Assembly: GCA_903907995.1 (NCBI GenBank)
Contig: CAIVQH010000046.1
Span: 148,396-212,395, forward strand
Length of the DNA stretch: 64,000 nt
Direction: 5' to 3'
DNA from: an uncultured Verrucomicrobiota bacterium
Lineage (GTDB): Bacteria; Verrucomicrobiota; Verrucomicrobiia; Limisphaerales; UBA9464
Part shown: in pieces, positions 1 through 64,000 of the stretch
How positions within the stretch are numbered: position 1 is the first letter of the stretch
Layout: every line of letters begins with the position of its first letter
The notes under the pieces: generated by a model
Seen by the model: only the letters and a program-made list of their open reading frames with translations
The model's database searches: none
What the model was told of the DNA's origin: nothing
Program-made: the position numbers and the translations under genes

Positions 1-1915
1 GAACCTTCTGCGCGTCCACGCCCCGGTCGGTAAGGATGAGGATGGACTTGCCGTTGCGCACCGCCGACTCCGCCTGCTGGCAGACGGAAGCGAGGGCCGC
101 ATCCAAATCGGATACGCCCACGGCCGCGCTGAAGTGCGTGATGATCGTGGTCGACTGGAAGGCCGGATCGGGAATGCTTTTGAGCGCCGTCACCTCGTGG
201 TCGAAGAGGAACGGCGAGTCGAGCTTCACCTGCTTGGCGTGCTCGGGCGTTTCCTCGAACCACGATTTGCGGGCGCCCAGCGACGTGCCGAGCGACATGA
301 CGACCTTCTCGCGAATTGAGTCGATCGGCGGGTTCGTGACCTGTGCGAAGAGCTGCTTGAAATAGTCGTAGAGCAGCCGCGGGCGCTTCGAGAGCACGGC
401 AATCGGCGTGTCGTCGCCCATCGAGCCGACAGGCTCGGCGGCTTGCGTCGCCATGGGCTTGAGCAGGTCCTCGACCTGTTCCAGATCCCAACCGAACGTG
501 ATTTGCTGGAGCGTGAGGTCGAGCAGGTTGACCGGCTGATGCGTGGCCGCGAACTGCTTCGCGTGGGCCGCGAGCGGAAAGAGATTCTGCGCCACCCATT
601 CGCCGTAGGGCTGCTGCCCGGCAACAAAGCTCTTCACCGCGTCGTTGTCGAGCAGGGTGCCCTTCTCGGTGTCGATCGCGAGGATCTTGCCGGGTCCGAG
701 CCGGCCCTTGCTCACGACCTTCCGCTCGTCGAGCGCCACAATGCCCACCTCGGAACCCATGACCATGAGGCCGTCCTCGTACAGCTTGTAGCGCGCGGGC
801 CGCAAGCCGTTCCGGTCCAGCGTCGCGCCGATGATGCGGCCATCGGAAAAGACCACAGCAGCGGGGCCGTCCCACGGCTCGTTCAGGCAGGCGTGGAACT
901 GGTAGTAGCCGCGCAGCTTGGCGTCGATCTCGGTCGTGTTCTCCCAGGCCTCGGGCGCGAGCATGGTCACGCTGTGCAGAAGATGGCGGCCGGAGAGGTC
1001 GAGCGCTTCAAGTGCATTGTCGAGCGCGGCGGAATCGGAGCCGCCGGGCTGGATGATCGGCGTGAGCGTCTCGATGTCGTCACCCCAGACGGGCGAGGTG
1101 AGTTCCTTCTCGCGGGCGCGGGTCCAGTTCTTGTTGCCGAGCAGCGTGTTGATCTCGCCGTTGTGCGCGAGCATCCGGAACGGGTGCGCGAGATGCCACG
1201 TCGGGAACGTGTTCGTCGAGTAGCGCTGGTGGAAGATCGCCAGCGCGGAGATGAACAGCGGGTCCTTCAGGTCCGGATAGAACTTCGGCAGCTGGGGCGC
1301 GTTGAAGAGGCCCTTGTAAACGATGGTGCGCGCGCTGAAGGACGGGCAGTAGAAGCCCTCCACCTTGTCGGCCGAGGCGGCGCGTTCGGCGTGGTTGCGC
1401 GCGAGGAACAGCTTGCGCTCATACTCGTCGGAACTCCACGCGGGGTCCTTGCCGAGCAGGCACTGCATGATTTCCGGCATCGTGTTGCGCGCCTTGTCAC
1501 CGAGACAGCGCGGGTTGGTCGGCACGGGCCGCCACGCCAGAAAGTGGATGCCATACCGCGCACAGGCCTCCTCGACGAATTGGCGGCACTTGGCAATGAG
1601 GTACGGCTTGCCCGCCGGCGCGAAGACGAAGCCGACGGCGATGTCTTCTTTCTCCACGGCCTTCACGCCGAGCTTGTCCGCCTCGCGCTGGAAAAATTCC
1701 TTGGGCAGCTGGGTGAGCACGCCCGCGCCGTCGCCGGTCTTGGCGTCGGCGTCGAGGGCGCCCCGGTGCGCCAGCGAGCCGAGGGCCTCGAGGGCGTACT
1801 CGACAATGCGGTGCTCACGTCTGCCCGTCGTGTTCGCGATGAAGCCGACGCCGCAGGCGTCGTGCTCAAACTCGGGACGATAGAGCGAACCGGGAACAGA
1901 TGGGTACGAGCTCAT
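1..1915 (-). CDS. gltB: Glutamate synthase large subunit, second copy, N-terminal part (runs off the left edge)
   Basis: The large subunit of NADPH glutamate synthase (GOGAT) hydrolyses glutamine and transfers the ammonia to 2-oxoglutarate in the cytoplasm. About 637 residues are visible with no stop before the window edge. The start ATG at 1915 gives MSSYPSVPGSLYRPEFEHDA followed by Cys21-GVGF, the class II amidotransferase nucleophile that is normally exposed by cleaving a short propeptide. HRGALDADAKTGDGAG and the NGEINTL segment are further amidotransferase signatures, and the visible part ends in the central domain at LTDRGVDAQKV. The first 25 residues nearly match those of the other gltB at 3640-8229, but the bodies diverge clearly, so this is a paralogue and not an assembly duplicate. 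It lies downstream of gltD behind a terminator. The family call is secure; the C-terminal half cannot be seen. Confidence 0.95.
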   Translation of the reverse strand, partial: MSSYPSVPGSLYRPEFEHDACGVGFIANTTGRREHRIVEYALEALGSLAHRGALDADAKTGDGAGVLTQLPKEFFQREADKLGVKAVEKEDIAVGFVFAPAGKPYLIAKCRQFVEEACARYGIHFLAWRPVPTNPRCLGDKARNTMPEIMQCLLGKDPAWSSDEYERKLFLARNHAERAASADKVEGFYCPSFSARTIVYKGLFNAPQLPKFYPDLKDPLFISALAIFHQRYSTNTFPTWHLAHPFRMLAHNGEINTLLGNKNWTRAREKELTSPVWGDDIETLTPIIQPGGSDSAALDNALEALDLSGRHLLHSVTMLAPEAWENTTEIDAKLRGYYQFHACLNEPWDGPAAVVFSDGRIIGATLDRNGLRPARYKLYEDGLMVMGSEVGIVALDERKVVSKGRLGPGKILAIDTEKGTLLDNDAVKSFVAGQQPYGEWVAQNLFPLAAHAKQFAATHQPVNLLDLTLQQITFGWDLEQVEDLLKPMATQAAEPVGSMGDDTPIAVLSKRPRLLYDYFKQLFAQVTNPPIDSIREKVVMSLGTSLGARKSWFEETPEHAKQVKLDSPFLFDHEVTALKSIPDPAFQSTTIITHFSAAVGVSDLDAALASVCQQAESAVRNGKSILILTDRGVDAQKV

Positions 1916-2050
1916 GTTCGGTATTACAATGGCTGGGGATTGGGTTCACCGCCAGCCACGGACCAAAACGTAGGGGCCACGTTTCCGGCAACGCAAGGGA
2001 ATCTCGGGAACGGATCGGTTTGCGATGCCGGCCAAACGGAGGGCCGCCGG

Positions 2051-2083
2051 CAAAAAGAAAGCCCCGGCAGACTGCCGGGGCTC
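2051..2083 (-). terminator. Intrinsic terminator after gltD
   Basis: On the minus strand a 9-bp GC-rich stem (GCCCCGGCA pairing with TGCCGGGGC, 2061-2081) is followed by the T-rich run TTTCTTTTTG. It lies about 30 bases past the gltD stop and separates the gltB-gltD unit from the second gltB downstream. Confidence 0.85.
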
Positions 2084-2113
2084 TCGTGGAAAACTTTGCG
2101 CTTCAGCACGGCC

Positions 2114-3592
2114 TTACGGCAGCTCTGTCGTACCCATCAGGAAACGGTCGCACTCACGTGCCGCCCCACGGCCCTCGTTGAAGGCCCACACCACGAGGCT
2201 CTGGCCACGGCGGCAGTCACCGGCGGCGAAGACCTTCGGGATGCTGGTCAGGTACTTGCCGTGGTCGGCCTTCGCGTTGGAACGCGGGTCGCGCTCCACG
2301 CCGAGGGATTCGAGCAGCGGCTGTTCGGGCCCGAGGAAGCCCATGGCGAGCAGAACGAGCTGTGCCGGCACGAGCCGGTCGGTGCCGGGGACATCCACGG
2401 GGATGAACTGCCCCTTCTCGTTCTTCTCCCACTTGATCTCCACCAGGTGAACGCCGGAGACATTGCCCTGGTCGTCGCTGAAAAACTTCTTCGCCGTGGT
2501 GAGATAGACGCGCGGGTCCGCGCCGTATTTGGCGGCGGCCTCTTCCTGGCCATAGTCCATCTTGTAGGTCTTCGGCCACTCGGGCCACGGATTGTCCTTG
2601 GCGCGCGCTTCGGGCGGACGCGGCAGGATCTCGACCTGGATGAGGCTCTTGCAGCCGTGGCGCAGCGAGGTGCCGACGCAGTCGGTGCCCGTGTCGCCAC
2701 CGCCGATGATGATGACATCCTTGCCCTCGGCCGTGATCGGCGGCGTGGTCTGGTCGAGCAGCGCCTTGGTGTTTGAGTGGAGGAACTCCATGGCGAAATG
2801 GATGCCCTTGAAATTGCGGCCCTCAATGGGCAGATCGCGCGGCTTGGTCGCGCCGGTGCAAAGCACGACGGCGTCGAATTCCGCCATCAGCTCCGCCGAG
2901 GTGACATCCTTGCCGACCTCACAGTTGCAGCGGAAGGCAACGCCTTCGCGCTCCATCTGCTTGAGGCGGCGCTGCACGACCTTCTCCTTGTCGAGCTTCA
3001 TGTTGGGGATGCCGTACATGAGCAACCCGCCGGGACGGTCGGCGCGCTCGAAGACAGTGACCCAATGGCCCGCCTTGTTAAGCTGCGCGGCCGCGCTCAG
3101 ACCGGCCGGACCGGAACCGATGACCGCGACCTTCTTGCCGGTACGCTTCTTCGGCGGCTCCGGCTTGACCCAGCCCTGCTCCCAGCCGTGGTCAATGATC
3201 GTGCACTCGATGTTCTTGATCGTGACGGGCGGGGCGTTGATGCCGAGCACGCACGAGCCCTCGCACGGCGCGGGGCAGACCCGACCGGTGAACTCGGGGA
3301 AGTTGTTCGTCTTGTGGAGCCGGTCCAGCGCTTCGCGCCAGAGGCCGCGATAGAGGAGGTCGTTCCACTCGGGGATCAGGTTGTTGATCGGGCAGCCGCT
3401 CGCCATGCCGCTGACCAGCGTGCCGCTATGGCAGAACGGGATGCCGCAATCCATGCACCGCGCACCCTGCTGGCGGAGCTTGGCCTCGTCCATGTGCTCA
3501 TGGAACTCGTTCCAGTCGCGGATGCGGTTTTGTGCGCTGCGGTCGAGCGGCAGTTCGCGGACGAATTCTAGGAAGCCAGTGGGTTTGCCCAT
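2114..3592 (-). CDS. gltD: Glutamate synthase small subunit
   Basis: This 492-residue flavoprotein passes electrons from NADPH through FAD and Fe-S clusters to GltB. The N-terminal Fe-S region shows [13 protein letters not shown] and CPAPCEGSC. It is followed by the FAD-binding [18 protein letters not shown] segment near residue 155 and the NAD(P)H-binding GGGDTGTDC near residue 298. The C-terminal FAD segment [16 protein letters not shown] completes the amidotransferase-associated oxidoreductase fold, and the length is normal for GltD. It starts 47 bases after the stop of the gltB at 3640-8229, so the two are probably co-transcribed. An intrinsic terminator follows. Confidence 0.97.
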
Positions 3593-3639
3593 TTATCAGT
3601 CTCGTTCGGGGTCGGGATTGTCTGTTCAGCGCCCGGCGT

Positions 3640-8229
<4,590 letters not shown>

Positions 8230-8399
8230 TGTTCTAGGCGATCTGACCGCGCAGCCCGCCGCCGCGCGCAAGACAGGGAAGCGTAAAGGCCGCGTTTCCG
8301 GCAAGGCAACGGGTTTTTGGGCTCGGAGCGGAAAACCTTTAGATTTTGCCCTCCTGAACCTCGCAACGGGCCTCCGCGCACGAATTTCTCCGGCGATGG

Positions 8400-8430
8400 A
8401 AACAAAAAAGCCGCTGCGAGCAGCGGCTTG
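8400..8430 (-). terminator. Intrinsic terminator of the PEP-CTERM gene
   Basis: On the minus strand, stem GCCGCTG / CAGCGGC with a four-base loop (8410-8427) is followed by TTTTTTGTTT. It lies just after the stop of the PEP-CTERM gene at 8452 and 170 bases before the gltB start at 8229. Confidence 0.85.
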
Positions 8431-8451
8431 TTCAAAAGAGTGTCCGGCAGC

Positions 8452-9123
8452 TCAGGCCGCCTTGCGGGACCGGCGGTACCAGAGGCCGCCCACGGCCAAC
8501 CCCATGAAACCGGCGGCGGCGTAGGTCGAGGTTTCCGGCACACCCACGAAGAGCTGGGTATTGGCGATGTACAGTGGGTCAGCCCCTTCGATCGGAAAAG
8601 CGGTCGCTATCGAAAGCGTGTCTCCGTCGGCCTTGAGGAAACCGAAAAAAGTGGGGGCCGCCGCCACATCGGCAACCAAGGAGGTCCCATCGCTCAGATC
8701 GAACTGTATCTGTCCCGGCACCAATTTGCCATCTGCATCGGTAATCTCGAAGTAACCACCAATCGCCCGGACGTTGCCCGAGGTGATTGTGTAGTTGAGT
8801 GCAAAACCGTCTACGGCCGTGGAAAGGGTGTTGACAGAGCCAGCATCTTGAATGCCGACCACATCCGAGTTAGGAGGATTTGCGGTGGGGATGGTAGGCG
8901 CGTTGACCGTGTACGCGAAGGTCGATGAAATATCGTGGAAATCGAACGAGGGCGCAGAGGTGCCCGCGATGCCGCTGAAATTTTCCGCGTAATAACCATC
9001 GCCAATCACGCCCAAAAAGGCGGAGGAGTCCGTAAAAACCTGAGATTGGCCAAATGCCGCCAGCGGCAGCAGGGCGACTCCGGCGAAGGCGATACGAGCG
9101 CTGAAATTTTTCATGGTCATCAC
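8452..9123 (-). CDS. PEP-CTERM sorting domain protein, function unknown
   Basis: A 223-residue exported protein. It has a signal peptide (MKNFSARIAFAGVALLPLAAFGQ), a beta-rich body of about 165 residues without a recognisable enzyme motif, and a C-terminal sorting tail: VPETSTYAAAGFMGLAVGGL followed by WYRRSRKAA. This tail has the tripartite motif / hydrophobic helix / basic end of PEP-CTERM proteins, which an exosortase cleaves; the motif is PET and not the usual PEP. Translation may start at 9123 or at the ATG at 9114, which begins directly with the signal peptide. No exosortase gene is in the window. A strong terminator follows, so the gene is probably a single transcription unit. Confidence 0.85.
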   Translation of the reverse strand: MMTMKNFSARIAFAGVALLPLAAFGQSQVFTDSSAFLGVIGDGYYAENFSGIAGTSAPSFDFHDISSTFAYTVNAPTIPTANPPNSDVVGIQDAGSVNTLSTAVDGFALNYTITSGNVRAIGGYFEITDADGKLVPGQIQFDLSDGTSLVADVAAAPTFFGFLKADGDTLSIATAFPIEGADPLYIANTQLFVGVPETSTYAAAGFMGLAVGGLWYRRSRKAA

Positions 9124-9264
9124 GGTACTTCTAATTTGGTCGGACTCTCATCCTGTCGGACAGATGCGTCAATGAATTTAGGCCTGACCTGCCCTCATGG
9201 TGGATCAGGAGGTTTCCTAGTGCCAAAAATCGTCCGCTGTGATGTTTTGGCCTTACTTTAGGGC

Positions 9265-9290
9265 GAACCATTTCGGGCGGGGGAACGTTA
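9265..9290 (+). promoter_or_regulatory. Candidate ECF-type promoter upstream of the sigma factor gene
   Basis: GAACC (9265-9269) and CGTTA (9286-9290) are separated by 16 bases, 17 bases before the sigma factor start. This resembles the GAACC / CGT spacing of ECF-dependent promoters, which often autoregulate their own operon. A GGAAG ribosome site follows at 9298-9302. This is a by-eye match, not a tested promoter. Confidence 0.4.
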
Positions 9291-9306
9291 TACTCTCGGA
9301 AGATTC

Positions 9307-9906
9307 ATGATCTGGCCTCTTACGCTCACCGACGAGCAGGCGATGTGGCGGGTGCAGCAAACCGACGACCATGCCGCCTTTGCGCGCCTGGTCGAGCGGT
9401 GGGAAGCACCCATCCAGCGACTGTGCGCCCGCATGACCGGTGACCTGCACCGGGCGGAGGATCTTGCCCAGGAGGCCTTTGCGCGGGTTTTTGCCAAACG
9501 CCACGCCTACGAGCCGGGCGGCAAGTTCTCCACCTGGCTCTGGCGCATCGCCCTGAATCTCTGCCGCGACGAACTCCGCCGCCGGCAGCGACATCCGGAG
9601 CTGTCGCTGGAAACCGGCGGCGATACCGACGAGACGTCGCACCCGCATGAAATCTCCGACTCCACCCCCTCGCCCGCCGAAGCCGTGGAAGCGCTGGAAC
9701 AGGCGGAAATTGTCCGGCGGGCCCTGCTCCGGCTGCCGGAGCACTACCGTACCGTCGTCGTCCTGCGGCACTACGAGGGGCTGAAGTTCAATGAAATCGC
9801 CGAAGTGCTCGGCATTCCGGACGGGACGGTAAAGTCCCGCATGAGCGAGGGACTGGCCCGCCTCGCCTGCCTGTTGCGGGAATGCCGGACGCGCAATGAC
9901 CGATGA
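9307..9906 (+). CDS. ECF-type RNA polymerase sigma factor
   Basis: A 199-residue sigma-70 family factor of the extracytoplasmic-function group. Region 2 is seen from about residue 20 (FARLVERWEAPIQRLCARM, then AEDLAQEAFARVFAK and the FSTWLWRIALNLCRDELRR segment). After an acidic linker, region 4 runs from about residue 140 with LPEHYRTVVVLRHYEGLKFN and the recognition helix GIPDGTVKSRMSEGL. Length and domain order are typical. GGAAG precedes the ATG. The anti-sigma gene overlaps the 3' end by 11 bases, so the two are translationally coupled. It presumably controls an envelope or stress response; the regulon cannot be read from this window. Confidence 0.95.
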   Translation: MIWPLTLTDEQAMWRVQQTDDHAAFARLVERWEAPIQRLCARMTGDLHRAEDLAQEAFARVFAKRHAYEPGGKFSTWLWRIALNLCRDELRRRQRHPELSLETGGDTDETSHPHEISDSTPSPAEAVEALEQAEIVRRALLRLPEHYRTVVVLRHYEGLKFNEIAEVLGIPDGTVKSRMSEGLARLACLLRECRTRNDR

Positions 9907-10645
9907 CCATGAACCCGACTCCACAGGGCGCTCCCCCATCCCCCACCTTTTTCCGCTTATGAAACATCCCTCCGCTGAAGCCTGGATGAGCCACCTCTAC
10001 GGCGAATTGCCCTCGGCCGAGCATGCCGAATGCACGGCCCATCTGGCGACCTGCGCCGAGTGTCAGCAAATGGTGGCTTCCTGGCGGGCCACCATGGCCG
10101 ACCTCGACACCGACCAGGCGACGCTCGTGCTGCCCCCGCGGACCTCCCGTACGGGTGCCCGCTGGCAACCGGCACTGCGCTGGGCGCTCGCCGCCTCGGT
10201 GGCGCTGAGCGCAGGTTTTCTCGCCGGCCGGCTTTCCGGTCCGAACCGCGACGAAATCCGCAAGGAGGTCGCCGCCGCCCGGCAGCAGCTTTCCAACGAG
10301 CTGCGTGCCCGCTATCAGGCCGACCTGAAGACGCTGGCGGACACCACGCTGGCCAGCAGCACGGCCGAAACGAAGCGCTTCATCGAGGAATACACCCACC
10401 AGATCAACACCGTGCGCAATGACGAGCGCCGCGACTTCCTCAAGACCATGCAGACCTACGAGGATCGCCACGTGATGGATTACGCCGAGCTGCGCCTGGC
10501 GCTCGGCCAGCTGGCCCAGCGCACCGGGAACGGGTTTCGCCAGACGGAATCCCAGCTGAACCAGCTGGCCGGTTCCCTGCCCCCGGAATATCCCGGCAGC
10601 AAAGTCAATACTGACCGCCCGGCCTTCAACGAAAGGAACCCATGA
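9896..10645 (+). CDS. Zinc-finger anti-sigma factor, membrane-anchored
   Basis: A 249-residue protein coupled to the sigma factor gene by an 11-base overlap. Residues about 43-58 carry HAECTAHLATCAECQ, the His-x3-Cys-x2-Cys type site of zinc-containing anti-sigma domains. A single membrane segment (WALAASVALSAGFLAG) lies near residue 100, and a long helical C-terminal region (about 115-215) would sit on the outer side. The protein probably holds the sigma factor inactive until a signal releases it. The exact start is uncertain; a second in-frame ATG lies at 9959, just before the conserved part. The next gene overlaps by four bases (ATGA). Confidence 0.85.
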   Translation: MTDDHEPDSTGRSPIPHLFPLMKHPSAEAWMSHLYGELPSAEHAECTAHLATCAECQQMVASWRATMADLDTDQATLVLPPRTSRTGARWQPALRWALAASVALSAGFLAGRLSGPNRDEIRKEVAAARQQLSNELRARYQADLKTLADTTLASSTAETKRFIEEYTHQINTVRNDERRDFLKTMQTYEDRHVMDYAELRLALGQLAQRTGNGFRQTESQLNQLAGSLPPEYPGSKVNTDRPAFNERNP

Positions 10646-11661
10646 ACGCGCCCTTCATCCGCCGCGCCGCCATCCTGCTGGCTCTCGCCGTCATCGCCGC
10701 CCCGCTTTGCGCGGACAAACTGGCCCCACCGGCGGACGCTCCCGCACCGCCGGAAACGCTCAAGGCAGACCCGGCCGCGATCAGCGCCTCGGAAGTGGAG
10801 TCCGGCATCCGTACCAGTTTGGAACAGGTCAAGGCCGAAGCCGTCCGGGCGGCCCACGAGGCCCATGCCCGATGGGGCAGCCTGCGGGTCGGCTTCAACG
10901 GGGCCAGCACCACCCGCACCCTGGTCCTGCCGGCCGCCGACATTTCGGCGGAGCAGCTGGGGCAGGTTCGCGAGGAACTGGCGATCATGTTCCGCCTGCT
11001 GGCCAAGGCCGCCGATCCCGACAGCGGCAAGCGCGGCGGCTTCCGGATCAACTTGGGCGACATCGACTTCGGCCAGACGACGGATCTGGATGCCATGTAC
11101 CTGGACGGCTACGGGGCCGTGTTTCTGCTGGAGGTGGATTATCCGCTGGTCGAACCGGCGAAAGTCACTGAGAAGAAAGCGGATACGAAGCCCGACAAGG
11201 ACTCCGCCTGGGAAAAGGCCCGTCGCGAAATCAATGGCACCGACCACGACAGCGATCTGGACGACGGTGGCGACGACGCGCAATCCGAACCCGCCGGAGT
11301 CCCTTATGATGCCGAAAAAGTGGCCACCCTACGCAAGCGCCTCCTCGAGGTTTTCCGGCACGCCACGAACCTGAAGTCGGTGAAGCCCAACGAGGACATC
11401 GTCCTGCGTGTTTCGGGCCGCAGCGTACGCCCACCCCACATGGCCCAGCTGCCGGTTTACGTCACCAATCCCACCATGAGCAAACGCTACGGGGTCCACA
11501 CCATCGCCACCACCTCGCCGAGTGAGCCCATCCTCTCGACCCTCACGCTGCGGGCCAAAAAGTCCGTCGTGGACGCCTTTGCCGCCGACCACTTGAGCGA
11601 CGAGGAGTTTGCGAAGAAGGTCACCGTGAACCAGCGGGACGATTCCGGCCCCGCAAAGTGA
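10642..11661 (+). CDS. Exported protein of unknown function in the sigma / anti-sigma operon
   Basis: A 339-residue protein with an N-terminal signal peptide (RRAAILLALAVIAAPLCA, cleavage likely before DKLAPP). It has a predicted helical segment (about 55-75), an alpha/beta region around 80-175 and an acidic linker rich in Asp (about 200-220). The start overlaps the anti-sigma stop (ATGA), and GAAAGGA lies just upstream. I recognise no family. Its place as third gene of an ECF operon suggests an envelope protein that takes part in sensing or is the main output of the regulator; this is context only. Confidence 0.8.
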   Translation: MNAPFIRRAAILLALAVIAAPLCADKLAPPADAPAPPETLKADPAAISASEVESGIRTSLEQVKAEAVRAAHEAHARWGSLRVGFNGASTTRTLVLPAADISAEQLGQVREELAIMFRLLAKAADPDSGKRGGFRINLGDIDFGQTTDLDAMYLDGYGAVFLLEVDYPLVEPAKVTEKKADTKPDKDSAWEKARREINGTDHDSDLDDGGDDAQSEPAGVPYDAEKVATLRKRLLEVFRHATNLKSVKPNEDIVLRVSGRSVRPPHMAQLPVYVTNPTMSKRYGVHTIATTSPSEPILSTLTLRAKKSVVDAFAADHLSDEEFAKKVTVNQRDDSGPAK

Positions 11662-11850
11662 ACCGCGGGTGATGGCCCAGTTCAGGGGTGCATGCCCAAT
11701 CCGGGCAGGGATGACGCTCTGCGGCGTCCCCATCGCCGAGCGGAGCCTCAGGCGGCGGAACGAAAACCCAAATTATCCGCCTGGCATCGGGAGCGGAACG
11801 CGGCGGGTTTTTGTTTTGCGCCCCGACGGGGGCGTGCTTGGCTCTCAGCC

Positions 11851-12381
11851 ATGAAACTCTCCGAACTTCATGTCGGCATGGCGGTCATCCACCCCGCCTA
11901 CGGGTCCGGCGTGGTCAAGTCCATCACCGAACATGCCGCCGAAGTGCTTTTCATCGACGGCCGCAAGCCGGTGGAACCGGAATCCGGCGGCCTCATGCCG
12001 GCCGAACCGCAGGCCACCGTCACCGCCCTCAGCGTACCGCTCGCACAGTTCATCACGCAGACCGTCGAAGCCCTTGCCGACCGCCTCGGTCTGGAAAAAC
12101 CGGACGTCCACGTGAAGGAGCTCGCCCCGAAATGGCGGGGCGGCAAACTGGTGATCCACCCCCATGACCCGGCGCTCGCGACCAAGGAGATCGAGCTGGA
12201 GATCTTCTTCCACAAGATCGTGATGGTCCGGAACAACCTCCGGGTGCTGGAGCAGAAGATCAACGCCAGCGAGGCCCTCACCAGCGCGGAGAAATTCGAC
12301 TGGCAGCAATACCTCACCCGCAGCTACGGCTCGCTCACCACCTTCAACCTGCTCTTCAAGGAGAAGGAAGACCAGTTCTGA
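11851..12381 (+). CDS. Small conserved-looking protein of unknown function, CarD-like N-terminus
   Basis: A 176-residue cytoplasmic protein. The first 45 residues (VGMAVIHPAYGSGVVKSITE, then VLFIDGRKPVEPESGGLMPAEP) resemble the small beta-barrel of CarD/Tudor-like domains, which often bind RNA polymerase or nucleic acid. The remainder is mostly helical, with GGKLVIHPHDPALATKEIEL and a helix-rich C-terminus. The ATG at 11851 is chosen because coding-like sequence begins there; the upstream open frame is Arg-rich noise. The gene precedes rsmD with a hairpin repeat between. The CarD resemblance is weak, so no function is assigned. Confidence 0.75.
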   Translation: MKLSELHVGMAVIHPAYGSGVVKSITEHAAEVLFIDGRKPVEPESGGLMPAEPQATVTALSVPLAQFITQTVEALADRLGLEKPDVHVKELAPKWRGGKLVIHPHDPALATKEIELEIFFHKIVMVRNNLRVLEQKINASEALTSAEKFDWQQYLTRSYGSLTTFNLLFKEKEDQF

Positions 12382-12390
12382 GGCGGGACA

Positions 12391-12470
12391 GGTCTTATCC
12401 TGCTCATGCTCTTGCTCTTGCTCCCAGGACAAGAAAACTGACTGAAGGGAGTAAGAGCATGAGCAAGACC
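12391..12470. repeat. Word-repeat hairpin, TGCTC hexad type
   Basis: Two inverted arms (12391-12425 and 12447-12470) are built of degenerate hexads. The left arm reads CTGCTC ATGCTC TTGCTC TTGCTC; the right arm read on the minus strand gives TTGCTC ATGCTC TTACTC. The element fills the gap between the stop at 12381 and the rsmD start at 12485. It shares the hexad TTACTC with the hairpin at 13083-13160. Confidence 0.8.
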
Positions 12471-12484
12471 AGGAATTGCGAATT

Positions 12485-13090
12485 ATGCGAATCATTGGCG
12501 GACAGGCGGCAGGCCGGCTTGTGAAGGTCCCCGAAGGGCTGGGCGTCCGGCCCATGCCCGACAAGGTCAAGCTCGCGGTCTTCAACTCGCTGGGCGATTT
12601 CGTCGCCGGCGCGAGGGTGCTGGACCTGTTTTCCGGCACCGGTGCGCTGGGGCATGAATGCCTCAGCCGAGGGGGGGTGCTGCTCCACAGTGTCGAGAAA
12701 TCGGAGAAGCACGCGCGGTTCTACCGCCGCAACCTGGTGGCGGCCGGTTTGCCGGAGCACGCGGTGGAACTGCGGGTGAACGATGTTTTTAGCGCGGTGC
12801 CGGCACTGGCGACGGCGGGCCGGCAGTTTGACCTCGTGATCGCCGATCCGCCCTACGGCGAGAAAAACGTCGGCCGCCGTTCCACTTCGCTGGCCCAGCG
12901 GCTGCTGGACGAACCGAATCTGCCGCGCGTGCTCGCCCCCGGTGGCCTGTTCATCCTCGGCCATACCAAGCGCGACACCCTGGAAGTTCCGGCCTTCTGG
13001 AAGGAGCACCGGCAGCTCAAACATGGCGACACCGTGATCCGGTTTTTTAAGCCGGGGACCCCGACGACAGTGTCCGGATCCCCTTCTTAA
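12485..13090 (+). CDS. rsmD: 16S rRNA (guanine966-N2)-methyltransferase RsmD
   Basis: A 201-residue SAM-dependent methyltransferase that modifies G966 of 16S rRNA on the assembling small subunit. It starts MRIIGGQAAGRLVKVP, the typical RsmD opening, followed by RPMPDKVKLAVFNSL. Motif I is VLDLFSGTGALGHE near residue 45, and the catalytic (D)PPY motif is VIADPPYGEKN near residue 122. The ATG at 12485 has AGGA 10 bases upstream; a TTG nine bases earlier would repeat MRI and is too close to that site. The stop codon lies inside the left arm of the next hairpin repeat. Confidence 0.93.
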   Translation: MRIIGGQAAGRLVKVPEGLGVRPMPDKVKLAVFNSLGDFVAGARVLDLFSGTGALGHECLSRGGVLLHSVEKSEKHARFYRRNLVAAGLPEHAVELRVNDVFSAVPALATAGRQFDLVIADPPYGEKNVGRRSTSLAQRLLDEPNLPRVLAPGGLFILGHTKRDTLEVPAFWKEHRQLKHGDTVIRFFKPGTPTTVSGSPS

Positions 13091-13160
13091 TCTTACTCAT
13101 AATCCTAATCTTAATCACTTTGCCCTCGCGATTAAGATTATGAGTAAGATGAAGATGAAG
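13083..13160. repeat. Word-repeat hairpin, TNATC hexad type, copy 1
   Basis: The left arm (13087-13116) is five consecutive hexads: TTAATC TTACTC ATAATC CTAATC TTAATC. The right arm, read on the minus strand from 13159, is TTCATC TTCATC TTACTC ATAATC TTAATC. The arms pair well over about 30 bases with a short GC-rich spacer. The rsmD stop TAA (13088-13090) is part of the first hexad, and the right arm ends 20 bases before the stop of the convergent DUF362 gene. Confidence 0.85.
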
Positions 13161-13179
13161 AACCGGATACTCCCCGCCT

Positions 13180-14238
13180 CTACGGCACCCGCGTGACATC
13201 GATCCGCTGCAAATCCGCCACACCCAGCTCGATCAGCTCCGCGTTGCTGTAGAGATCGGTCTTCATCTTCTTCTCCCCCTCGACCTTCGCAGCCTCACGC
13301 GCCCGCTCCACGTCCGCCAACGCGAGCACGTCGAGCGCAACCGGATCCTTGCTGAAGCGCAGCTCGTTGAGCGGGATGGTGTAGTGCAGCAGCGTCAGCT
13401 CCTCGCCGCGATACTGGCAGACAAGCGCATCGCTGACGGCGAGCACCAGACGTGGTATGACGTCATCCAGCGCGCAGATGTCGGGCACCGACTCGGCCAT
13501 CCGCGCGGGGTCATTGGCGAAGCGGATCGTGTTGTCCACACTCGCCCAGGCCAGGCCGGCCAGATGGCCGTTCACGGCGGTAACGTTGTGGCTGAGCACC
13601 GGCGCCACCGTGATGATCTTGGTGAGATCATGCGTGAGCAGCCGGGTGACGTAGGATTTGCGCCCCGAATGGTCCTCTTCCTTGCGACCGAACTCCAGAT
13701 CGCCCGCCACCAGCCGGCCGATCAGCGGCGAATCGTAGAACTTCGATTCGTCCCAGCCGGCATCCTCACTGGCCACGCAGCGCACCCCGAGCCGCTTGGC
13801 CAGCTGGGTCCAGCCGCCGGCACGGAGATCCAGCGACCGCTTGTCCCAGATCACGATCTGGTTCGCGGGATGGCCGGCGGCAATCAGGCTCTCGATCAGC
13901 GCCTGCACGGTCGCCGGACGCGTGCCGCTGACCGCTCCGGGGGCGGCGGTCACCTTGAAGCCCACCGTATCCTTGGCGGTGATCAGGCTATGCCAGGCCG
14001 CGGTGGTGTCCGGCTTGCTTGCGAAGGCGATCAGCCCCTTGTCCACCATGCGCCGCACGACCTGGGTGTCGGGCACAAACGCCGTCGTGGCTGCGGCGTC
14101 ATGCACGACCACAACTCGCGCGTGCGGGGCGTTGGTGACGCCAGCCGGCACTGCCGACGGTTCGGCGGCAGCCGTCGCCACCGTTGCGAACAGCCGCAGG
14201 GCGGCCGCACAGGCTATGATGGATCGGACCCGGTTCAT
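13180..14238 (-). CDS. DUF362 domain protein, exported
   Basis: A 352-residue protein. The ATG at 14238 gives a signal peptide (RSIIACAAALRLFATVATAAA). The body matches the DUF362 pattern known from Verrucomicrobiota and Planctomycetes: VVVVHDAAATTAF, then a DTVGFKVTA-like strand, a PATVQALIESLIAAGHPANQ helix and an IVIWDKRSLDLRAGG strand. The later NVTAVNGHLAGLAWASVDNT segment also fits. DUF362 is often found in proteins linked to Fe-S or redox functions, but no ferredoxin cysteines are visible and its role is unknown. The gene converges with rsmD. Confidence 0.85.
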   Translation of the reverse strand: MNRVRSIIACAAALRLFATVATAAAEPSAVPAGVTNAPHARVVVVHDAAATTAFVPDTQVVRRMVDKGLIAFASKPDTTAAWHSLITAKDTVGFKVTAAPGAVSGTRPATVQALIESLIAAGHPANQIVIWDKRSLDLRAGGWTQLAKRLGVRCVASEDAGWDESKFYDSPLIGRLVAGDLEFGRKEEDHSGRKSYVTRLLTHDLTKIITVAPVLSHNVTAVNGHLAGLAWASVDNTIRFANDPARMAESVPDICALDDVIPRLVLAVSDALVCQYRGEELTLLHYTIPLNELRFSKDPVALDVLALADVERAREAAKVEGEKKMKTDLYSNAELIELGVADLQRIDVTRVP

Positions 14239-14455
14239 CGATGCCCCGAGAATACCGGAGCCGGGGAAAGGACGCAAAGGGTTGCCGCAACGTTCAAGCC
14301 GACTGCGCCGCCGGATCGGCAAATTCGGGGGAATAAATTGTCTTGTCCTCCCCGCCATGGATAGAAAGCTCGGCACTCACTGGCGCCGGTCCGGGTCAAT
14401 TGACGGGCTTCCGGCCCATAATGGGGTACAAATCTGATTCACCAATGACTTCGGC

Positions 14456-16351
14456 ATGACCGTGCCAGCCACCACCACCAGCCAGCCTGCCGCCGCTGCG
14501 GATTCTGGCTCAAAACCGCCCGATCCTGGTGCGGGCCTGTGGATCATCTTCACGCCCGAAGGACGTTATGCCGATTACCATGCCGCGAAACCCGGCCTGC
14601 TGGTGCAACCCCCGGAAGGCCTGCTGGGGCGGCATTATCGCGAGGTGCTGCCACCCTTGGTGGCCGAAAAGCTCTCGGTGGCCTGGGAAAAGCTGAAAGC
14701 AACCGGCCTGCCGCAGGCCACCCAATACGAGCTGCCGGTGGTGGATGGCCGTCGCGAATTCGTGGCCGAACTCAGCCAGGGAGCCAGCGGCCAGGTGCTT
14801 GCCCTCCTGCGGGACGTCACGCGCGAATATGACACGCACGAGGAAATGCGGGTGATTTCGGACCGGCTCCGCGTGATTTCCGAGGCGGCCGGCCTCGGCT
14901 CCTGGGAATGGTCGGCCACCACCGGACGGCATTGGCGGGATGCACGCCTGCTCGAGATCTACGGCGTCACCATCATGGGGCCGGACCAGCAGGCCTGGGC
15001 CTCGCTCATCCACCCCGAGGACCGGGAAGAGACCCTTCGCCGGGCGGAAGTGGCCACCGCCGACCCGATCTGCCCCGGCTACATGCACCAGTACCGGATC
15101 GTGCGGCCGGATGGCAGTGTCCGCTGGCTGCGCTCGCAGGTGGCCTTTCAGCGGGACCCCCACGGGCACGCCCTCGGTGCGGTGGGCGTTGACTCCGATG
15201 TCACGGAGGAAAAGGAGCGGGCCGAACGCTTCCGTGTGCTGTCCGACCGGTTGCTGCTGGCGGCGCAGGCCGCCGATTTTGGCGTGTGGGACTGGGACAT
15301 CCGGGCTTCCCGGCTGATCTGGGATGACCGCATGTGCGCCCTGTACCAGATCACCAAGGGCGATCCGGCGCTCTACCCCGACCTGTGGCGGAACCGGGTG
15401 CATCCGGAAGACCTTTCACGCGTGCAGGCGGAGGTGCAGGCGGCCCTGGCCCAAGGCTACCGCTTGGACACCCATTTTCGCATCGCCTGGCCGGATGGCA
15501 CCATCCGTTTCATCAAGGATGATGCGCTGATCCAGCGGGACGCCGCCGGCAATGCCATCCGGCTCATCGGCATCAACCGTGATGTGACCGCCGACCGGCT
15601 GCGGGAGGCCGAGATGCGTCAGGCCCGGGAGGCGGCCGAAGCCGCCAGCCTGGCCAAAAGCTCCTTTCTCGCGGCGATCAGCCACGAACTGCGCACCCCG
15701 CTGAACGGCATCCTTGGATTTGCGTCGCTGCTGGCCGACACGCCCCTGCAGCCGGAGCAGAACGAGTTCGTCGGCTACATCAGCCACTCCAGCGAGATCC
15801 TGCTGGCGATGATCAACGACCTGCTCGACATCTCGCGCATCGAGGCTGGCCGGCTCTCGCTCAGCCCCCGGGCGTTTTCCCTGCGGGAGGTGACGGAGGA
15901 TGCCGTGCGGCGGCTGGGCCAGCGGGCCACCGAGAAATCATTGAAGATCTCCACCCGCTGGCATGCGGGGTTGCCCGTCCATATCGTCAACGACCCCGAG
16001 CGGGTGCGACAGGTCATCACCAACCTCGTGAGCAACGCCATCAAGTTCAGCACCCAGGGCACGGTGACGGTCGAGGCGGCACCGGATGAACCGGGATTTG
16101 CCCGCGTGTCGGTCACCGACACCGGCATCGGCATCGCCCCGGACAAGCAGCCGCTGCTGTTCCAGAAATTCGTCCAGGGGGAATCCTCGACCACCCGGCG
16201 CTTTGGCGGGGCGGGACTGGGGCTGGCCATCAGCCGGCAGCTCGTCGAGCTGATGGGCGGCCGGATCGGTTTCACCAGCGAACCGGGAAAGGGTTCGACC
16301 TTCTGGTTCACCCTGCCCTGTTCCCCGGCGGAAACGGCCCGCGTTCCTTGA
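14456..16351 (+). CDS. Soluble sensor histidine kinase with three PAS domains
   Basis: A 631-residue cytoplasmic kinase without membrane segments. Three PAS-like domains are seen: about 25-125 (WIIFTPEGRYADYHAAKPG), about 130-255 (LGSWEWSATTGRHW ... WLRSQ) and about 260-380 (FGVWDWDI ... IRFIKDD). The last two end in PAC-type motifs (VGVDSDVTEEKE, IGINRDVTADR). A dimerisation/phospho-acceptor domain follows with His410 in ISHELRTPLNGILGF. The ATPase domain has NLVSNAIKFS, DTGIGIAPDKQ and GGAGLGLAISRQL. No receiver domain or partner regulator is adjacent, so it is an orphan kinase here. The ligand is unknown; two WDW/WEW PAS-3 folds suggest a small-molecule or redox cue. Confidence 0.93.
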   Translation: MTVPATTTSQPAAAADSGSKPPDPGAGLWIIFTPEGRYADYHAAKPGLLVQPPEGLLGRHYREVLPPLVAEKLSVAWEKLKATGLPQATQYELPVVDGRREFVAELSQGASGQVLALLRDVTREYDTHEEMRVISDRLRVISEAAGLGSWEWSATTGRHWRDARLLEIYGVTIMGPDQQAWASLIHPEDREETLRRAEVATADPICPGYMHQYRIVRPDGSVRWLRSQVAFQRDPHGHALGAVGVDSDVTEEKERAERFRVLSDRLLLAAQAADFGVWDWDIRASRLIWDDRMCALYQITKGDPALYPDLWRNRVHPEDLSRVQAEVQAALAQGYRLDTHFRIAWPDGTIRFIKDDALIQRDAAGNAIRLIGINRDVTADRLREAEMRQAREAAEAASLAKSSFLAAISHELRTPLNGILGFASLLADTPLQPEQNEFVGYISHSSEILLAMINDLLDISRIEAGRLSLSPRAFSLREVTEDAVRRLGQRATEKSLKISTRWHAGLPVHIVNDPERVRQVITNLVSNAIKFSTQGTVTVEAAPDEPGFARVSVTDTGIGIAPDKQPLLFQKFVQGESSTTRRFGGAGLGLAISRQLVELMGGRIGFTSEPGKGSTFWFTLPCSPAETARVP

Positions 16352-16382
16352 CGTGTCACCGCCCCGCGTTTAACACCCGCCC

Positions 16383-18296
16383 ATGTTGCGATTCGTTTCC
16401 CTGCGCGCCGTTGCGCTGGCGGTCCTTGTGCTGGCGGCCGGCTGCCAGCCGCACGGACCGGATGCCCTGCGCCGCGGCGACGAGCTGCTGCGCGCCGGCA
16501 AGGTCGCCGAGGCCGTGCCCCTGCTCGAGCGTGCCGCCACGGATCTGCCCGACGATCCGCGGGCGTGGAATTTCCTCGGCCTCGCCTACCACGACGCCAA
16601 CCGCCCGGGCGAGGCGCTGAAGGCCTACCTGCGCGCCCTGCGCGCGGACCGCAACTACTTCGACGTCCACTACAATCTCGGCGCGCTCCATTCCGAGCAG
16701 GGCAACTGGACCGAGGCCGAGCGCTCGCTGCGCACCTTTCTGGCCCCCGACGCCAACCGCAACCACGCCGCGGCCTGGGCGCTGCTCGGGGATGCCCAGC
16801 TCAGGCTCCGCAAGCTGGACGACGCGGAACACAGCCTCTCCTTCGCCGCCAAGCTGGCCCCGAACAACGCCGACGTATGGATCAGCCTCGGGCTGGTTTA
16901 CGCCGGTAAACGGCGCTGGCCCGCCGCCCGGCAGGATTTCGCCTACGCCATCCGGCTGGACCAGCGCAACCCGGCCGCCCGCCTGAATCTGGCGGTCGCC
17001 ACCCAGCAGGCCGGCGACCGGCGCGCGGCGCTGCCGCTGTACCGCGACTATCTGGCCTTGGTGCCGGACGCCGCCAACGCCGAGGAGATTCGCAACCTGA
17101 TCCGGCAGCTGGATGCCCAGGTGAACGGCGCCGCCGCCGCCGCGGCGCTGACCAACACCGTGGCTGCCGCCCGGCCGGTCACGAATCCGCCACCGGCCAC
17201 CGTGGCCAAGGCCCCGGCCACCAACAACACCGCCACCGCCAGGGTGGTGCCGCCTGCGACGAAGGGAGTCGCTGATACGCACCCAGCCCCGCAAAAGCAC
17301 AACGATCTGGCACCGGCCAATCCTGCCGCTCCCAAACCCACGGCTCCCGTCAAACCGGAGGCATCCAAGTCGGCAGGGGCGGAAACCACCCCGTCGGCAG
17401 CCACGGAAGTCGTGCGGGTAAATGACGGCCCAACCCTGCGCGCCGCCCGGGATGTCACGGCGCCCACGGCGGTTGCGGCCCCGTCGCCCGCCACGACCCC
17501 TCCACCGACGACCACGCCCGCCGATGCAGCCGCAGCCGCCGTCACGCCTGCCGCCGGGGAGCCAGTGGTCGCGAACCAACCCGCCCGCGCCGCCCGCCCG
17601 GAACCGGCGAAGCACAAGACCATCTGGCAACGGGCGAACCCGGTGAACTGGTTCCGCGACGGTTCCCCTCCGCCCCCGCGCGCCGGAGCCGCCCTGGCCA
17701 CGCTGCCTTTGCCGGACAGTTCCCCGGCCCCCCAGCCGGCGGTGCCCGCCCCGGCGCCCAAGCCGAAGCCCGTGAAACCCGCCGCGGCCCGCTATGCGAG
17801 CCGGTCGCCGGCTGATCTGTCCCCCGGCAACCGCACCGAAGCGGACGTCCAGTTCGCCGCCGCCGTGGCCGCCCACGACCGTCGTGATCTGCCCAACGCC
17901 ATCGCCCTGTACCAGCGCGCGGTGGAGCTGGATCCGGGCTATTTCTCCGCCTACTACAACATGGGCCTGGCCGCGCTGGATGCGGGCGACGTGTCCCGGG
18001 CCCTGTTCGCCGGCGAATGTGCCACGCGCCTGAACCCGCGCTCCACCACGGCCCTGCGCCTGTTCGCTTCGGCCCTGCAACGGGGAAATTATCCGGCGGA
18101 TGCGGCCGAGCAGCTGGAGCGGGTGGTGGCGGCGGAACCGGCGGACGCGAGCGCACACCTCGCGCTGGGCGGCCTCTACGCGCGCTCACTGGGCGAGCCC
18201 GAAAAGGCGCGCCCGCATTACGAACGCGTGCTGGCGCTCGACCCGCAGAATTCCCAGGCCGGCGCGATCCGGGTCTGGCTGGCGGAAAACCCCTGA
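16383..18296 (+). CDS. TPR lipoprotein with a long Ala/Pro-rich linker
   Basis: A 637-residue protein. A signal peptide ends in the lipobox LAAGC (Cys at about 20), so it is probably lipid-anchored in the envelope. Residues about 28-245 hold several tetratricopeptide repeats (e.g. AWNFLGLAYHDANRPGEAL). A linker of about 240 residues rich in Ala, Pro, Thr and Lys follows, and then a second TPR block (about 480-637; YYNMGLAALDAGDVSRAL). The two TPR clusters probably serve protein-protein contacts across the periplasm; partners are unknown. It follows the kinase gene by 31 bases. Its stop lies four bases from the stop of the convergent protease gene. Confidence 0.88.
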   Translation: MLRFVSLRAVALAVLVLAAGCQPHGPDALRRGDELLRAGKVAEAVPLLERAATDLPDDPRAWNFLGLAYHDANRPGEALKAYLRALRADRNYFDVHYNLGALHSEQGNWTEAERSLRTFLAPDANRNHAAAWALLGDAQLRLRKLDDAEHSLSFAAKLAPNNADVWISLGLVYAGKRRWPAARQDFAYAIRLDQRNPAARLNLAVATQQAGDRRAALPLYRDYLALVPDAANAEEIRNLIRQLDAQVNGAAAAAALTNTVAAARPVTNPPPATVAKAPATNNTATARVVPPATKGVADTHPAPQKHNDLAPANPAAPKPTAPVKPEASKSAGAETTPSAATEVVRVNDGPTLRAARDVTAPTAVAAPSPATTPPPTTTPADAAAAAVTPAAGEPVVANQPARAARPEPAKHKTIWQRANPVNWFRDGSPPPPRAGAALATLPLPDSSPAPQPAVPAPAPKPKPVKPAAARYASRSPADLSPGNRTEADVQFAAAVAAHDRRDLPNAIALYQRAVELDPGYFSAYYNMGLAALDAGDVSRALFAGECATRLNPRSTTALRLFASALQRGNYPADAAEQLERVVAAEPADASAHLALGGLYARSLGEPEKARPHYERVLALDPQNSQAGAIRVWLAENP

Positions 18297-18306
18297 CCAA
18301 TCAGGG
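18291..18306. terminator. Small hairpin made of the two convergent stop codons
   Basis: CCCTGA (18291-18296) pairs with TCAGGG (18301-18306) around the loop CCAA. Each stem half is the last Pro codon plus the TGA stop of one of the two convergent genes. There is no T-run, so a terminator role is only possible. Confidence 0.4.
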
Positions 18307-21300
18307 ACTGACCGTCACGCGGAAGAAATAGGGCAGCAGCGGATCAAGCGCCGGCAGCGTGGCTTCCAGCGGCGTGCCATCACTCCGGGTCGGGTCGGTG
18401 AGCGGCTGCCAGGAAGTCAGGTTGGTGCTCACTTCGAGCCGGTAAGTGCGCCCCGCGACAGTGGGCCAGGTAAAATGCACCGTGCCATTGGGCAGCACGG
18501 CTGGCAGGGACAGCTTCAGCACACTCGTGGCATTGCCGGGATCGGTCCCCGCCTGCCATTCGGCAAAGTCGCTCGCCCCGTCGCCATCCGTGTCACCCAG
18601 GCCCGTGTAACCCACCTTGACGCCTCCAAAAAACTGCTGCTCCCACAGGTCGCTGATGCCGTTGTGATTCGCATCGGGGAACGTGTAAACGCCGATGAAA
18701 ACCAGATCGTTGGTGGTGTCGCCGAGGGTGTTCGTCTGGGCGGGCGGCGTCACGTAGTAGGGCACCGGCTGCCAGGTGATGACGTACCGTCCGGCGGGCG
18801 CGTTGGTGCGGAAGACCAGGCCGCCGCCGGCAATGACGGAGTTGGTCGGGCCGGCAAGCGTGAAGGAGGCTTCCGCAAGGTTGTTGGAAACCACCAGCAC
18901 CGTGCTGGCCACGGTGTGCAGGGTCACGCTGAAGTCATCCAACAGCCAGCCCGGACGCATCACTGAATTGAAACTGAAGAGCTGGTAATTGAAGCGCAGG
19001 CGCACGACGTGCCCGACATAGCGGGAAAGATCCACCTCGGCCTCCTCCCAGCCGTCGGAAACGTCCGCCGGCACGGTGTAAAGGTCATTCCAGGTGCCCC
19101 CGTTGTCGGTCGTGAGGGCGACCTGACCGGCCTCGACAAGCATGTCGCCAAAACCGTCATCCGTACCCCCGGTCGTGTTCCCTGAAAAATCATAGTTCTG
19201 CCAGAAACGCAGGGTGGCCTGGTTGCCGCCGATGAGGGTGATCGCGGGTGAAATCAGGTCGGTGTCGGAAAAATCCAGCGAATCGCCGTTGAGGTTGGTG
19301 GCCCAGCAATTGGTCGGGCTGTGGGCATTGATGCCCAGGGCCGCCGCCGGCACGCCGAACTGCCAGACGCTGCCGCTGACATCGCCCCCCGAATCCCCGC
19401 CATCGCCGACATTGGAAAATCCGTCGGTCGAGCTGTTGTCGTACACGACCCAGCCCGCGACGCCGCCTTCCAGCTGGTCGGTCCAGGGCGGGGAGAGCGG
19501 CTTGAGTGTCCGGAAAGTGTAGAGGTGGCCCTGGTTGTTGTCCGTCGTCACGTTGCCGGCGGCATCGCGGCTCACCACCTGGAAATAGTACTGCTTGTCC
19601 GGCAGGAGCCCGTCGAGCTGCACGGAATGGTCGGTGGCCGACCCGGCGACGTAGGCGCTGCGGGTGAGGAAGGAATCATCGCCGCCGGATTCACCATAAC
19701 GCACGAGCGCGTCGGTGAACTTGTCGGTGGTCCAGGTGACCACCGCCTCATTGTAGGAGGGCTCCGTCGCCACGCCGGCGATGGTCGCCGCCATCGTATC
19801 CACCGACGCGCTCGTGGTGGTCTCGGTGCCGCCCGAATCAACATAGGCCGCAGACAGGGTATCGCCGTTGCTGGCGGGCAGGCGTGGCGGCCCGGGGAGT
19901 CCGGGTGCGCCCTGGGAAGGGGGCGCTCCCGGCGTCGCCGGAGCATTGGGTACCACGACGAACTGGCCGCGGAACCGGCCTTTCTGCGTGGTTTCAAACA
20001 GCGTGAGCGGCTGGGTCGCCGCCGTCGCGGTGGATCCCAGCTTCACCGTGACCTGGCCCAGGCCGGCGCGCTTCGCATCCGTCACCTCCACAATCACCGA
20101 GGCAGGCACCGTGTAGGCCGAACGGTCAAAGGCCAGGCTGGAACCATCGACCAGCTCCGGCGCCAGAAAACGGATGGCATCCGCCAGCAGCGTGGCGCGG
20201 TTGTTGGGGGCATCTCCCGCATCGGGCACCGCCTCGAAGGCATAGGAATTGAAGACCACGCGGCCCACCGCGTCCTGGCCGGTCTTCGGATAGCGCACCC
20301 CCACAACCAGACCGCTTTCCTGAAAAAAGATGGGAGCGGCATTGGTGCCGGCCACGAGCGAGTCCGGAACGTCGGGCCAGTTGATGAGGCCCAGCTCGTC
20401 GGGGAAATTGCTGTAGTCCAGGTCCAGCGCGATGCCGCCGCCCACCGGTTCGCCCGGCACGGCGGTCAGCGAACTGGCCCCGGTGTCCGCCTGGAACGAA
20501 GCCAGATGGAGCACATCGCTGATAAAATTGGTGGTGCCACCTTCCGTAAGCCGGCTGAGCAGGTCGAAGGAGCTGACGAAGAGCGAGCCCCCCAACTGGA
20601 CGTAGGTGCCCAGTGCGTCGGTCAAACCGGCCGGTGGCGGCCCCAGCTCTTCCGGACGCCAGAGGACGAGGCGGTAGCGTTTCAAGTCGTTCGCACTGGG
20701 CACGGTCCCCATCTCGCTGACATTCCAGATCTCGTAGTTCAGCGAGAGGGCATCCATCGTACCGGTCCAGGTGTCGATTCCCGGATAGCCATCCAAGTTG
20801 CTCTCTTCGGAATACACGAGCAACGCCTCCGCCGGTTGGGGGGCGACAAAACGGAAGTAGAAGCCGCCATTGTTGTTGGTCGCCGTGTTGCCGGCGGCAT
20901 CCGCGCCCACGACAAAATAGAAATACGTCTCGTTCGGCGTCAGCGATCCCAAGCTCAGGGAGTGATCGGTCAGCAGGCCCACGGCGCTGACCACATTGGT
21001 CACCGCGTTGGTCGTGCCATAGACCACCAGCGAGGTGGCCGGCTCGCTCGTCACCCAGCTCACGGTGCCATGACCAAAGCCAGTGTCGGTCGTGACGGTG
21101 GAAATCACCGGCGGCAGATTGTCCACCCCGGCGGTGGCCACCCGGTCACCCGCCGGCGCGGCATCATGATAGACCACGGTAAGTGTGTCGCCATCATTGG
21201 CGCTCAGTTTGCCGTCACCCGCCACTGCCGTGCCGGTGATGAGCGGAACGGAGCCGGTGAAGGTGCCGTTGACTCCCACCCGGTCCAGCGCGACGTCAAA

Positions 21301-23556
21301 TCCGGCCGGTTCCGAGGTGCTGCTGACCGTGACGGTCGCCGTCGGTTGCGCAGCGAGCTGGGCATCCACCAGGCGGATCACCGCCATGGAGGGCGAACGG
21401 AAGGCCCCGCGATCCCACGAGACCACGCCTTCGCCGGGAAGCGGCAGTTCGCCTGAGATCACCAGCGCAAAGTCCTGCTGCGGCGCGCCCTGGGTCTGGT
21501 GATGCACATCCTGCACGACATTCTTGGCCCGCACGCGCACGACGTAGTCACCGGCCGCCGGCACACCCAGGTGAACCGCCTCCACGTTGTTGATGCGGTC
21601 GCCTTCCGGCGTGCCGGCGGTGGATTCGCCGTCGGCAAAGGCATTGCCCAGGAAGACCCGTCCGTCAGGAGCAACGACTTCCAGATCCAGGTCGTTCACC
21701 AAGGCGGGAATCGCCGCCGGCAGGCCCGGCACATCCGTATAGACGAGGGTCACTTTCAACTGGGCGTCTGGCCCGACCACCACATGCTGCTCGAACATCT
21801 GATCCGTGGAGAGTCCCGTCCCCTGCTCGACAAACTGATACCGGCGTGGCCCGGAGATCAGGTTTTCCAAATCGATCCGTCCCCAGCCCTCGTCGTTGTT
21901 GGGCACCGGCCCGGTGTCACCCACCACGGTGCCGCTGCCCGGGTCGCCGGAACCGTCATTGGTCGGATCGGGAATGAGGGCGGTGCCCATGTCATCCGCC
22001 GAATTGATCAGCATCGCCTTAACCAGCGCGGGCGAGGGCGTCGCGCCGGCGTGGGTCGCGCGGTACCACTGCACTACCACCGCGCAGGCGCCGCTCGCGT
22101 GCGGCCCGGCCTGGGAAGTGCCACCCTGATACAGGTAGAGGTCGTCAATTGGCGACCAGGCGTTGTTGTCGTTGGCATAGACCGAACGGAGCGACGAGAT
22201 CCACGTGCCCGGCGCGGTGATGTCGGGCTTGATGCGGCCATCCTCGGCGGGACCGCGGCTGGAGAAATCGGCCATCACTTCCTGGCCCTCGTCGTAGATG
22301 CCGAAGCCGAAGCGGTTGTTGTCGGTGGCACCCGTGGAAATGACATTCTTGGCCACCGCCGGGCTGTCCATCGTCTGCGGGCCGGGACCGGCGTTGCCCG
22401 CGCTGAACTCCAGCACATAGGGCTGCTCGCCCGGCACATCGGGATCGGCGTCACGCACCAGCGCGTCAAACTCGGCCGCGTCCAGGTTGTATTCGCCCGC
22501 CACATCGTCGCCCCAGGAGTTGGAGCCGACATAGGCGCCGTTGCGCACGGCATACTGGGTCAGGGCGGCATAGCTCGGCGGCGCGTAATAATCTCCGGCC
22601 CCGTCGAAAATGCGTTCAATGACGAGATGCGCCCCGGGAGCGACGCCCAGGCCCCAGAACTGGCCATTGTCATCCACCTCGCCCGAGGCGGCATTGCCGG
22701 CCACGATGCCGGCGACATGCGTGCCGTGGCTGTGCTCGTCCCGCGCATCGGCCAGGCCGCCATAGGCCGTCATGGCATCCACCCGCCCCGCGATGTCCGG
22801 ATGCAGGTTTTTGATGTCGCCGGAATCGAGACCGGAATCGGCCACCGCCACCACGACGCCGCGCCCGTCAAAGCCAAGCTGCTGCACCGCGTTGAAAGTC
22901 CCCACCTGGCCATCGTCACCGCCGACAATCTTGGCGGCGACTTCGTCCACCAGTTTCATGCGGGCGGCGCGTTCAATCCAGATCACCGCCTCGGATTTCG
23001 CCAGGGCGGACAGCCGGCGCGCATCCGCCCGGCCGGTGACAAAGGTGCCGCTGCTCAGCGTGTGCTGGCTGACCGGCCCCCGCAGGGTGCGCAGCACCGA
23101 GATCAGCTCCGCCGGGGTCGCGTTCGGGCGCAGCAGCAGCTTGACCGGCAAATTGGTCGATAAATTGGTCGCCAGCGCCGCCGTCAAGCGCGGGTGCAAC
23201 TTCATCTGGGGGTCCAGCGGCCCACTCCAGCGCACGTAGCCCAACGCCCTCACTGACGAGAGCTTCGTGCCCTCCAAATGGACCACAAAGGCGTCGTCGG
23301 GCACAAAATGGAGCAGTTCCACCCCCTTACGAGCCAATTCATCCCGCCATTCCGGTCGGATGTGGTTCGTAAATTGCAGCAGAAAAAGCCCCGAAGTGCC
23401 TGGCTCGTTTGGATTTAGGACTGCCGCCTTCGCCACCCGCGACGGCTCCGGGGTGGTGATGATCCCATTGCGCAGCCGGATGGACTTGGCTTCCTGGGCG
23501 GAAACCCCGACCAGGCAACAAAGCCCCAAAAGGACCATGCGAAAGAAACGGAACAC
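18301..23556 (-). CDS. Secreted multidomain subtilisin-like serine protease
   Basis: A 1751-residue secreted peptidase of family S8. A signal peptide (MVLLGLCCLVGVSA) is followed by a propeptide-like region to about residue 200. The catalytic domain has Asp240 (VAVADSGLD), His277 (HSHGTHVAGIVAG), oxyanion Asn388 (FSAGNAGPG) and Ser481 (GGTSQAGPHASG), so the triad is intact. Downstream are a beta-sandwich P-domain-like region, repeated fibronectin-III-like domains (PNETYFYFVVGADAAGNT and PDKQYYFQVVSRDAAGNV are paired copies) and a jelly-roll-like domain. Near the C-terminus lie calcium-type DANHNGISD and DTDGDGASD repeats, followed by a terminal module ending YFFRVTVSP. Likely role: degradation of extracellular protein. 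Confidence 0.93.
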   Translation of the reverse strand: MFRFFRMVLLGLCCLVGVSAQEAKSIRLRNGIITTPEPSRVAKAAVLNPNEPGTSGLFLLQFTNHIRPEWRDELARKGVELLHFVPDDAFVVHLEGTKLSSVRALGYVRWSGPLDPQMKLHPRLTAALATNLSTNLPVKLLLRPNATPAELISVLRTLRGPVSQHTLSSGTFVTGRADARRLSALAKSEAVIWIERAARMKLVDEVAAKIVGGDDGQVGTFNAVQQLGFDGRGVVVAVADSGLDSGDIKNLHPDIAGRVDAMTAYGGLADARDEHSHGTHVAGIVAGNAASGEVDDNGQFWGLGVAPGAHLVIERIFDGAGDYYAPPSYAALTQYAVRNGAYVGSNSWGDDVAGEYNLDAAEFDALVRDADPDVPGEQPYVLEFSAGNAGPGPQTMDSPAVAKNVISTGATDNNRFGFGIYDEGQEVMADFSSRGPAEDGRIKPDITAPGTWISSLRSVYANDNNAWSPIDDLYLYQGGTSQAGPHASGACAVVVQWYRATHAGATPSPALVKAMLINSADDMGTALIPDPTNDGSGDPGSGTVVGDTGPVPNNDEGWGRIDLENLISGPRRYQFVEQGTGLSTDQMFEQHVVVGPDAQLKVTLVYTDVPGLPAAIPALVNDLDLEVVAPDGRVFLGNAFADGESTAGTPEGDRINNVEAVHLGVPAAGDYVVRVRAKNVVQDVHHQTQGAPQQDFALVISGELPLPGEGVVSWDRGAFRSPSMAVIRLVDAQLAAQPTATVTVSSTSEPAGFDVALDRVGVNGTFTGSVPLITGTAVAGDGKLSANDGDTLTVVYHDAAPAGDRVATAGVDNLPPVISTVTTDTGFGHGTVSWVTSEPATSLVVYGTTNAVTNVVSAVGLLTDHSLSLGSLTPNETYFYFVVGADAAGNTATNNNGGFYFRFVAPQPAEALLVYSEESNLDGYPGIDTWTGTMDALSLNYEIWNVSEMGTVPSANDLKRYRLVLWRPEELGPPPAGLTDALGTYVQLGGSLFVSSFDLLSRLTEGGTTNFISDVLHLASFQADTGASSLTAVPGEPVGGGIALDLDYSNFPDELGLINWPDVPDSLVAGTNAAPIFFQESGLVVGVRYPKTGQDAVGRVVFNSYAFEAVPDAGDAPNNRATLLADAIRFLAPELVDGSSLAFDRSAYTVPASVIVEVTDAKRAGLGQVTVKLGSTATAATQPLTLFETTQKGRFRGQFVVVPNAPATPGAPPSQGAPGLPGPPRLPASNGDTLSAAYVDSGGTETTTSASVDTMAATIAGVATEPSYNEAVVTWTTDKFTDALVRYGESGGDDSFLTRSAYVAGSATDHSVQLDGLLPDKQYYFQVVSRDAAGNVTTDNNQGHLYTFRTLKPLSPPWTDQLEGGVAGWVVYDNSSTDGFSNVGDGGDSGGDVSGSVWQFGVPAAALGINAHSPTNCWATNLNGDSLDFSDTDLISPAITLIGGNQATLRFWQNYDFSGNTTGGTDDGFGDMLVEAGQVALTTDNGGTWNDLYTVPADVSDGWEEAEVDLSRYVGHVVRLRFNYQLFSFNSVMRPGWLLDDFSVTLHTVASTVLVVSNNLAEASFTLAGPTNSVIAGGGLVFRTNAPAGRYVITWQPVPYYVTPPAQTNTLGDTTNDLVFIGVYTFPDANHNGISDLWEQQFFGGVKVGYTGLGDTDGDGASDFAEWQAGTDPGNATSVLKLSLPAVLPNGTVHFTWPTVAGRTYRLEVSTNLTSWQPLTDPTRSDGTPLEATLPALDPLLPYFFRVTVSP

Positions 23557-23910
23557 ACCCGAAAGCTAGCCAGAGTCGTGCCGGAAACAAGCGGGCGAAG
23601 AAGATGGGCTCCAGCCTTTGAATCAGGTTTTAAAATGCGAATCATCAGCATGTTTTCCTGATTTCAGCCTCATTGGCTGGCTCGGAGTCACTCAACCTGC
23701 CGATAAGCAATCGGATGTGCCTTTCGCACTTACGCATGAAATGGCGGCCCGGTTTGCTCATGATGCAGACTCACACTTGTTCTGTGGAAATCAGTCTGAA
23801 GGTGAACGAACTGCCCTTCCGCGCGTAGCAGCCGACGTGAGGAGGCTCCATTTTTCGCCCCAAGCCAGAGCCTCCTCACGTCGACTGCTACGAAAAGGCG
23901 CTCCTTTGCC
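23557..23910. other. Intergenic stretch between the protease and WecG-like genes
   Basis: About 350 bases. The first 260 should hold the promoter and leader of the minus-strand protease gene, but I see no convincing -35/-10 pair. The rest is occupied by the palindrome at 23824-23892. The plus-strand open frame here translates mainly the palindrome and is not considered a gene. Confidence 0.6.
23824..23892. repeat. 69-bp palindromic repeat (GACGTGAGGAGGCTC family), copy 1
   Basis: Two 25-base arms (23824-23848 and 23868-23892) match at 24 of 25 positions around a 19-base loop; the core is GACGTGAGGAGGCTC. A second copy with the same arm and loop lengths is at 36375-36443. The arrangement resembles REP-type extragenic palindromes. 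Confidence 0.9.
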
Positions 23911-24696
23911 CTAATTTTGGCAGTCGGGCACCCGGCGGAGACCGGTGTGCTGCCCGAAGACCCGCCAGACGAAGCGGGGGTTGTTCCGGAAATAGCGCCG
24001 CCACAGCCGGCGCGGTTCAGAACACAGCCGGTACAACCATTCAAAGCCGCTCCGCTGAATCCAGCGCGGCGCCTGCCGAACCCGGCCAGCGTGAAAGTCG
24101 AAGGCCGCGCCGACGCCGATCATGATCTTGGCATCGAGCTTGGCCATGTGCTCGGCCATGAAGCGCTCCTGCTTCGGCGTGCTCAGGCCGACCCAGAAGA
24201 AATCCGGCTGCAAGTCCCCCACCTGCCTGGCCAGGCCGGCTAGCTCGTCCGGATTCAGCGGACGAAATGGCGGGGTGAAGGTGCCGACGATGCGGATACC
24301 GGGGTACCGCTGCTCCAGCTTGGCCTTCAGCTCTTCGGCCACGCCGGGGTTGCCGCCGTAAAAGAAATGGGTGTGCCCGCTGTGCTGCGTCCAGGCAAAG
24401 ACGGACTCCATGAGGTCGGGGCCGTACACGCGGCCTGCCGATTTGTGGCCGGCGAGGCGGCTCAGCCAGACCATGGGCATGCCGTCGGGCGTGGTGAGCA
24501 GCGAGGCGTTATGGATCTGCCGCAGCGCCTCGTCCTCCTGCGATTCCATCACGCCGTGGACACCGGTCACGGTGACATAGCCACGCCGGCCGGCAGCCAG
24601 CGCATCGCGTAGTGCAACAACGGCAGAATCGAGGTTCAGCACCGATATGCCCACGCCGAGCACATTGACCCGGGGCGGTGAATTGAACTCAGGCAC
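23911..24696 (-). CDS. WecG/TagA/CpsF family glycosyltransferase
   Basis: A 261-residue enzyme of family GT26, which transfers a sugar (often ManNAc or a uronic acid) to a lipid-linked acceptor on the inner face of the membrane. Family signs are VNVLGVGISVLNLDSAVVAL, VTVTGVHGVMES, LLTTPDGMPMVWLSRLAG and the VYGPDLMESVF segment. Later come HFFYGGNPGVAEEL, FFWVGLSTPKQERFM and GVGAAFDFHAGRVRQAPRW. The start is GTG at 24696. It is separated from the other glycosyltransferase genes (27631-33463) by four genes but probably acts in the same surface polysaccharide or teichoic-like pathway. Confidence 0.93.
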   Translation of the reverse strand: MPEFNSPPRVNVLGVGISVLNLDSAVVALRDALAAGRRGYVTVTGVHGVMESQEDEALRQIHNASLLTTPDGMPMVWLSRLAGHKSAGRVYGPDLMESVFAWTQHSGHTHFFYGGNPGVAEELKAKLEQRYPGIRIVGTFTPPFRPLNPDELAGLARQVGDLQPDFFWVGLSTPKQERFMAEHMAKLDAKIMIGVGAAFDFHAGRVRQAPRWIQRSGFEWLYRLCSEPRRLWRRYFRNNPRFVWRVFGQHTGLRRVPDCQN

Positions 24697-24874
24697 GGCG
24701 CGAGTCTAATCGGCTGCAGGCGCAGACGGAAGAGTCGTGTCGGGTTTGCCGGTTTAGTCGCGAAGCGCCCCCGGACATAAGAGGACAGATCCTTCCTGCT
24801 TTCCAAATTGATTCTCCTCACCAAGTTGGCGCTTGGGTTTTGTCCGGGCGTGATTTCCCATTCCGGGGCTCACC

Positions 24875-26179
24875 ATGCGCTTCACCGCCCTGCTCCTCGC
24901 CGCCACGACCGCCGTCGTGGTCCACACCGCCCAGGCCGAATCCTCCGCCGACCGGTATCTGGCGCAGTTCAAACTGCCGCCCGCGCCGGCCCGGCCGAAG
25001 CAGCCCCTGCTGCATACCGGCGACCGCCTCGCAATCTGCGGCGACTCGATCACCGAGCAGAAGCTGTATTCGCGGATCATGGAAACGTACCTCACCGTAT
25101 GCGTCCCCGAGCTGCATGTGACCGTGCGCCAGTACGGCTGGAGCGGCGAGCAGGCCGGCGGGTTCCTCCACCGCATGACCAATGACGTGCTGCGCTTCAA
25201 CCCGACCATCGCGACGACCTGCTACGGCATGAACGACCATCGCTACGTGCCCTACACGCAGGAAATCGGCGACGCCTACCGCGCCAATATGGGCGACGTG
25301 GTCCGCTCCTTCCAAGCGCACGGCGTGCGCGTGGTGCTCGGCACCGCCGGACCGGTGGGCAAGATGCCCTCGTGGGTGAAGTCGGCCAAAGGCAGCGTAC
25401 TGGACCTCAATCTGAATCTCGCCGAACTCCGCAACATCGACCTCCAGCTCGCCGCCTCCGAAAAGACCGCCGGCTTTGCCGACGTCTTCCGGCCGATGTT
25501 GATGCAGGAATTCCGCGCCCGTTCGTACTACGGCACCAACTACGCCGTGCCCGGCAAGGACGGCGTCCACCCCGGCCTCGCGGGGCAGACGATGATGGCC
25601 TGGGCCTTCCTTCACGCGCTCGGCGTGGATGGCCAGATCGGCACCATCACGGTCTCGCTCGATTCCGGGAAGGCCACGGCCACCACCGGGCACACGGTCA
25701 CCGCGAGCGGACCGGGCACCGTGACGCTGCACAGCACGCGTTATCCCTTCGTGGCCCCCTCCGCCGATCCGGCGGACGACAACAGCATCCGCTCGGCGTT
25801 CCAGTGGGTCCCGTTCGAGGAGGAACTGAACCTCTTCCTGCTGGTCGTGAAGGACGCCCGCAGTTCTGCCCGCTACGAAGTAAAATGGGGCGACATCACG
25901 CGCCGCTACACCGGCGCCGAACTCCGTCACGGTGTGAACCTCGCGCAGGACTTCACCGTGACCCCGTTCGACGCGGCCTTCCACGCGGTGGACACGGCCG
26001 TTGCCGCCAAGCAGGCCTACGAGACCAAGCAGGTCAAAGAACTGTTCCACGGCGAAGCCGGCCGCACCGACATGGAAGCCACCGTGCAACGCACCGAGGC
26101 CGAGCGCGCACCCCTCGCCGCCGCGATCCAGGCGGCAATGGTGCCGGTTGATCACACGATCACGATCACGCGGGAATAG
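24875..26179 (+). CDS. Exported SGNH/GDSL hydrolase
   Basis: A 434-residue esterase-like protein. A signal peptide (MRFTALLLAATTAVVVHTAQA) precedes block I of the SGNH family, LAICGDSITEQ, with nucleophile Ser58. The Asn block is CYGMNDH near residue 120, and the catalytic Asp/His pair is DGVHPG (Asp229, His232). After residue 240 comes a beta-rich extension of about 150 residues, then a helical end. Such proteins are common in Verrucomicrobiota and often deacetylate polysaccharides; the substrate is not readable. The gene is divergent from the WecG-like gene, sharing an intergenic stretch of 178 bases that includes a lone CCTGCTTTCCAAATT word also found in the hairpin at 47621. Confidence 0.88.
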   Translation: MRFTALLLAATTAVVVHTAQAESSADRYLAQFKLPPAPARPKQPLLHTGDRLAICGDSITEQKLYSRIMETYLTVCVPELHVTVRQYGWSGEQAGGFLHRMTNDVLRFNPTIATTCYGMNDHRYVPYTQEIGDAYRANMGDVVRSFQAHGVRVVLGTAGPVGKMPSWVKSAKGSVLDLNLNLAELRNIDLQLAASEKTAGFADVFRPMLMQEFRARSYYGTNYAVPGKDGVHPGLAGQTMMAWAFLHALGVDGQIGTITVSLDSGKATATTGHTVTASGPGTVTLHSTRYPFVAPSADPADDNSIRSAFQWVPFEEELNLFLLVVKDARSSARYEVKWGDITRRYTGAELRHGVNLAQDFTVTPFDAAFHAVDTAVAAKQAYETKQVKELFHGEAGRTDMEATVQRTEAERAPLAAAIQAAMVPVDHTITITRE

Positions 26180-26196
26180 GTGGAACTACAGACTTC

Positions 26197-26508
26197 ATGA
26201 AATCGGCTGTCACACCCGACGAGATCAAAGGTGTGGCGACGCGTCGCCTGGATCAGCTTCGTCTTCTGACTTTCGACGAGATCTCGGTCCTGCCTGCGTG
26301 TACGGAAGAAGTGGTGATTCTCCGCAACGGTGAAATCAAGATTGGTATCTATTCTGACCGTATGGTCAATGGATCCTTCCGTGTCGTAGTTCAGGCCTAT
26401 TATCACCGCGTTCTCTTCATCGGTACGATGACAGCAGATGGGTTCGTCATCGCGCCCGACGGCTCACAGTCGGCAGTGCCGCAGAAGATGATGTGGGAGT
26501 TCATCTGA
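26197..26508 (+). CDS. Small hypothetical protein
   Basis: A 103-residue protein of unknown function, 17 bases after the SGNH hydrolase stop. There is no signal peptide or membrane segment. The sequence is a plausible folded domain with beta strands (EEVVILRNGEIKIGIYSD, FRVVVQAYYHRVLFIGTMTA) and a C-terminal helix. Base composition is visibly more AT-rich than its neighbours and codon choice less GC-biased, as for the next gene. This suggests that 26197-27254 was acquired separately. No family recognised. Confidence 0.65.
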   Translation: MKSAVTPDEIKGVATRRLDQLRLLTFDEISVLPACTEEVVILRNGEIKIGIYSDRMVNGSFRVVVQAYYHRVLFIGTMTADGFVIAPDGSQSAVPQKMMWEFI

Positions 26509-26570
26509 AATCGTCGCAGCATCGATTCGGGCTGCGACCGTGGCGCAAACCGAGGCCGGCGAAGCGCCAT

Positions 26571-27254
26571 TCACTCAATCCATCTGCCTTTGCTGGTTTC
26601 TTTCCAGGCTCCCCCAGATTTTTCAAACAAAAGCATCCAATTGTGCGAGCCGTCCGACAAACCTCCGCCAACCGTCATGACTCGCACATGTGAGGAATCG
26701 CGCTCCGTTTGGAAATTGAGAATCGTGGCATTTTTCGTCGAAATTTTAGTCGCGTCATAAAGTGCCAGCAAATCGGCGTCCGTCAGCTTTTCAGCGATGC
26801 TAAATCGTTCCCCCACCGGCTGATTGGTAATGATTTTCTGCCCGTTAGGAACGATCCAGCAGTACTCATGGGTTCTATGCTCATCTGCCCACCAATTGCC
26901 GAACCGTATGTACGGTATAATATCTTCATGGGGCGGATTAAGGACCGCTTGGTGGCAGTAAATGCCACGACACCGCAGGATGCGCTCCGATGAATTCGTC
27001 GGGGCAAAAAGAACCTGTATGGCAAACAGTTCTTTTTTTCCGTCTCCGTAAGCAATGCCTTCAAGCATCCAGACGTTAGTGCCCTCACCCCGGGCTGACC
27101 GAGTCAATTGGGAAACCACTTCGATGATCTCCGCCGTGATCTGGTTCCGACCCTCACCTATCAGTATTGGCCGGTTGGTCTGCGCCAGTGCGCATAATGC
27201 GGAGGCCAGAAACACGCTCCAAAAGGTGGCCGCAACGTGGCGTCTGAGTTTCAT
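26571..27254 (-). CDS. Exported hypothetical protein, AT-richer than its neighbours
   Basis: A 227-residue protein with a signal peptide (AATFWSVFLASALCALAQ). The mature part is a mixed alpha/beta domain; Cys residues in RCRGIYCHQ could pair. It contains IRFGNWWADEHRTHEYCWIV and a C-terminal strand region (NWMLLFEKSGGAWKETSKG). I do not recognise a family. Codon use and composition match the small gene at 26197-26508 on the other strand, not the GC-rich surroundings. The two genes converge with 62 bases between them. Probably a recent accessory insert. Confidence 0.7.
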   Translation of the reverse strand: MKLRRHVAATFWSVFLASALCALAQTNRPILIGEGRNQITAEIIEVVSQLTRSARGEGTNVWMLEGIAYGDGKKELFAIQVLFAPTNSSERILRCRGIYCHQAVLNPPHEDIIPYIRFGNWWADEHRTHEYCWIVPNGQKIITNQPVGERFSIAEKLTDADLLALYDATKISTKNATILNFQTERDSSHVRVMTVGGGLSDGSHNWMLLFEKSGGAWKETSKGRWIE

Positions 27255-27630
27255 AAGAGTTAATCCCCGTTTAACTGAGCCTTTCGACAGGTGACCACGC
27301 TACGAACTTGGCTTCCGTTGTCAGGCTACATTTTGATGGGATTGCCAGAATGGGCGCATCTTTTTCCAATGTGGTCGGCGGCGATGACCCAAGCTCGACG
27401 CGAAGTCCGCGAGGTCTTGGACTGCGGCAGTCCTCTACCGCTTTGGTTGGGGCAACCGTTCAGAGGCAGTCATGCTTCAGCCCGTCGTCCACTCATCCGA
27501 CGGCCGAAAGCGGCAGAGGACTGCCGCAGTCCAAGACGCTACCGCGCCCACCACTGCCTCGGTCCACCTCACCCACTTCGGAATCGATCAACGCACTAAC
27601 GCCCGCGCAAAACTAACCTCGAAGGCACTG
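27255..27630. other. Intergenic stretch with one large palindrome
   Basis: About 375 bases between an exported hypothetical gene and the moeA stop. It contains the 124-base inverted repeat at 27414-27537. Apart from that I see no gene and no clear promoter; open frames crossing it translate the palindrome. Confidence 0.6.
27414..27537. repeat. Long inverted repeat (TTGGACTGCGGCAGTCCTCT family)
   Basis: The 31-base arms at 27414-27444 and 27507-27537 match at 30 of 31 positions around a 62-base loop. Each arm contains the smaller palindrome GGACTGCGGCAGTCC, so cruciform or multi-branched RNA is possible. No second copy lies in this window. Confidence 0.88.
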
Positions 27631-28836
27631 TCACCAGCGCAGCACGCGCACCCAGCATCCCTCCGCGAGAACTGATTCAGGCGGAACATCCACCAGCCCA
27701 TCCGCCGCAGCGAGCGAGCCGAGCCGGTGCGAGGCCTGGGGACCGGCGGGCCGCACCTTGCCTTCGGCATCGGTGACCACGCGCACGAAGTGGCGGCGGC
27801 GGTCGGGATTCGCGAACGGCACGGCCAGAATTCCCAGCTTGGCCGGCGGTTCGCAGTCCGCCGCGCCCTGAAGCCGCAGCAGGGCGGATTGGACCAGCAG
27901 CACGGCGGTGACGAAGGCGGAGACCGGATTACCCGGCAGGCCGAGCAGGCATTTCCCATCGAGCCGGCCGAAGCAAAAGGGTTTGCCGGGTTTCAAGGCG
28001 ACCCGCCACAGGTCGAGCTGGCCGCCCAGGGCGGTGAACACGGGTTTGACGAGGTCATGGTCGCCCACCGAAGCGCCGCCCACGGTGATGACCAGATCGG
28101 CCACCGCGAACGCCTCCACTAATGCCTCCCGCAGCAAGTCCTCATCATCGGCGACGCACCGGCTGAAGACCGGTTCACCGCCGAACCGACGCACCATCGC
28201 GGCCAGCATGGCCGTGTTGCTCTCGAAAATCTGCCCATCGGCCAGTTCGGTGCCGGACGGACACAATTCGCTCCCGTTCGCCAGCAGCGCCACGCGCGGC
28301 CTCCGGTGCACGGCCACCTCAGCGAGTCCCATCGCACCGAGCAGTGCCAGATGCTGTGGCCCCAGTCGCGTTCCGGCGCTGGCGAGCACCGAATCGCGGG
28401 CCACATCTTCGCCCCGGAATCGCACATTTTCCCACGGCTTCACGCCCTCGCGCACCCGGATGCGATCGGGAGTTGCCGGATCGGCCTCCACATCCTCCTG
28501 CATCACCACGGCATCCGCGCCAGCCGGCAAGGGTGCGCCGGTGAACACGCGCACGCATTCGCCTGCGGCCAACGTGTGCCCCGAAGCTTCCCCGGCAGCA
28601 GTGCGGCCCACGAGCCGGAGCGGGGCCGGCACCTTCGCCGTATCGGCAGCCCGCACCGCGTAGCCGTCCATCGAGGAGTTGTCGAAGGGCGGCAGTTCCC
28701 GGGGCGAACGGATCTCCAGCGCGAGAAAACGGCCGTCGGCCGCCGCGAGAGAAACTCTTTCCGCAGAAAGCGGCGCGAGCGCGGAAAGCAGACGTTCGCG
28801 GGTGGCTTCCAAGGACTGCATGACGGGAGGGCTCAC
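27631..28836 (-). CDS. moeA: Molybdopterin molybdenumtransferase MoeA
   Basis: A 401-residue enzyme that inserts molybdate into adenylylated molybdopterin. Characteristic segments are LPPFDNSSMDGYAVRAAD near residue 50, VRVFTGAPLPAGADAVVMQE near 100, TRLGPQHLALLGAMGL, and LVITVGGASVGDHDLVKPVF near 240. CLLGLPGNPVSAFV follows near 300, and then the C-terminal domain IV. The start is GTG at 28836, overlapping the upstream stop as GTGA; an in-frame ATG lies at 28821. This places moeA last in the overlapping glycosyltransferase operon, an unusual partner for a cofactor gene. MoaC of the same pathway is at 45072. Confidence 0.95.
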   Translation of the reverse strand: MSPPVMQSLEATRERLLSALAPLSAERVSLAAADGRFLALEIRSPRELPPFDNSSMDGYAVRAADTAKVPAPLRLVGRTAAGEASGHTLAAGECVRVFTGAPLPAGADAVVMQEDVEADPATPDRIRVREGVKPWENVRFRGEDVARDSVLASAGTRLGPQHLALLGAMGLAEVAVHRRPRVALLANGSELCPSGTELADGQIFESNTAMLAAMVRRFGGEPVFSRCVADDEDLLREALVEAFAVADLVITVGGASVGDHDLVKPVFTALGGQLDLWRVALKPGKPFCFGRLDGKCLLGLPGNPVSAFVTAVLLVQSALLRLQGAADCEPPAKLGILAVPFANPDRRRHFVRVVTDAEGKVRPAGPQASHRLGSLAAADGLVDVPPESVLAEGCWVRVLRW

Positions 28837-29909
28837 TCGCCCTTTTCAAATTTCGCCTTGAGGCGGAATTTCCAGAGCAGCGTGACCCCCAGCGACAGCA
28901 CGGCGAACAGGATGCTCAGCTTGAGCTGGTCGTTGGTCTCCATCAGGGACAGGAGCACGGCCACCGACCCCGTCACCAGCACCACCCCATACAGCACCCA
29001 CGACGCCTGGCGATGGTTGAGGCCGAGGGACAGCAGCCGGTGATGCACATGGATCTTGTCGGCGCGGAAAATGGAGACGCCCCGGCGCCAGCGCTCAAAC
29101 ATGACCCGGGCGGTGTCAAAAATCGGCAGCCCGAAGAGGATCAGCGGCACGGAAAGCAGCGGGCTGGCGGCGCGGGTGCTCTCCTGAAAGAGCGAGATGA
29201 TGCCCACACAGGCCAGTACCAGCCCGACCGTCAGGCTGCCCGAGTCGCCCAGAAAGATGCGGGCCGGCGAATGGTTGTGGGGCAGAAAGCCGAGGCAGGC
29301 CCCGGCCAGCGCCACGGTGAGCAGCGCCACCACAACGTGGCCGGTGATGGCGTTGATGATCGCCAGCGTGACGGCCATGCAGGCGGTCACGCCGGCCACC
29401 AGCCCGTCGATGCCATCCAGCAGGTTGATCGCGTTGGTCACGCCCACGATCCACAGCAGCGTGACGGGCAGGCCGAACCACCCGAGCTCAATCTGCGGGC
29501 CAAACGGATTTTGGAGCGCCTCGATCCGGTAGCCGCCAATCCACATGAGCACGGCCACGGCGAACTGCACGATCAGCTTCTTAAGGGGATCGGCTCCCTT
29601 CACGTCATCGTAAATGCCGAGGGCCAGCATGCCGGTGGCACCGATCACCAGCGTCAGGAACAGTTTTTCGTAGTTCTGGAACTGGAGGGAGACGGGGTTG
29701 TGGAGGAGATACAGCCCGGCCCAGGGCAGCAGGAACCCCAGATAGACGGCCACCCCACCGAGGCGGGGCATCGGGCGCTTGTGCACCTTCCGCTCGTTGG
29801 GAAGGTCCACAGCCCCCCATCGCTGCGCCAGCCATGAGGCGAACGGTATGAACCAGAACGCCCCGAGTGCTGAAACAAACAGCATGACGAGGTAGGTCTT
29901 GTAACTCAT
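28833..29909 (-). CDS. WecA/MraY-like undecaprenyl-phosphate sugar-1-phosphate transferase
   Basis: A 358-residue polytopic membrane enzyme with about ten hydrophobic segments. It would start lipid-linked glycan synthesis by moving a sugar-1-phosphate from a UDP-sugar to undecaprenyl phosphate. Family motifs are DLPNERKVHKRPMPRLGGVA near residue 35, GIYDDVKGADPLKKL near 100, TNAINLLDGIDGLVAGV near 165 and FLGDSGSLTVGL near 225. The cytoplasmic IHVHHRLLSLG His motif of the WecA/TagO branch lies near 290. The start overlaps the stop of the upstream glycosyltransferase (ATGA), and the stop overlaps moeA. It is likely the initiating enzyme of the polysaccharide encoded here. Confidence 0.94.
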   Translation of the reverse strand: MSYKTYLVMLFVSALGAFWFIPFASWLAQRWGAVDLPNERKVHKRPMPRLGGVAVYLGFLLPWAGLYLLHNPVSLQFQNYEKLFLTLVIGATGMLALGIYDDVKGADPLKKLIVQFAVAVLMWIGGYRIEALQNPFGPQIELGWFGLPVTLLWIVGVTNAINLLDGIDGLVAGVTACMAVTLAIINAITGHVVVALLTVALAGACLGFLPHNHSPARIFLGDSGSLTVGLVLACVGIISLFQESTRAASPLLSVPLILFGLPIFDTARVMFERWRRGVSIFRADKIHVHHRLLSLGLNHRQASWVLYGVVLVTGSVAVLLSLMETNDQLKLSILFAVLSLGVTLLWKFRLKAKFEKGE

Positions 29910-31037
29910 GCGGACCTCTGTTCTCTGATTAGTCGCTGAAAAAGGGTTTGGTAGCGTTGGACCATGACTTGGGCGGCGAATTCTGAGTTTGCCCGCCGCC
30001 GGCCTTCCGCGCCCAGCCGTTGCCGCAACGATTCGTCGCCGAGAAGCCGTCGGAGTGCAAGCATCAGGGCGTGATTTTCTCCGGGTGGAACCGTCAGCCC
30101 GGTCACCTCGTTTGCGCAGACCCAGGGCACGCCGGACCGCAATGTGCAGGCGACCACGGGCTTGCCGCAGGCCATTGCCTCAACCTGCACCAGCCCAAAT
30201 GCCTCGTTCGGGGTCACGGAGGGAAACACGAAGATGTCACACGCGTGGAAGTAACAGGGCAGTTCGGCGTCGCTGATATCACCACAAAAGGTGACCCGGT
30301 CGGCCACCCCGACCGCCGCCGCGAGCGCCCGCAGCTCGGCCTCCAGCGGCCCGGTGCCCACAAACCACAGCACGGCCCCGGGCAGTTCCCGCAGCGCCTC
30401 GATGGCATGGCGTTGGCCCTTGTACCCGACCAGCCGGCCCACGTTCAGCAGGATGGCCCGGCCCTGCGCCTGCGCCCGCAGGGCGGCAACCCTGGCCGCA
30501 TCAAACGCCCCGGGCTCGAAGCGCGAGAGATCGAGGCCGAAGGGGATCACTTCGACCTTGTGGCGAAAGGCCGGCAGCCAGGGGGGGAAATTCCAGGTGG
30601 TTCGGCGTCGCCACCACGATGCGATCCGCCCGACGCAACAGGGCCGTCTGCAGGATCTTGTAAACGCCCATCACCAGGCGCTGCCGGATGATGTCACTAT
30701 GCCAGCTGAGCACGACCGGGGTTTTCCGCGGCACACGCAGGCAGGCGAGATCGGCCAGCGGATTGGGAAAGTGCGCGTGAACCACATCTGCCGGGTATCT
30801 TCCCGGCGCGAACGGGTAGGCGGGGCACAGCGAGGTGCTGAACATCATGCCGTAGCTCGCCAACCGGTGAACCCGCACGCCGTTCTGCGTTTCCCGCACC
30901 GTCTTCGCCTCCGTGTTCGCGACGACGCAGTCCACCTCATCCCCCGCCGCCACAAAGCCGTCGCTCCAGAGCTTGAGCAGCGTCTCGATGCCGCCGCGCT
31001 CCGGCGGATAGAATTTCCCCAGCTCGAGAATCTTCAC
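29906..31037 (-). pseudogene. Family 4 (GT-B) glycosyltransferase, broken by a +1 frameshift in a G7 tract
   Basis: The N-terminal half (from 31037) and the C-terminal half (to 29906) of one glycosyltransferase lie in different frames. Half one has KILELGKFYPPERGGIETLL and continues to VVATPNHLEFPP. Half two begins IPFGLDLSRFEPG and holds NVGRLVGYKGQ, FPSVTPNEAFGLVQVEAMA and GKPVVA. The frames would join as EFPPWLPAFRHKVEVIPFG if the run of seven G at 30581-30587 had six. The start is GTG at 31037 with GGAGG six bases upstream, overlapping the previous stop. Either the gene is inactive, it varies by slippage in the G tract, or the base call is wrong. Confidence 0.85.
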
Positions 31038-32230
31038 GTCCCACCTCCGACGAGTTCGCAAAAGGCGGCCTCCAGGCCATCTGCCGGGCGGTCCCAGGAA
31101 AACTGCGCCCGCGCATACGCCGCGCAGCGTTCCCGCGCCGGCAACGCCAGCCGGCCGGCCAGCACCTCGCGCAGGCGTTGAGTCAGGGCTTCACCGGAGC
31201 CCGGCGCGAACAGCAGCTGAGGGTCCAGCGGCGCGAGCAGTTCCGGCGTGGCTCCCGCCCGCGACCCGAGCACCGGGGTGCCGCACGCGAGCGATTCCAC
31301 GGTGGCGAGGCCGAAGCCTTCCAAGTCGAGCGACGGCATCACGGTGCAATCGGCGGCAGAATAGACACGCGGCAGATCCGCTTCCGGCACAAAGCCGAGC
31401 AGTTCCACCCGCCCGGCCAGCCCGAGCCGGGTGATGGCCTCCCGCAACGCCCCTTCCTGCGGACCTCGCCCGGCCATCCAGAGCCGCAGCCGGGGAAACT
31501 CCTTCACCAACGCCGCAAACGATTCCAGCAGCATCAGCAGGCCCATGCGCGCATCGAGACGGCGGACGGTCAGGAGCAGGAAATCATCCTCCGCGACGCC
31601 GCGCGCAGAACGAAAGTCCCGCCGGCCAATGTCCGGTTGGAAGCGCGAGGAATCGGTGCCTCCCGAAACCATCTTCACCGGCGGCAGATGTCCGGGATGC
31701 CAGTCGCGCAGTGCCGCAATGTAATAGTCGCTGATCGTCAATAAGCTGCCCGCCCGGCGCAGGGACGACCGCTCCACCTGGCGCATGATGCCCGCCACAA
31801 ACCGGTCGAAAATCCGCTTGGCAAACCCACGTGGTTGGGTCTGCCGGGAGAACAGGAATTCTTCGGCCCACGGTCCCGTGAACAGATACGCCTGTGGACC
31901 ATGCCAGGACCGCTGCGCCGGCCCGAAGAACGCATGGCAGTTCACGAGCAAGGTGGGCGCTGAAGACGCGGAGAGCTTCGCCAGCTCGGCCTGGGCGGCG
32001 CGGTTTTCCGCCCGCCAGTTCGCGGCAAAATTGCCACTCGCATTCGCGAACCGGTGGCGCTGCACGCCGTTCAGGGGCGAATCGCCGGTCTCACCGTTCG
32101 GCGCGGCGGGGTACACCGAGTGCACTTCGTGTCCGCGCGCCGCCAGCCGCTCCGCCGTCTCCGCCACATAGCGGAAGGCCCCGCCGATCTGATCGGGATG
32201 GTAGCCCAGCGTGAGAAAGAGGAAGCGCAT
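31034..32230 (-). CDS. Family 4 glycosyltransferase
   Basis: A 398-residue GT-B fold enzyme. The N-terminal domain starts FLFLTLGYHPDQIGGAFRYV, with the usual glycine-rich acceptor loop. The C-terminal domain has LLLTVRRLDARMGLLMLLES, LWMAGRGPQEGALREAI and VELLGFVPEADLPRVYSAAD. The donor-binding E-x7-E segment is PSLDLEGFGLATVESLACG. It probably adds one sugar from a nucleotide-activated donor to a lipid-linked glycan in the cytoplasm. The gene lies between two others of the family in a minus-strand operon: 15 bases after the 32246 gene, and overlapping the next start (GTGA). Sugar specificity cannot be inferred. Confidence 0.93.
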   Translation of the reverse strand: MRFLFLTLGYHPDQIGGAFRYVAETAERLAARGHEVHSVYPAAPNGETGDSPLNGVQRHRFANASGNFAANWRAENRAAQAELAKLSASSAPTLLVNCHAFFGPAQRSWHGPQAYLFTGPWAEEFLFSRQTQPRGFAKRIFDRFVAGIMRQVERSSLRRAGSLLTISDYYIAALRDWHPGHLPPVKMVSGGTDSSRFQPDIGRRDFRSARGVAEDDFLLLTVRRLDARMGLLMLLESFAALVKEFPRLRLWMAGRGPQEGALREAITRLGLAGRVELLGFVPEADLPRVYSAADCTVMPSLDLEGFGLATVESLACGTPVLGSRAGATPELLAPLDPQLLFAPGSGEALTQRLREVLAGRLALPARERCAAYARAQFSWDRPADGLEAAFCELVGGGT

Positions 32231-32245
32231 GGCGTCGGCGATATG

Positions 32246-33463
32246 TTAACCGGTCGCAACGGGCGACGACAGCACCTCGCCGATGACGCGGTCAAAGTCG
32301 GCAAACACCCGTTCCAGCGTGAATCGCCGTTCGACCGTTCGCCGGCCGGCGGTAGCAAAGGTGGCCGCCCGGGCGCGATCTTCCACGAGGGCCACCATAT
32401 GGCGCAAATACTCCGCGACCGATCCCGGCGCGGCCAGCAGCCCATCCACGCCATCGGTCAGGATTTCCGGCACCCCGCCCGCCCGCGCGCCGATCACCGG
32501 CACGCCCACGGCCATGGCCTCAATCAGCACGCGGCCAAACGGTTCCGGCTTGGTCGAGCAATGCAGCAGCACGTCCAGTTGCGAGAGCGTGACCGCGATG
32601 TCGGCCTGGAAGGCGACAAAGTGAACGCGGTTTTCGAGCCGGTGGTAGCGGACGAATTCCTTCAGCGAGGTCTCGAACGGCTCATCCTCGTTAAAGGCCC
32701 GCCCGATGATCACGAAACGTCCGGGCCGGCCGGCCGCCGACCATTCGGCCGCGAGCCGCAGGAACAGATCCTGCCCCTTCCAGGGGGTGATCCGACCCAC
32801 CAGGCCGAACAGCGGTTCGCCCGGTGAAATTTTCAGCCGGTCGCGCAGCAGCGTGGATTCGCTGCGCCGGTACCGCTCCAGCGGGATGCCGTTGTGAATG
32901 GTCACGATGCGCTCGGCGGGCAGCCCCTCCGCGATCAGGGCCGCGCGGCCGAAATCGGAAACCGGGGTGAGCCGCGTGGCCAGCTTCCGCGCCTTGGCCA
33001 CAAACACGCGGCGCACCGGCCAGGAAAAAAAGTCGGCGGAGAGGATGTCGTTCACCCACCACACGCTCGGCCGGCCGGTGTCGGCGGCCACCGCTCCGGC
33101 GGTGAAGTGATCCTTGTTGGCGCAGGACAGCAGCACATCCGGCCGCACCCCGGCCACGATTTCACCCAGCCGTCCTGTGGCCCGCTGGAGTTCCTGCCAG
33201 CCGCGCAGCTTGCCGATGGGGTTAAGGCCGCGGCCCACGATGCGCAGCTCGTTCAGCGCCGGCGCAAAGCCATAGGTGTGGCACGGCACCTCCAGCTTCG
33301 CCAGGGCCGCCGCCAGCGGGCTTCCGGGCGCGCAGGCCACGCTCACGTCCCAGCGCGTGCGCGCCTCCGGGAGCCCGAGCAGCTCGAGCAGATTGACCTC
33401 GGCCCCGCCCAGCACCTTGCTGACGTGGTCCACAAACAGAATGCGCGGTCGTTCCCGGTTCAT
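32246..33463 (-). CDS. Family 4 glycosyltransferase, first gene of the operon
   Basis: A 405-residue GT-B enzyme. The ATG at 33463 is chosen because it begins MNRERPRILFVDHVSKVLGG, a typical N-terminal strand and glycine loop; the open frame upstream runs into a pyrimidine-rich repeat. The C-terminal domain has FGLVGRITPWKGQDLFLRLA, FVIIGRAFNEDEPFE and the donor site LHCSTKPEPFGRVLIEAMAV. It heads the run of four overlapping or closely spaced minus-strand genes ending in moeA. Its promoter should lie within or beside the word-repeat hairpin at 33479-33659. Confidence 0.93.
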   Translation of the reverse strand: MNRERPRILFVDHVSKVLGGAEVNLLELLGLPEARTRWDVSVACAPGSPLAAALAKLEVPCHTYGFAPALNELRIVGRGLNPIGKLRGWQELQRATGRLGEIVAGVRPDVLLSCANKDHFTAGAVAADTGRPSVWWVNDILSADFFSWPVRRVFVAKARKLATRLTPVSDFGRAALIAEGLPAERIVTIHNGIPLERYRRSESTLLRDRLKISPGEPLFGLVGRITPWKGQDLFLRLAAEWSAAGRPGRFVIIGRAFNEDEPFETSLKEFVRYHRLENRVHFVAFQADIAVTLSQLDVLLHCSTKPEPFGRVLIEAMAVGVPVIGARAGGVPEILTDGVDGLLAAPGSVAEYLRHMVALVEDRARAATFATAGRRTVERRFTLERVFADFDRVIGEVLSSPVATG

Positions 33464-33478
33464 CAACGCGGGCGGACG

Positions 33479-33659
33479 GTAAGAGGGAGTAAGGAAAAAG
33501 GAAAAAGGCAAAAGGCAAAAGAAAGCAAAGGCCAGACGTCGTAACACTAAGGGCTTGAGGCGCGTTCCGGTCGGCAGCTCAAATCTTTTCCTTTTGCCTA
33601 CCCACCGCCTTTTGCCTTCCGCCGTCCTTTTACCTTTTGCCTTTTTCCTTTTCCCTTAC
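33479..33659. repeat. Word-repeat hairpin, CCTTTTG heptad type, in a divergent promoter region
   Basis: The right arm (33579-33659) contains CCTTTTG, CCTTCCG, CCTTTTA, CCTTTTG, CCTTTTT, CCTTTTC and CCTTAC. The left arm (33479-33531), read on the minus strand, gives CCTTTTG CCTTTTG CCTTTTT CCTTTTT CCTTACT. Strand bias is extreme: one arm is almost pure purine, the other almost pure pyrimidine. It fills the space between the divergent glycosyltransferase and ubiE genes. Confidence 0.85.
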
Positions 33660-33662
33660 CCC

Positions 33663-34391
33663 GTGCCGAGCAAGTTCTACGTCGAAAGCGACGCGCGGGC
33701 CGCGAAGGTGGAAGACCTCTTCGCGACCATCGCGCCGCGCTACGACCTGATCAACGACCTGCAGAGCTTCGGGCTGCACCGGTGGTGGAAGCGCCGCCTG
33801 CTCCGGCTGGCTGCCGTGCAGCCCGGCGAACACGCGCTCGATGTCTGTTGTGGCACCGGCGATGTGACTTTCGCCCTCGCGCGGGCCGGTGCTGAAGCCA
33901 CCGGCTTCGACTTCAGTGAGCCGATGCTGGCTGTCGCCCGCCGCCGGGCGGCCGCCTGGCGCGCCCCGCTCACCGCTCCGCGCTTTGAACAGGGCGATGC
34001 CCTGCAACTCCCCTTCGCTGACGGCAGTTTTGAGGTAGTCACGATCAGTTATGGGCTGAGGAACCTCGCGGATTTCGACCGGGGACTGCGGGAACTGACC
34101 CGGGTGCTGCGACCCGGAGGACGCCTGCTGGTGCTCGATTTCGGCAAGCCCGACCTCGCCGCCTGGCGCTGGCTCTACTTCCAATACCTCCGCTGGCTGG
34201 TGCCGCTGTTTGGCCGGCTTTTCTGCGGCGATGCCGACACACACGGCTACATTCTGGATTCCCTTCGCAAATTCCCCGCCCAGCGCGGCGTGGAATTGAA
34301 GCTGCACGAACTCGGCTACGCTGAAACCCAGGTCGTGAACCTGCTCGGCGGCATCATGGGCATCAATTACGGGCGAAAGCGGTTGGACTGA
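33663..34391 (+). CDS. ubiE: Demethylmenaquinone / ubiquinone biosynthesis methyltransferase
   Basis: A 242-residue SAM-dependent C-methyltransferase that makes menaquinone from demethylmenaquinone. Family signs are KVEDLFATIAPRYDLINDLQS, the SAM motif LDVCCGTGDVTFALAR, FDFSEPMLAVAR and the GDALQLPFADGSFEVVTISY segment. YGLRNLADFDRGLREL, RVLRPGGRLLVLDF and the C-terminal GGIMGINYGRKR follow. The start is GTG at 33663, the only one giving a normal length. It lies four bases after the end of the pyrimidine-rich hairpin arm, so no Shine-Dalgarno sequence is present; the arm has in effect replaced the leader. The product call is firm. Confidence 0.95.
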   Translation: MPSKFYVESDARAAKVEDLFATIAPRYDLINDLQSFGLHRWWKRRLLRLAAVQPGEHALDVCCGTGDVTFALARAGAEATGFDFSEPMLAVARRRAAAWRAPLTAPRFEQGDALQLPFADGSFEVVTISYGLRNLADFDRGLRELTRVLRPGGRLLVLDFGKPDLAAWRWLYFQYLRWLVPLFGRLFCGDADTHGYILDSLRKFPAQRGVELKLHELGYAETQVVNLLGGIMGINYGRKRLD

Positions 34392-34472
34392 CCCATCCCA
34401 CATCAGGCGGCCACCAGCGTTTGCGCCCACTTCCGCGATTGCTGCCCCCAGACCATTCGGTAGCTTCACCCC

Positions 34473-36314
34473 ATGGCCGACACATCGCCCGACGCTCCCG
34501 GCAAGCTGCAGCGGCTGCAGGCGGAAATGCAGACGCTGATCAATGAAGACGCCGTCGCCGAGCAGGAGCCGCAGCTCAACTGGGCGCAGCGCTTCGTGCA
34601 TTTCTGGATTCTGGTGGTCCGGAATTTCCTGCGGAACCGCTGCCTCGTGCGCGCGTCGGCCCTGGCCTACACCACGCTGCTCGCCCTCGTGCCGCTGCTC
34701 GCCGTGTCCATCAGCGTCGCCTCGCTCTTCCTGCCGCGCGACGAGGCCAAGCAGAAAGAAAAGCTGCTGGAACTCATCGACTCCACGATCACGCATGTGG
34801 CCCCGACTCTAGGCCTCTCGGAAAGCAGCGCCGGCAATGCCCCATCGGACGCCGCCGCGACCACCGCCAGAACCGATTCCCCCCTGCTCACGGCGACGGA
34901 CATCCGGGATTTCCCCTCGTTTGCCGCCAAGCTGCAGCAGCCCAAAGACACCGCCTCAATCTACCTTGCCTCCCGGCTCAGTCCGGCCACCCGGGATGCC
35001 CTGTCGGCATGGGACGGGACGAAACCGGTTCCCAAACCGCTGCGATCCGCCATCATCGTGGATCTCAATGCGCTGATCCAGGGGCCATCCATTTGGGAAG
35101 GAGAACGGTTCCCGTTGCCGACCCTGCCGCCGGGTCTGGGCGAACTGCTGGCCAAGAATCCTTCCGGCCAGGAGCTGGCCCGCGTGAACCGGCTGCTGCT
35201 GGAAAATGCCTATGTGACGGAACTGACCCGGGAACCGAAACAGAAACGGAGCGAGGTGGCGGCGAAGATCGTGGAGTTCGTCGGCAACATCCGTTTCGGC
35301 ACGATCGGCGCTACGGCCATGGCAGGCCTGCTGTTTGTGGCGATCTCGCTGCTGCGCACGGTGGAGGCGGCGTTCAATGACATCTGGGGCGTCGCCAAGG
35401 GACGGTCGTGGTTCATGAGCATCGTGCTTTACTGGGCGGTGATCACGCTCGGCCCGGTTTTCATGCTGCTGGCCAAGGGTGCCAACTATCTGCACTACCT
35501 GCCCTCGCTCAGCCTGACCGGCGGCGGTTGGGACAAGACCTTCGTCGGGCAGATGCTCCTGTCGTTTTCTTGGGTCTTTCCGCTCGTCCTGATGGGCATC
35601 GCGTTTGCCGCGCTCTACCTCTGGATGCCCAATACGCGCGTGCAATGGCAGGCGGCGCTGGTCGGCGGCCTCACCGCTTCAGCGCTCTGGACCGCCAACG
35701 GCCACCTCGCCGCGCTCTACAACTCCCGCGTGGTCACCTACAGCGCGATCTACGGTTCGCTCGGCATCGTGCCGCTGTTTCTGGTCGGCATGTACTTCTC
35801 CTGGAACATCCTCCTGCTCGGCGCGCAGACGAGTTATGTGTACCAGCACCGGCGGGCCTATCTGCAGGAACGCCGCGCCGGCCGCGTGCATCAGCAGGGC
35901 CGGGAGTTTGCCGCGTTGCGCCTCATGACCAATCTCGGGGAGCGCTTCCTCAACCATGAGAAGCCTGCCACCTCATCCCAGCTCGCCAGCCATTTTGCCA
36001 TTCCGCCCAAGCTGGTGGTGGAAATCCTGCATAGCCTGGTGGCGGCGAAGCTGGTCGTCGAGGTGACCGGGCCGGAAACGGCCTACGCCCCCGCCCGTCC
36101 GCTGGACCGCATCACCCCACGCGACGTGCTGCGGGCGCTGCGCTCCGGCCAGGGACATGACCTGCCTACCAATCAGGACCACGCCCGCCCGTACGTGCGG
36201 GCCGAATTCGACAGCATCCTCGCGGCGGAAGATGCCCGGGCAACCGACCTCACCATTGAGGACCTGGCCAAACGCGCCATCGCCAGCGCCGGTCCTGCGA
36301 CCAAGACGGCCTGA
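34473..36314 (+). CDS. YihY/BrkB-like inner membrane protein with C-terminal winged-helix region
   Basis: A 613-residue protein. After a short cytoplasmic N-terminus comes the family opening WILVVRNFLRNRCLVRASAL and the first membrane helix (TLLALVPLLAVSISVASLFL). A loop of about 160 residues (100-265) is longer than in most relatives. The remaining membrane segments run from about 280 to 460, with FNDIWGVAKGRSW, LYLWMPNTRVQW and SLGIVPLFLVGMYFSWNILL. The last 130 residues look like a winged helix-turn-helix (SSQLASHFAIPPKLVVEILH), as in some YihY proteins. The biochemical function of the family is not settled; ribonuclease BN is an outdated name for it. Confidence 0.88.
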   Translation: MADTSPDAPGKLQRLQAEMQTLINEDAVAEQEPQLNWAQRFVHFWILVVRNFLRNRCLVRASALAYTTLLALVPLLAVSISVASLFLPRDEAKQKEKLLELIDSTITHVAPTLGLSESSAGNAPSDAAATTARTDSPLLTATDIRDFPSFAAKLQQPKDTASIYLASRLSPATRDALSAWDGTKPVPKPLRSAIIVDLNALIQGPSIWEGERFPLPTLPPGLGELLAKNPSGQELARVNRLLLENAYVTELTREPKQKRSEVAAKIVEFVGNIRFGTIGATAMAGLLFVAISLLRTVEAAFNDIWGVAKGRSWFMSIVLYWAVITLGPVFMLLAKGANYLHYLPSLSLTGGGWDKTFVGQMLLSFSWVFPLVLMGIAFAALYLWMPNTRVQWQAALVGGLTASALWTANGHLAALYNSRVVTYSAIYGSLGIVPLFLVGMYFSWNILLLGAQTSYVYQHRRAYLQERRAGRVHQQGREFAALRLMTNLGERFLNHEKPATSSQLASHFAIPPKLVVEILHSLVAAKLVVEVTGPETAYAPARPLDRITPRDVLRALRSGQGHDLPTNQDHARPYVRAEFDSILAAEDARATDLTIEDLAKRAIASAGPATKTA

Positions 36315-36374
36315 TTTGGTCAGCCAGTGCGACGGGGTTTCCCGATCCGGCGACAAGCGAACGCCCCTTGATTG

Positions 36375-36443
36375 CGTAGCGGCCGACGTGAGGAGGCTCC
36401 ATTTTCCGTTCCAAATCAGAGCCTCCTCACGTCGGCTACTACG
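36375..36443. repeat. 69-bp palindromic repeat (GACGTGAGGAGGCTC family), copy 2
   Basis: Arms 36375-36399 and 36419-36443 match at 23 of 25 positions around a 19-base loop. Arm and loop lengths and most bases equal those of the copy at 23824-23892, including the CATTTT start of the loop. It lies between the BrkB-like gene and ribBA. Confidence 0.9.
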
Positions 36444-36523
36444 ATGAAAAGACATCCCTACACGTCCGCCCGCGCAGGGTTTGTTTTGTCGCTGGGCCGG
36501 TTGCACGCTAGCGTTTCGCCCGC

Positions 36524-37726
36524 TTGAAGACCGCCCCTTTTGACGACATCCCCTCCGTGCTCGCCGATCTCCGGCGAGGCAAACTGGTCATCGTGGTGGA
36601 TGACGAGGACCGGGAGAACGAGGGTGACCTCATCCTCGCGGCCGAGAAGGCTACGCCCCAGAACATCGGTTTCATGGTGCGCCATACCTCCGGCGTCATC
36701 TGCGTGCCCATGGAGGGCGCCGATCTCGACCGCCTGGAACTGCCGCTGATGACGCAGCAGAACATGGAGCGGATGCGCACCGCCTACACCATCTCGGTGG
36801 ATGCCGCCAAGAACGTGACCACCGGCATTTCCGCCGCCGACCGCGCCCACACGATCCAGCTGCTGGCCGGCACCAAGACAGTGGCGGATGACCTGGTGCG
36901 TCCGGGCCACATTTTTCCGCTCCGTTATCGTCAGGGTGGCGTGCTGCGTCGCGCGGGCCATACGGAAGCCTCCATCGATCTGGCCCGGCTCGCCGGTTTG
37001 CGCCCGGCCGGCGTACTGGCGGAAATCGTCAATGACGATGGCACGATGGCCCGCCTGCCCGCCCTGCGGAAATTCGCCACAAAGCACCGGCTGAAGATTT
37101 GTTCCATCGCGGACCTCATCCAGTATCGCCGCGCATCCGAAAAACTCGTCGAGCGCGTCGAGACGATCAACATGCCGACGGATTACGGCGACTTCGCCCT
37201 GCATCTCTACGCCTCCAAGATCGACGGCGCGCATCACTTGGCGCTGGTGAAAGGCGACGTGACCGGCAAATCCGGCGTGCTCGTGCGCGTGCACAGCGAG
37301 TGCCTCACCGGGGATGTCTTTGGCTCACGCCGCTGCGATTGCGGCCCGCAGCTTCACGCCGCCATGGAGCATATCCAGAAGGCCGGCCAGGGAGTGATCC
37401 TCTACATGCGCCAGGAAGGCCGCGGCATCGGTCTCGCGGCCAAGATCAAGTCCTACAAACTGCAGGAGAACGGCCTGGATACGGTGGACGCGAACCTGAA
37501 GCTCGGCTTCCCGATGGACCTGCGCGACTACGGGCTCGGCGCGCAGATGCTGTGTGATCTGGGGCTGAAGAAAATCCGCCTGCTCACCAACAATCCCAAG
37601 AAGGTGGTCGGCTTGCAGGGCTACGGCCTGAAGATCGTCGAACAGCTGCCGATCCGCATCCAGCCGAACCCGCACAATGCGCGCTACCTCGCCACCAAGC
37701 GCAAGCGGATGGGGCATCTGCTCTGA
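36524..37726 (+). CDS. ribBA: Bifunctional DHBP synthase / GTP cyclohydrolase II
   Basis: A 400-residue enzyme giving both precursors of riboflavin. The N-terminal half (about 1-205) makes 3,4-dihydroxy-2-butanone 4-phosphate from ribulose 5-phosphate: VIVVDDEDRENEGDLILAAE, then RPGHIFPLRYRQGGVLRRAG and HTEASIDLARLAGLRP. The second half opens GTP: HSECLTGDVFGSRRCDCGPQ supplies the three zinc cysteines, MRQEGRGIGLAAKIKSY the catalytic Arg, and LTNNPKKVVGLQGYGL the GTP contact. The start is TTG at 36524; no in-frame ATG lies near and the N-terminus fits the family there. No FMN riboswitch was seen; the region upstream is taken by the palindrome at 36375-36443. Confidence 0.96.
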   Translation: MKTAPFDDIPSVLADLRRGKLVIVVDDEDRENEGDLILAAEKATPQNIGFMVRHTSGVICVPMEGADLDRLELPLMTQQNMERMRTAYTISVDAAKNVTTGISAADRAHTIQLLAGTKTVADDLVRPGHIFPLRYRQGGVLRRAGHTEASIDLARLAGLRPAGVLAEIVNDDGTMARLPALRKFATKHRLKICSIADLIQYRRASEKLVERVETINMPTDYGDFALHLYASKIDGAHHLALVKGDVTGKSGVLVRVHSECLTGDVFGSRRCDCGPQLHAAMEHIQKAGQGVILYMRQEGRGIGLAAKIKSYKLQENGLDTVDANLKLGFPMDLRDYGLGAQMLCDLGLKKIRLLTNNPKKVVGLQGYGLKIVEQLPIRIQPNPHNARYLATKRKRMGHLL

Positions 37727-37760
37727 GCCGACGGGCGTTGCCCATCACTCCGCAGTGCCG

Positions 37761-37859
37761 TATTAATCATACTCATAATCTTTATCTTAATCCTCTTCGC
37801 GCGAAGCGGAAGAGAAACCCAGAGATTAGGATTAAGATTATGATTACGATCAAGATGGG
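37761..37859. repeat. Word-repeat hairpin, TNATC hexad type, copy 2
   Basis: The left arm is the hexad run TTAATC ATACTC ATAATC TTTATC TTAATC CTCTTC (37763-37798). The right arm, read on the minus strand, is CCCATC TTGATC GTAATC ATAATC TTAATC CTAATC. A GC-rich inner hairpin (CTTCGCGCGAAG) caps it. Hexads are shared with 13083-13160, but their order and number differ. Confidence 0.85.
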
Positions 37860-37919
37860 GAACAACGTCCATGCCGCATCCCGTTTGACCGGCATCACCT
37901 TCCCCGGCACGCTCGGCGG

Positions 37920-39224
37920 ATGATTTCCCGGTTCCTGCGGACAGGCACGGCGCTTCTGCTCGTGCTGGGTTGGAAGGCTCTGGCTGTGGACAAAATTCCC
38001 ATCAACGAGGACGAAAGCAAGGTGTCGCCCTACACCCTGCCCGATCCGCTCGTGTTTACGGATGGCCGCCCGGTCAAGGATGCCGCCGCCTGGTCACAGC
38101 GCCGCGCCGAAATCCTGGAGCTGTACCGCGCGCATGTCTACGGGCGCACGCCCAAGGGGCTTCCCCGGAAGAAGGCCACCGTCACCTCGGAAAATCACAA
38201 CGCACTCGGCGGCCTCGCCACCCGCAAACTGATCCACGTGCCGCTCCTCTGGAGTGACAAGGGTCCGGCACTCGACATTCTGCTCTATCTGCCGAACGCG
38301 GCGAAGCAGCCGGTGCCGGCCTTCGTCGGCTACAATTTTAACGGCAACCAAGCGGTCACCATGGACCCCGGCGTTCCGCTCGCCCGCAGCTGGATCGAGA
38401 ACCGCCGCGAGAACTTCATCACCAACAACGTCGCCAACGAACAGTCGCGCGGCTGCGAGGCGTCCGCGTGGCCCATCGAGCACATCCTCGCGCGCGGATA
38501 TGCGGTGGCGACGATCTATTATGGAGACGTGGAGGCGGATTTCGCCGAGGGCTGGAAGCAAAGTCTCCGGGGCGCGGCGGCCAAAGGCGGCACCAACCAT
38601 GTTTTTGCACCGGACGAATGGGGCGCCATCGCCGCGTGGTCCTGGGGGCTGAGCCGCGCGATGGATTACTTGGAAACCGACTCCTCCGTGGACGGCAAAC
38701 GGGTCGCGGTCATCGGCCATTCGCGGCTCGGCAAGACGTCGCTTTGGGCCGGCGCGCAGGACGAACGCTTCGCACTCGTCATTGCCAACGAATCCGGGGA
38801 AGGCGGCGCGGCGCTCGCCCGGCGGTGGTTCGGAGAGACCGTGTGGCGCATCAACGCCAGCTTCCCGCACTGGTTCTGCGGCCGGTTCAAGGATTACAAC
38901 GAGAACGTGCCCGCCCTGCCGGTCGATCAGCACGAACTCATCGCCCTCATGGCTCCCCGCCCCGTTTACGTGGCGAGCGCCGAGGACGACAAGTGGGCCG
39001 ATCCGCGCGGTGAATTCCTGGGCGCGAAGCACGCCGAACCGGTCTATGCGCTCTTCGGCAAACCCGGCCTCGGCGTCGCGGACATGCCGGCGGTGAACAC
39101 GCCGGCGGGTGGCACGATCGGCTACCACATCCGCACCGGCAAACACGCGCTCACCGCTTACGACTGGGACCAGTACATGAACTTCGCCGATCGGCATCTG
39201 AAGCCCGCCGATTCGGCGAAATAG
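37920..39224 (+). CDS. Exported glucuronoyl esterase-like hydrolase (CE15 type)
   Basis: A 434-residue alpha/beta hydrolase with a signal peptide (LRTGTALLLVLGWKALA). Bacterial CE15 enzymes cleave ester bonds between glucuronic acid on xylan and lignin alcohols. Visible signatures are the nucleophile elbow VIGHSRLGKTSLWAGAQD (Ser268), the NESGEGGAALARRWFGETV loop, the SAEDDKWADPRGEF region that often holds the acid residue, and GKHALTAYDWDQYMNFADRH with catalytic His409. The elbow GHSRLGK matches the bacterial CE15 pattern G-x-S-R-x-G. It probably acts in the periplasm or outside the cell in plant biomass use. The gene stands alone between ribBA and a convergent permease. Confidence 0.88.
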   Translation: MISRFLRTGTALLLVLGWKALAVDKIPINEDESKVSPYTLPDPLVFTDGRPVKDAAAWSQRRAEILELYRAHVYGRTPKGLPRKKATVTSENHNALGGLATRKLIHVPLLWSDKGPALDILLYLPNAAKQPVPAFVGYNFNGNQAVTMDPGVPLARSWIENRRENFITNNVANEQSRGCEASAWPIEHILARGYAVATIYYGDVEADFAEGWKQSLRGAAAKGGTNHVFAPDEWGAIAAWSWGLSRAMDYLETDSSVDGKRVAVIGHSRLGKTSLWAGAQDERFALVIANESGEGGAALARRWFGETVWRINASFPHWFCGRFKDYNENVPALPVDQHELIALMAPRPVYVASAEDDKWADPRGEFLGAKHAEPVYALFGKPGLGVADMPAVNTPAGGTIGYHIRTGKHALTAYDWDQYMNFADRHLKPADSAK

Positions 39225-39239
39225 CTCCGCACACGGTCC

Positions 39240-40346
39240 TCAGGCCGCCCGGTCCGCCCGGCGCAGCAGAAGGATGCCCGCCCCAACGAAAAGGAAATTC
39301 GGCAGCCAGAGGATCAGCACGGGATGCAGGTGCGGTTTGGTTTCCAGCGCCTGGCCGAGAATGATGAAGCTGTAATAGGCCAGCACCAGCAGCAGGGCGA
39401 TGCCCACCCCGGCATTGGTCTCCCGCCGGTGGGCCCGGATGCCCAGCGGAATGCCCACCAGGGTGAAGCCGAGGCAGGCGAAGGAAAACGCGATCTGCCG
39501 GTGGATCTGGACGTCGATCAGCGTGAGATCGACCCCTTTGGCCGCCTGTTTGCGACGTTCGGCCCGCAGCTGGCTGAAGGTCATCTCATTGAGCTTGAGT
39601 TCCGGCGGGGCAGGCCGGGAGTTGGCGATGGGCTGGTCCCATTCGGAGAGAAACTGTGACTGCCAGCCCTCGCCACTGCTGTAGCGCAGCGCCTGGACAT
39701 TATGGAGCTTGAGCAGCGACGGAAGCCCGTTGCTCAGAACCAGTTCCGCGTCGGAAGCGAGCGCGTCGAGGTTCCGCACGAGGGACCGGCTGCCATTTTC
39801 CAGCACGTTGGTTGTCCCGTAGATGAGCACGTTGCGCATCTGCCGGCCCCGGACTTCGCCCGCGTAGAGCGTCAGGTTGCCTCCCAGTTCCACATAGCGG
39901 CCCTCGGGGATGGTCTGGCGGTTCGGCTCACGCAGCACGGAGTCACGCAGCTCCTTGAAAGCCACGCGCGCGGCCGGGGCAACCCACATGTTGACGAGCG
40001 CGCTCACTCCGCTCAGCAGCACGGCCAGCCCAAACAGGGGGCGCACGAGCGCCAGCAGGCTGATGCCGCCGGCCCGGACCGCCGTGAGTTCCTGGTCCGC
40101 GCTGAAACGCCCAAAAACCAGCAGGGCCGCCGTGAGCAGCCCCATCGGCAGGGAGAAGGCGAGCACGAAGGGGATCAGCAGGCCGACGGCCCGGAACACC
40201 AGCCCCACTGTGGCCTGACCGCTGGCCAGCAGGTCGAGGATCTCACGCAGCACATTGCCCATGAGCAGCACCAGCGTGAAAACGCCGACGGTCATCAGCA
40301 GGGTGGCCAGAACCTGGCGCAACAGATACAGGTGGAGCGTTCGCAT
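39240..40346 (-). CDS. LptF/LptG family permease
   Basis: A 368-residue membrane protein of the lipopolysaccharide export transporter, in which LptF and LptG work with the ATPase LptB. The ATG at 40346 gives the usual opening MRTLHLYLLRQVLATLLMTV. Helices one to three follow in the first 120 residues (LREILDLLASG, PFVLAFSLPMGLLTAALLVF, RFSADQELTAVRAGGIS). A periplasmic beta-jellyroll domain (about 125-270) and three C-terminal helices complete the topology (FACLGFTLVGIPLGIRAHRR). FGRFSADQELTAVRAGG is the typical coupling region. No second Lpt permease is adjacent, so LptF versus LptG is not decided. Confidence 0.92.
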   Translation of the reverse strand: MRTLHLYLLRQVLATLLMTVGVFTLVLLMGNVLREILDLLASGQATVGLVFRAVGLLIPFVLAFSLPMGLLTAALLVFGRFSADQELTAVRAGGISLLALVRPLFGLAVLLSGVSALVNMWVAPAARVAFKELRDSVLREPNRQTIPEGRYVELGGNLTLYAGEVRGRQMRNVLIYGTTNVLENGSRSLVRNLDALASDAELVLSNGLPSLLKLHNVQALRYSSGEGWQSQFLSEWDQPIANSRPAPPELKLNEMTFSQLRAERRKQAAKGVDLTLIDVQIHRQIAFSFACLGFTLVGIPLGIRAHRRETNAGVGIALLLVLAYYSFIILGQALETKPHLHPVLILWLPNFLFVGAGILLLRRADRAA

Positions 40347-40408
40347 CGCGAAATAAGCCGGCCAGACTTTGCCCAACGCCTACCGGGTGGGCCAACAAGA
40401 TCGCCGGG

Positions 40409-40444
40409 AAAAAGAAAAAGGCCGCGTGAAACTCACGCGGCCTT
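40409..40444 (-). terminator. Intrinsic terminator after the second PEP-CTERM gene
   Basis: On the minus strand a perfect 12-bp stem AAGGCCGCGTGA / TCACGCGGCCTT with a three-base loop (40418-40444) runs into TTTTTCTTTTT. It ends the PEP-CTERM gene at 40471 before the LptF/G gene. Confidence 0.88.
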
Positions 40445-40470
40445 CGAAACACTTGTTAATCGCCCGGAAC

Positions 40471-41169
40471 TCAGGCCTGGGCAGCCTGGCGGTTGCGGAA
40501 GCGGCGGTAGCCGAGCATGCCGAGGCAGGCCACGGCACCAATCGCGCCATAAACCTTGGGCTCAGGCACCTGCGAGTTGAAATGATAGTCGTAAGTGATG
40601 GTCCCATCCGCGAACCCGGTGGTGGCAAAGTTAGGGATGTTGTTCCCACCGCCACCCGCTGCCCCCGTTGAGGTCAACGAGAAAAGAGCCAAGCTGAGGT
40701 TACCCGCGCCAGCAAAGGTACCCAGGTTCGAAGTGTAGGTGACGGTCTTCGTGTCCGTGCCCGCAGTCGTTCCGAAGTTTTTCGTCTGCCCGGCCCCGAG
40801 AGGAGGCACCGTGGTGTTGACCACCGACGGGATGGCCGTGACAATGCTGTTGCCCAGCGGATCAAGCAAGGTGATCGAAATCGTGGTCGTCAACTGGAAA
40901 ACGGCCGCGCTCGCGCCGGTGTTCTGAACGCTCTGCGTGGCGGCAGAACCGCCATGCAAGGTGACGGACACATCATCCAAAATGGCACCGGCCAAAGGTC
41001 CGGTCAGGTTATTGAAGGCGGGAAACACCAGCGACGTGCTGAAGTCGACGGCTTGTTGGGAACCGCTTGTGCCGTAGTTGGCGGCGTAAGGGCCGTCGGT
41101 AAGCGCGAAGGCCGAGGATGCGGTCAATGCACCCAGTGCAATGACGGCGATGGTTTTAAAGTTTTTCAT
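40471..41169 (-). CDS. PEP-CTERM sorting domain protein, choice-of-anchor type
   Basis: A 232-residue exported protein: signal peptide MKNFKTIAVIALGALTASSA with cleavage near FALTDG, and a beta-sandwich body with FPAFNNLTGPLAGAILDDVS. The order of LTDG..., TQSVQNTGASAAVFQLTTTI and the later strands resembles choice-of-anchor E domains (weak match). The C-terminal sorting tail is VPEPKVYGAIGAVACLGMLG followed by YRRFRNRQAAQA. The classical PEP motif, hydrophobic helix and basic end make it a substrate for an exosortase encoded elsewhere. Its 5' region borders the inserted element at 41242-41691, whose target duplication lies 65 bases upstream of the ATG. It may have lost or gained regulatory sequence through that insertion. 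Confidence 0.88.
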   Translation of the reverse strand: MKNFKTIAVIALGALTASSAFALTDGPYAANYGTSGSQQAVDFSTSLVFPAFNNLTGPLAGAILDDVSVTLHGGSAATQSVQNTGASAAVFQLTTTISITLLDPLGNSIVTAIPSVVNTTVPPLGAGQTKNFGTTAGTDTKTVTYTSNLGTFAGAGNLSLALFSLTSTGAAGGGGNNIPNFATTGFADGTITYDYHFNSQVPEPKVYGAIGAVACLGMLGYRRFRNRQAAQA

Positions 41170-41241
41170 GGTCGATTAGTTGTAAGTGTTCCGAACTGCG
41201 GTGCCAGATTTAGGCGATGGCGTCCAAAGGGTCAACGGATA

Positions 41242-41673
41242 GGCGGTGTCCTAATTTGGGGTCGGAAATAAATTTCTTCCGTTTCCGGCCAGTCGGCGTC
41301 CCATGTGGAGGCGTAACCATTACCCACTCCCATGAACTGGACCTGCCCAAACTGCGGACACCAAAACGAGCTTTTCCTAATGGGTACAGTACCCACTTCA
41401 CTGACCTGTGATTCCTGTCACAGGACATTGCCCACAGAGTTGGTTCCTCCGAAGGTTGAACGTGTGACGTGGAGGTTTTCAGCCTCACCGGGCACGCCAA
41501 GGCGACGCGCTGTTACGGCTGGAGCTATGGCGACCCTGAACAGTTCATCACGATACTTGAGCTTCCGCCCGTGACTTCCGCGCAGACAGCGGTCAAGGTT
41601 GGTGTCGCCTACCAGATTCGCCGGGGCAAGACCTGAACCAAGCCAATGAATGCCTTCGTTCAGGAATCGGATT

Positions 41674-41691
<18 letters not shown>
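41242..41691. mobile_element. 450-bp non-autonomous element with 16-bp terminal inverted repeats and a zinc-ribbon passenger
   Basis: Left end GGCGGTGTCCTAATTT (41242-41257) and right end AAATTAGGACACCGCC (41676-41691) are perfect 16-bp inverted repeats. The 8-bp direct repeat AACGGATA flanks them immediately (41234-41241 and 41692-41699), as expected for a transposition target duplication. Removing the element and one copy of AACGGATA restores the aminomutase reading frame to a longer end, ISVDPLDAIA, with a TAA at 41210-41212. The inside holds no transposase, only the broken zinc-ribbon ORF. The GG...TGTC ends and 8-bp duplication would fit mobilisation by an IS1595-like transposase, but that is a guess. 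Confidence 0.9.
41332..41636 (+). pseudogene. Zinc-ribbon protein carried by the inverted-repeat element, frameshifted
   Basis: The ATG at 41332 starts MNWTCPNCGHQNELF, and a second CxxC (CDSCHRTLP) completes a zinc ribbon of about 35 residues. The frame opened by the ATG turns into Arg/Ser-rich noise after PKVERVTW. A different frame continues sensibly as VEVFSLTGHAKATRCYGWSY and on to AVKVGVAYQIRRGKT with a stop at 41634-41636. One missing base near 41466 would join them as ERVDVEVFSLTG, giving about 100 residues. I do not know the family. The gene takes up most of the 450-bp element, so it is its cargo. Confidence 0.7.
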
Positions 41692-42957
<1,266 letters not shown>

Positions 42958-43014
42958 AGTAGGGTGCGAAGTGCGACCGTCAAGGCGACCAACTGCCGTT
43001 TTTGGGCGCTTTTT

Positions 43015-43728
43015 TCAATCGTGCGTCAGGGCCAGCAGCCGCCGCTCCAACTCCGCCCGCAACCGTTCCCGCTCGGCCTCGTCGGCCTCGGGAGGGACGT
43101 ACAGGGGCTCGCCGAAGTTCACCACCACGCGGGTGAAAGGCAGGGGAATCTGGAACCGGTCCCAGCTGCGGAGGGTTTTCTTCCAACTGAGCGAATAGCA
43201 GACCGGCATTACCGGCAACCCGGTCAATTGGGCAGCGGCGATGACCCCTGGTTGCACCACGTAGCAGGGGCCGCGCGGGCCATCCGGCGTTACGGCGAGG
43301 TCGTAGCCCTGCTCGGCTGCCGCCGTCAGCTCGCGCAAGGCCGCCGCCCCTCGCCGGCTGGAGGAACCGCGTACCGGTTTCACCCCGAACAGCTCCAGCA
43401 CCCGCGCCAGCAGACCGCCGTCGCGGCTGGCGCTGGTGATGGCCGCCAACTGCCGGTTCGCCTGGTATCGGCCTACGTAATGGCGGTAAATCGGGAGGCA
43501 CAGGGCCAGACGGTTGTGCCAGACGGCAAAAATCATCCGTTGCTTGATGCCCAGGGGGAAGAGGTCCGACTTATCCTCCCGATGCCAGCGCAAGGTCATC
43601 GCCAACGCGCTGATCACGGCCCAGATCAGCCGCGCCGCCAAGCGACCGTGCCACTTGGGCTGCTCTGGCACGACCACGCCGGACCGGCCTGTGGCCGGGC
43701 GGCTCGCTTTTGGCTGGTCCCGCTCCAT
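43015..43728 (-). CDS. DUF374 lysophospholipid acyltransferase-like protein
   Basis: A 237-residue membrane-associated protein. An N-terminal hydrophobic helix (LAARLIWAVISALAMTL) precedes the acyltransferase block FAVWHNRLALCLPIY. Later blocks are ITSASRDGGLLARVLELFG, VKPVRGSSSRRGAAALREL and the DLAVTPDGPRGPCYVVQPGV segment. DUF374 proteins are related to LpxL/PlsC-type acyltransferases; in some bacteria members add a fatty acid to lipid A or Kdo. The His-x-Asn and TPDGPRGP motifs are intact. The start ATG overlaps the ruvA stop (TGATG), showing translational coupling. A GTG three bases upstream is an alternative start. Confidence 0.88.
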   Translation of the reverse strand: MERDQPKASRPATGRSGVVVPEQPKWHGRLAARLIWAVISALAMTLRWHREDKSDLFPLGIKQRMIFAVWHNRLALCLPIYRHYVGRYQANRQLAAITSASRDGGLLARVLELFGVKPVRGSSSRRGAAALRELTAAAEQGYDLAVTPDGPRGPCYVVQPGVIAAAQLTGLPVMPVCYSLSWKKTLRSWDRFQIPLPFTRVVVNFGEPLYVPPEADEAERERLRAELERRLLALTHD

Positions 43729-44339
43729 CACGCGCCCTTCTTCAGGCAGGCGCGGACCAGTTGTTCCACGCTGGCCGCCTCGCCCAGCACTGCCAGCGCG
43801 GCCCGGACCGCCTCGTGGGCGTCCACCGGCTTGAAGCCCAGCGCCGTCAGGGCCAGCGACGCGTCATTCAGTTTGGTATCGCTCGGGGATGCGCCCTTGG
43901 CACCCGGACCGGCCAAGGCGACGCCAGAGCCAAAGGCGCCCAGTTTGTCCTTCAGCTCGACCACGATGCGTTCCGCCGTTTTCTTACCCACTCCGGAGAT
44001 GCTGGAGAGCGCCTTCACGTCGGCCGCCGCCACGGCGGCGCGGAAGCCGGTCACGCTGGTGCCACTGAGGACATTCAGGGCGAGCTTCGGCCCGATGCCC
44101 GATACCGTGTGGATGAGCAACCGGAACAGGTCCCGCTCGGCCGCGCTCATGAAACCGTAGAGCACATGGGCATCCTCCCGCACGGCCAGATGGGTGAGCA
44201 GATGCACCTCCGCGCCGACGGCAGGCAGGCGGTCGAACGACGACAGCGGAATCAGCACCTCGTACCCGACGCCATGCACCTCGACCGTGACGGTGGTGGG
44301 CAGGGCCTCAACCAATTTGCCGTGGAGAAACGTGATCAC
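43728..44339 (-). CDS. ruvA: Holliday junction branch migration protein RuvA
   Basis: A 203-residue subunit that binds four-way DNA junctions as a tetramer and loads the RuvB motor. The GTG at 44339 gives the usual opening ITFLHGKLVEALPTTVTVEV and the family length. Domain I holds HGVGYEVLIPL and HLLTHLAVREDAHVLYGF. Domain II has two helix-hairpin-helix motifs, LIHTVSGIGPKLALNVLSG and ALSSISGVGKKTAERIVVEL. After a flexible linker, domain III (about 155-203; LTALGFKPVDAHEAVRAAL) contacts RuvB. ruvB and ruvC are not in the window. The stop overlaps the start of the acyltransferase gene. Confidence 0.96.
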   Translation of the reverse strand: MITFLHGKLVEALPTTVTVEVHGVGYEVLIPLSSFDRLPAVGAEVHLLTHLAVREDAHVLYGFMSAAERDLFRLLIHTVSGIGPKLALNVLSGTSVTGFRAAVAAADVKALSSISGVGKKTAERIVVELKDKLGAFGSGVALAGPGAKGASPSDTKLNDASLALTALGFKPVDAHEAVRAALAVLGEAASVEQLVRACLKKGA

Positions 44340-44384
44340 GCGCCCGGAGTGAAGCACCCGCCGTCCGTACGGGGAAGCGGCGAA

Positions 44385-44497
44385 GCGAGTGGGTCAGTAG
44401 CTCAGTGATCAGTAAGACAGTAAATAGAAGCGATGGGGCAAACCTGTTCGCATTCTGACTAACTGATTACTGATTACTGACCTACTGACTCACTCGC
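44385..44497. repeat. Word-repeat hairpin, ACTGATT heptad type, copy 1
   Basis: The right arm contains ACTGATT ACTGATT ACTGACCT ACTGACTC (44462-44491). The left arm (44385-44428) is its imperfect complement with CAGTAG, CAGTGAT and CAGTAAG words. The stop codon of the minus-strand Gly/Cys-rich gene (44490-44492) lies inside the right arm. A copy is at 44968-45073. Confidence 0.85.
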
Positions 44498-44894
44498 CCC
44501 CACCGCCACCTCCACAATCGCCACCGCCGGAGCCGCAATCGCAGCCGCCCCCGCCGGAATCACCGGAGAAGCCACCGCCATCGCTGGAAAACGAACTGCC
44601 GCAATCGCCCGCGGAACCGGGACTGTCCACGGAGCCGGCATCAGCGGCTGACATTGAAGGCGGCTGTGACTCGCATCCCGAGGGACTGTCGTTTGAGGGG
44701 GAATTCCACCAGAACCACGCCGGCCAGAAACCGGACCCGGAATCCCCATCCGACCAGTCTCCCCCGCTGCGGTAGTCGTAGCCTGAGCCACCCCATCCTC
44801 CCCTGCCCCATCGCCGGGCGAGGATCGCCAGCAACCAAATCAGTCCGATTCCACCCACCGCCAATCCGACGATTACCATGAAGGCTAGGTTCAT
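44490..44894 (-). CDS. Small membrane protein with Gly/Ser/Cys-rich tail
   Basis: A 134-residue protein. The ATG at 44894 has AAAGGGA seven bases upstream and gives one membrane helix directly (MNLAFMVIVGLAVGGIGLIW then LLAILARRW). It is followed by a Gly/Trp/Asp region and a tail of about 55 residues made almost only of Gly, Ser, Cys and Asp, ending CDCGSGGGDCGGGGGGE. The tail has at least five cysteines in short spacing, which could form disulfides or bind metal. Similar single-helix proteins with GGGCGGGG ends occur widely with no settled role. The stop codon lies inside a hairpin repeat arm, so the very end of the protein may be repeat-derived. Confidence 0.72.
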   Translation of the reverse strand: MNLAFMVIVGLAVGGIGLIWLLAILARRWGRGGWGGSGYDYRSGGDWSDGDSGSGFWPAWFWWNSPSNDSPSGCESQPPSMSAADAGSVDSPGSAGDCGSSFSSDGGGFSGDSGGGGCDCGSGGGDCGGGGGGE

Positions 44895-44967
44895 TGTGTC
44901 CCTTTGGTTTCTGTGGTTCATGTTTCCACCCGCTACAACCGTGAAAAAGGCTGCCTGGTAACGGGCG

Positions 44968-45073
44968 AGTGATCGGTGAGTCAGTAATCAGTAGGCCAGT
45001 AATCAGAGGCTACCGCTGCGCCATCTCCGCAATCTGGCCTACTGAATACTGATTCACTGATTACTGGCTCACT
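44968..45073. repeat. Word-repeat hairpin, ACTGATT heptad type, copy 2
   Basis: The right arm (45034-45073) carries ACTGAAT, ACTGATTC, ACTGATT and ACTGGCTC. The left arm (44968-44999) is complementary with AGTCAGTAATCAGTAGGCCAG-like words. The right arm runs into the moaC stop codon (45072-45074), just as copy 1 overlaps a stop. Confidence 0.85.
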
Positions 45074-45524
45074 AACCCTTTCGCTTCGACACCAGCCGCA
45101 CCTCCCCAATCACCATCGCCTTGTCCACCGCCTTGCACATGTCGTAGATTGTGAGTGCGGCGACGCTCACCGCCATCAATGCCTCCATCTCGACGCCGGT
45201 GGGGGCGGTGATTTTGGCCGAGGCCGTGATGACGATGCGGTCGCGCGATGCCGGAATCTCAAAATTCACCCCGCAATGCGTGATGGGCAAGGGATGGCAG
45301 AGCGGGATCAGTTCGCCCGTCTTCTTGGCGGCGAGGATAGCCGCGATCCGGGCGGTCGCGAGCACGTTGCCCTTGGCGATCTGGTCGGACTCGATGAGCG
45401 CCAGCGTCTCCGGAGCCAGGTGGATTTCTCCTGCGGCCACCGCCTCGCGCAGTACGGCGGGCTTGTGGGAAACGTCCACCATGCTGGCCTCGCCGGTGGC
45501 GGAGATGTGGGAAAGCTGACCCAT
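45072..45524 (-). CDS. moaC: Cyclic pyranopterin monophosphate synthase MoaC
   Basis: A 150-residue enzyme that converts the radical SAM product of MoaA to cyclic pyranopterin monophosphate, an early step of molybdenum cofactor synthesis. The ATG at 45524 gives the standard MoaC start MGQLSHISATGEASMVDVSH. Conserved segments are KGNVLATARIAAILAAKKTG, IPLCHPLPITHCGVNFEI, TAPTGVEMEALMAVSVAALT and IYDMCKAVDKAMVIGEVRLV. The open frame upstream of 45524 is not family-like. Length is normal. The gene stands alone, with MoeA 17 kb away. The stop lies at the edge of a hairpin repeat. Confidence 0.95.
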   Translation of the reverse strand: MGQLSHISATGEASMVDVSHKPAVLREAVAAGEIHLAPETLALIESDQIAKGNVLATARIAAILAAKKTGELIPLCHPLPITHCGVNFEIPASRDRIVITASAKITAPTGVEMEALMAVSVAALTIYDMCKAVDKAMVIGEVRLVSKRKG

Positions 45525-45596
45525 GCGCGCAGCGTGTCGCAGAGCCACGGCCCGCGCAATCCCGCCCGTCACATCGGGTACACTTTCCATCGTGGT

Positions 45597-45794
45597 TGGC
45601 CTCGGGCATCAGGAGCGCGTGCGGCTTCAGATGGCCGTTCTCCCTCACCCTTACCCTCTCCCGCTGGGAGAGGGAACCGCCGGGAAGGCCGCAGGCAGAT
45701 GGGGAGATTCACCGGCCAATCCCGTGCCTGCCTTCGCCGACCGGCGGGCGACAATTCTCCCTCTCCCAGGGGGAGAGGGCCGGGGTGAGGGTGA
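45597..45794. repeat. Composite inverted-repeat element (CCCTCTCCC family), copy 1
   Basis: The outer arms, TTCTCCCTCACCCTTACCC and its near complement, lie at 45638 and 45794. Each half also contains a small hairpin (CCCTCTCCCGCTGGGAGAGGG-like). The reverse complement of 45638-45794 aligns along its length with 60439-60594, sharing the core CGCCGGTCGGCGAAGGCAGG. A 40-base left flank beginning TTGGCCTCGGGCA is also shared, in direct orientation. Confidence 0.85.
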
Positions 45795-45820
45795 ACGGCG
45801 AGGATGAAAAGCGGCACGCC

Positions 45821-46438
45821 TTACATCGCGAGCTGCACCACGCGCTCGGTCAACTGCTCCGTCCAGCGCGCGACGTAACTCATCGTGCGGTAGATCTGCT
45901 CCAGCCGTTCCAGGGGCAGCGCGGCGCGGCGCTCCGGGGAGCCGATCGGCGGGGCGGCGTCCCACGTCGCGTTCATCGCCTGCAGCTCGGTGATCAGCTC
46001 GTCGCGGCGGGTATTCACGCGACCTTTTAGCGCCTGAAGCTTGTCCGCCCAGTCCAGCCCCTCCTGCATGATCCGTAGCTTGAGCATGGGCGAGGTCGCC
46101 GTGGTTTTCTTCGTGAGGAAGGCGTCGGCATCGCGGCAGGTTTGGCCGATCTCCACAAAGAGATCCATCGTGCCGGGCGGGATGCGCTGGATATCACCCG
46201 GCTTCGCGCCGGCCTCCAGTTCCAGCAGGTGCAACAGACGCTCCCGCGGTTCGCGCAACGTGTTGAAAGCGGCGTTCAATTCGGCATACCGCTCGTTGGC
46301 CGCCAGCTTCTCCGCCTCGGATGCGCCATGCACACGGTCGGGATGCACCGCCGTCGAAAGCGGCATAAACCGCCCCTTGAGCGCATCGGCATCGAGCCAC
46401 GGGCGGCGGGGCTCGGCGAGAAGGGCGAAGGCATCCAT
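45821..46438 (-). CDS. hscB: HscB-like J-domain co-chaperone for Fe-S assembly
   Basis: A 205-residue protein. The N-terminal J-domain (about 1-75) contains the essential HPD at residues 33-35 (STAVHPDRVHGASEAEK), then LAANERYAELNAAFNTLREP. The C-terminal three-helix domain (about 90-205) is the part of HscB that holds the IscU scaffold. HscB delivers IscU to the Hsp70 HscA. The gene lies two bases after an orphan gene, which separates it from iscA; no hscA or iscU is in the window. Assignment rests on J-domain position, total length and the Fe-S neighbour, since HscB sequences vary strongly. Confidence 0.85.
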   Translation of the reverse strand: MDAFALLAEPRRPWLDADALKGRFMPLSTAVHPDRVHGASEAEKLAANERYAELNAAFNTLREPRERLLHLLELEAGAKPGDIQRIPPGTMDLFVEIGQTCRDADAFLTKKTTATSPMLKLRIMQEGLDWADKLQALKGRVNTRRDELITELQAMNATWDAAPPIGSPERRAALPLERLEQIYRTMSYVARWTEQLTERVVQLAM

Positions 46439-46440
46439 GC

Positions 46441-47169
46441 TTATGCTGAACCGCTCATGTTCAACAAATAGGGCAATGCTGTCTCGATTGCTTTTGCATA
46501 GGGTTCAACCTTAGTAGCAAGAGAATCAATTTTACTAATGAGCTTAAGGAATTGCTGAAGCGCAGGTTCGCCGCTGTTGGCTTTGATTTCCTCTTGATGC
46601 CGAAGCATTTCACCTACAGCTAGTGAAACCGCTTCCCGCATCGCGCGCGAGCCTCTGATCCGGTAGCTATCAATCGCATTACGGGCCACCGTCAAGAGGT
46701 CTAGAATCGTAGATTTAAGCGATTTCGGAAGCCCGCTTGCTGTGACTTTCTCAAACAAAGACGCAATCTCTGCGCTAAATGCCCTGATGTCTTCTTCAGG
46801 TATTCGGACTTCGGGTTTGTGCTTCGAAAGCTCATCGGCAACGAAGCGAAATTCCGCTAATGACTCTTCTGGAAACCTTCCTGCATGCCCCCATCCCTCT
46901 CCAAGATTTTCCAAAGAAAGGATGTCACGTGCCTTTGGGAAAGGGCGCAAAAAGAATTGGTGATTGATTCCGTCTATCTGCTTCAAATCACTTTCCAAGA
47001 TCTCAAGGAGATCTCTGACCTCAATTAGCGCTTTCGACACTGATTGAAGGTCGTCCGAAGGCAATTGAAACGCGTGCGCGTATGCTTGTCTGATATTCCC
47101 GCCCTGACGAGTACGTAGACGAGACAGTACGTCATAAAGCCACCACGCTCGGCAGTCCTGCTTTTTCAT
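46441..47169 (-). CDS. Orphan protein inserted between iscA and hscB
   Basis: A 242-residue protein, probably all helical and cytoplasmic; no signal peptide, membrane segment or catalytic motif is visible. Its composition is clearly more AT-rich than both neighbours. It fits between the two Fe-S genes with gaps of only three and two bases, and the junctions are near-repeats: GCATAAG then TCATG before it (47167-47178), GCATAAG then CATG after it (46436-46446). This suggests a gene inserted precisely at the iscA stop / hscB start. I recognise no family. It would be expressed with the Fe-S genes, but need not share their function. Confidence 0.75.
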   Translation of the reverse strand: MKKQDCRAWWLYDVLSRLRTRQGGNIRQAYAHAFQLPSDDLQSVSKALIEVRDLLEILESDLKQIDGINHQFFLRPFPKARDILSLENLGEGWGHAGRFPEESLAEFRFVADELSKHKPEVRIPEEDIRAFSAEIASLFEKVTASGLPKSLKSTILDLLTVARNAIDSYRIRGSRAMREAVSLAVGEMLRHQEEIKANSGEPALQQFLKLISKIDSLATKVEPYAKAIETALPYLLNMSGSA

Positions 47170-47172
47170 GAC

Positions 47173-47568
47173 TTATGCACTGAAACTCTCGCCACACGAG
47201 CAGCTCGTCGCGGCGTTCGGGTTCTTCACCTTGAAGCCGCCCTCGGTCAGCGCATCGGAATAGTCCAGCTCGGAGCCGGTCACGTAGAGCGCGCTCTTGG
47301 GGTCCACGACCACGCGCACGCCGGCGCTTTCGACCAGGATGTCCCGGTTCTGCGGCTGGTCTTGCAGGTCCATCTTGTATTGCAGGCCCGAGCAGCCGCC
47401 GCCCACGACCGCCACGCGCAGCACGCCCTGGGGACGCCCCTGCCGCCCGAGCAGCGTCGAGACCTTCTTGCCCGCGTTTTCGCTGAGCTTGATGAGCCGC
47501 TCGTCGCCCACGCGAAAACTGGGCGTGGCGGCGGCGGGTTTGGCGGCTCCGATTTTTCCGGCGATCAT
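47173..47568 (-). CDS. iscA: A-type Fe-S cluster carrier (IscA/ErpA family)
   Basis: A 131-residue A-type carrier that receives an Fe-S cluster and passes it to apo-proteins. The conserved cysteines are in VAVVGGGCSGLQYKMDL (first) and NAATSCSCGESFSA at the C-terminus (second and third). VVDPKSALYVTGSELDYSDA, then GGFKVKNPNA, is typical. It has an N-terminal extension of about 25 residues rich in Ala and Pro relative to E. coli IscA. Sequence does not separate IscA from ErpA or SufA; the nearby hscB favours an Isc-type context. The orphan gene follows after three bases. Confidence 0.9.
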   Translation of the reverse strand: MIAGKIGAAKPAAATPSFRVGDERLIKLSENAGKKVSTLLGRQGRPQGVLRVAVVGGGCSGLQYKMDLQDQPQNRDILVESAGVRVVVDPKSALYVTGSELDYSDALTEGGFKVKNPNAATSCSCGESFSA

Positions 47569-47620
47569 GTCGCCGCCAACCTAGGGGCGACGCGCAGCAG
47601 CGTCAACGAACGCCGGAGAG

Positions 47621-47710
47621 GGAGGAGTTCAATTTGGAAAGCAGGAAAACGGGAAACAGACCGGTCCGCTTTTCCTTTCCTGCTTTCCTGTTTTCCAAAT
47701 TTCAATTCCC
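47621..47710. repeat. Word-repeat hairpin, GGAAARCR octad type, in a divergent promoter region
   Basis: The left arm reads GGAAAGCA GGAAAACG GGAAACAG (47636-47659). The right arm, read on the minus strand, reads GGAAAACA GGAAAGCA GGAAAGG. Flanking AATT-rich bases extend the pairing. It fills the gap between iscA (minus) and the oxidoreductase (plus). Single words of the same kind occur at 24790-24808 and 49150-49160 without a partner arm. Confidence 0.82.
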
Positions 47711-47780
47711 TGACTGAGGCTTCGGATTCACGGCTGTTTGGGGGTTGGAATTTCGCCGCGTTTCGTCTAGCTGTTCTTCC

Positions 47781-49130
47781 ATGTCCCCGTTCCACATTTC
47801 CCGCCGTGGGTTTCTCCGCGCTTCTGCGGTCATTTCTGCCGGTGCCGCGCTGCCCGCCTGGTTCGAGGCCCAGGCCGCCGATGCCCCCCGTCCACGGGTG
47901 CCGCTCTCGCCCAATGACCGCCCCGCCATCGCGCTGATTGGCTGCGGCGGCATGGGCCGGGGCGACGCGAAAAACGCCAGCCGCTTCGGCGACATCGTCG
48001 CACTCTGCGATGTGGACGCGACCCGCCTGGAGGCGGCCGGGAAGGACTACCCGAATGCGAAGCGCTACTCGGATTTCCGCGAGTGCGTGCAGCATCCCGG
48101 CCTGCATGTGGTCATCAACGGCACGCCCGATCACTGGCACACGTTCATCAATCTGACCGCCATCAAGGCCGGCAAGGACATCTATTCCGAGAAGCCGCTC
48201 ACCCTCTGCATCGACGAAGGCAAGCGGCTCGTGAAGGCCGTACGCGCCGCCGGCACCGTGCTCCAGACCGGCAGCCAGCAGCGCAGCGACAAGCGCTTCC
48301 GGCTCGCCATCGAACTCGTCCGCAACGGCCGGCTGGGGGCGTTGAAGCATATCACCTCGTCCATTCCCATGGGTCAGCACGGCGGGCCTTTCGCGAGTTC
48401 ACCGGTGCCGGCGGGCTTCGACTGGAACACCTGGCAGGGCCAGACCGTGAGCGTACCCTACGTGAAGGAACGCGGGCACGGCAGCTTCCGGTACTGGTGG
48501 GATTACTCCGCCGGCACGCTGACCGATTGGGGCGCGCATCATAACGACATCGCGATCTGGGGCACCGGCTTGCCGCTGGCCGAGGCCGGGCCGGTCGCCA
48601 TCGGGGGGCATGGGCTGCGCGATCCGGTGCCGGGCGGCTACAGCTTCCCGAGCACGTTCTTCGTGAGCTACCGCTACGCCAACGGCGTCACCCACACCTG
48701 CCGCACCGTCCAGACGGAAGGCCCGGGCGGCAACGTGATCGACCCCAAGACACCGCCGGGGCAGATGCCGAACGGCGTGCTCTTCGAGGGCAACGACGGC
48801 TGGGTGTTCGTCAGCCGCGGCACGATCGTGGCGAGCGATCCGGCCATCCTGCAGGAACCACTCACGAACAAAACGTGGTCGGCCTACGATAGCAACGACC
48901 ACATGGGCAACTTCTTCGACTGCCTCCGCTCGCGGAAGGCGCCCGCCGCCGAGGCCGAGATCGGCCACCGCAGCGTGAGCGTGTGCCATCTCGGTGCCAT
49001 CGCGATCCGCCTGGGCCGCCCGCTCCATTGGGACCCGGTGAAGCAGCAGTTCCCCGGCGACAAGGAAGCCAACGGCTGGCTCACCCGTGAACAGCGCAAG
49101 GAATTCAGCTATGCGGCGCTGGGCATCTGA
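47781..49130 (+). CDS. Tat-exported Gfo/Idh/MocA family oxidoreductase
   Basis: A 449-residue NAD(P)-dependent sugar oxidoreductase. The ATG at 47781 starts MSPFHISRRGFLRASAVISA, a twin-arginine signal, so it is folded and cofactor-loaded before export. The Rossmann motif is IALIGCGGMGRGDA near residue 55, and the GTPDHWH motif near 118 and EKPLTLCIDEGKRL near 138 are family hallmarks. The C-terminal half carries the substrate-side beta-sheet (FRYWWDYSAGTLTDWGAHHN). It belongs to the Tat-exported group abundant in Planctomycetes and Verrucomicrobiota. Substrate unknown. A remnant of a second copy of its 3' end lies at 50138-50215. Confidence 0.93.
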   Translation: MSPFHISRRGFLRASAVISAGAALPAWFEAQAADAPRPRVPLSPNDRPAIALIGCGGMGRGDAKNASRFGDIVALCDVDATRLEAAGKDYPNAKRYSDFRECVQHPGLHVVINGTPDHWHTFINLTAIKAGKDIYSEKPLTLCIDEGKRLVKAVRAAGTVLQTGSQQRSDKRFRLAIELVRNGRLGALKHITSSIPMGQHGGPFASSPVPAGFDWNTWQGQTVSVPYVKERGHGSFRYWWDYSAGTLTDWGAHHNDIAIWGTGLPLAEAGPVAIGGHGLRDPVPGGYSFPSTFFVSYRYANGVTHTCRTVQTEGPGGNVIDPKTPPGQMPNGVLFEGNDGWVFVSRGTIVASDPAILQEPLTNKTWSAYDSNDHMGNFFDCLRSRKAPAAEAEIGHRSVSVCHLGAIAIRLGRPLHWDPVKQQFPGDKEANGWLTREQRKEFSYAALGI

Positions 49131-49249
49131 GGCGGGGCAGTAAATCTTCTCCTCCTGCTTTCCCGTCCGACGGGCTTGCCTAGGCCAGAAGCGAAGGCGA
49201 TGAGCCCCAACCGCACGAAGAAGGATACGTGAATTGCCGTTTCGGGAGG

Positions 49250-50035
49250 TTATTGAGACCTCAGGCGGAAAAAGTGACCTCCGATTTCCAGTGGCAAGCC
49301 GACGGCATTATTCCCACCCGTTACTGTTGGCGCATTGGTGATTACGCGCCAGGAGTTGGAGTCTTGCATATTGGTATTCGACTGGAGCGAAAACGTCGTG
49401 GCGTCTGTCGGCCACGAGAGCTGGATTTGATTGGCCGAGCGCAAGATTCGCAGTTTCGGCGGCTCGGGTGCCGGGGTCACGCTCATGTTGTCGGCCAGGA
49501 AAATCACCCCGTAGTCCTGGCAGGTGGGAGGTCGTGCGTCGTAGTGGACGATCACATTGTTGAAGCCCTGCGTGGTGGCAATGCCCAACGTTTCCGAAGG
49601 CCAGGTGCCGGGAGAACTCGCGGTGACGGTGTTTGTTCCTACCGGAGTGCCGTCCATAAACACCGTCACCTTCAGCCGCGCGGAGTCGTCGCAACCCAGC
49701 TCCTGCGGCGAGTAAAGGATGGAGAAATTGGTCAGTGCCTTGGAGAAGCTGATGACGAGATCGGACGCGAAAACGCTGCTGGGATAAAGGCAGTTCCCGG
49801 AGAAGCCCGCCGGAGTGAAACCCAGCGTATTGGCCGCCTGGATCGAGTATCCCTGTCCGGTCGCCGAGAAGTGTGCCGTGATCCCGCCTGCCGTCAGGTC
49901 TATCGGCAGCGGTGTGTGGATGGGGGCGGCATCGAAATCAAAGAGGACGCTTTGCGCCACTGCGGACGTGTCCACGAAGTTTGCCTCGATGAGGGCAATC
50001 AAAATCCACGCCAGTAGCATCGTCCTGTTTTTCAT
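49250..50035 (-). CDS. Exported protein with anchor-type beta domain and FFRLR C-terminal module
   Basis: A 261-residue secreted protein. The ATG at 50035 gives a signal peptide (MKNRTMLLAWILIALIEANF). The middle (about 30-185) is a beta-sandwich starting VLFDFDAAPIHTPLPIDLTA, with GFNNVIVHYDARPPTCQDYG and an asparagine-rich strand, similar in layout to choice-of-anchor domains. The last 65 residues form a separate module: IQLSWPTDATTFSLQSNTNM, then SWRVITNAPTV and the end IGGHFFRLRSQ. This module recurs at the end of other exported proteins here. Enzymatic function is not apparent. It lies between the oxidoreductase and its 3' end remnant. Confidence 0.8.
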   Translation of the reverse strand: MKNRTMLLAWILIALIEANFVDTSAVAQSVLFDFDAAPIHTPLPIDLTAGGITAHFSATGQGYSIQAANTLGFTPAGFSGNCLYPSSVFASDLVISFSKALTNFSILYSPQELGCDDSARLKVTVFMDGTPVGTNTVTASSPGTWPSETLGIATTQGFNNVIVHYDARPPTCQDYGVIFLADNMSVTPAPEPPKLRILRSANQIQLSWPTDATTFSLQSNTNMQDSNSWRVITNAPTVTGGNNAVGLPLEIGGHFFRLRSQ

Positions 50036-50137
50036 CCAATGCAGCATGGCTGGCCTTCCGGATCACGCTGCGCGACGCTTGGTGAATGCGCGCTGTTTCT
50101 TGGCTTGGAAGCGCGCGTGGTCCAAAGCTGCGGCGGC

Positions 50138-50215
50138 ACCGGTGACAAGGAGGCCAACGGCTGGCTCACCCGCGAACAGCCCAATGAATTCAGCTATGCG
50201 ACCTTGGGAATCTGA
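50138..50215 (+). pseudogene. Remnant of a duplicated oxidoreductase 3' end
   Basis: Reads in frame as GDKEANGWLTREQPNEF then SYATLGI and stop, nearly identical to the last 25 residues of the oxidoreductase ending at 49130 (GDKEANGWLTREQRKEF, SYAALGI). DNA identity is high over about 75 bases and ends abruptly on the upstream side. The two copies are direct repeats that flank the segment 49131-50137. Confidence 0.85.
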
Positions 50216-50221
50216 GCCGGG

Positions 50222-51556
50222 TCAATGCGCACCCTCGATGATGTGAATCGCGTCGGCGATGGACTCTTGCTGATCGGGAGAGGCCCGCGCGTGCAACTGG
50301 CGAAGGAGTGGCAGTGCCGGTGCCGCCGCCGCTCCGAGTTTCGCCAACCGCGCCATCAACCATTCGCGATCCACTTCAGGATAAGACCTTGTCAGCCCGT
50401 TGGTGACACTTGCGAACGCCAGCTCATTGGTCGGCTGGAAATCCAGCAACCACCCCGCGGCGGTGATACGAACTGGCGCGTTGGTCGAACCCAGGCAATC
50501 CGTCAGCACCGGGATTTTCCGCAGGGGGTCCAGATTCGCCTGACAAAGCGCGTCCAAGGCCCCCAAGGCCAGCCGGTTTTGCCTTTCTCCCGTTCGTGCC
50601 AACGCGCTGAGTTCCTGCTGAAACCGGGGGGCTATATTGGTGCTGGAACTCAGCAACCCCAGCACAGATTCAGCTTCGTCGCGTGTTTGCTGATTGGTCA
50701 CCCCGGTCAACACGGCGCGTATTGGCTCCTCCGACCAAAATTCTTTGGGCTCGATGTCATTCGCTTCCGTCGCGATCAGGAAGCGGACGGACGGTGACTT
50801 CTCGGTTTCGAAACAGAGCCGGAGTGCCGGCAACGCATTGGAAGCACCCGGGCCTATTCTTCCAAGACAGCCGGCAGCCATAAGTGCCCGCCTCCGGTCC
50901 GAATCGGTCAGCCAGACGGTCAGTTGGGGGACAGCCACGACCGCTGCCGGACCCAGTTTGCACAGGACGCCCAATGCCTGCCCAGAATCTCGCGGGTCCT
51001 GCGAAGCCAGACAAGGGACCACCAGGCTGGCCGCCCGTTCCCGGTCATCCGAAACGCAACCCAGCAATTGCATGGCGACCATCCGTTCCCAGGGATTGGA
51101 ACTCGCCAGCCGGTTGGTGCAGGCCGGAAACAGCAGCGCCGCCGGAGGACGCAGTTCGTCCAGGGCCGCCAAGGCGATCTCGGGCAGGTAGGAAGTCCGT
51201 TGGCCAAACCATTCCAGCACCGGATCTGGCACCGCCTTCACCCAGCTTGGAGGAGGTTCTTTCATCAGGCCTGGAGCCAAGGAGAGCCGGGGATACGCGG
51301 ACTCCAGGTCAAACGCCGCCTCCACCAACACCGGAATCGCATTGGTGCCCATCGCCCGAAAGGCCTCCAGCATCGGGGGTTTGACGGTGATTTCCCCAAG
51401 GTGGCCCGGACCACTCACCGCCGTTTCCAGTGACAACCAGCCACGCACATCACGCCCCTGATAGGTCGGACCGTGCGGCCGGGTGCGCCACCAAAGCGTC
51501 AGCCACACCGCGCCGACCACGGCGGCGAGCGGCAGGAAATGGCGGCGGAGGTTCAT
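50222..51556 (-). CDS. Membrane-anchored HEAT-repeat protein
   Basis: A 444-residue protein. The ATG at 51556 gives a membrane anchor (FLPLAAVVGAVWLTLWW) with the bulk outside the cytoplasm. From about residue 60 the protein is a chain of helical repeats: AFRAMGTNAIPVLVEAAFDL, ALGVLCKLGPAAVVAVPQLT and MAAGCLGRIGPGASNALPAL. WLLDFQPTNELAFASVTNGL and LAKLGAAAAPALPLLRQLHA follow. This is the pattern of HEAT/PBS-lyase-like repeats used for protein binding. Such proteins are frequent in Verrucomicrobiota; the partner is unknown. The neighbours (metzincin-like protein and serpin) are also exported. Confidence 0.82.
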   Translation of the reverse strand: MNLRRHFLPLAAVVGAVWLTLWWRTRPHGPTYQGRDVRGWLSLETAVSGPGHLGEITVKPPMLEAFRAMGTNAIPVLVEAAFDLESAYPRLSLAPGLMKEPPPSWVKAVPDPVLEWFGQRTSYLPEIALAALDELRPPAALLFPACTNRLASSNPWERMVAMQLLGCVSDDRERAASLVVPCLASQDPRDSGQALGVLCKLGPAAVVAVPQLTVWLTDSDRRRALMAAGCLGRIGPGASNALPALRLCFETEKSPSVRFLIATEANDIEPKEFWSEEPIRAVLTGVTNQQTRDEAESVLGLLSSSTNIAPRFQQELSALARTGERQNRLALGALDALCQANLDPLRKIPVLTDCLGSTNAPVRITAAGWLLDFQPTNELAFASVTNGLTRSYPEVDREWLMARLAKLGAAAAPALPLLRQLHARASPDQQESIADAIHIIEGAH

Positions 51557-51645
51557 GGCGAAAGCCTCGCGCCGATCTGCCTGCTGACAAGCACGGTGTG
51601 GTCCCATGCTTGATCTGAATGTAGTCGGCCTCGGCTCCGACAAAC

Positions 51646-52695
51646 TCACTCCGCCACCAGCCGATAGAACTGCGTGCCTCCATCCGGGGTGGTGAACGAC
51701 AGCTTGGTGCCTTCGACCTGTCTGGCCACCGTTACCCAAACGGGATCGGCGAGCGATGCGGTTTGTTCCAGGCGCAGCCGGTAGTTCGCCCCGGTCCACT
51801 GCACGGTGGTCAGGCCGTTGGACTCCGGTTTCAGGGACAGAATTTGCGGCGGAAAAATCTCGCTGCGCGTCAGCGGTACGCCGATGTCCTGCATCACCGC
51901 CAGGTCAATGTTGGAGATGAAGTAACGGGAGCCCCGGTAATACACGACGCCGTTCATCAGGTCCGGCACCAGGTCGGCACCCAGACCGGGAGCGGCATTG
52001 GCCAGATGATCAATGTTGCCCGCAGTCAGCGGCAGCGGTCCGCCGTAGCGCGCCTCGGCCACCGCACCGGTGAACAAAAACTCCGGCCCCGGATCGACCT
52101 CGATGTGCTCATCGAAGGTGGAGCAGTAGGCTCCATCCTCGCCGGCCTCCAGCGGCAGCTGCCCTGTGTCATAGGCCCGCCAGCCGTTGAAACCCAGCGC
52201 GTGGCCCAGCGCGTGGATGAACACCGAAACGGCATCCGTGCGCGTCACCGGAACCGGCGCGAGACGGGTGGCAGGATCGGGATCAAACCACATCTCGTTG
52301 CGCAGGTACGTGTCGCCGATCTCGATGGTGACGTCGGGTGAAGTGCCATTGGGATCGACACCCGTACGGATCTCGGCCGCCATGCCCTGCTCGAACACGT
52401 CGTAGCCGCCCCGCGTGGCCACGTAGCCGCTCGTGACGCTGGTACCGTTGGCGGTGGGCTGGTTGCCGAAATTGATCTGCACCTCGATGGAAGGCGTCAT
52501 CCCCGCCGGAGGCTTGAGATAGCGCGCCCATTGGGCGCCGGCGGCCTGGACGGCGCTGCGGATGGAGGACTGAAAGGCCGCGTGCGAACCATCCGGATCA
52601 TTGAAGGACACATTGAACTGCACGTCGCCCAACGCCGGGCCGGCGGACAGAATGGCCAACGTCCAAAGACAGAAGGAGCGAAGGGCGATGGTCAT
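51646..52695 (-). CDS. Exported metzincin-like protein lacking catalytic residues
   Basis: A 349-residue secreted protein. Signal peptide LRSFCLWTLAILSAGPALG, then a matrixin-like layout: a large N-terminal beta/alpha part, the helix VFIHALGHALGFNGW (His161, His165), and VPDLMNGVVYYRG as a possible Met-turn. Active metzincins read HExxHxxGxxH/D. Here the catalytic Glu is Ala162 and the third ligand position is Gly171, so proteolysis is not expected. The C-terminal 70 residues form a module ending GGTQFYRLVAE, like other proteins nearby. The ATG at 52695 is preferred over 52704 because it gives a clean signal peptide. Probably a binding or structural protein. Confidence 0.82.
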   Translation of the reverse strand: MTIALRSFCLWTLAILSAGPALGDVQFNVSFNDPDGSHAAFQSSIRSAVQAAGAQWARYLKPPAGMTPSIEVQINFGNQPTANGTSVTSGYVATRGGYDVFEQGMAAEIRTGVDPNGTSPDVTIEIGDTYLRNEMWFDPDPATRLAPVPVTRTDAVSVFIHALGHALGFNGWRAYDTGQLPLEAGEDGAYCSTFDEHIEVDPGPEFLFTGAVAEARYGGPLPLTAGNIDHLANAAPGLGADLVPDLMNGVVYYRGSRYFISNIDLAVMQDIGVPLTRSEIFPPQILSLKPESNGLTTVQWTGANYRLRLEQTASLADPVWVTVARQVEGTKLSFTTPDGGTQFYRLVAE

Positions 52696-52801
52696 TGGCG
52701 CCATTTGCCGCATGGAAGCGTGGGACATGCACTTTGACCAGCATACGCTGCCTGATGTGTTTTCACGGTGGGGTATGGTGGCCCATGGCCTTGCCGAACG
52801 A

Positions 52802-54079
52802 CTACTTCGTGGGATCAACAATCCGGCCGAGGAACAGAATGCTTCCGCTGGCACGGTCCCGGATCAGGAACATGAATGGATGATCGATCGTCACCCGCGT
52901 CGTCATGCTTTTGGTCGCGACGTGCATCAGCGTGATTCCGGCGGCCTCCGTCCCGGCCTCATTCACCTCGACAAACGCCTCGTGGGTGACTTCGGTGACA
53001 AAGAGATTCGTGGTTCCATCCATCCCTGAAAGGTCGGCGCGCCAATCAAACAGGGAGGTCAGGCCGGCGGTCTTCAAAGTCGGGACCAGATTGTAGCGTT
53101 GACGGAGCCTGAATCTGGGAAGATTCACGTCCGTTTCGTTGCCTGGCGACTGGTTGAGCTTTTGAAGCCATCGGTTGAGCTTTTCCAAGGAAAGCAGGCC
53201 CTCCAGTGCTCCCAATGAAAAGCGCTCCGCAGCCGGAAGAAATTCATGCACCTGAGGGAGCAGAATGACCATGGAAAGGTCGTCGCCGGAATAGGGCAGC
53301 TCCAGCAGCAGCAGGTCGCCGTGCTCCTCGGAAGCCGTTTTGAAGTGCGCCCGCCGATGCATCATGGGAACGGGAACGCTCGTCTCCGTGGTGACATGGA
53401 ACAGCCTGGTTGAAGTCTCACCGGGCTCAAAACGGTCCTTCCAAGTACCCTTGAAATGAATGGCGTTGCCCAGCACCAGACGGCTGGAAGGTGAAAGATG
53501 GACCGCCCGCAAGGCGTCTTGGATTTTCCCATGGGTGGCCTCGGCCGCCCACCGGTTGACTCGTGCCTCCGCCTCCTGCGGATTCTGTTTGAAATCGACC
53601 CGTTGTGCTTCCACCCGATAGGCCGTCCGAATTTGGGCAAGAAAATCATCCGCGAAGCGGTAGTCCTGCTGGAGCCAAAGCGAATTGGCACTCGAGAGCG
53701 AAAGCCGGTTCCAGCGCTGAATCCGGTCCATCCGCCGGGCCAGTTCGCCAAAGGCACCGTCCACGGCCGCCGGGGGCAGTTGGAAGTGCAAGGCCGTAGC
53801 CAACTCCTTCTCCGTCTGGCCGCGCGCTCCCGCATAGGTCATCGCCAGACAGGTGGAGATGCCGTGGGGCGAGAAGAACAGGTTCCCTGGTTCGCTACCC
53901 AGCCGCCGGTAGAGATCAACGGCGAAGGCGGAGTTCCCTTCCACCAGCGATCTGACCTCCGGTGAGGCCGTAAAGGGAACCGGCTTTCCACTGATCGGAA
54001 ACCGGAGCACCAGAAGCACCAGGACGACCATGGGACCTCCAACCCACAGCAGCAGTTTCCTCCTCGGAGTCAGTTTCAT
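52802..54079 (-). CDS. Membrane-anchored inhibitory-type serpin, predicted P1 Lys
   Basis: A 425-residue serpin. An N-terminal membrane anchor (LLLWVGGPMVVLVLLVLRFP) should place the domain outside the cytoplasm. Family segments are NLFFSPHGISTCLAMTYAGA, LVLGNAIHFKGTWKDRFEPG, LPRFRLRQRYNLVPTLKTAG and HPFMFLIRDRASGSILFLGR. The reactive loop EVNEAGTEAAGITLMHVATK then SMTTR has the normal length to the HPFMF strand. Gly376 is P15, Lys390 P1 and Ser391 P1'. The hinge is small and mobile (TEAAG), as in inhibitory serpins, so a trypsin-like target is likely. ATG 54079. Its neighbour is the degenerate metzincin; a subtilase is at 18301. Confidence 0.92.
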   Translation of the reverse strand: MKLTPRRKLLLWVGGPMVVLVLLVLRFPISGKPVPFTASPEVRSLVEGNSAFAVDLYRRLGSEPGNLFFSPHGISTCLAMTYAGARGQTEKELATALHFQLPPAAVDGAFGELARRMDRIQRWNRLSLSSANSLWLQQDYRFADDFLAQIRTAYRVEAQRVDFKQNPQEAEARVNRWAAEATHGKIQDALRAVHLSPSSRLVLGNAIHFKGTWKDRFEPGETSTRLFHVTTETSVPVPMMHRRAHFKTASEEHGDLLLLELPYSGDDLSMVILLPQVHEFLPAAERFSLGALEGLLSLEKLNRWLQKLNQSPGNETDVNLPRFRLRQRYNLVPTLKTAGLTSLFDWRADLSGMDGTTNLFVTEVTHEAFVEVNEAGTEAAGITLMHVATKSMTTRVTIDHPFMFLIRDRASGSILFLGRIVDPTK

Positions 54080-54244
54080 ACCATTCAGCCTTCGGTCGTA
54101 TGTAGCATTGGTCAGGCCAGCGTTGGTATGAAAGCTGTTTTCCGTCCGGGAGAAATCTTCCCGGTCAAACCGGCCCTGCGATCCGGGGCGGTCGGTTGGC
54201 TGACATATCCCTCCCCTCCGACCGCCGATCGCCAATCTGCCCGC

Positions 54245-54811
54245 CTACTGCGTGAACCAATCGCTGTAAAACGTGTGGTAATTCTCCGGGGGCTTCTTGG
54301 TGAGGAACCGGTAACACTCGCCCCACCATCGCCTGAGCTTGTCCGGCAGTGCATGTCCGTCCGTGGACCGCGAATAGCTGAAGGTCGCCTGGGACAGGCC
54401 ATGGGCGGGCAGCTCAGGAATCTGCAACAGGGCGGCCTCTCCCGGATTCAGATAAATACCGAAGGTCGATCGGGCGTCCGCCAAAAACGTCAGGTAGTTG
54501 GTCGGGGCGTCTCCTTTGATATCCATCTTGGCATAGGGGAAAACCCAGATGGAGAATTTGTGACGATTCACGACCTCGAACAAGACGGCATTCGTTCCCG
54601 TGCGCAGCCATTCCTGGACGAAAGCGGCATTCTTGGGCGCTGACTTGCTGAACGCCGCAGTGATGCGGCCGACGGTTCCGTTGGTAAGGCCCATCTGCTT
54701 TGCCGTGGGCGGAAGCTGTGGTTCGGTCAGCAGCAAACGCAGTAACAAAATGCCGGCGATGAAGATGCCACCCATCACCAGAAGAACGTTGACCAGCATC
54801 CGCACTTTCAT
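54245..54811 (-). CDS. Membrane-anchored hypothetical protein after rimO
   Basis: A 188-residue protein with one N-terminal membrane segment (LVNVLLVMGGIFIAGILLLRLL) and a soluble domain of about 155 residues. The domain contains NAAFVQEWLRTGTNAVLFEV, FSIWVFPYAKMDIKGDAPTN and an aromatic C-terminus (FYSDWFTQ). No family is recognised. It starts six bases after the rimO stop, so it is probably co-transcribed with rimO, although its exported topology suggests a different role. The serpin gene follows on the same strand after 165 bases. Confidence 0.75.
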   Translation of the reverse strand: MKVRMLVNVLLVMGGIFIAGILLLRLLLTEPQLPPTAKQMGLTNGTVGRITAAFSKSAPKNAAFVQEWLRTGTNAVLFEVVNRHKFSIWVFPYAKMDIKGDAPTNYLTFLADARSTFGIYLNPGEAALLQIPELPAHGLSQATFSYSRSTDGHALPDKLRRWWGECYRFLTKKPPENYHTFYSDWFTQ

Positions 54812-54817
54812 GGCCGG

Positions 54818-56512
54818 TCAGGCAGGTTCGGCGATCAGGTCGTAGTCGGTGTGACCAACGATCTTCACCTGGGCGAATTGGCCCACGGGCAGCTTGCCCC
54901 GGATGTAAACGCGGCCATCGATGTCGGGCGCATCGGCCTCGCCCCGGGCCACCAGATAGGTGCGGGTGCCGAGTTTCGAAGTGTGAGTTTCATCGCCACG
55001 GATGAGGCCGTGTTCCCAGGAGCTGACGTTGGCCTTTTCCAGGTCCTTGGCCTTGGCCTCGCCTTCGACGAGCACCTTGAGCGTGCGACCCATGAAGGAT
55101 TCCGCCACGGCCACGGCGACCTTGTGCTGCGCCGCCATCGCCTTTTCGCGGCGCTTCTGGCGCTGCTTGGACGTGAGCTGGTCGGCCATTTTGCCGGCCA
55201 CGGTCCCATCCTCCTGTGAGTAGGCGAACACGCCGAGGCGCTCGAACTTCGTCTCCGCGATGAAGTCGAGCAGCGTGCGGAAATGCGCGTCGGTCTCGCC
55301 CGGGAAGCCCACGATGAAGGTCGTCCGCAGCGCGATGCCGGGAATACCGGCGCGGATCTTCGCGATCAGGTCGCGGATGTACTGGCCGCTGGTCTCGCGG
55401 CGCATGCGGATGAGCAGGTCGTCGTGGATGTGCTGGAGCGGCATGTCCACGTAGCGCGCCACCTTCTTGCAGGCGGCGATGGTGGCGATGAGCTCGTCGG
55501 TCCAGTGCGCCGGGTGCGTGTAAAGCAGGCGGATCCAGAAGTCACCCTTGAGCGCGTTCAGCTCACGCAGCAGCGAGCTGAGCGTGGTGGCGTCGGCGGC
55601 CAGCGCCTTCGTGGCGGCAGCGAACTTCTCCGGCGAGGCAATGGCCCGGGAATGGTTTGGACGCAGATCGAGGCCGTAGTAGGTCGAGTCCTGCGAGATG
55701 AGGTTGATCTCCTTCACCCCGTCCTTGATGAGCGCCCTGGCCTCGGCGACCACATCGGCCTGGGTGCGGCTGCGGTGCGAGCCGCGCATCCGCGGGATGA
55801 TGCAGAAACTGCACGGGTGGTTGCAGCCCTCGGCGATCTTCAGGTAGGCAAAATGCTTCGGGGTGAGCCGGAACCGTGGCGTCTCAAACTGCGGGATGTA
55901 GAGCGGGCGGGATGTGACATCCACCAATGGGGCCGAAGGGGTAGCCGTCAGCGCGATGACCTGTTTGGTCTTTCCGAACTTGGCCGAACCCCGGAGGGAC
56001 TCCTCGTGATCGTGCGAGTGTTGGCCCTTGGCCTTTTCGAGTTCGTCGAGCTTGGCCTGGAGTGCCTTTTTCGAGGGGGCGCGCTCCGCAGGCGCTGCTT
56101 GCAGCTTTGTCTGCCGGCTGGCGATCGCCTGCTCGACGAGCTGCCCGACCTGCTCGACCTGGTCGATGCCCATGAAGACATCCACCTCGGGCATCAGCTT
56201 GGGCAGTTCCTCGCGGAAGCGCTGCGGCATGCAGCCGGACACGATCACGGCCTGGCCGGGGCGGGTCTGCGAACGGAACTCCGTGGATTCGAAGATGGTA
56301 TCCACGCTCTCCTCCTGCGCGGAGTCGATGAAGGAGCAGGTGTTGACGATCACGGCATCGGCCTGCGCGGGATCGTTGACGATCTCGACCCCGCCCTTCA
56401 GCAGGGAGCCCAGCATGATCTCGGCATCCACCAGGTTCTTGGCGCAGCCCAGCGAGATCAGGCCCACCCGGCGGGGGCGCGGGGCGGTGGCGGAGTTTTT
56501 CTTCACGGTCAC
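54818..56512 (-). CDS. rimO: Ribosomal protein uS12 methylthiotransferase RimO, with insertions
   Basis: A 564-residue radical SAM enzyme that methylthiolates the conserved Asp of ribosomal protein S12. The N-terminal UPF0004 domain has cluster cysteines 23 (LISLGCAKNLVDAEIMLG), 59 (VNTCSFIDSA) and 94 (VSGCMPQR). The radical SAM cluster is AEGCNHPCSFCIIPRMRG (Cys230, 234, 237), and a TRAM domain follows near 500 (VLVEGEAKAKDLEKANV). It is about 110-120 residues longer than usual RimO. One insert (about 130-200, charged and His-rich: KGQHSHDHEESL) lies between the first two domains and another near 290. These are probably lineage-specific loops. Confidence 0.94.
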   Translation of the reverse strand: MTVKKNSATAPRPRRVGLISLGCAKNLVDAEIMLGSLLKGGVEIVNDPAQADAVIVNTCSFIDSAQEESVDTIFESTEFRSQTRPGQAVIVSGCMPQRFREELPKLMPEVDVFMGIDQVEQVGQLVEQAIASRQTKLQAAPAERAPSKKALQAKLDELEKAKGQHSHDHEESLRGSAKFGKTKQVIALTATPSAPLVDVTSRPLYIPQFETPRFRLTPKHFAYLKIAEGCNHPCSFCIIPRMRGSHRSRTQADVVAEARALIKDGVKEINLISQDSTYYGLDLRPNHSRAIASPEKFAAATKALAADATTLSSLLRELNALKGDFWIRLLYTHPAHWTDELIATIAACKKVARYVDMPLQHIHDDLLIRMRRETSGQYIRDLIAKIRAGIPGIALRTTFIVGFPGETDAHFRTLLDFIAETKFERLGVFAYSQEDGTVAGKMADQLTSKQRQKRREKAMAAQHKVAVAVAESFMGRTLKVLVEGEAKAKDLEKANVSSWEHGLIRGDETHTSKLGTRTYLVARGEADAPDIDGRVYIRGKLPVGQFAQVKIVGHTDYDLIAEPA

Positions 56513-56625
56513 AGGGGGGCGAAGCTAGCTGCGCGCGAGGGGACTGCGCAATGCCGGAGGGTGCCACAGAATTGAAACTGGAACGCCCCCTGCTGTTCGC
56601 ACGCGCGCAATTCCCTGACCCTGAC

Positions 56626-57990
56626 ATGTTTCGTGCCGCCCATTTCCAGACCGGTCTAATTCCGGTAATCCTCGCCATTCTGTTCTCCGGCAACGCCTTG
56701 GCGGACAATGGGGAGTTTCACCTGGGCCCGCCTCCGGGGCATCCCATCGTCAAAGAGGGGTTTCCTCCCGGAACTTCCGTGGGCTATGTCAATACGGTGG
56801 TCGTCTCCGGCTGGAACCTTTTGGAAAACCCGTTGGACGACGAGTCGGGCAATCTCATCGGGGGCGTGTTGAAAACGGTTTCCCCAGGTACCGTTGTGAT
56901 CAAGCCCACCGCCCAGGGATGGGTGGCCAATAACTATATCAACGGTTGGAGCCGCCCCGATCTGGCACTGGCTCCCGGCGAAGGGTTCTTCATCCTCAGC
57001 CCAAGCAATACCACCCTGACTTTTGCGGGCCAGCTTCCCAGCGGCATTTTCGTTTCGCACCTTCCGGTCGGCGATTGCCTGGTGGGGTCCCAGCTCCCCG
57101 GCTCCGGCCCGCTGACCGGGACGGTGCTGAGATTTCCAGCGAAAACCGGTGACCGGGTCACCCGCCTGCGGGCGGGCAGCTCCGTTTTCGACTCATTCAG
57201 CTTCGACGGCACCTGGCATCCGGAAGAACCGAAGCTGATACCGTCCGATGCCTTCTGGCTGCACCAGGAGCAGGCCGCCGACTGGCGCCTGACGTTTAGC
57301 TTTGAGGGGCTGCCGGTTCCACCCGATGCACCGGTCGTCGAAGAAGTTTCCCCGGCCGCCATCGCCGGGACGGGCGGTCTCGTGGACTTCTTCACCTACG
57401 GCCCCGGCTCCCGCATCTACGCCTCCGATGGCGTCACACCGCTCGATTCGCAGTTCGTAGCCCAGCTTTGGGCGGCGGTTGACAGCGGTTATCTGACCCC
57501 CGTCACCGCCCCTATTCCTTTTGGAGACGGACCAGCCGCCGGCTGGATCGATGGCGGTTTGGTGACCTTGCCGGCCGAGGTGGAGGGCCAAGTCATCGGC
57601 ATGCAGATCCTGTGCTGGCCCAAGGCTGCGGGGTCGGCGTATAATACCGCGTTCAATGCCCGGGCCGAGGTCGGCATTTCCGAAACGTTCTACTGCAAGA
57701 TCGGAGTGCCGGATGCACCCGGAATTCTTCCCGGCATCACCACCGGCTTCGCGTCGTTCCGGGTGGTCCGGCCCAAACTTCAGGCCCTGTATTGCGTCCT
57801 GGCCGGCGGCGAACTGGAGCTGCGATGGCCCAGCGCGTGGGCCGATCGGCCGGTGCAATCTGCTCCCCGCCCGGAGGGTCCTTGGTTCGACCTAACAGCC
57901 GCAGTCGTTCTGGAGGATGATGAGAAGGTGATCCGGATTTCACCGGAGGAGACAACCCGGTTTTTCCAGCTCCAACCACTACCGTACTGA
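56626..57990 (+). CDS. Exported protein of unknown function with FFQL C-terminal module
   Basis: A 454-residue secreted protein. The ATG at 56626 gives a signal peptide (TGLIPVILAILFSGNALA). The body is beta-rich: VNTVVVSGWNLLENPLDDES, LAPGEGFFILSPSNTTLTFA and GVLKTVSPGTVVIKPTAQGW. This resembles bacterial surface proteins with repeated Ig-like strands rather than an enzyme. The last 60 residues (ELELRWPSAWADRPVQSAPR ... RFFQLQPLPY) form the C-terminal module seen in other exported proteins here. The upstream frame from 56551 is ignored because the signal peptide begins at 56626. It starts 113 bases from the divergent rimO start. Confidence 0.78.
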   Translation: MFRAAHFQTGLIPVILAILFSGNALADNGEFHLGPPPGHPIVKEGFPPGTSVGYVNTVVVSGWNLLENPLDDESGNLIGGVLKTVSPGTVVIKPTAQGWVANNYINGWSRPDLALAPGEGFFILSPSNTTLTFAGQLPSGIFVSHLPVGDCLVGSQLPGSGPLTGTVLRFPAKTGDRVTRLRAGSSVFDSFSFDGTWHPEEPKLIPSDAFWLHQEQAADWRLTFSFEGLPVPPDAPVVEEVSPAAIAGTGGLVDFFTYGPGSRIYASDGVTPLDSQFVAQLWAAVDSGYLTPVTAPIPFGDGPAAGWIDGGLVTLPAEVEGQVIGMQILCWPKAAGSAYNTAFNARAEVGISETFYCKIGVPDAPGILPGITTGFASFRVVRPKLQALYCVLAGGELELRWPSAWADRPVQSAPRPEGPWFDLTAAVVLEDDEKVIRISPEETTRFFQLQPLPY

Positions 57991-58051
57991 TCAGCAATCG
58001 CAGAATGGCGTTGTCCGCAGGGTGTGCGCCCGCCACCCTCCGCGACTTCGT

Positions 58052-59380
58052 ATGCACCAGGTCACTTTCGGCCTCATCGGCGGCGGCACCGTGGGCGGCG
58101 GCGTTTATCAGGCGCTGCAGCGCAACGGCGCCCTCATGGCTTCGCGGCTCGGCCTTGGCCTGCGCGTGGCCGGCATTGCCGTGCGCGATCTCAAGAAGGC
58201 CCGCGCCGCCACCCTTCCCACCGCCCTGCTCACCACCGACTGGCGCACCCTGGTCAATGACCCGGCCGTGCAGGTCGTAGTCGAGCTGATGGGCGGGACG
58301 ACCACGGCGAAGGAGGTCGTGCTGACCGCGCTGAAGCTCGGCAAGCCGGTCGTCACCGCGAACAAGGCGCTGCTTTCGGCGCACGGCCCGGAGCTGTTCG
58401 CCACCGCGGCGAAACACGGCGCGAACCTCTATTACGAGGCCTCCGTCGCCGGCGGCATCCCGGTCATCAAAGTGCTCCGCGAGTCGCTCGTCGGAAACCG
58501 GGTCACGTCGCTGCATGGCATCGTGAACGGCACCTGCAACTACATCCTCACGCGCATGAAGCTGGAGGGTGCCGAATTTGCCCACGTGCTCGCTGATGCC
58601 CAGCGGTTGGGCTACGCCGAGGCCGAGCCGTCGCTCGACGTGGACGGTCACGACGCGGCGCACAAGACGGGCATTCTTGCTTCTCTCGCGCATGGTTTCT
58701 GGGTGAAGCCAGGGCAGATTCACACCGAGGGCATTCGCAGCATCAGCAAGCTGGACATCCAGTTCGCCGCGCGACTCGGTTACACGATCAAGCTGCTCGG
58801 CGTGGTAAAACAGCTCACGGGCAAGAAACCGAAACGTTCGGACGGCTGCCCGCCCATCCAGGTGGCGGTCTATCCGGCCCTGGTGCCCGACACCCATGTG
58901 CTGGCCTCGGTGAATTACGCCTTCAACGCCATCTCGGTACGCGGGGATGTCGTGGGCGACACGCTTTTCTATGGCCGGGGTGCGGGCGCGGAGCCGACGG
59001 CCAGCTCGGTATTGAGCGACCTGGCCGACGCCGCGCTCGACCTGAAGCACGGCTCCCACAACCGCGTGCCCTGCTTTGTAGCCCACTCGGGCGACGGCTG
59101 CGTGGTGCCGATGGACGAGGTGGTCTCGCGCTATTACGTGCGCCTGACCGTGGCGGACCAGCCTGGCGTCTTCGCCCGCATCGCGAACGTGCTCGCCAAG
59201 GCCAAGATAGGCATCTCCTCGATCATCCAGCCGGAAGGGCACGCCGGCGAGACAGTTCCGGTGATCCTGATGATCCACGATGCGCCGAATGCCGCGATGA
59301 AGCGCGCGCTGGGGCAGATCGCCAAGCTCAGCGCGGTGAAGGACACGCCGGTGATGATCCGGGTCGAGCCGTTTGAGTGA
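58052..59380 (+). CDS. hom: Homoserine dehydrogenase with C-terminal ACT domain
   Basis: A 442-residue enzyme that reduces aspartate semialdehyde to homoserine, the branch to threonine and methionine. The Rossmann motif is VTFGLIGGGTVGGGVYQAL near the start. VVVELMGGTTTAKEVVLTAL and ANKALLSAHGPELF follow, and the catalytic region SVAGGIPVIKVL to GIVNGTCNYILTRM. YAEAEPSLDVDGHDAAHKTG binds substrate. From about residue 365 a regulatory ACT domain (RYYVRLTVADQPGVFARIAN) suggests feedback control by threonine. The ATG at 58052 is chosen as the first Met before MHQVTFG. Threonine synthase lies 1.4 kb downstream on the same strand. Confidence 0.96.
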   Translation: MHQVTFGLIGGGTVGGGVYQALQRNGALMASRLGLGLRVAGIAVRDLKKARAATLPTALLTTDWRTLVNDPAVQVVVELMGGTTTAKEVVLTALKLGKPVVTANKALLSAHGPELFATAAKHGANLYYEASVAGGIPVIKVLRESLVGNRVTSLHGIVNGTCNYILTRMKLEGAEFAHVLADAQRLGYAEAEPSLDVDGHDAAHKTGILASLAHGFWVKPGQIHTEGIRSISKLDIQFAARLGYTIKLLGVVKQLTGKKPKRSDGCPPIQVAVYPALVPDTHVLASVNYAFNAISVRGDVVGDTLFYGRGAGAEPTASSVLSDLADAALDLKHGSHNRVPCFVAHSGDGCVVPMDEVVSRYYVRLTVADQPGVFARIANVLAKAKIGISSIIQPEGHAGETVPVILMIHDAPNAAMKRALGQIAKLSAVKDTPVMIRVEPFE

Positions 59381-59410
59381 CGGCGACGAGGTCTTCAGCC
59401 CAGAAATGAG

Positions 59411-59437
59411 AACGGCGCGACCAATGGTCGCGCCGTT
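59411..59437. terminator. Hairpin between convergent genes
   Basis: A 12-bp stem AACGGCGCGACC / GGTCGCGCCGTT with a three-base loop. It lies between the hom stop and the stop of the minus-strand isomerase-like gene and could serve both; T-runs are short on both sides, so strength is uncertain. Confidence 0.65.
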
Positions 59438-59471
59438 TCCGTATGCCTGCCGGGTTCAGCCCGGTCAGCGA

Positions 59472-60296
59472 TCACTTCCCGTTCTCGCTCACGAACTGCT
59501 TGGCCTTGTCAACGAACGCATCCGGCGCCTTGGCGAAGTCGGGGCTGTCGGTCTCGATGGCGAGCATGCCGGTGTAGCCGGTCTCCTTGAGCACTTTGAA
59601 CAGGCCCTTGAGGTTGGCCTGGCCCTCGCCGATGTGCGTGTCCATGGAGACGTCGTCACCCTCCTTCACCTTCTCGATGCGCTTGTCCTTGAGGTGCAGG
59701 TCGAAGACGCGGCCGTTGTATTCCTTGTACACCTTCGCGGCGTCGAAGTTCGCGGAGGTAACCCAGCCGATATCCAGGCACACGCCGAGATGGGCGTCGC
59801 GATGGAGCAGGATGTTCCGCACGGTGGCCGGATTGCCGTAGGTGGACTTGATGCCATGGTTATGCACGGCGACCTTGATGTCGTACTCCTTGGCCAGCTC
59901 CTCGAGGTTGTCCCAGATCTTGAAATCACCCGGTTCCACGACAACCAGCTTCATGCCCATCGACTTGGCGAAGACGAACAGCTTGCGGTTCTCTTCCTTG
60001 TCGAGCGAGGTGCCGGCGACGCCGTAGGTGTAGGCATGGAGCCCGTTCGCCTCGAGCTTAGCCTTTTTCGCGGCGATTTCCGAGGCCGACTCCTTCTTGT
60101 AATCGATGTGGTTGGGGATGAGCTGGAGTTCCTTGATCCCGTGCTTCTTGGCGAAGTCGATGACCTGGTCGAAGCTCAGGTTGCGCAGGGTCCAGGTCTG
60201 GATCGCCAGCTGGTCGCTGAGATCGCCCGCCTGCACGGCGGTGAAGAGGGCCAGTGCCGAAGCCAGGCCCGTAAAACGACGGAGGAGTGTGTTCAT
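59472..60296 (-). CDS. Exported sugar phosphate isomerase/epimerase-like protein
   Basis: A 274-residue TIM-barrel protein of the xylose-isomerase-like (AP endonuclease 2) group. The ATG at 60296 gives a signal peptide (FTGLASALALFTAVQA). The barrel then shows AIQTWTLRNLSFDQVIDFAK, IKELQLIPNHIDYKK, KLVVVEPGDFKIW and IKVAVHNHGIKSTYGNPATV. LGVCLDIGWVTSANFDA, FDLHLKDKR and MLAIETDSPDF follow. The metal-binding residues normally seen in this fold (Glu, Asp, His, Glu) appear at EPGD, LDIGW, HLKD and ETDS. Exported forms are common in Verrucomicrobiota and Planctomycetes, often with Gfo/Idh enzymes; the substrate is unknown. Confidence 0.88.
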   Translation of the reverse strand: MNTLLRRFTGLASALALFTAVQAGDLSDQLAIQTWTLRNLSFDQVIDFAKKHGIKELQLIPNHIDYKKESASEIAAKKAKLEANGLHAYTYGVAGTSLDKEENRKLFVFAKSMGMKLVVVEPGDFKIWDNLEELAKEYDIKVAVHNHGIKSTYGNPATVRNILLHRDAHLGVCLDIGWVTSANFDAAKVYKEYNGRVFDLHLKDKRIEKVKEGDDVSMDTHIGEGQANLKGLFKVLKETGYTGMLAIETDSPDFAKAPDAFVDKAKQFVSENGK

Positions 60297-60767
60297 GATG
60301 AGGTGCTGCTGAGCGGGGATTAATGAGGAAGCGCGGGAAAGTTCGCAAGCGAGCTTTCCGAAGGCATCCGTCACGGGGCGCATCTTTTCGCCGTGTTTGG
60401 CCTCGGGCAATGGGAGCGCGGGCGGAGTTGGGTGGCTGTTCTCCCTCACCCCGGTCCTCTCCCGCTGGGAGAGGGGGAATGGTCGCCCGCCGGTCGGCGA
60501 AGGCAGGCGCGGGATTGACTGGTGAGTCTTCCAGCCAGCCAGCGGCATTCCCCGCTGTTTCCTCTCCCAGCGGGAGAGGATTAAGGCGAGGGAGAGCGGC
60601 CTGCGTTCATCAGGGGCGACTTCCCCCCGAAGTCAGCGGTTCGCCCCGATGAGAAGATGCGCCCCCTCCCTAGATCGAACTGACTTGCCGCTTGTGTGCG
60701 GGGCCGCCGTTTTTCATTCTACCTCACCCCCGATTCGCCGGGATTCCGGCAACGAGGGTATTAACGC
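60297..60767. other. Intergenic stretch between divergent genes
   Basis: About 470 bases between the isomerase-like gene (minus) and thrC (plus). It contains the composite repeat at 60399-60594. The 170 bases left before thrC should hold its promoter and leader, but I cannot point to one. No gene is supported. Confidence 0.6.
60399..60594. repeat. Composite inverted-repeat element (CCCTCTCCC family), copy 2
   Basis: The outer arms TTCTCCCTCACCCCGGTCC (60439) and AGGCGAGGGAGAG-type complement (to 60594) enclose two small hairpins and the core CGCCGGTCGGCGAAGGCAGG. The body aligns with the reverse complement of 45638-45794, while the left flank (from TTGGCCTCGGGCA) aligns in direct orientation. 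So the body seems inverted relative to the flank. Confidence 0.83.
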
Positions 60768-61841
60768 ATGAGTTCGTCCGCACAGCCATGGCCTGGCGTC
60801 ATCCGACGTTACGCACAGTTTTTGCCCGTCACCGAAACGACTCCGGTCGTGACCCTGCTGGAGGGAAACACGCCGCTGATTCCGGTGCCCCGCTTCGTCG
60901 ATGCGATCGGCGGGAAGTTTGACCTTTTCCTGAAGTACGAGGCCCTAAATCCGACCTGCTCCTTCAAGGACCGCGGCATGACGCTCGCCGTCACGAAGGC
61001 CAAGGAGCGCGGGGCCAAGGTGGTCGTGTGTGCGAGCACGGGCAACACCAGCGCCAGTGCCGCCGCTTACGCCGCCCGCGCAGGCCTGCGCTGCGCCGTG
61101 CTGCTGCCCAAGGGCAAAATCGCCTTCGGGAAGCTCGCCCAGGCGCTGATGCACGGGGCGACGACGATTTCCATCGAGGGCAACTTTGACGAGGCGCTGC
61201 GCATCATCCGCGAGCTGGGCGAGACCGGTCTGGTCGAGGTGGTGAACAGCATCAACCCCGTGCGCATCGAGGGCCAGAAGACAGCGGCCTTCGAGATTTG
61301 CGACACGCTGGGGGACGCGCCGGACTTCCATTTTCTGCCGGTCGGCAACGCCGGCAACATCACCGCCTACTGGCGCGGCTTCAAAGAATACCATGCTGCC
61401 GGGCTCTCGGACACACTGCCCAAGATGATGGGCTGGCAGGCCGCTGGCGCCGCCCCGATCGTGCTCGGCCATCCGGTCGAACATCCCGAAACCGTGGCCA
61501 CGGCGATCCGCATCGGCAACCCCGCCAGCTGGCAGGGTGCCACCGAAGCCGTCGCCGAATCGGAGGGCGCGATTGAAAGCGTGACGGACGATGAAATCCT
61601 CCACGCCTATAAGCTGCTGGCGCAGACTGAGGGCGTGATGGCGGAACCTGCCAGCGTCGCCCCGCTCGCCGGACTGATGAAATGCATTGCTGCCGGCCGG
61701 ATTCCCGCCGGCAGCCTGATCACCGTCACCATCACCGGCCACGGCCTGAAAGACCCCGACACCGCAATCAAGGTTTCTGGCGTGACGCCGCAGACGGTGG
61801 TCGCGGAGAAGCAGGCCGTGCTCGACGCGATCGGCCTCTGA
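60768..61841 (+). CDS. thrC: Threonine synthase
   Basis: A 357-residue PLP enzyme that converts O-phosphohomoserine to threonine. The PLP lysine is Lys67 in [38 protein letters not shown] binds phosphate, and the domain continues with [40 protein letters not shown] and [16 protein letters not shown]. Length and features are those of the short bacterial class. It uses homoserine supplied by the hom gene upstream after a homoserine kinase, which is not in this window. The ATG at 60768 fits the family. A complex repeat follows the stop. Confidence 0.96.
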
Positions 61842-62100
61842 GAATCCCAAAGGGATTCCATCTCTCAGCCCGGGGTTGGACCGCGTCGCGGGCCTACCCC
61901 GGGTCCTCGACAAAGTGATCTTCTACCGCAGCGTGGTTGCATCGCCTTCCGTCAGGATTTGATGCTACCCCTTCAGGGTAGATTTCCTTCCCCCTTCCCA
62001 CCCAGCGTAGCCTGACTACGTCACGCAACGCTGGGCTGAATGCTGGAATCCTTTCAGGATGTTTCAGACGACATCGCCACGCTCGCGGAGCACCGACTGG
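61842..62100. repeat. Modular hairpin region after thrC
   Basis: About 260 bases of successive small palindromes: AATCCCAAAGGGATT (61843-61857), CCCGGGG with CTACCCCGGG, CTACCCCTTCAGGGTAG, CCCAGCGT with AACGCTGGG, and ATCCTTTCAGGAT. The layout looks like a structured non-coding repeat. I cannot tell whether it is transcribed; the first hairpin could help end thrC transcription. Confidence 0.6.
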
Positions 62101-62120
62101 CGTCAGTCAACTGCCAGCGC

Positions 62121-64000
62121 TCACGCCCGCAATTTCATCAGGAGGTCCTTGCTCTCCACCGTTTCACCGACCTGGGCGAAGATTTCGGCGACGACCCCAT
62201 CCACCGGGGCCGTAACCGTGGTCTGCATCTTCATCGCCTCCATCATCAGGAGTTTGTCACCCTTGGCGATCTTCTGGCCGACGGTCACGGCGATGCTGCT
62301 CACGAGACCCGGGATTGGCGCGCCAATCTGAAGGGCGTCGGCGAGGTCGGCCTTGGGCCGGGTCTTGGTCTGCGGCGACACTTTCTTGTCGGTGATGTAG
62401 GCCTCGCGCGTCATGCCGTTCAGCTCATAGGCCACGGTACGGCGCCCGTCCTTGTCGGGCTCGCCCACCGTGATGAGGCGGATGACCAGGGTCTTGCCCG
62501 GCTCGATCTCGACGCTGATTTCCTCGCCCCGGCGCAGGCCGTAGAAAAAGGCGTGCGTGGGCAGCACGCTCACGTCGCTGAATTCGCGCTCGTGCTTCGC
62601 GTAGCCGAGGAACACCTCCGGGTACATCAGGTAGCTCCAGAGCTCGTCGTCGGTGGCGTCGCGCTTGAGCTTCTCGGAAAGTTCCTTCCGCAGCCTGTCG
62701 AAGTTCGCCGGTGTGGCGACCGCGCCGGGGACGACGCCCTTCTCGAAATTCTTCCGCGCCTCGGCCGCGCGTTTCTCGCCGAGCACGACCTTCTGCACGT
62801 CGATGGGCCAGCCGCCTTCGGGCCAGCCCAGGCCGCCGCTGAGCATGTCCTTCACGCTGTCGGGGAACGGCGTCGCACCGGGCTCCAGATTGCCGACGTC
62901 GGCCGTCTTGATGCCCTTGCTGAAGAGGAAGAGCGCCATGTCGCCGACGACCTTGCTCGAGGGCGTCACCTTCACGATGTCGCCGAAGAGCTGGTTGACC
63001 TCGGCGTAGGTGCGCGCGATCTCGGGCCAGCGGTGCGAGACGCCCATGCTGGCGGCCTGCTCCTTCAGGTTCGTGTACTGGCCGCCGGGCATCTCGTGCA
63101 GGTAAACCTCGGCACTGCCGGTCTTGGGCGCGGTGTCGAACGGGGCATAGACTTCGCGGACCTTCTCCCAGTAGTCGGAGAATTCCTGGAGCGTCTCCGT
63201 GTCCAGTTTCGTGTCGCGGGATGAATGGCGGAGCGCCTCGGCCACCGAGTTCAGGTTCGGCTGCGAGGTGCTGCCGGACATGCTGGCCATCGCGAGATCG
63301 ACGATGTTCACGCCCGCCTCGCTGGCCTGGAGGATCGACGCGGCCTGGACACCCGAGGTGTCGTGCGTGTGGAAGTGGATCGGCAGGCCGACCTCCTCGC
63401 GCAGCGTCTTCACGAGCTTCTTCGCGGCCAGCGGGCGGCACAGGCCGGCCATGTCCTTGATCGCGAGGGTGTGCGCACCCATTTTTTCCAACTCCTTCGC
63501 GAGCTTCACGTAGTACTTCAGCGAGAACTTGTCGCGCTTCTCGTCCAGGATGTCGCCGGTGTAACAGATCGCCGCTTCGCAGATCGCGTGCGTGTCCTGC
63601 ACGGCGTTCATGGCCACGCGGAGGTTCGGCAGGTAGTTCAGCGAGTCGAAGATGCGGAAAATGTCCATGCCCGATTCGGCCGCATGCTTCACGAAGCCGG
63701 CGACGACGTTGTCGGGATAGTTCGAGTAACCGACCGCGTTGCTGCCGCGGAAAAGCATCTGAAAGCAGATGTTCGGGATCTTGGCGCGCAACTGGCGGAG
63801 ACGTTCCCACGGGTCTTCGTTGAGGAAGCGCATCGTGGTGTCAAACGTCGCGCCGCCCCACATCTCCAGCGAGTAGAGGCCGGTCTTTGCATCTCCAAGC
63901 CGGTGCGCCACGGCATCGGCACAGGCCAGCATGTCGTAACTGCGGACCCGCGTGGCCATGAGCGACTGATGGGCATCACGGAAGGTCGTGTCGGTGACTA
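62121..64000 (-). CDS. pyc: Pyruvate carboxylase, C-terminal part (runs off the right edge)
   Basis: About 626 residues of a biotin-dependent carboxylase are visible; the frame is open to the window edge and begins within VTDTTFRDAHQSLMATRV. The carboxyltransferase domain has SLEMWGGATFDTTMRFLNED, FQMLFRGSNAVGYSNYPDN and HFHTHDTSGVQAAS. The biotin carboxyl carrier domain at the C-terminus has the biotinyl Lys in MEAMKMQTTVTAPVDG. The conserved RDAHQSL-ATRVRSYDM junction and the domain order point to full-length pyruvate carboxylase rather than oxaloacetate decarboxylase alpha, but the biotin carboxylase half lies outside the window. It replenishes oxaloacetate, the source of the aspartate family made by hom and thrC. 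Confidence 0.9.
   Translation of the reverse strand, partial: VTDTTFRDAHQSLMATRVRSYDMLACADAVAHRLGDAKTGLYSLEMWGGATFDTTMRFLNEDPWERLRQLRAKIPNICFQMLFRGSNAVGYSNYPDNVVAGFVKHAAESGMDIFRIFDSLNYLPNLRVAMNAVQDTHAICEAAICYTGDILDEKRDKFSLKYYVKLAKELEKMGAHTLAIKDMAGLCRPLAAKKLVKTLREEVGLPIHFHTHDTSGVQAASILQASEAGVNIVDLAMASMSGSTSQPNLNSVAEALRHSSRDTKLDTETLQEFSDYWEKVREVYAPFDTAPKTGSAEVYLHEMPGGQYTNLKEQAASMGVSHRWPEIARTYAEVNQLFGDIVKVTPSSKVVGDMALFLFSKGIKTADVGNLEPGATPFPDSVKDMLSGGLGWPEGGWPIDVQKVVLGEKRAAEARKNFEKGVVPGAVATPANFDRLRKELSEKLKRDATDDELWSYLMYPEVFLGYAKHEREFSDVSVLPTHAFFYGLRRGEEISVEIEPGKTLVIRLITVGEPDKDGRRTVAYELNGMTREAYITDKKVSPQTKTRPKADLADALQIGAPIPGLVSSIAVTVGQKIAKGDKLLMMEAMKMQTTVTAPVDGVVAEIFAQVGETVESKDLLMKLRA

Follow-up and report, generated by a model that had tools for sequence, protein, structure and literature searches.

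Inverted intergenic arrays of degenerate short words in an uncultured Verrucomicrobiota bacterium: a hexad word that appears to be kept while its pairing is not

Intergenic hairpins are usually explained by pairing, as RNA stems or terminators, or by copying, as REP elements or MITEs. Seven hairpins in a 64,000-nucleotide stretch of the genome of an uncultured Verrucomicrobiota bacterium (the window) raise the question of whether either explanation applies to arms that are themselves tandem arrays of near-identical words of 6–8 nt. All seven were found where the original prediction, made from the letters of the window, had placed them (Table 1). The 6–8 nt periodicity of the arms was borne out for five; the 44385 and 44968 hairpins fell under the threshold because successive TCAGT or CCAGT cores are separated by 2 or 3 nt, so that the period is 7–8 nt and not fixed. 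Three of the four hairpins described as lying at stop codons do so: the rsmD stop codon is the first TAA, inside the first hexad of the 13083 hairpin, the 12391 hairpin begins soon after a stop, and the right arm of the 44968 hairpin ends just short of the moaC stop codon at 45072 (gene on the minus strand). The stop ascribed to the 44385 hairpin matched no called gene. The 33479 and 47621 hairpins were both classed as divergent, as predicted. Rfam 15 gave 0 matches within the window at the gathering score.

Table 1. Word hairpins of the window and their counterparts in congener G392, each named by the number used in the text.
Hairpin	Type and words	Span	Arms	Strand	Position or remark	Site in relatives
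12391	hexad, NTGCTC	12398..12474	12398-12425, 12447-12474	.	between stop at 12381 and rsmD	hairpin absent at syntenic site of G392
13083	hexad, NTAATC/NTACTC	13069..13171	13069-13110, 13130-13171	.		present in G392, but reworded
33479	heptad, AAGGAAA/AAGGCAA	33486..33662	33486-33521, 33627-33662	.	between divergent glycosyltransferase gene and ubiE	G392: arms 72/72 identical, spacer different at 23/105; G391 and G393: only two words; G394 and G396: none seen
37758	hexad, NTAATC	37758..37858	37758-37792, 37824-37858	.	31 nt downstream of ribBA	present in G392, but strongly reworded
44385	TCAGT core, spacers 2-3 nt	44385..44497	44385-44415, 44467-44497	.	below periodicity threshold	present in G392, with word-sized indels
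44968	TCAGT/CCAGT core	44965..45068	44965-44999, 45034-45068	.	below periodicity threshold	present in G392, with word-sized indels
47621	octad, GGAAARCR	47631..47701	47631-47656, 47676-47701	.	divergent intergenic region	G392: hairpin of another word type, TCAAAAT/TCAAAGC

We scanned 604 kb of the same genome, comprising the window and 27 stretches chosen by hand for spread and not at random. Sixty-two inverted repeats exceeded the threshold, and 24 of them had arms with a 6–8 nt period (13 and 6, respectively, in the window alone), versus 0, 0, 1, 1, and 0 periodic repeats among the 4, 6, 10, 4, and 8 inverted repeats of five dinucleotide shuffles. Two of the 24 (45634 in the window and L053:19616) are members of an ordinary CCCTCTCCC repeat family. 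The pattern TAATCNTAATC-N5-35-GATTANGATTA was matched by 26 placements at 20 places in this genome and by 32 at 18 places in a congener, and its mirrored control had 0 placements in both. The genome contains the hexad NTAATC, heptads, and octads, with words such as TAATC, TCAGT, AAGGCAA, and GGAAARC, and at L287 a hexad hairpin is nested within an octad hairpin. By crude ORF calls, the genes neighboring the 24 periodic hairpins were oriented -+ in 5 cases, -- in 4, +- in 4, and ++ in 3, with 7 hairpins inside ORFs and 1 at an edge; no orientation is preferred, which offers no clue to function. Among the hexad hairpins of this genome, loops of 12–16 nt had only weak 5-mers in common, by which a common loop was rejected. 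A 15-nt loop recurred in the genus of genome G139, in a sample biased by the fetching of its loci by similarity.

Within the hexad N-T-A-A-T-C, positions 2, 5, and 6 hardly vary, positions 3-4 vary to some extent, and the N is free. The free bases of the two arms agreed at 32/81 positions against a permutation mean of 29.9 (p 0.34) in this genome, and at 23/60 against 19.4 (p 0.16) in G392. In other genomes the agreement was 89/208 against 82.4 (p 0.15) after 16 of 65 hairpins fetched by similarity were dropped, and 124/281 against 112.2 (p 0.053) with them; the arms of 39 hairpins of other genomes, with the Desulfobacterota copies described below removed, agreed slightly above chance (73/160 against 64.5, p 0.058). 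Positions 3-4 agreed between the arms of this genome at 42/81, against 42.1. Successive words carried the same free base in 44/148 cases (0.30; chance 0.33). Across the 21 hexad loci of this genome, the free base was equal at 526/1659 same-position comparisons versus 2296/6921 at different positions, and the similarity between loci was no higher than that of word-resampled hairpins. These results indicate that the hexad loci arose neither by copying of an arm nor by visible slippage, and that they are not recognizable copies of one MITE. Arm-templated repair, in which one arm is copied from the other, was rejected on the same arm comparison, and slippage as the sole cause was rejected on the successive free bases; the slippage copying originally suggested as a generator is therefore not supported for the hexads. 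The accompanying statement that mainly the construction principle is shared is supported for the hexad loci, which were not recognizable as diverged copies of one MITE, the case that had been named as a refutation. Among loci fetched neither by the hairpin pattern nor by similarity, 28 strict TAATC array pairs pointed inward and 0 outward.

From the eight genomes listed for the genus, one pair was compared in depth: we set the hexad words of this genome against those of G392, which is about 92% identical. At 30 loci outside the window, with gappy arms skipped (7/34 and 1/26), the substitutions among 120 words chosen in this genome were 31 at N, 4 at T2, 13 at A3, 9 at A4, 2 at T5, and 1 at C6; among 108 words chosen in G392 they were, in the same order, 27, 2, 16, 11, 3, and 0. 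Four-fold sites had changed at 2095/12944 (16%). The hexad word looks constrained in this one species pair of about 120 words, none of them from the hairpins of the window, because the changed fraction was 26% for N and 2% for the T, T, and C; the combined T2, T5, and C6 count (7/360) was less than half of what the rate at four-fold sites would give (p 5e-7). Of the two origins originally offered, a generating process or strong selection on arm periodicity, selection is supported here, as selection on the hexad word. Words selected solely by exact neighbors deviated at 21/108 in positions 3-4 and 2/162 in positions 2, 5, and 6 in this genome, and at 21/96 and 3/144, respectively, in G392. N changed faster than four-fold sites (p 0.008), which indicates a contribution from misaligned or rewritten words. 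A coding role, with NTA ATC as hydrophobic codons, was rejected, since the best-conserved base, C6, would stand at a third codon position. Over retained loci of all word types, the arms differed at 163/1648 and the spacers at 147/841 (p 1e-7).

By a gap rule, 30 of 40 loci were kept in G392, one of them probably by chance alignment, which indicates that function at each single locus is not strongly required; the 12391 hairpin and L022 are absent there. In orthologous arrays, the word was kept, N drifted, and whole words were gained or lost. Such inheritance with modest change indicates that most arrays are old. At 47631, L264:11270, L043, L267:4718, and L023, a relative carried another word type at the same site. 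This replacement may be partly coincidence, because hairpins of this kind number approximately 1 for every 10 intergenic gaps (24 hairpins for 255 gaps of at least 50 nt). One gain was L019, where 107 nt are inserted into the 3′ end of gcvT; the insertion is absent in G392, G391, G393, G394, and G396. GGAAA flanks it on both sides, and the five relatives have a single GCAAA, which may reflect a target-site duplication. No second clean case was found among the word hairpins, and no close copy of the insert was found among the loci fetched from this genome, which are part of its arrays.

The hexad array occurred in 59 of 387 sampled genomes of the phylum and in 46 of 198 genera, patchily inside genera, and also in records titled Desulfobacteraceae, Planctomycetota, Anaerolineae, Bacteroidetes, and others; 13 stretches of viral contigs bear the hairpin pattern. 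Arrays are also present in Chthoniobacter flavus, a relative in culture. Ten hairpins in two Desulfobacterota assemblies agreed at 336/432 same-position free bases, and the sequences identify the hexad hairpin there as an ordinary copied element with a fixed order of N. The original argument that copies would share sequence, and that these loci do not, is therefore valid for the hexads of the window genome and fails in Desulfobacterota. In G157, 8 of 10 inspected arrays were unpaired direct arrays with much-repeated N, as slippage would give. The arms were collinear in some heptad hairpins (L043, L265:13385, L218:17798, and L106).

Our leading explanation, a tentative one, is that the features are intergenic, REP/BIME-like inverted arrays of degenerate words, in which the hexads keep the word and not the pairing and a putative sequence-specific protein binds the words singly. 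As the word is kept between relatives and the pairing is not, the rows of words are likely landing sites for such a protein. The protein would contact each hexad word independently, cooperative binding would follow from the arrangement of several words in two inverted blocks, and the hairpin would be a by-product of inverted site arrays, a reading that fits the hexads best given the collinear arms of some heptad hairpins. With less confidence, we suggest that new arrays arrive by insertion, mostly in intergenic regions or at gene ends, and are then kept or lost, so that the genus could come to hold several word families. The omega heptads and the met boxes of MetJ are tandem words of 7–8 bp, some direct and some inverted, that ribbon-helix-helix proteins bind cooperatively; such operator arrays are few and lie close to the operons or centromeres to which they belong. 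They provide a model for how word arrays with a putative binding protein could work. BIMEs have reported topological or transcription-boundary roles, and host roles of this type would fit word arrays.

Small non-autonomous MITE- or REP-like elements without host function, whose arrays a transposase takes as ends and moves as a hairpin, perhaps by cut-and-paste, are possible but on balance unlikely. The L019 insertion with its flanks, the absence of 12391 and L022 from G392, the patchy spread inside genera, the nesting at L287, and the Desulfobacterota family are what such elements would leave, and like MITEs the hairpins are about 70–110 bp long with inverted ends. However, the hexad loci of the window genus share only the word grammar, L019 has no close copy among the loci fetched, there is just one possible 5-bp target duplication, and a word constrained in place is unexpected for dead copies; the dispersed same-sequence copies typical of MITEs were found among the ten Desulfobacterota hairpins and not among the hexads of this genome. 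Y1 transposase genes occurred in 19/19 array-rich genomes, but also in 16/19 array-poor genomes (both sets picked by hand; Fisher p 0.23), and were rejected as a marker of array richness. This genome has 5 Y1_Tnp matches, and one (L270) of three inspected lies about 0.8 kb from a TCAAAAT hairpin. PMC3733652 describes REPs of the GTAG and CGTC superfamilies as elements that share sequence and have a stem of 5–13 bp with a GTAG or CGTC tag, and records them in Verrucomicrobia too (Opitutus terrae). Like REPs and BIMEs as described there, the present arrays are short intergenic inverted elements of many families, uneven across species; unlike REPs (PMC3733652), their arms are word arrays of at least 18 nt, their hexad feet are untagged, and within the genus only the word is shared. 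At the 72 feet of 36 hexad hairpins (21 from this genome and 15 from G392), GTAG occurred 0 times and CGTC 3 times, with about 3.1 expected for each, and the stem and loop sequence that REP copies share was lacking among the 21 hexad loci of this genome.

Two readings assume that arrays are written. In the broader one, which we regard as decidedly unlikely, a machine without a reverse transcriptase writes degenerate words, each with a constant core of five bases and one to three further bases that have no template, onto both ends of a break, the cell keeps and reads the inward arrays by their word, and the word types are dialects of one machine across phyla. The narrower one, in which an enzyme extends both 3′ ends with degenerate words where DNA is broken or an end has stalled, and the ends are then joined, is quite improbable. 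It would explain the inward orientation, the independence of free bases between arms, neighboring words, and loci, the L019 insertion without a visible donor, and the differing words at one site in relatives, but it is opposed by the inheritance of orthologous arrays with modest change and by the copied Desulfobacterota family, and it has no candidate enzyme. The RVT_1 profile was run on 5 of the 19 array-rich genomes (this genome, G392, G157, G289, and G101) and matched in none, so the reverse transcriptase whose co-occurrence had been suggested was not found there; on these five, writing by reverse transcription was rejected, and the arrays do not seem to require such an enzyme.

Mutation alone, by inverted duplication followed by replication slippage that leaves periodic arms and an unselected word, is very improbable. 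STRR are cyanobacterial heptamer direct repeats. PMC4679880 describes direct-repeat arrays of TAACTGA in Beggiatoaceae, Cyanobacteria, and Bacteroidetes, with 169 direct-repeat sets and one indirect repeat in BOGUAY, and cites a survey in which, for most genomes, heptanucleotide units outnumbered every other class of long simple repeats, which favors slippage, as do the word-sized indels between relatives, the homogeneous direct arrays of G157, and the collinear heptad arms. Like these heptamers (PMC4679880), the present arrays are short intergenic words, patchy over phyla, with word-sized indels in close relatives, and the TCAGTAA word resembles TAACTGA; unlike them, they form inverted blocks of degenerate words with one free base and several words per genome. 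Against slippage, the hexads of this genome are not expanded head-to-tail units (arrays are inverted only inward and successive free bases are equal at chance), the arms agree at the free base no more than by chance, and the word positions diverge unequally, which disfavors it for the hexads. The statement that no described family of this kind was known stands in part: a related word is known in direct repeats (PMC4679880), and a literature search of partial coverage, which is no proof of absence, found no recognized description of inverted arrays that are built from degenerate words.

RNA hairpins kept for pairing, as terminators or as protection of mRNA 3′ ends, are a remote prospect: the predicted folds are strong (z-scores of -5.8, -5.5, -4.7, -10.8, -10.0, and -4.7 for six of the seven hairpins, the 33479 hairpin being too long, with no shuffle equally stable) and four of the seven hairpins lie at gene ends, but hexad arms do not co-vary, hairpins are no rarer in divergent regions than at convergent ends (5 versus 4 of 24), and none of 17 terminator-like sites (GC-rich stem and T run) in 33000-48000 falls on the five hairpins there, by which intrinsic terminators were rejected. 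Rho sites, with YC steps at word spacing, seem an unlikely reading; words such as AAGGCAA and GGAGACA have no YC step.

The commonest array type in the genus thus fits neither of the usual explanations of intergenic hairpins, in that its pairing is not kept, its loci are not recognizable copies, and a short word is kept. This raises the testable question of what reads the word. The reading of the word would also explain why several words that look unrelated, such as TAATC, TCAGT, AAGGCAA, and GGAAARC, build the same architecture within one genome.

All seven intergenic hairpins of the original prediction were found in the window sequence and matched their description. In 604 kb of the same genome (5.1 Mb, 60 contigs), a sample made up of the window (C46:148396-212395) and other stretches chosen to be spread out, 24 of the 62 inverted repeats over the threshold had arms with a 6-8 nt period, whereas five dinucleotide shuffles gave 4-10 repeats each, with 0 or 1 periodic. 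The window by itself contained 13 such repeats, of which 6 were periodic. Hairpins 44385 and 44968 are missing from the 24 because their word spacing is variable. The TAATCNTAATCNTAATC pattern matched 49 times in the genome, and its mirrored control 0 times. In the phylum sample, 59 of 387 genomes (46 of 198 genera) carried it with a maximum of 571 matches per genome, many of the 59 having one or few matches and the mirrored control sometimes being non-zero (73 against 330 real matches in G015 and 10 against 18 in G259). The hairpin form of the TAATC pattern had 26 placements in the genome and 32 in the congener G392 (controls, 0 in both). Among the matches listed for a four-word array were records titled Desulfobacteraceae, Planctomycetota, Anaerolineae, Bacteroidetes, and others; most of the records are metagenome bins, and some lone matches in low-GC genomes may be due to chance. 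Thirteen IMG/VR contigs catalogued as viral (L370-L382) carried the TAATC hairpin pattern.

As predicted, several word types share one inverted architecture among 45 periodic inverted repeats in the fetched sequences of the genome, five of which are coding or ordinary-repeat artefacts. This directly observed grammar comprises hexads (NTAATC and NTGCTC), heptads (TCAGTAA, AAGGCAA, GGAGACA, CGAGTTT, CCAAGCA, GGGTCTT, and TCAAAAT), and octads (AACNAAGR, GGAAARCA, and GCCAGTAA); kindred words, e.g. CAGTAGG, CGAACNT, and AGTCCAA, occur elsewhere in the phylum. Strict TAATC array pairs, counted after setting aside loci that had been retrieved through the hairpin pattern or by similarity, were inward in 28 cases (3 in the genome, 2 in G392, and 23 in others) and outward in none; with those loci included, the counts were 42 and 0. 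In other genomes, 144 arrays had no strict partner within 120 nt vs 37 inward. G157, another genome of the sample, had 571 TAATCN matches, and 8 of 10 inspected arrays were unpaired. Coordinates of individual features are collected in the table.

Coordinates of individual repeats and genes
Feature	Location	Remarks
Coding or ordinary-repeat artefacts	L047:1452; window 17466, 47867, 45634; L053:19616	
Hexad hairpin nested in spacer of octad GGAAARCA hairpin	L287:1431-1612	both also in G392
GCCAGTAA-octad hairpin within feoB open reading frame	L270:18193-18284	C46, outside window; in G392 left arm +24 nt (three octads), total length +12 nt
Y1 (IS200-like) transposase gene	L270:17035-17487	TCAAAAT-type hairpin ~0.8 kb upstream
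Long unpaired GATTAA-word array	G157 L222:12308-12373	passes into telomere-like string GGTTAGGGTTAGG
Desulfobacterota hexad hairpins	L062, L074, L081, L086, L137, L071, L111, L112	mostly five words per arm; 5-nt AAAAC-like loop; copied family, order of free bases fixed
Ordinary family with CCCTCTCCC arms	window 45634-45799, 60434-60601; L053:19616-19773	87% identity between two copies across 163 nt; copy at 45560-45811 absent from G392 (252 nt in window, 0 in G392)
Short REP-like palindromes CGTAGC(A/G)GCCGACGTGAGGAGGCTC	window 23824-23892, 36375-36443; L046:12611-12685	19-nt spacer; distinct from word hairpins
Element of ~440 nt, inverted ends near GGCGGTGTCCTAATTTG	window 41242-41690	missing from G392; CAACGGATA flanks both sides in window, single in G392, as in MITE insertion
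Non-periodic inverted repeat	window 27414-27537	31-nt arms (97%), 62-nt spacer

In 21 hexad hairpins of the genome, the two arms carried the same free base in 32 of 81 word pairs (mean of permutations, 29.9) and agreed at the semi-free positions 3-4 in 42 of 81 (mean, 42.1). The corresponding free-base values were 23/60 vs 19.4 for 15 hairpins of G392 and 89/208 vs 82.4 (p 0.15) for 49 of the 65 hairpins from other genomes (similarity-fetched ones dropped), or 73/160 vs 64.5 (p 0.058) when ten Desulfobacterota copies were also removed. Adjacent words of the genome had the same free base in 44 of 148 cases (0.30; chance, 0.33), which speaks against the suggested slippage copying, and agreement across loci was 526 in 1659 comparisons. 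These results at the arm, neighbour, and locus levels indicate that the arms are not mutual copies and that the words are not visible slippage products in this genome. Inter-locus arm similarity was no greater than that of word-resampled hairpins (n = 200; observed mean reached in 26, maximum in 81), so that the hexad loci of the genome are alike in construction and not recognisably in sequence, as proposed. The alternative that all loci are copies of one MITE is therefore not supported for the hexads of this genome, which cannot be recognised as copies of a single element. Ten Desulfobacterota hairpins from two assemblies, by contrast, keep their free bases in a fixed order (336/432), share a 5-nt loop, and are a normal copied repeat family.

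The window has a syntenic counterpart in the congener G392, with about 92.5% identity. Constraint on the word was shown in words from 30 loci outside the window hairpins; arms with gaps were skipped (7 of 34 conditioned on the genome, 1 of 26 conditioned on G392) and gap-holding words were excluded. Differences per 120 words were 31 at N (35/123 in an earlier, slightly stricter count), 4 at T2, 13 at A3, 9 at A4, 2 at T5, and 1 at C6; conditioned on G392 words, they were 27, 2, 16, 11, 3, and 0 per 108. Selecting words by T2, T5, and C6 in one genome would by itself lower the expected divergence at these positions to about half the neutral rate, and the differences found (7/360 and 5/324) are well under this value (p 5e-7 and 2e-7). 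Words picked solely by exact neighbours deviated in 2/162 at positions 2, 5, and 6 and 21/108 at positions 3-4 in the genome, and in 3/144 and 21/96 in G392. Four-fold sites differed in 2095 of 12944 cases; N diverged faster (p 0.008), which indicates that word misalignment or rewriting contributes to its divergence. Differences in all retained loci were 163/1648 in arms, 147/841 in spacers, and 198/1906 in flanks; at 33479 the arms were identical (72/72) and the spacer differed at 23 of 105 positions.

Among 40 loci compared with G392, 30 met the retention rule, including w70286, which looks like chance, and L267:4718, which passed though its word changed; 10 failed. Hairpins 12391, L019, and L022 are absent in G392, which carries a hairpin or arrays of a different word at 47631 and L264:11270, probably also at L043. 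The L023 site in two further relatives (G391 and G393) has a short GGAAAGCA array. L019 is the clearest gain, a clean insertion of 107 bases at the gcvT end, where five relatives read CGCAAAGCCTGA; GGAAA flanks the insert at either end, and gcvT now stops at the array's first TAA. The main rival reading, a mobile element without host function, is rather unlikely in our judgement. No close donor of the L019 insert was seen among the fetched loci of the genome, which could mean that the donor was lost or lies outside the sample, that the element moved by cut-and-paste, or that the array was newly synthesised. The boldest alternative, a writing process without reverse transcriptase, appears distinctly improbable.

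The word hairpins differ from GTAG/CGTC REPs (PMC3733652) in tag, stem length, and shared sequence. The nearest described words are the TAACTGA heptamers, which are described as direct repeats (PMC4679880). In where they lie and how they turn over, the word hairpins are similar to REP-like repeats, from which they differ in their internal rule; in distribution and turnover they behave like REP/BIME. We tentatively favour the reading that the hexad arrays may be read word by word by a putative protein, the hairpin following only from the inverted order of the two arrays of sites. Such a protein would recognise the words singly and might bind cooperatively across them, and the arrays may have a function for the host.
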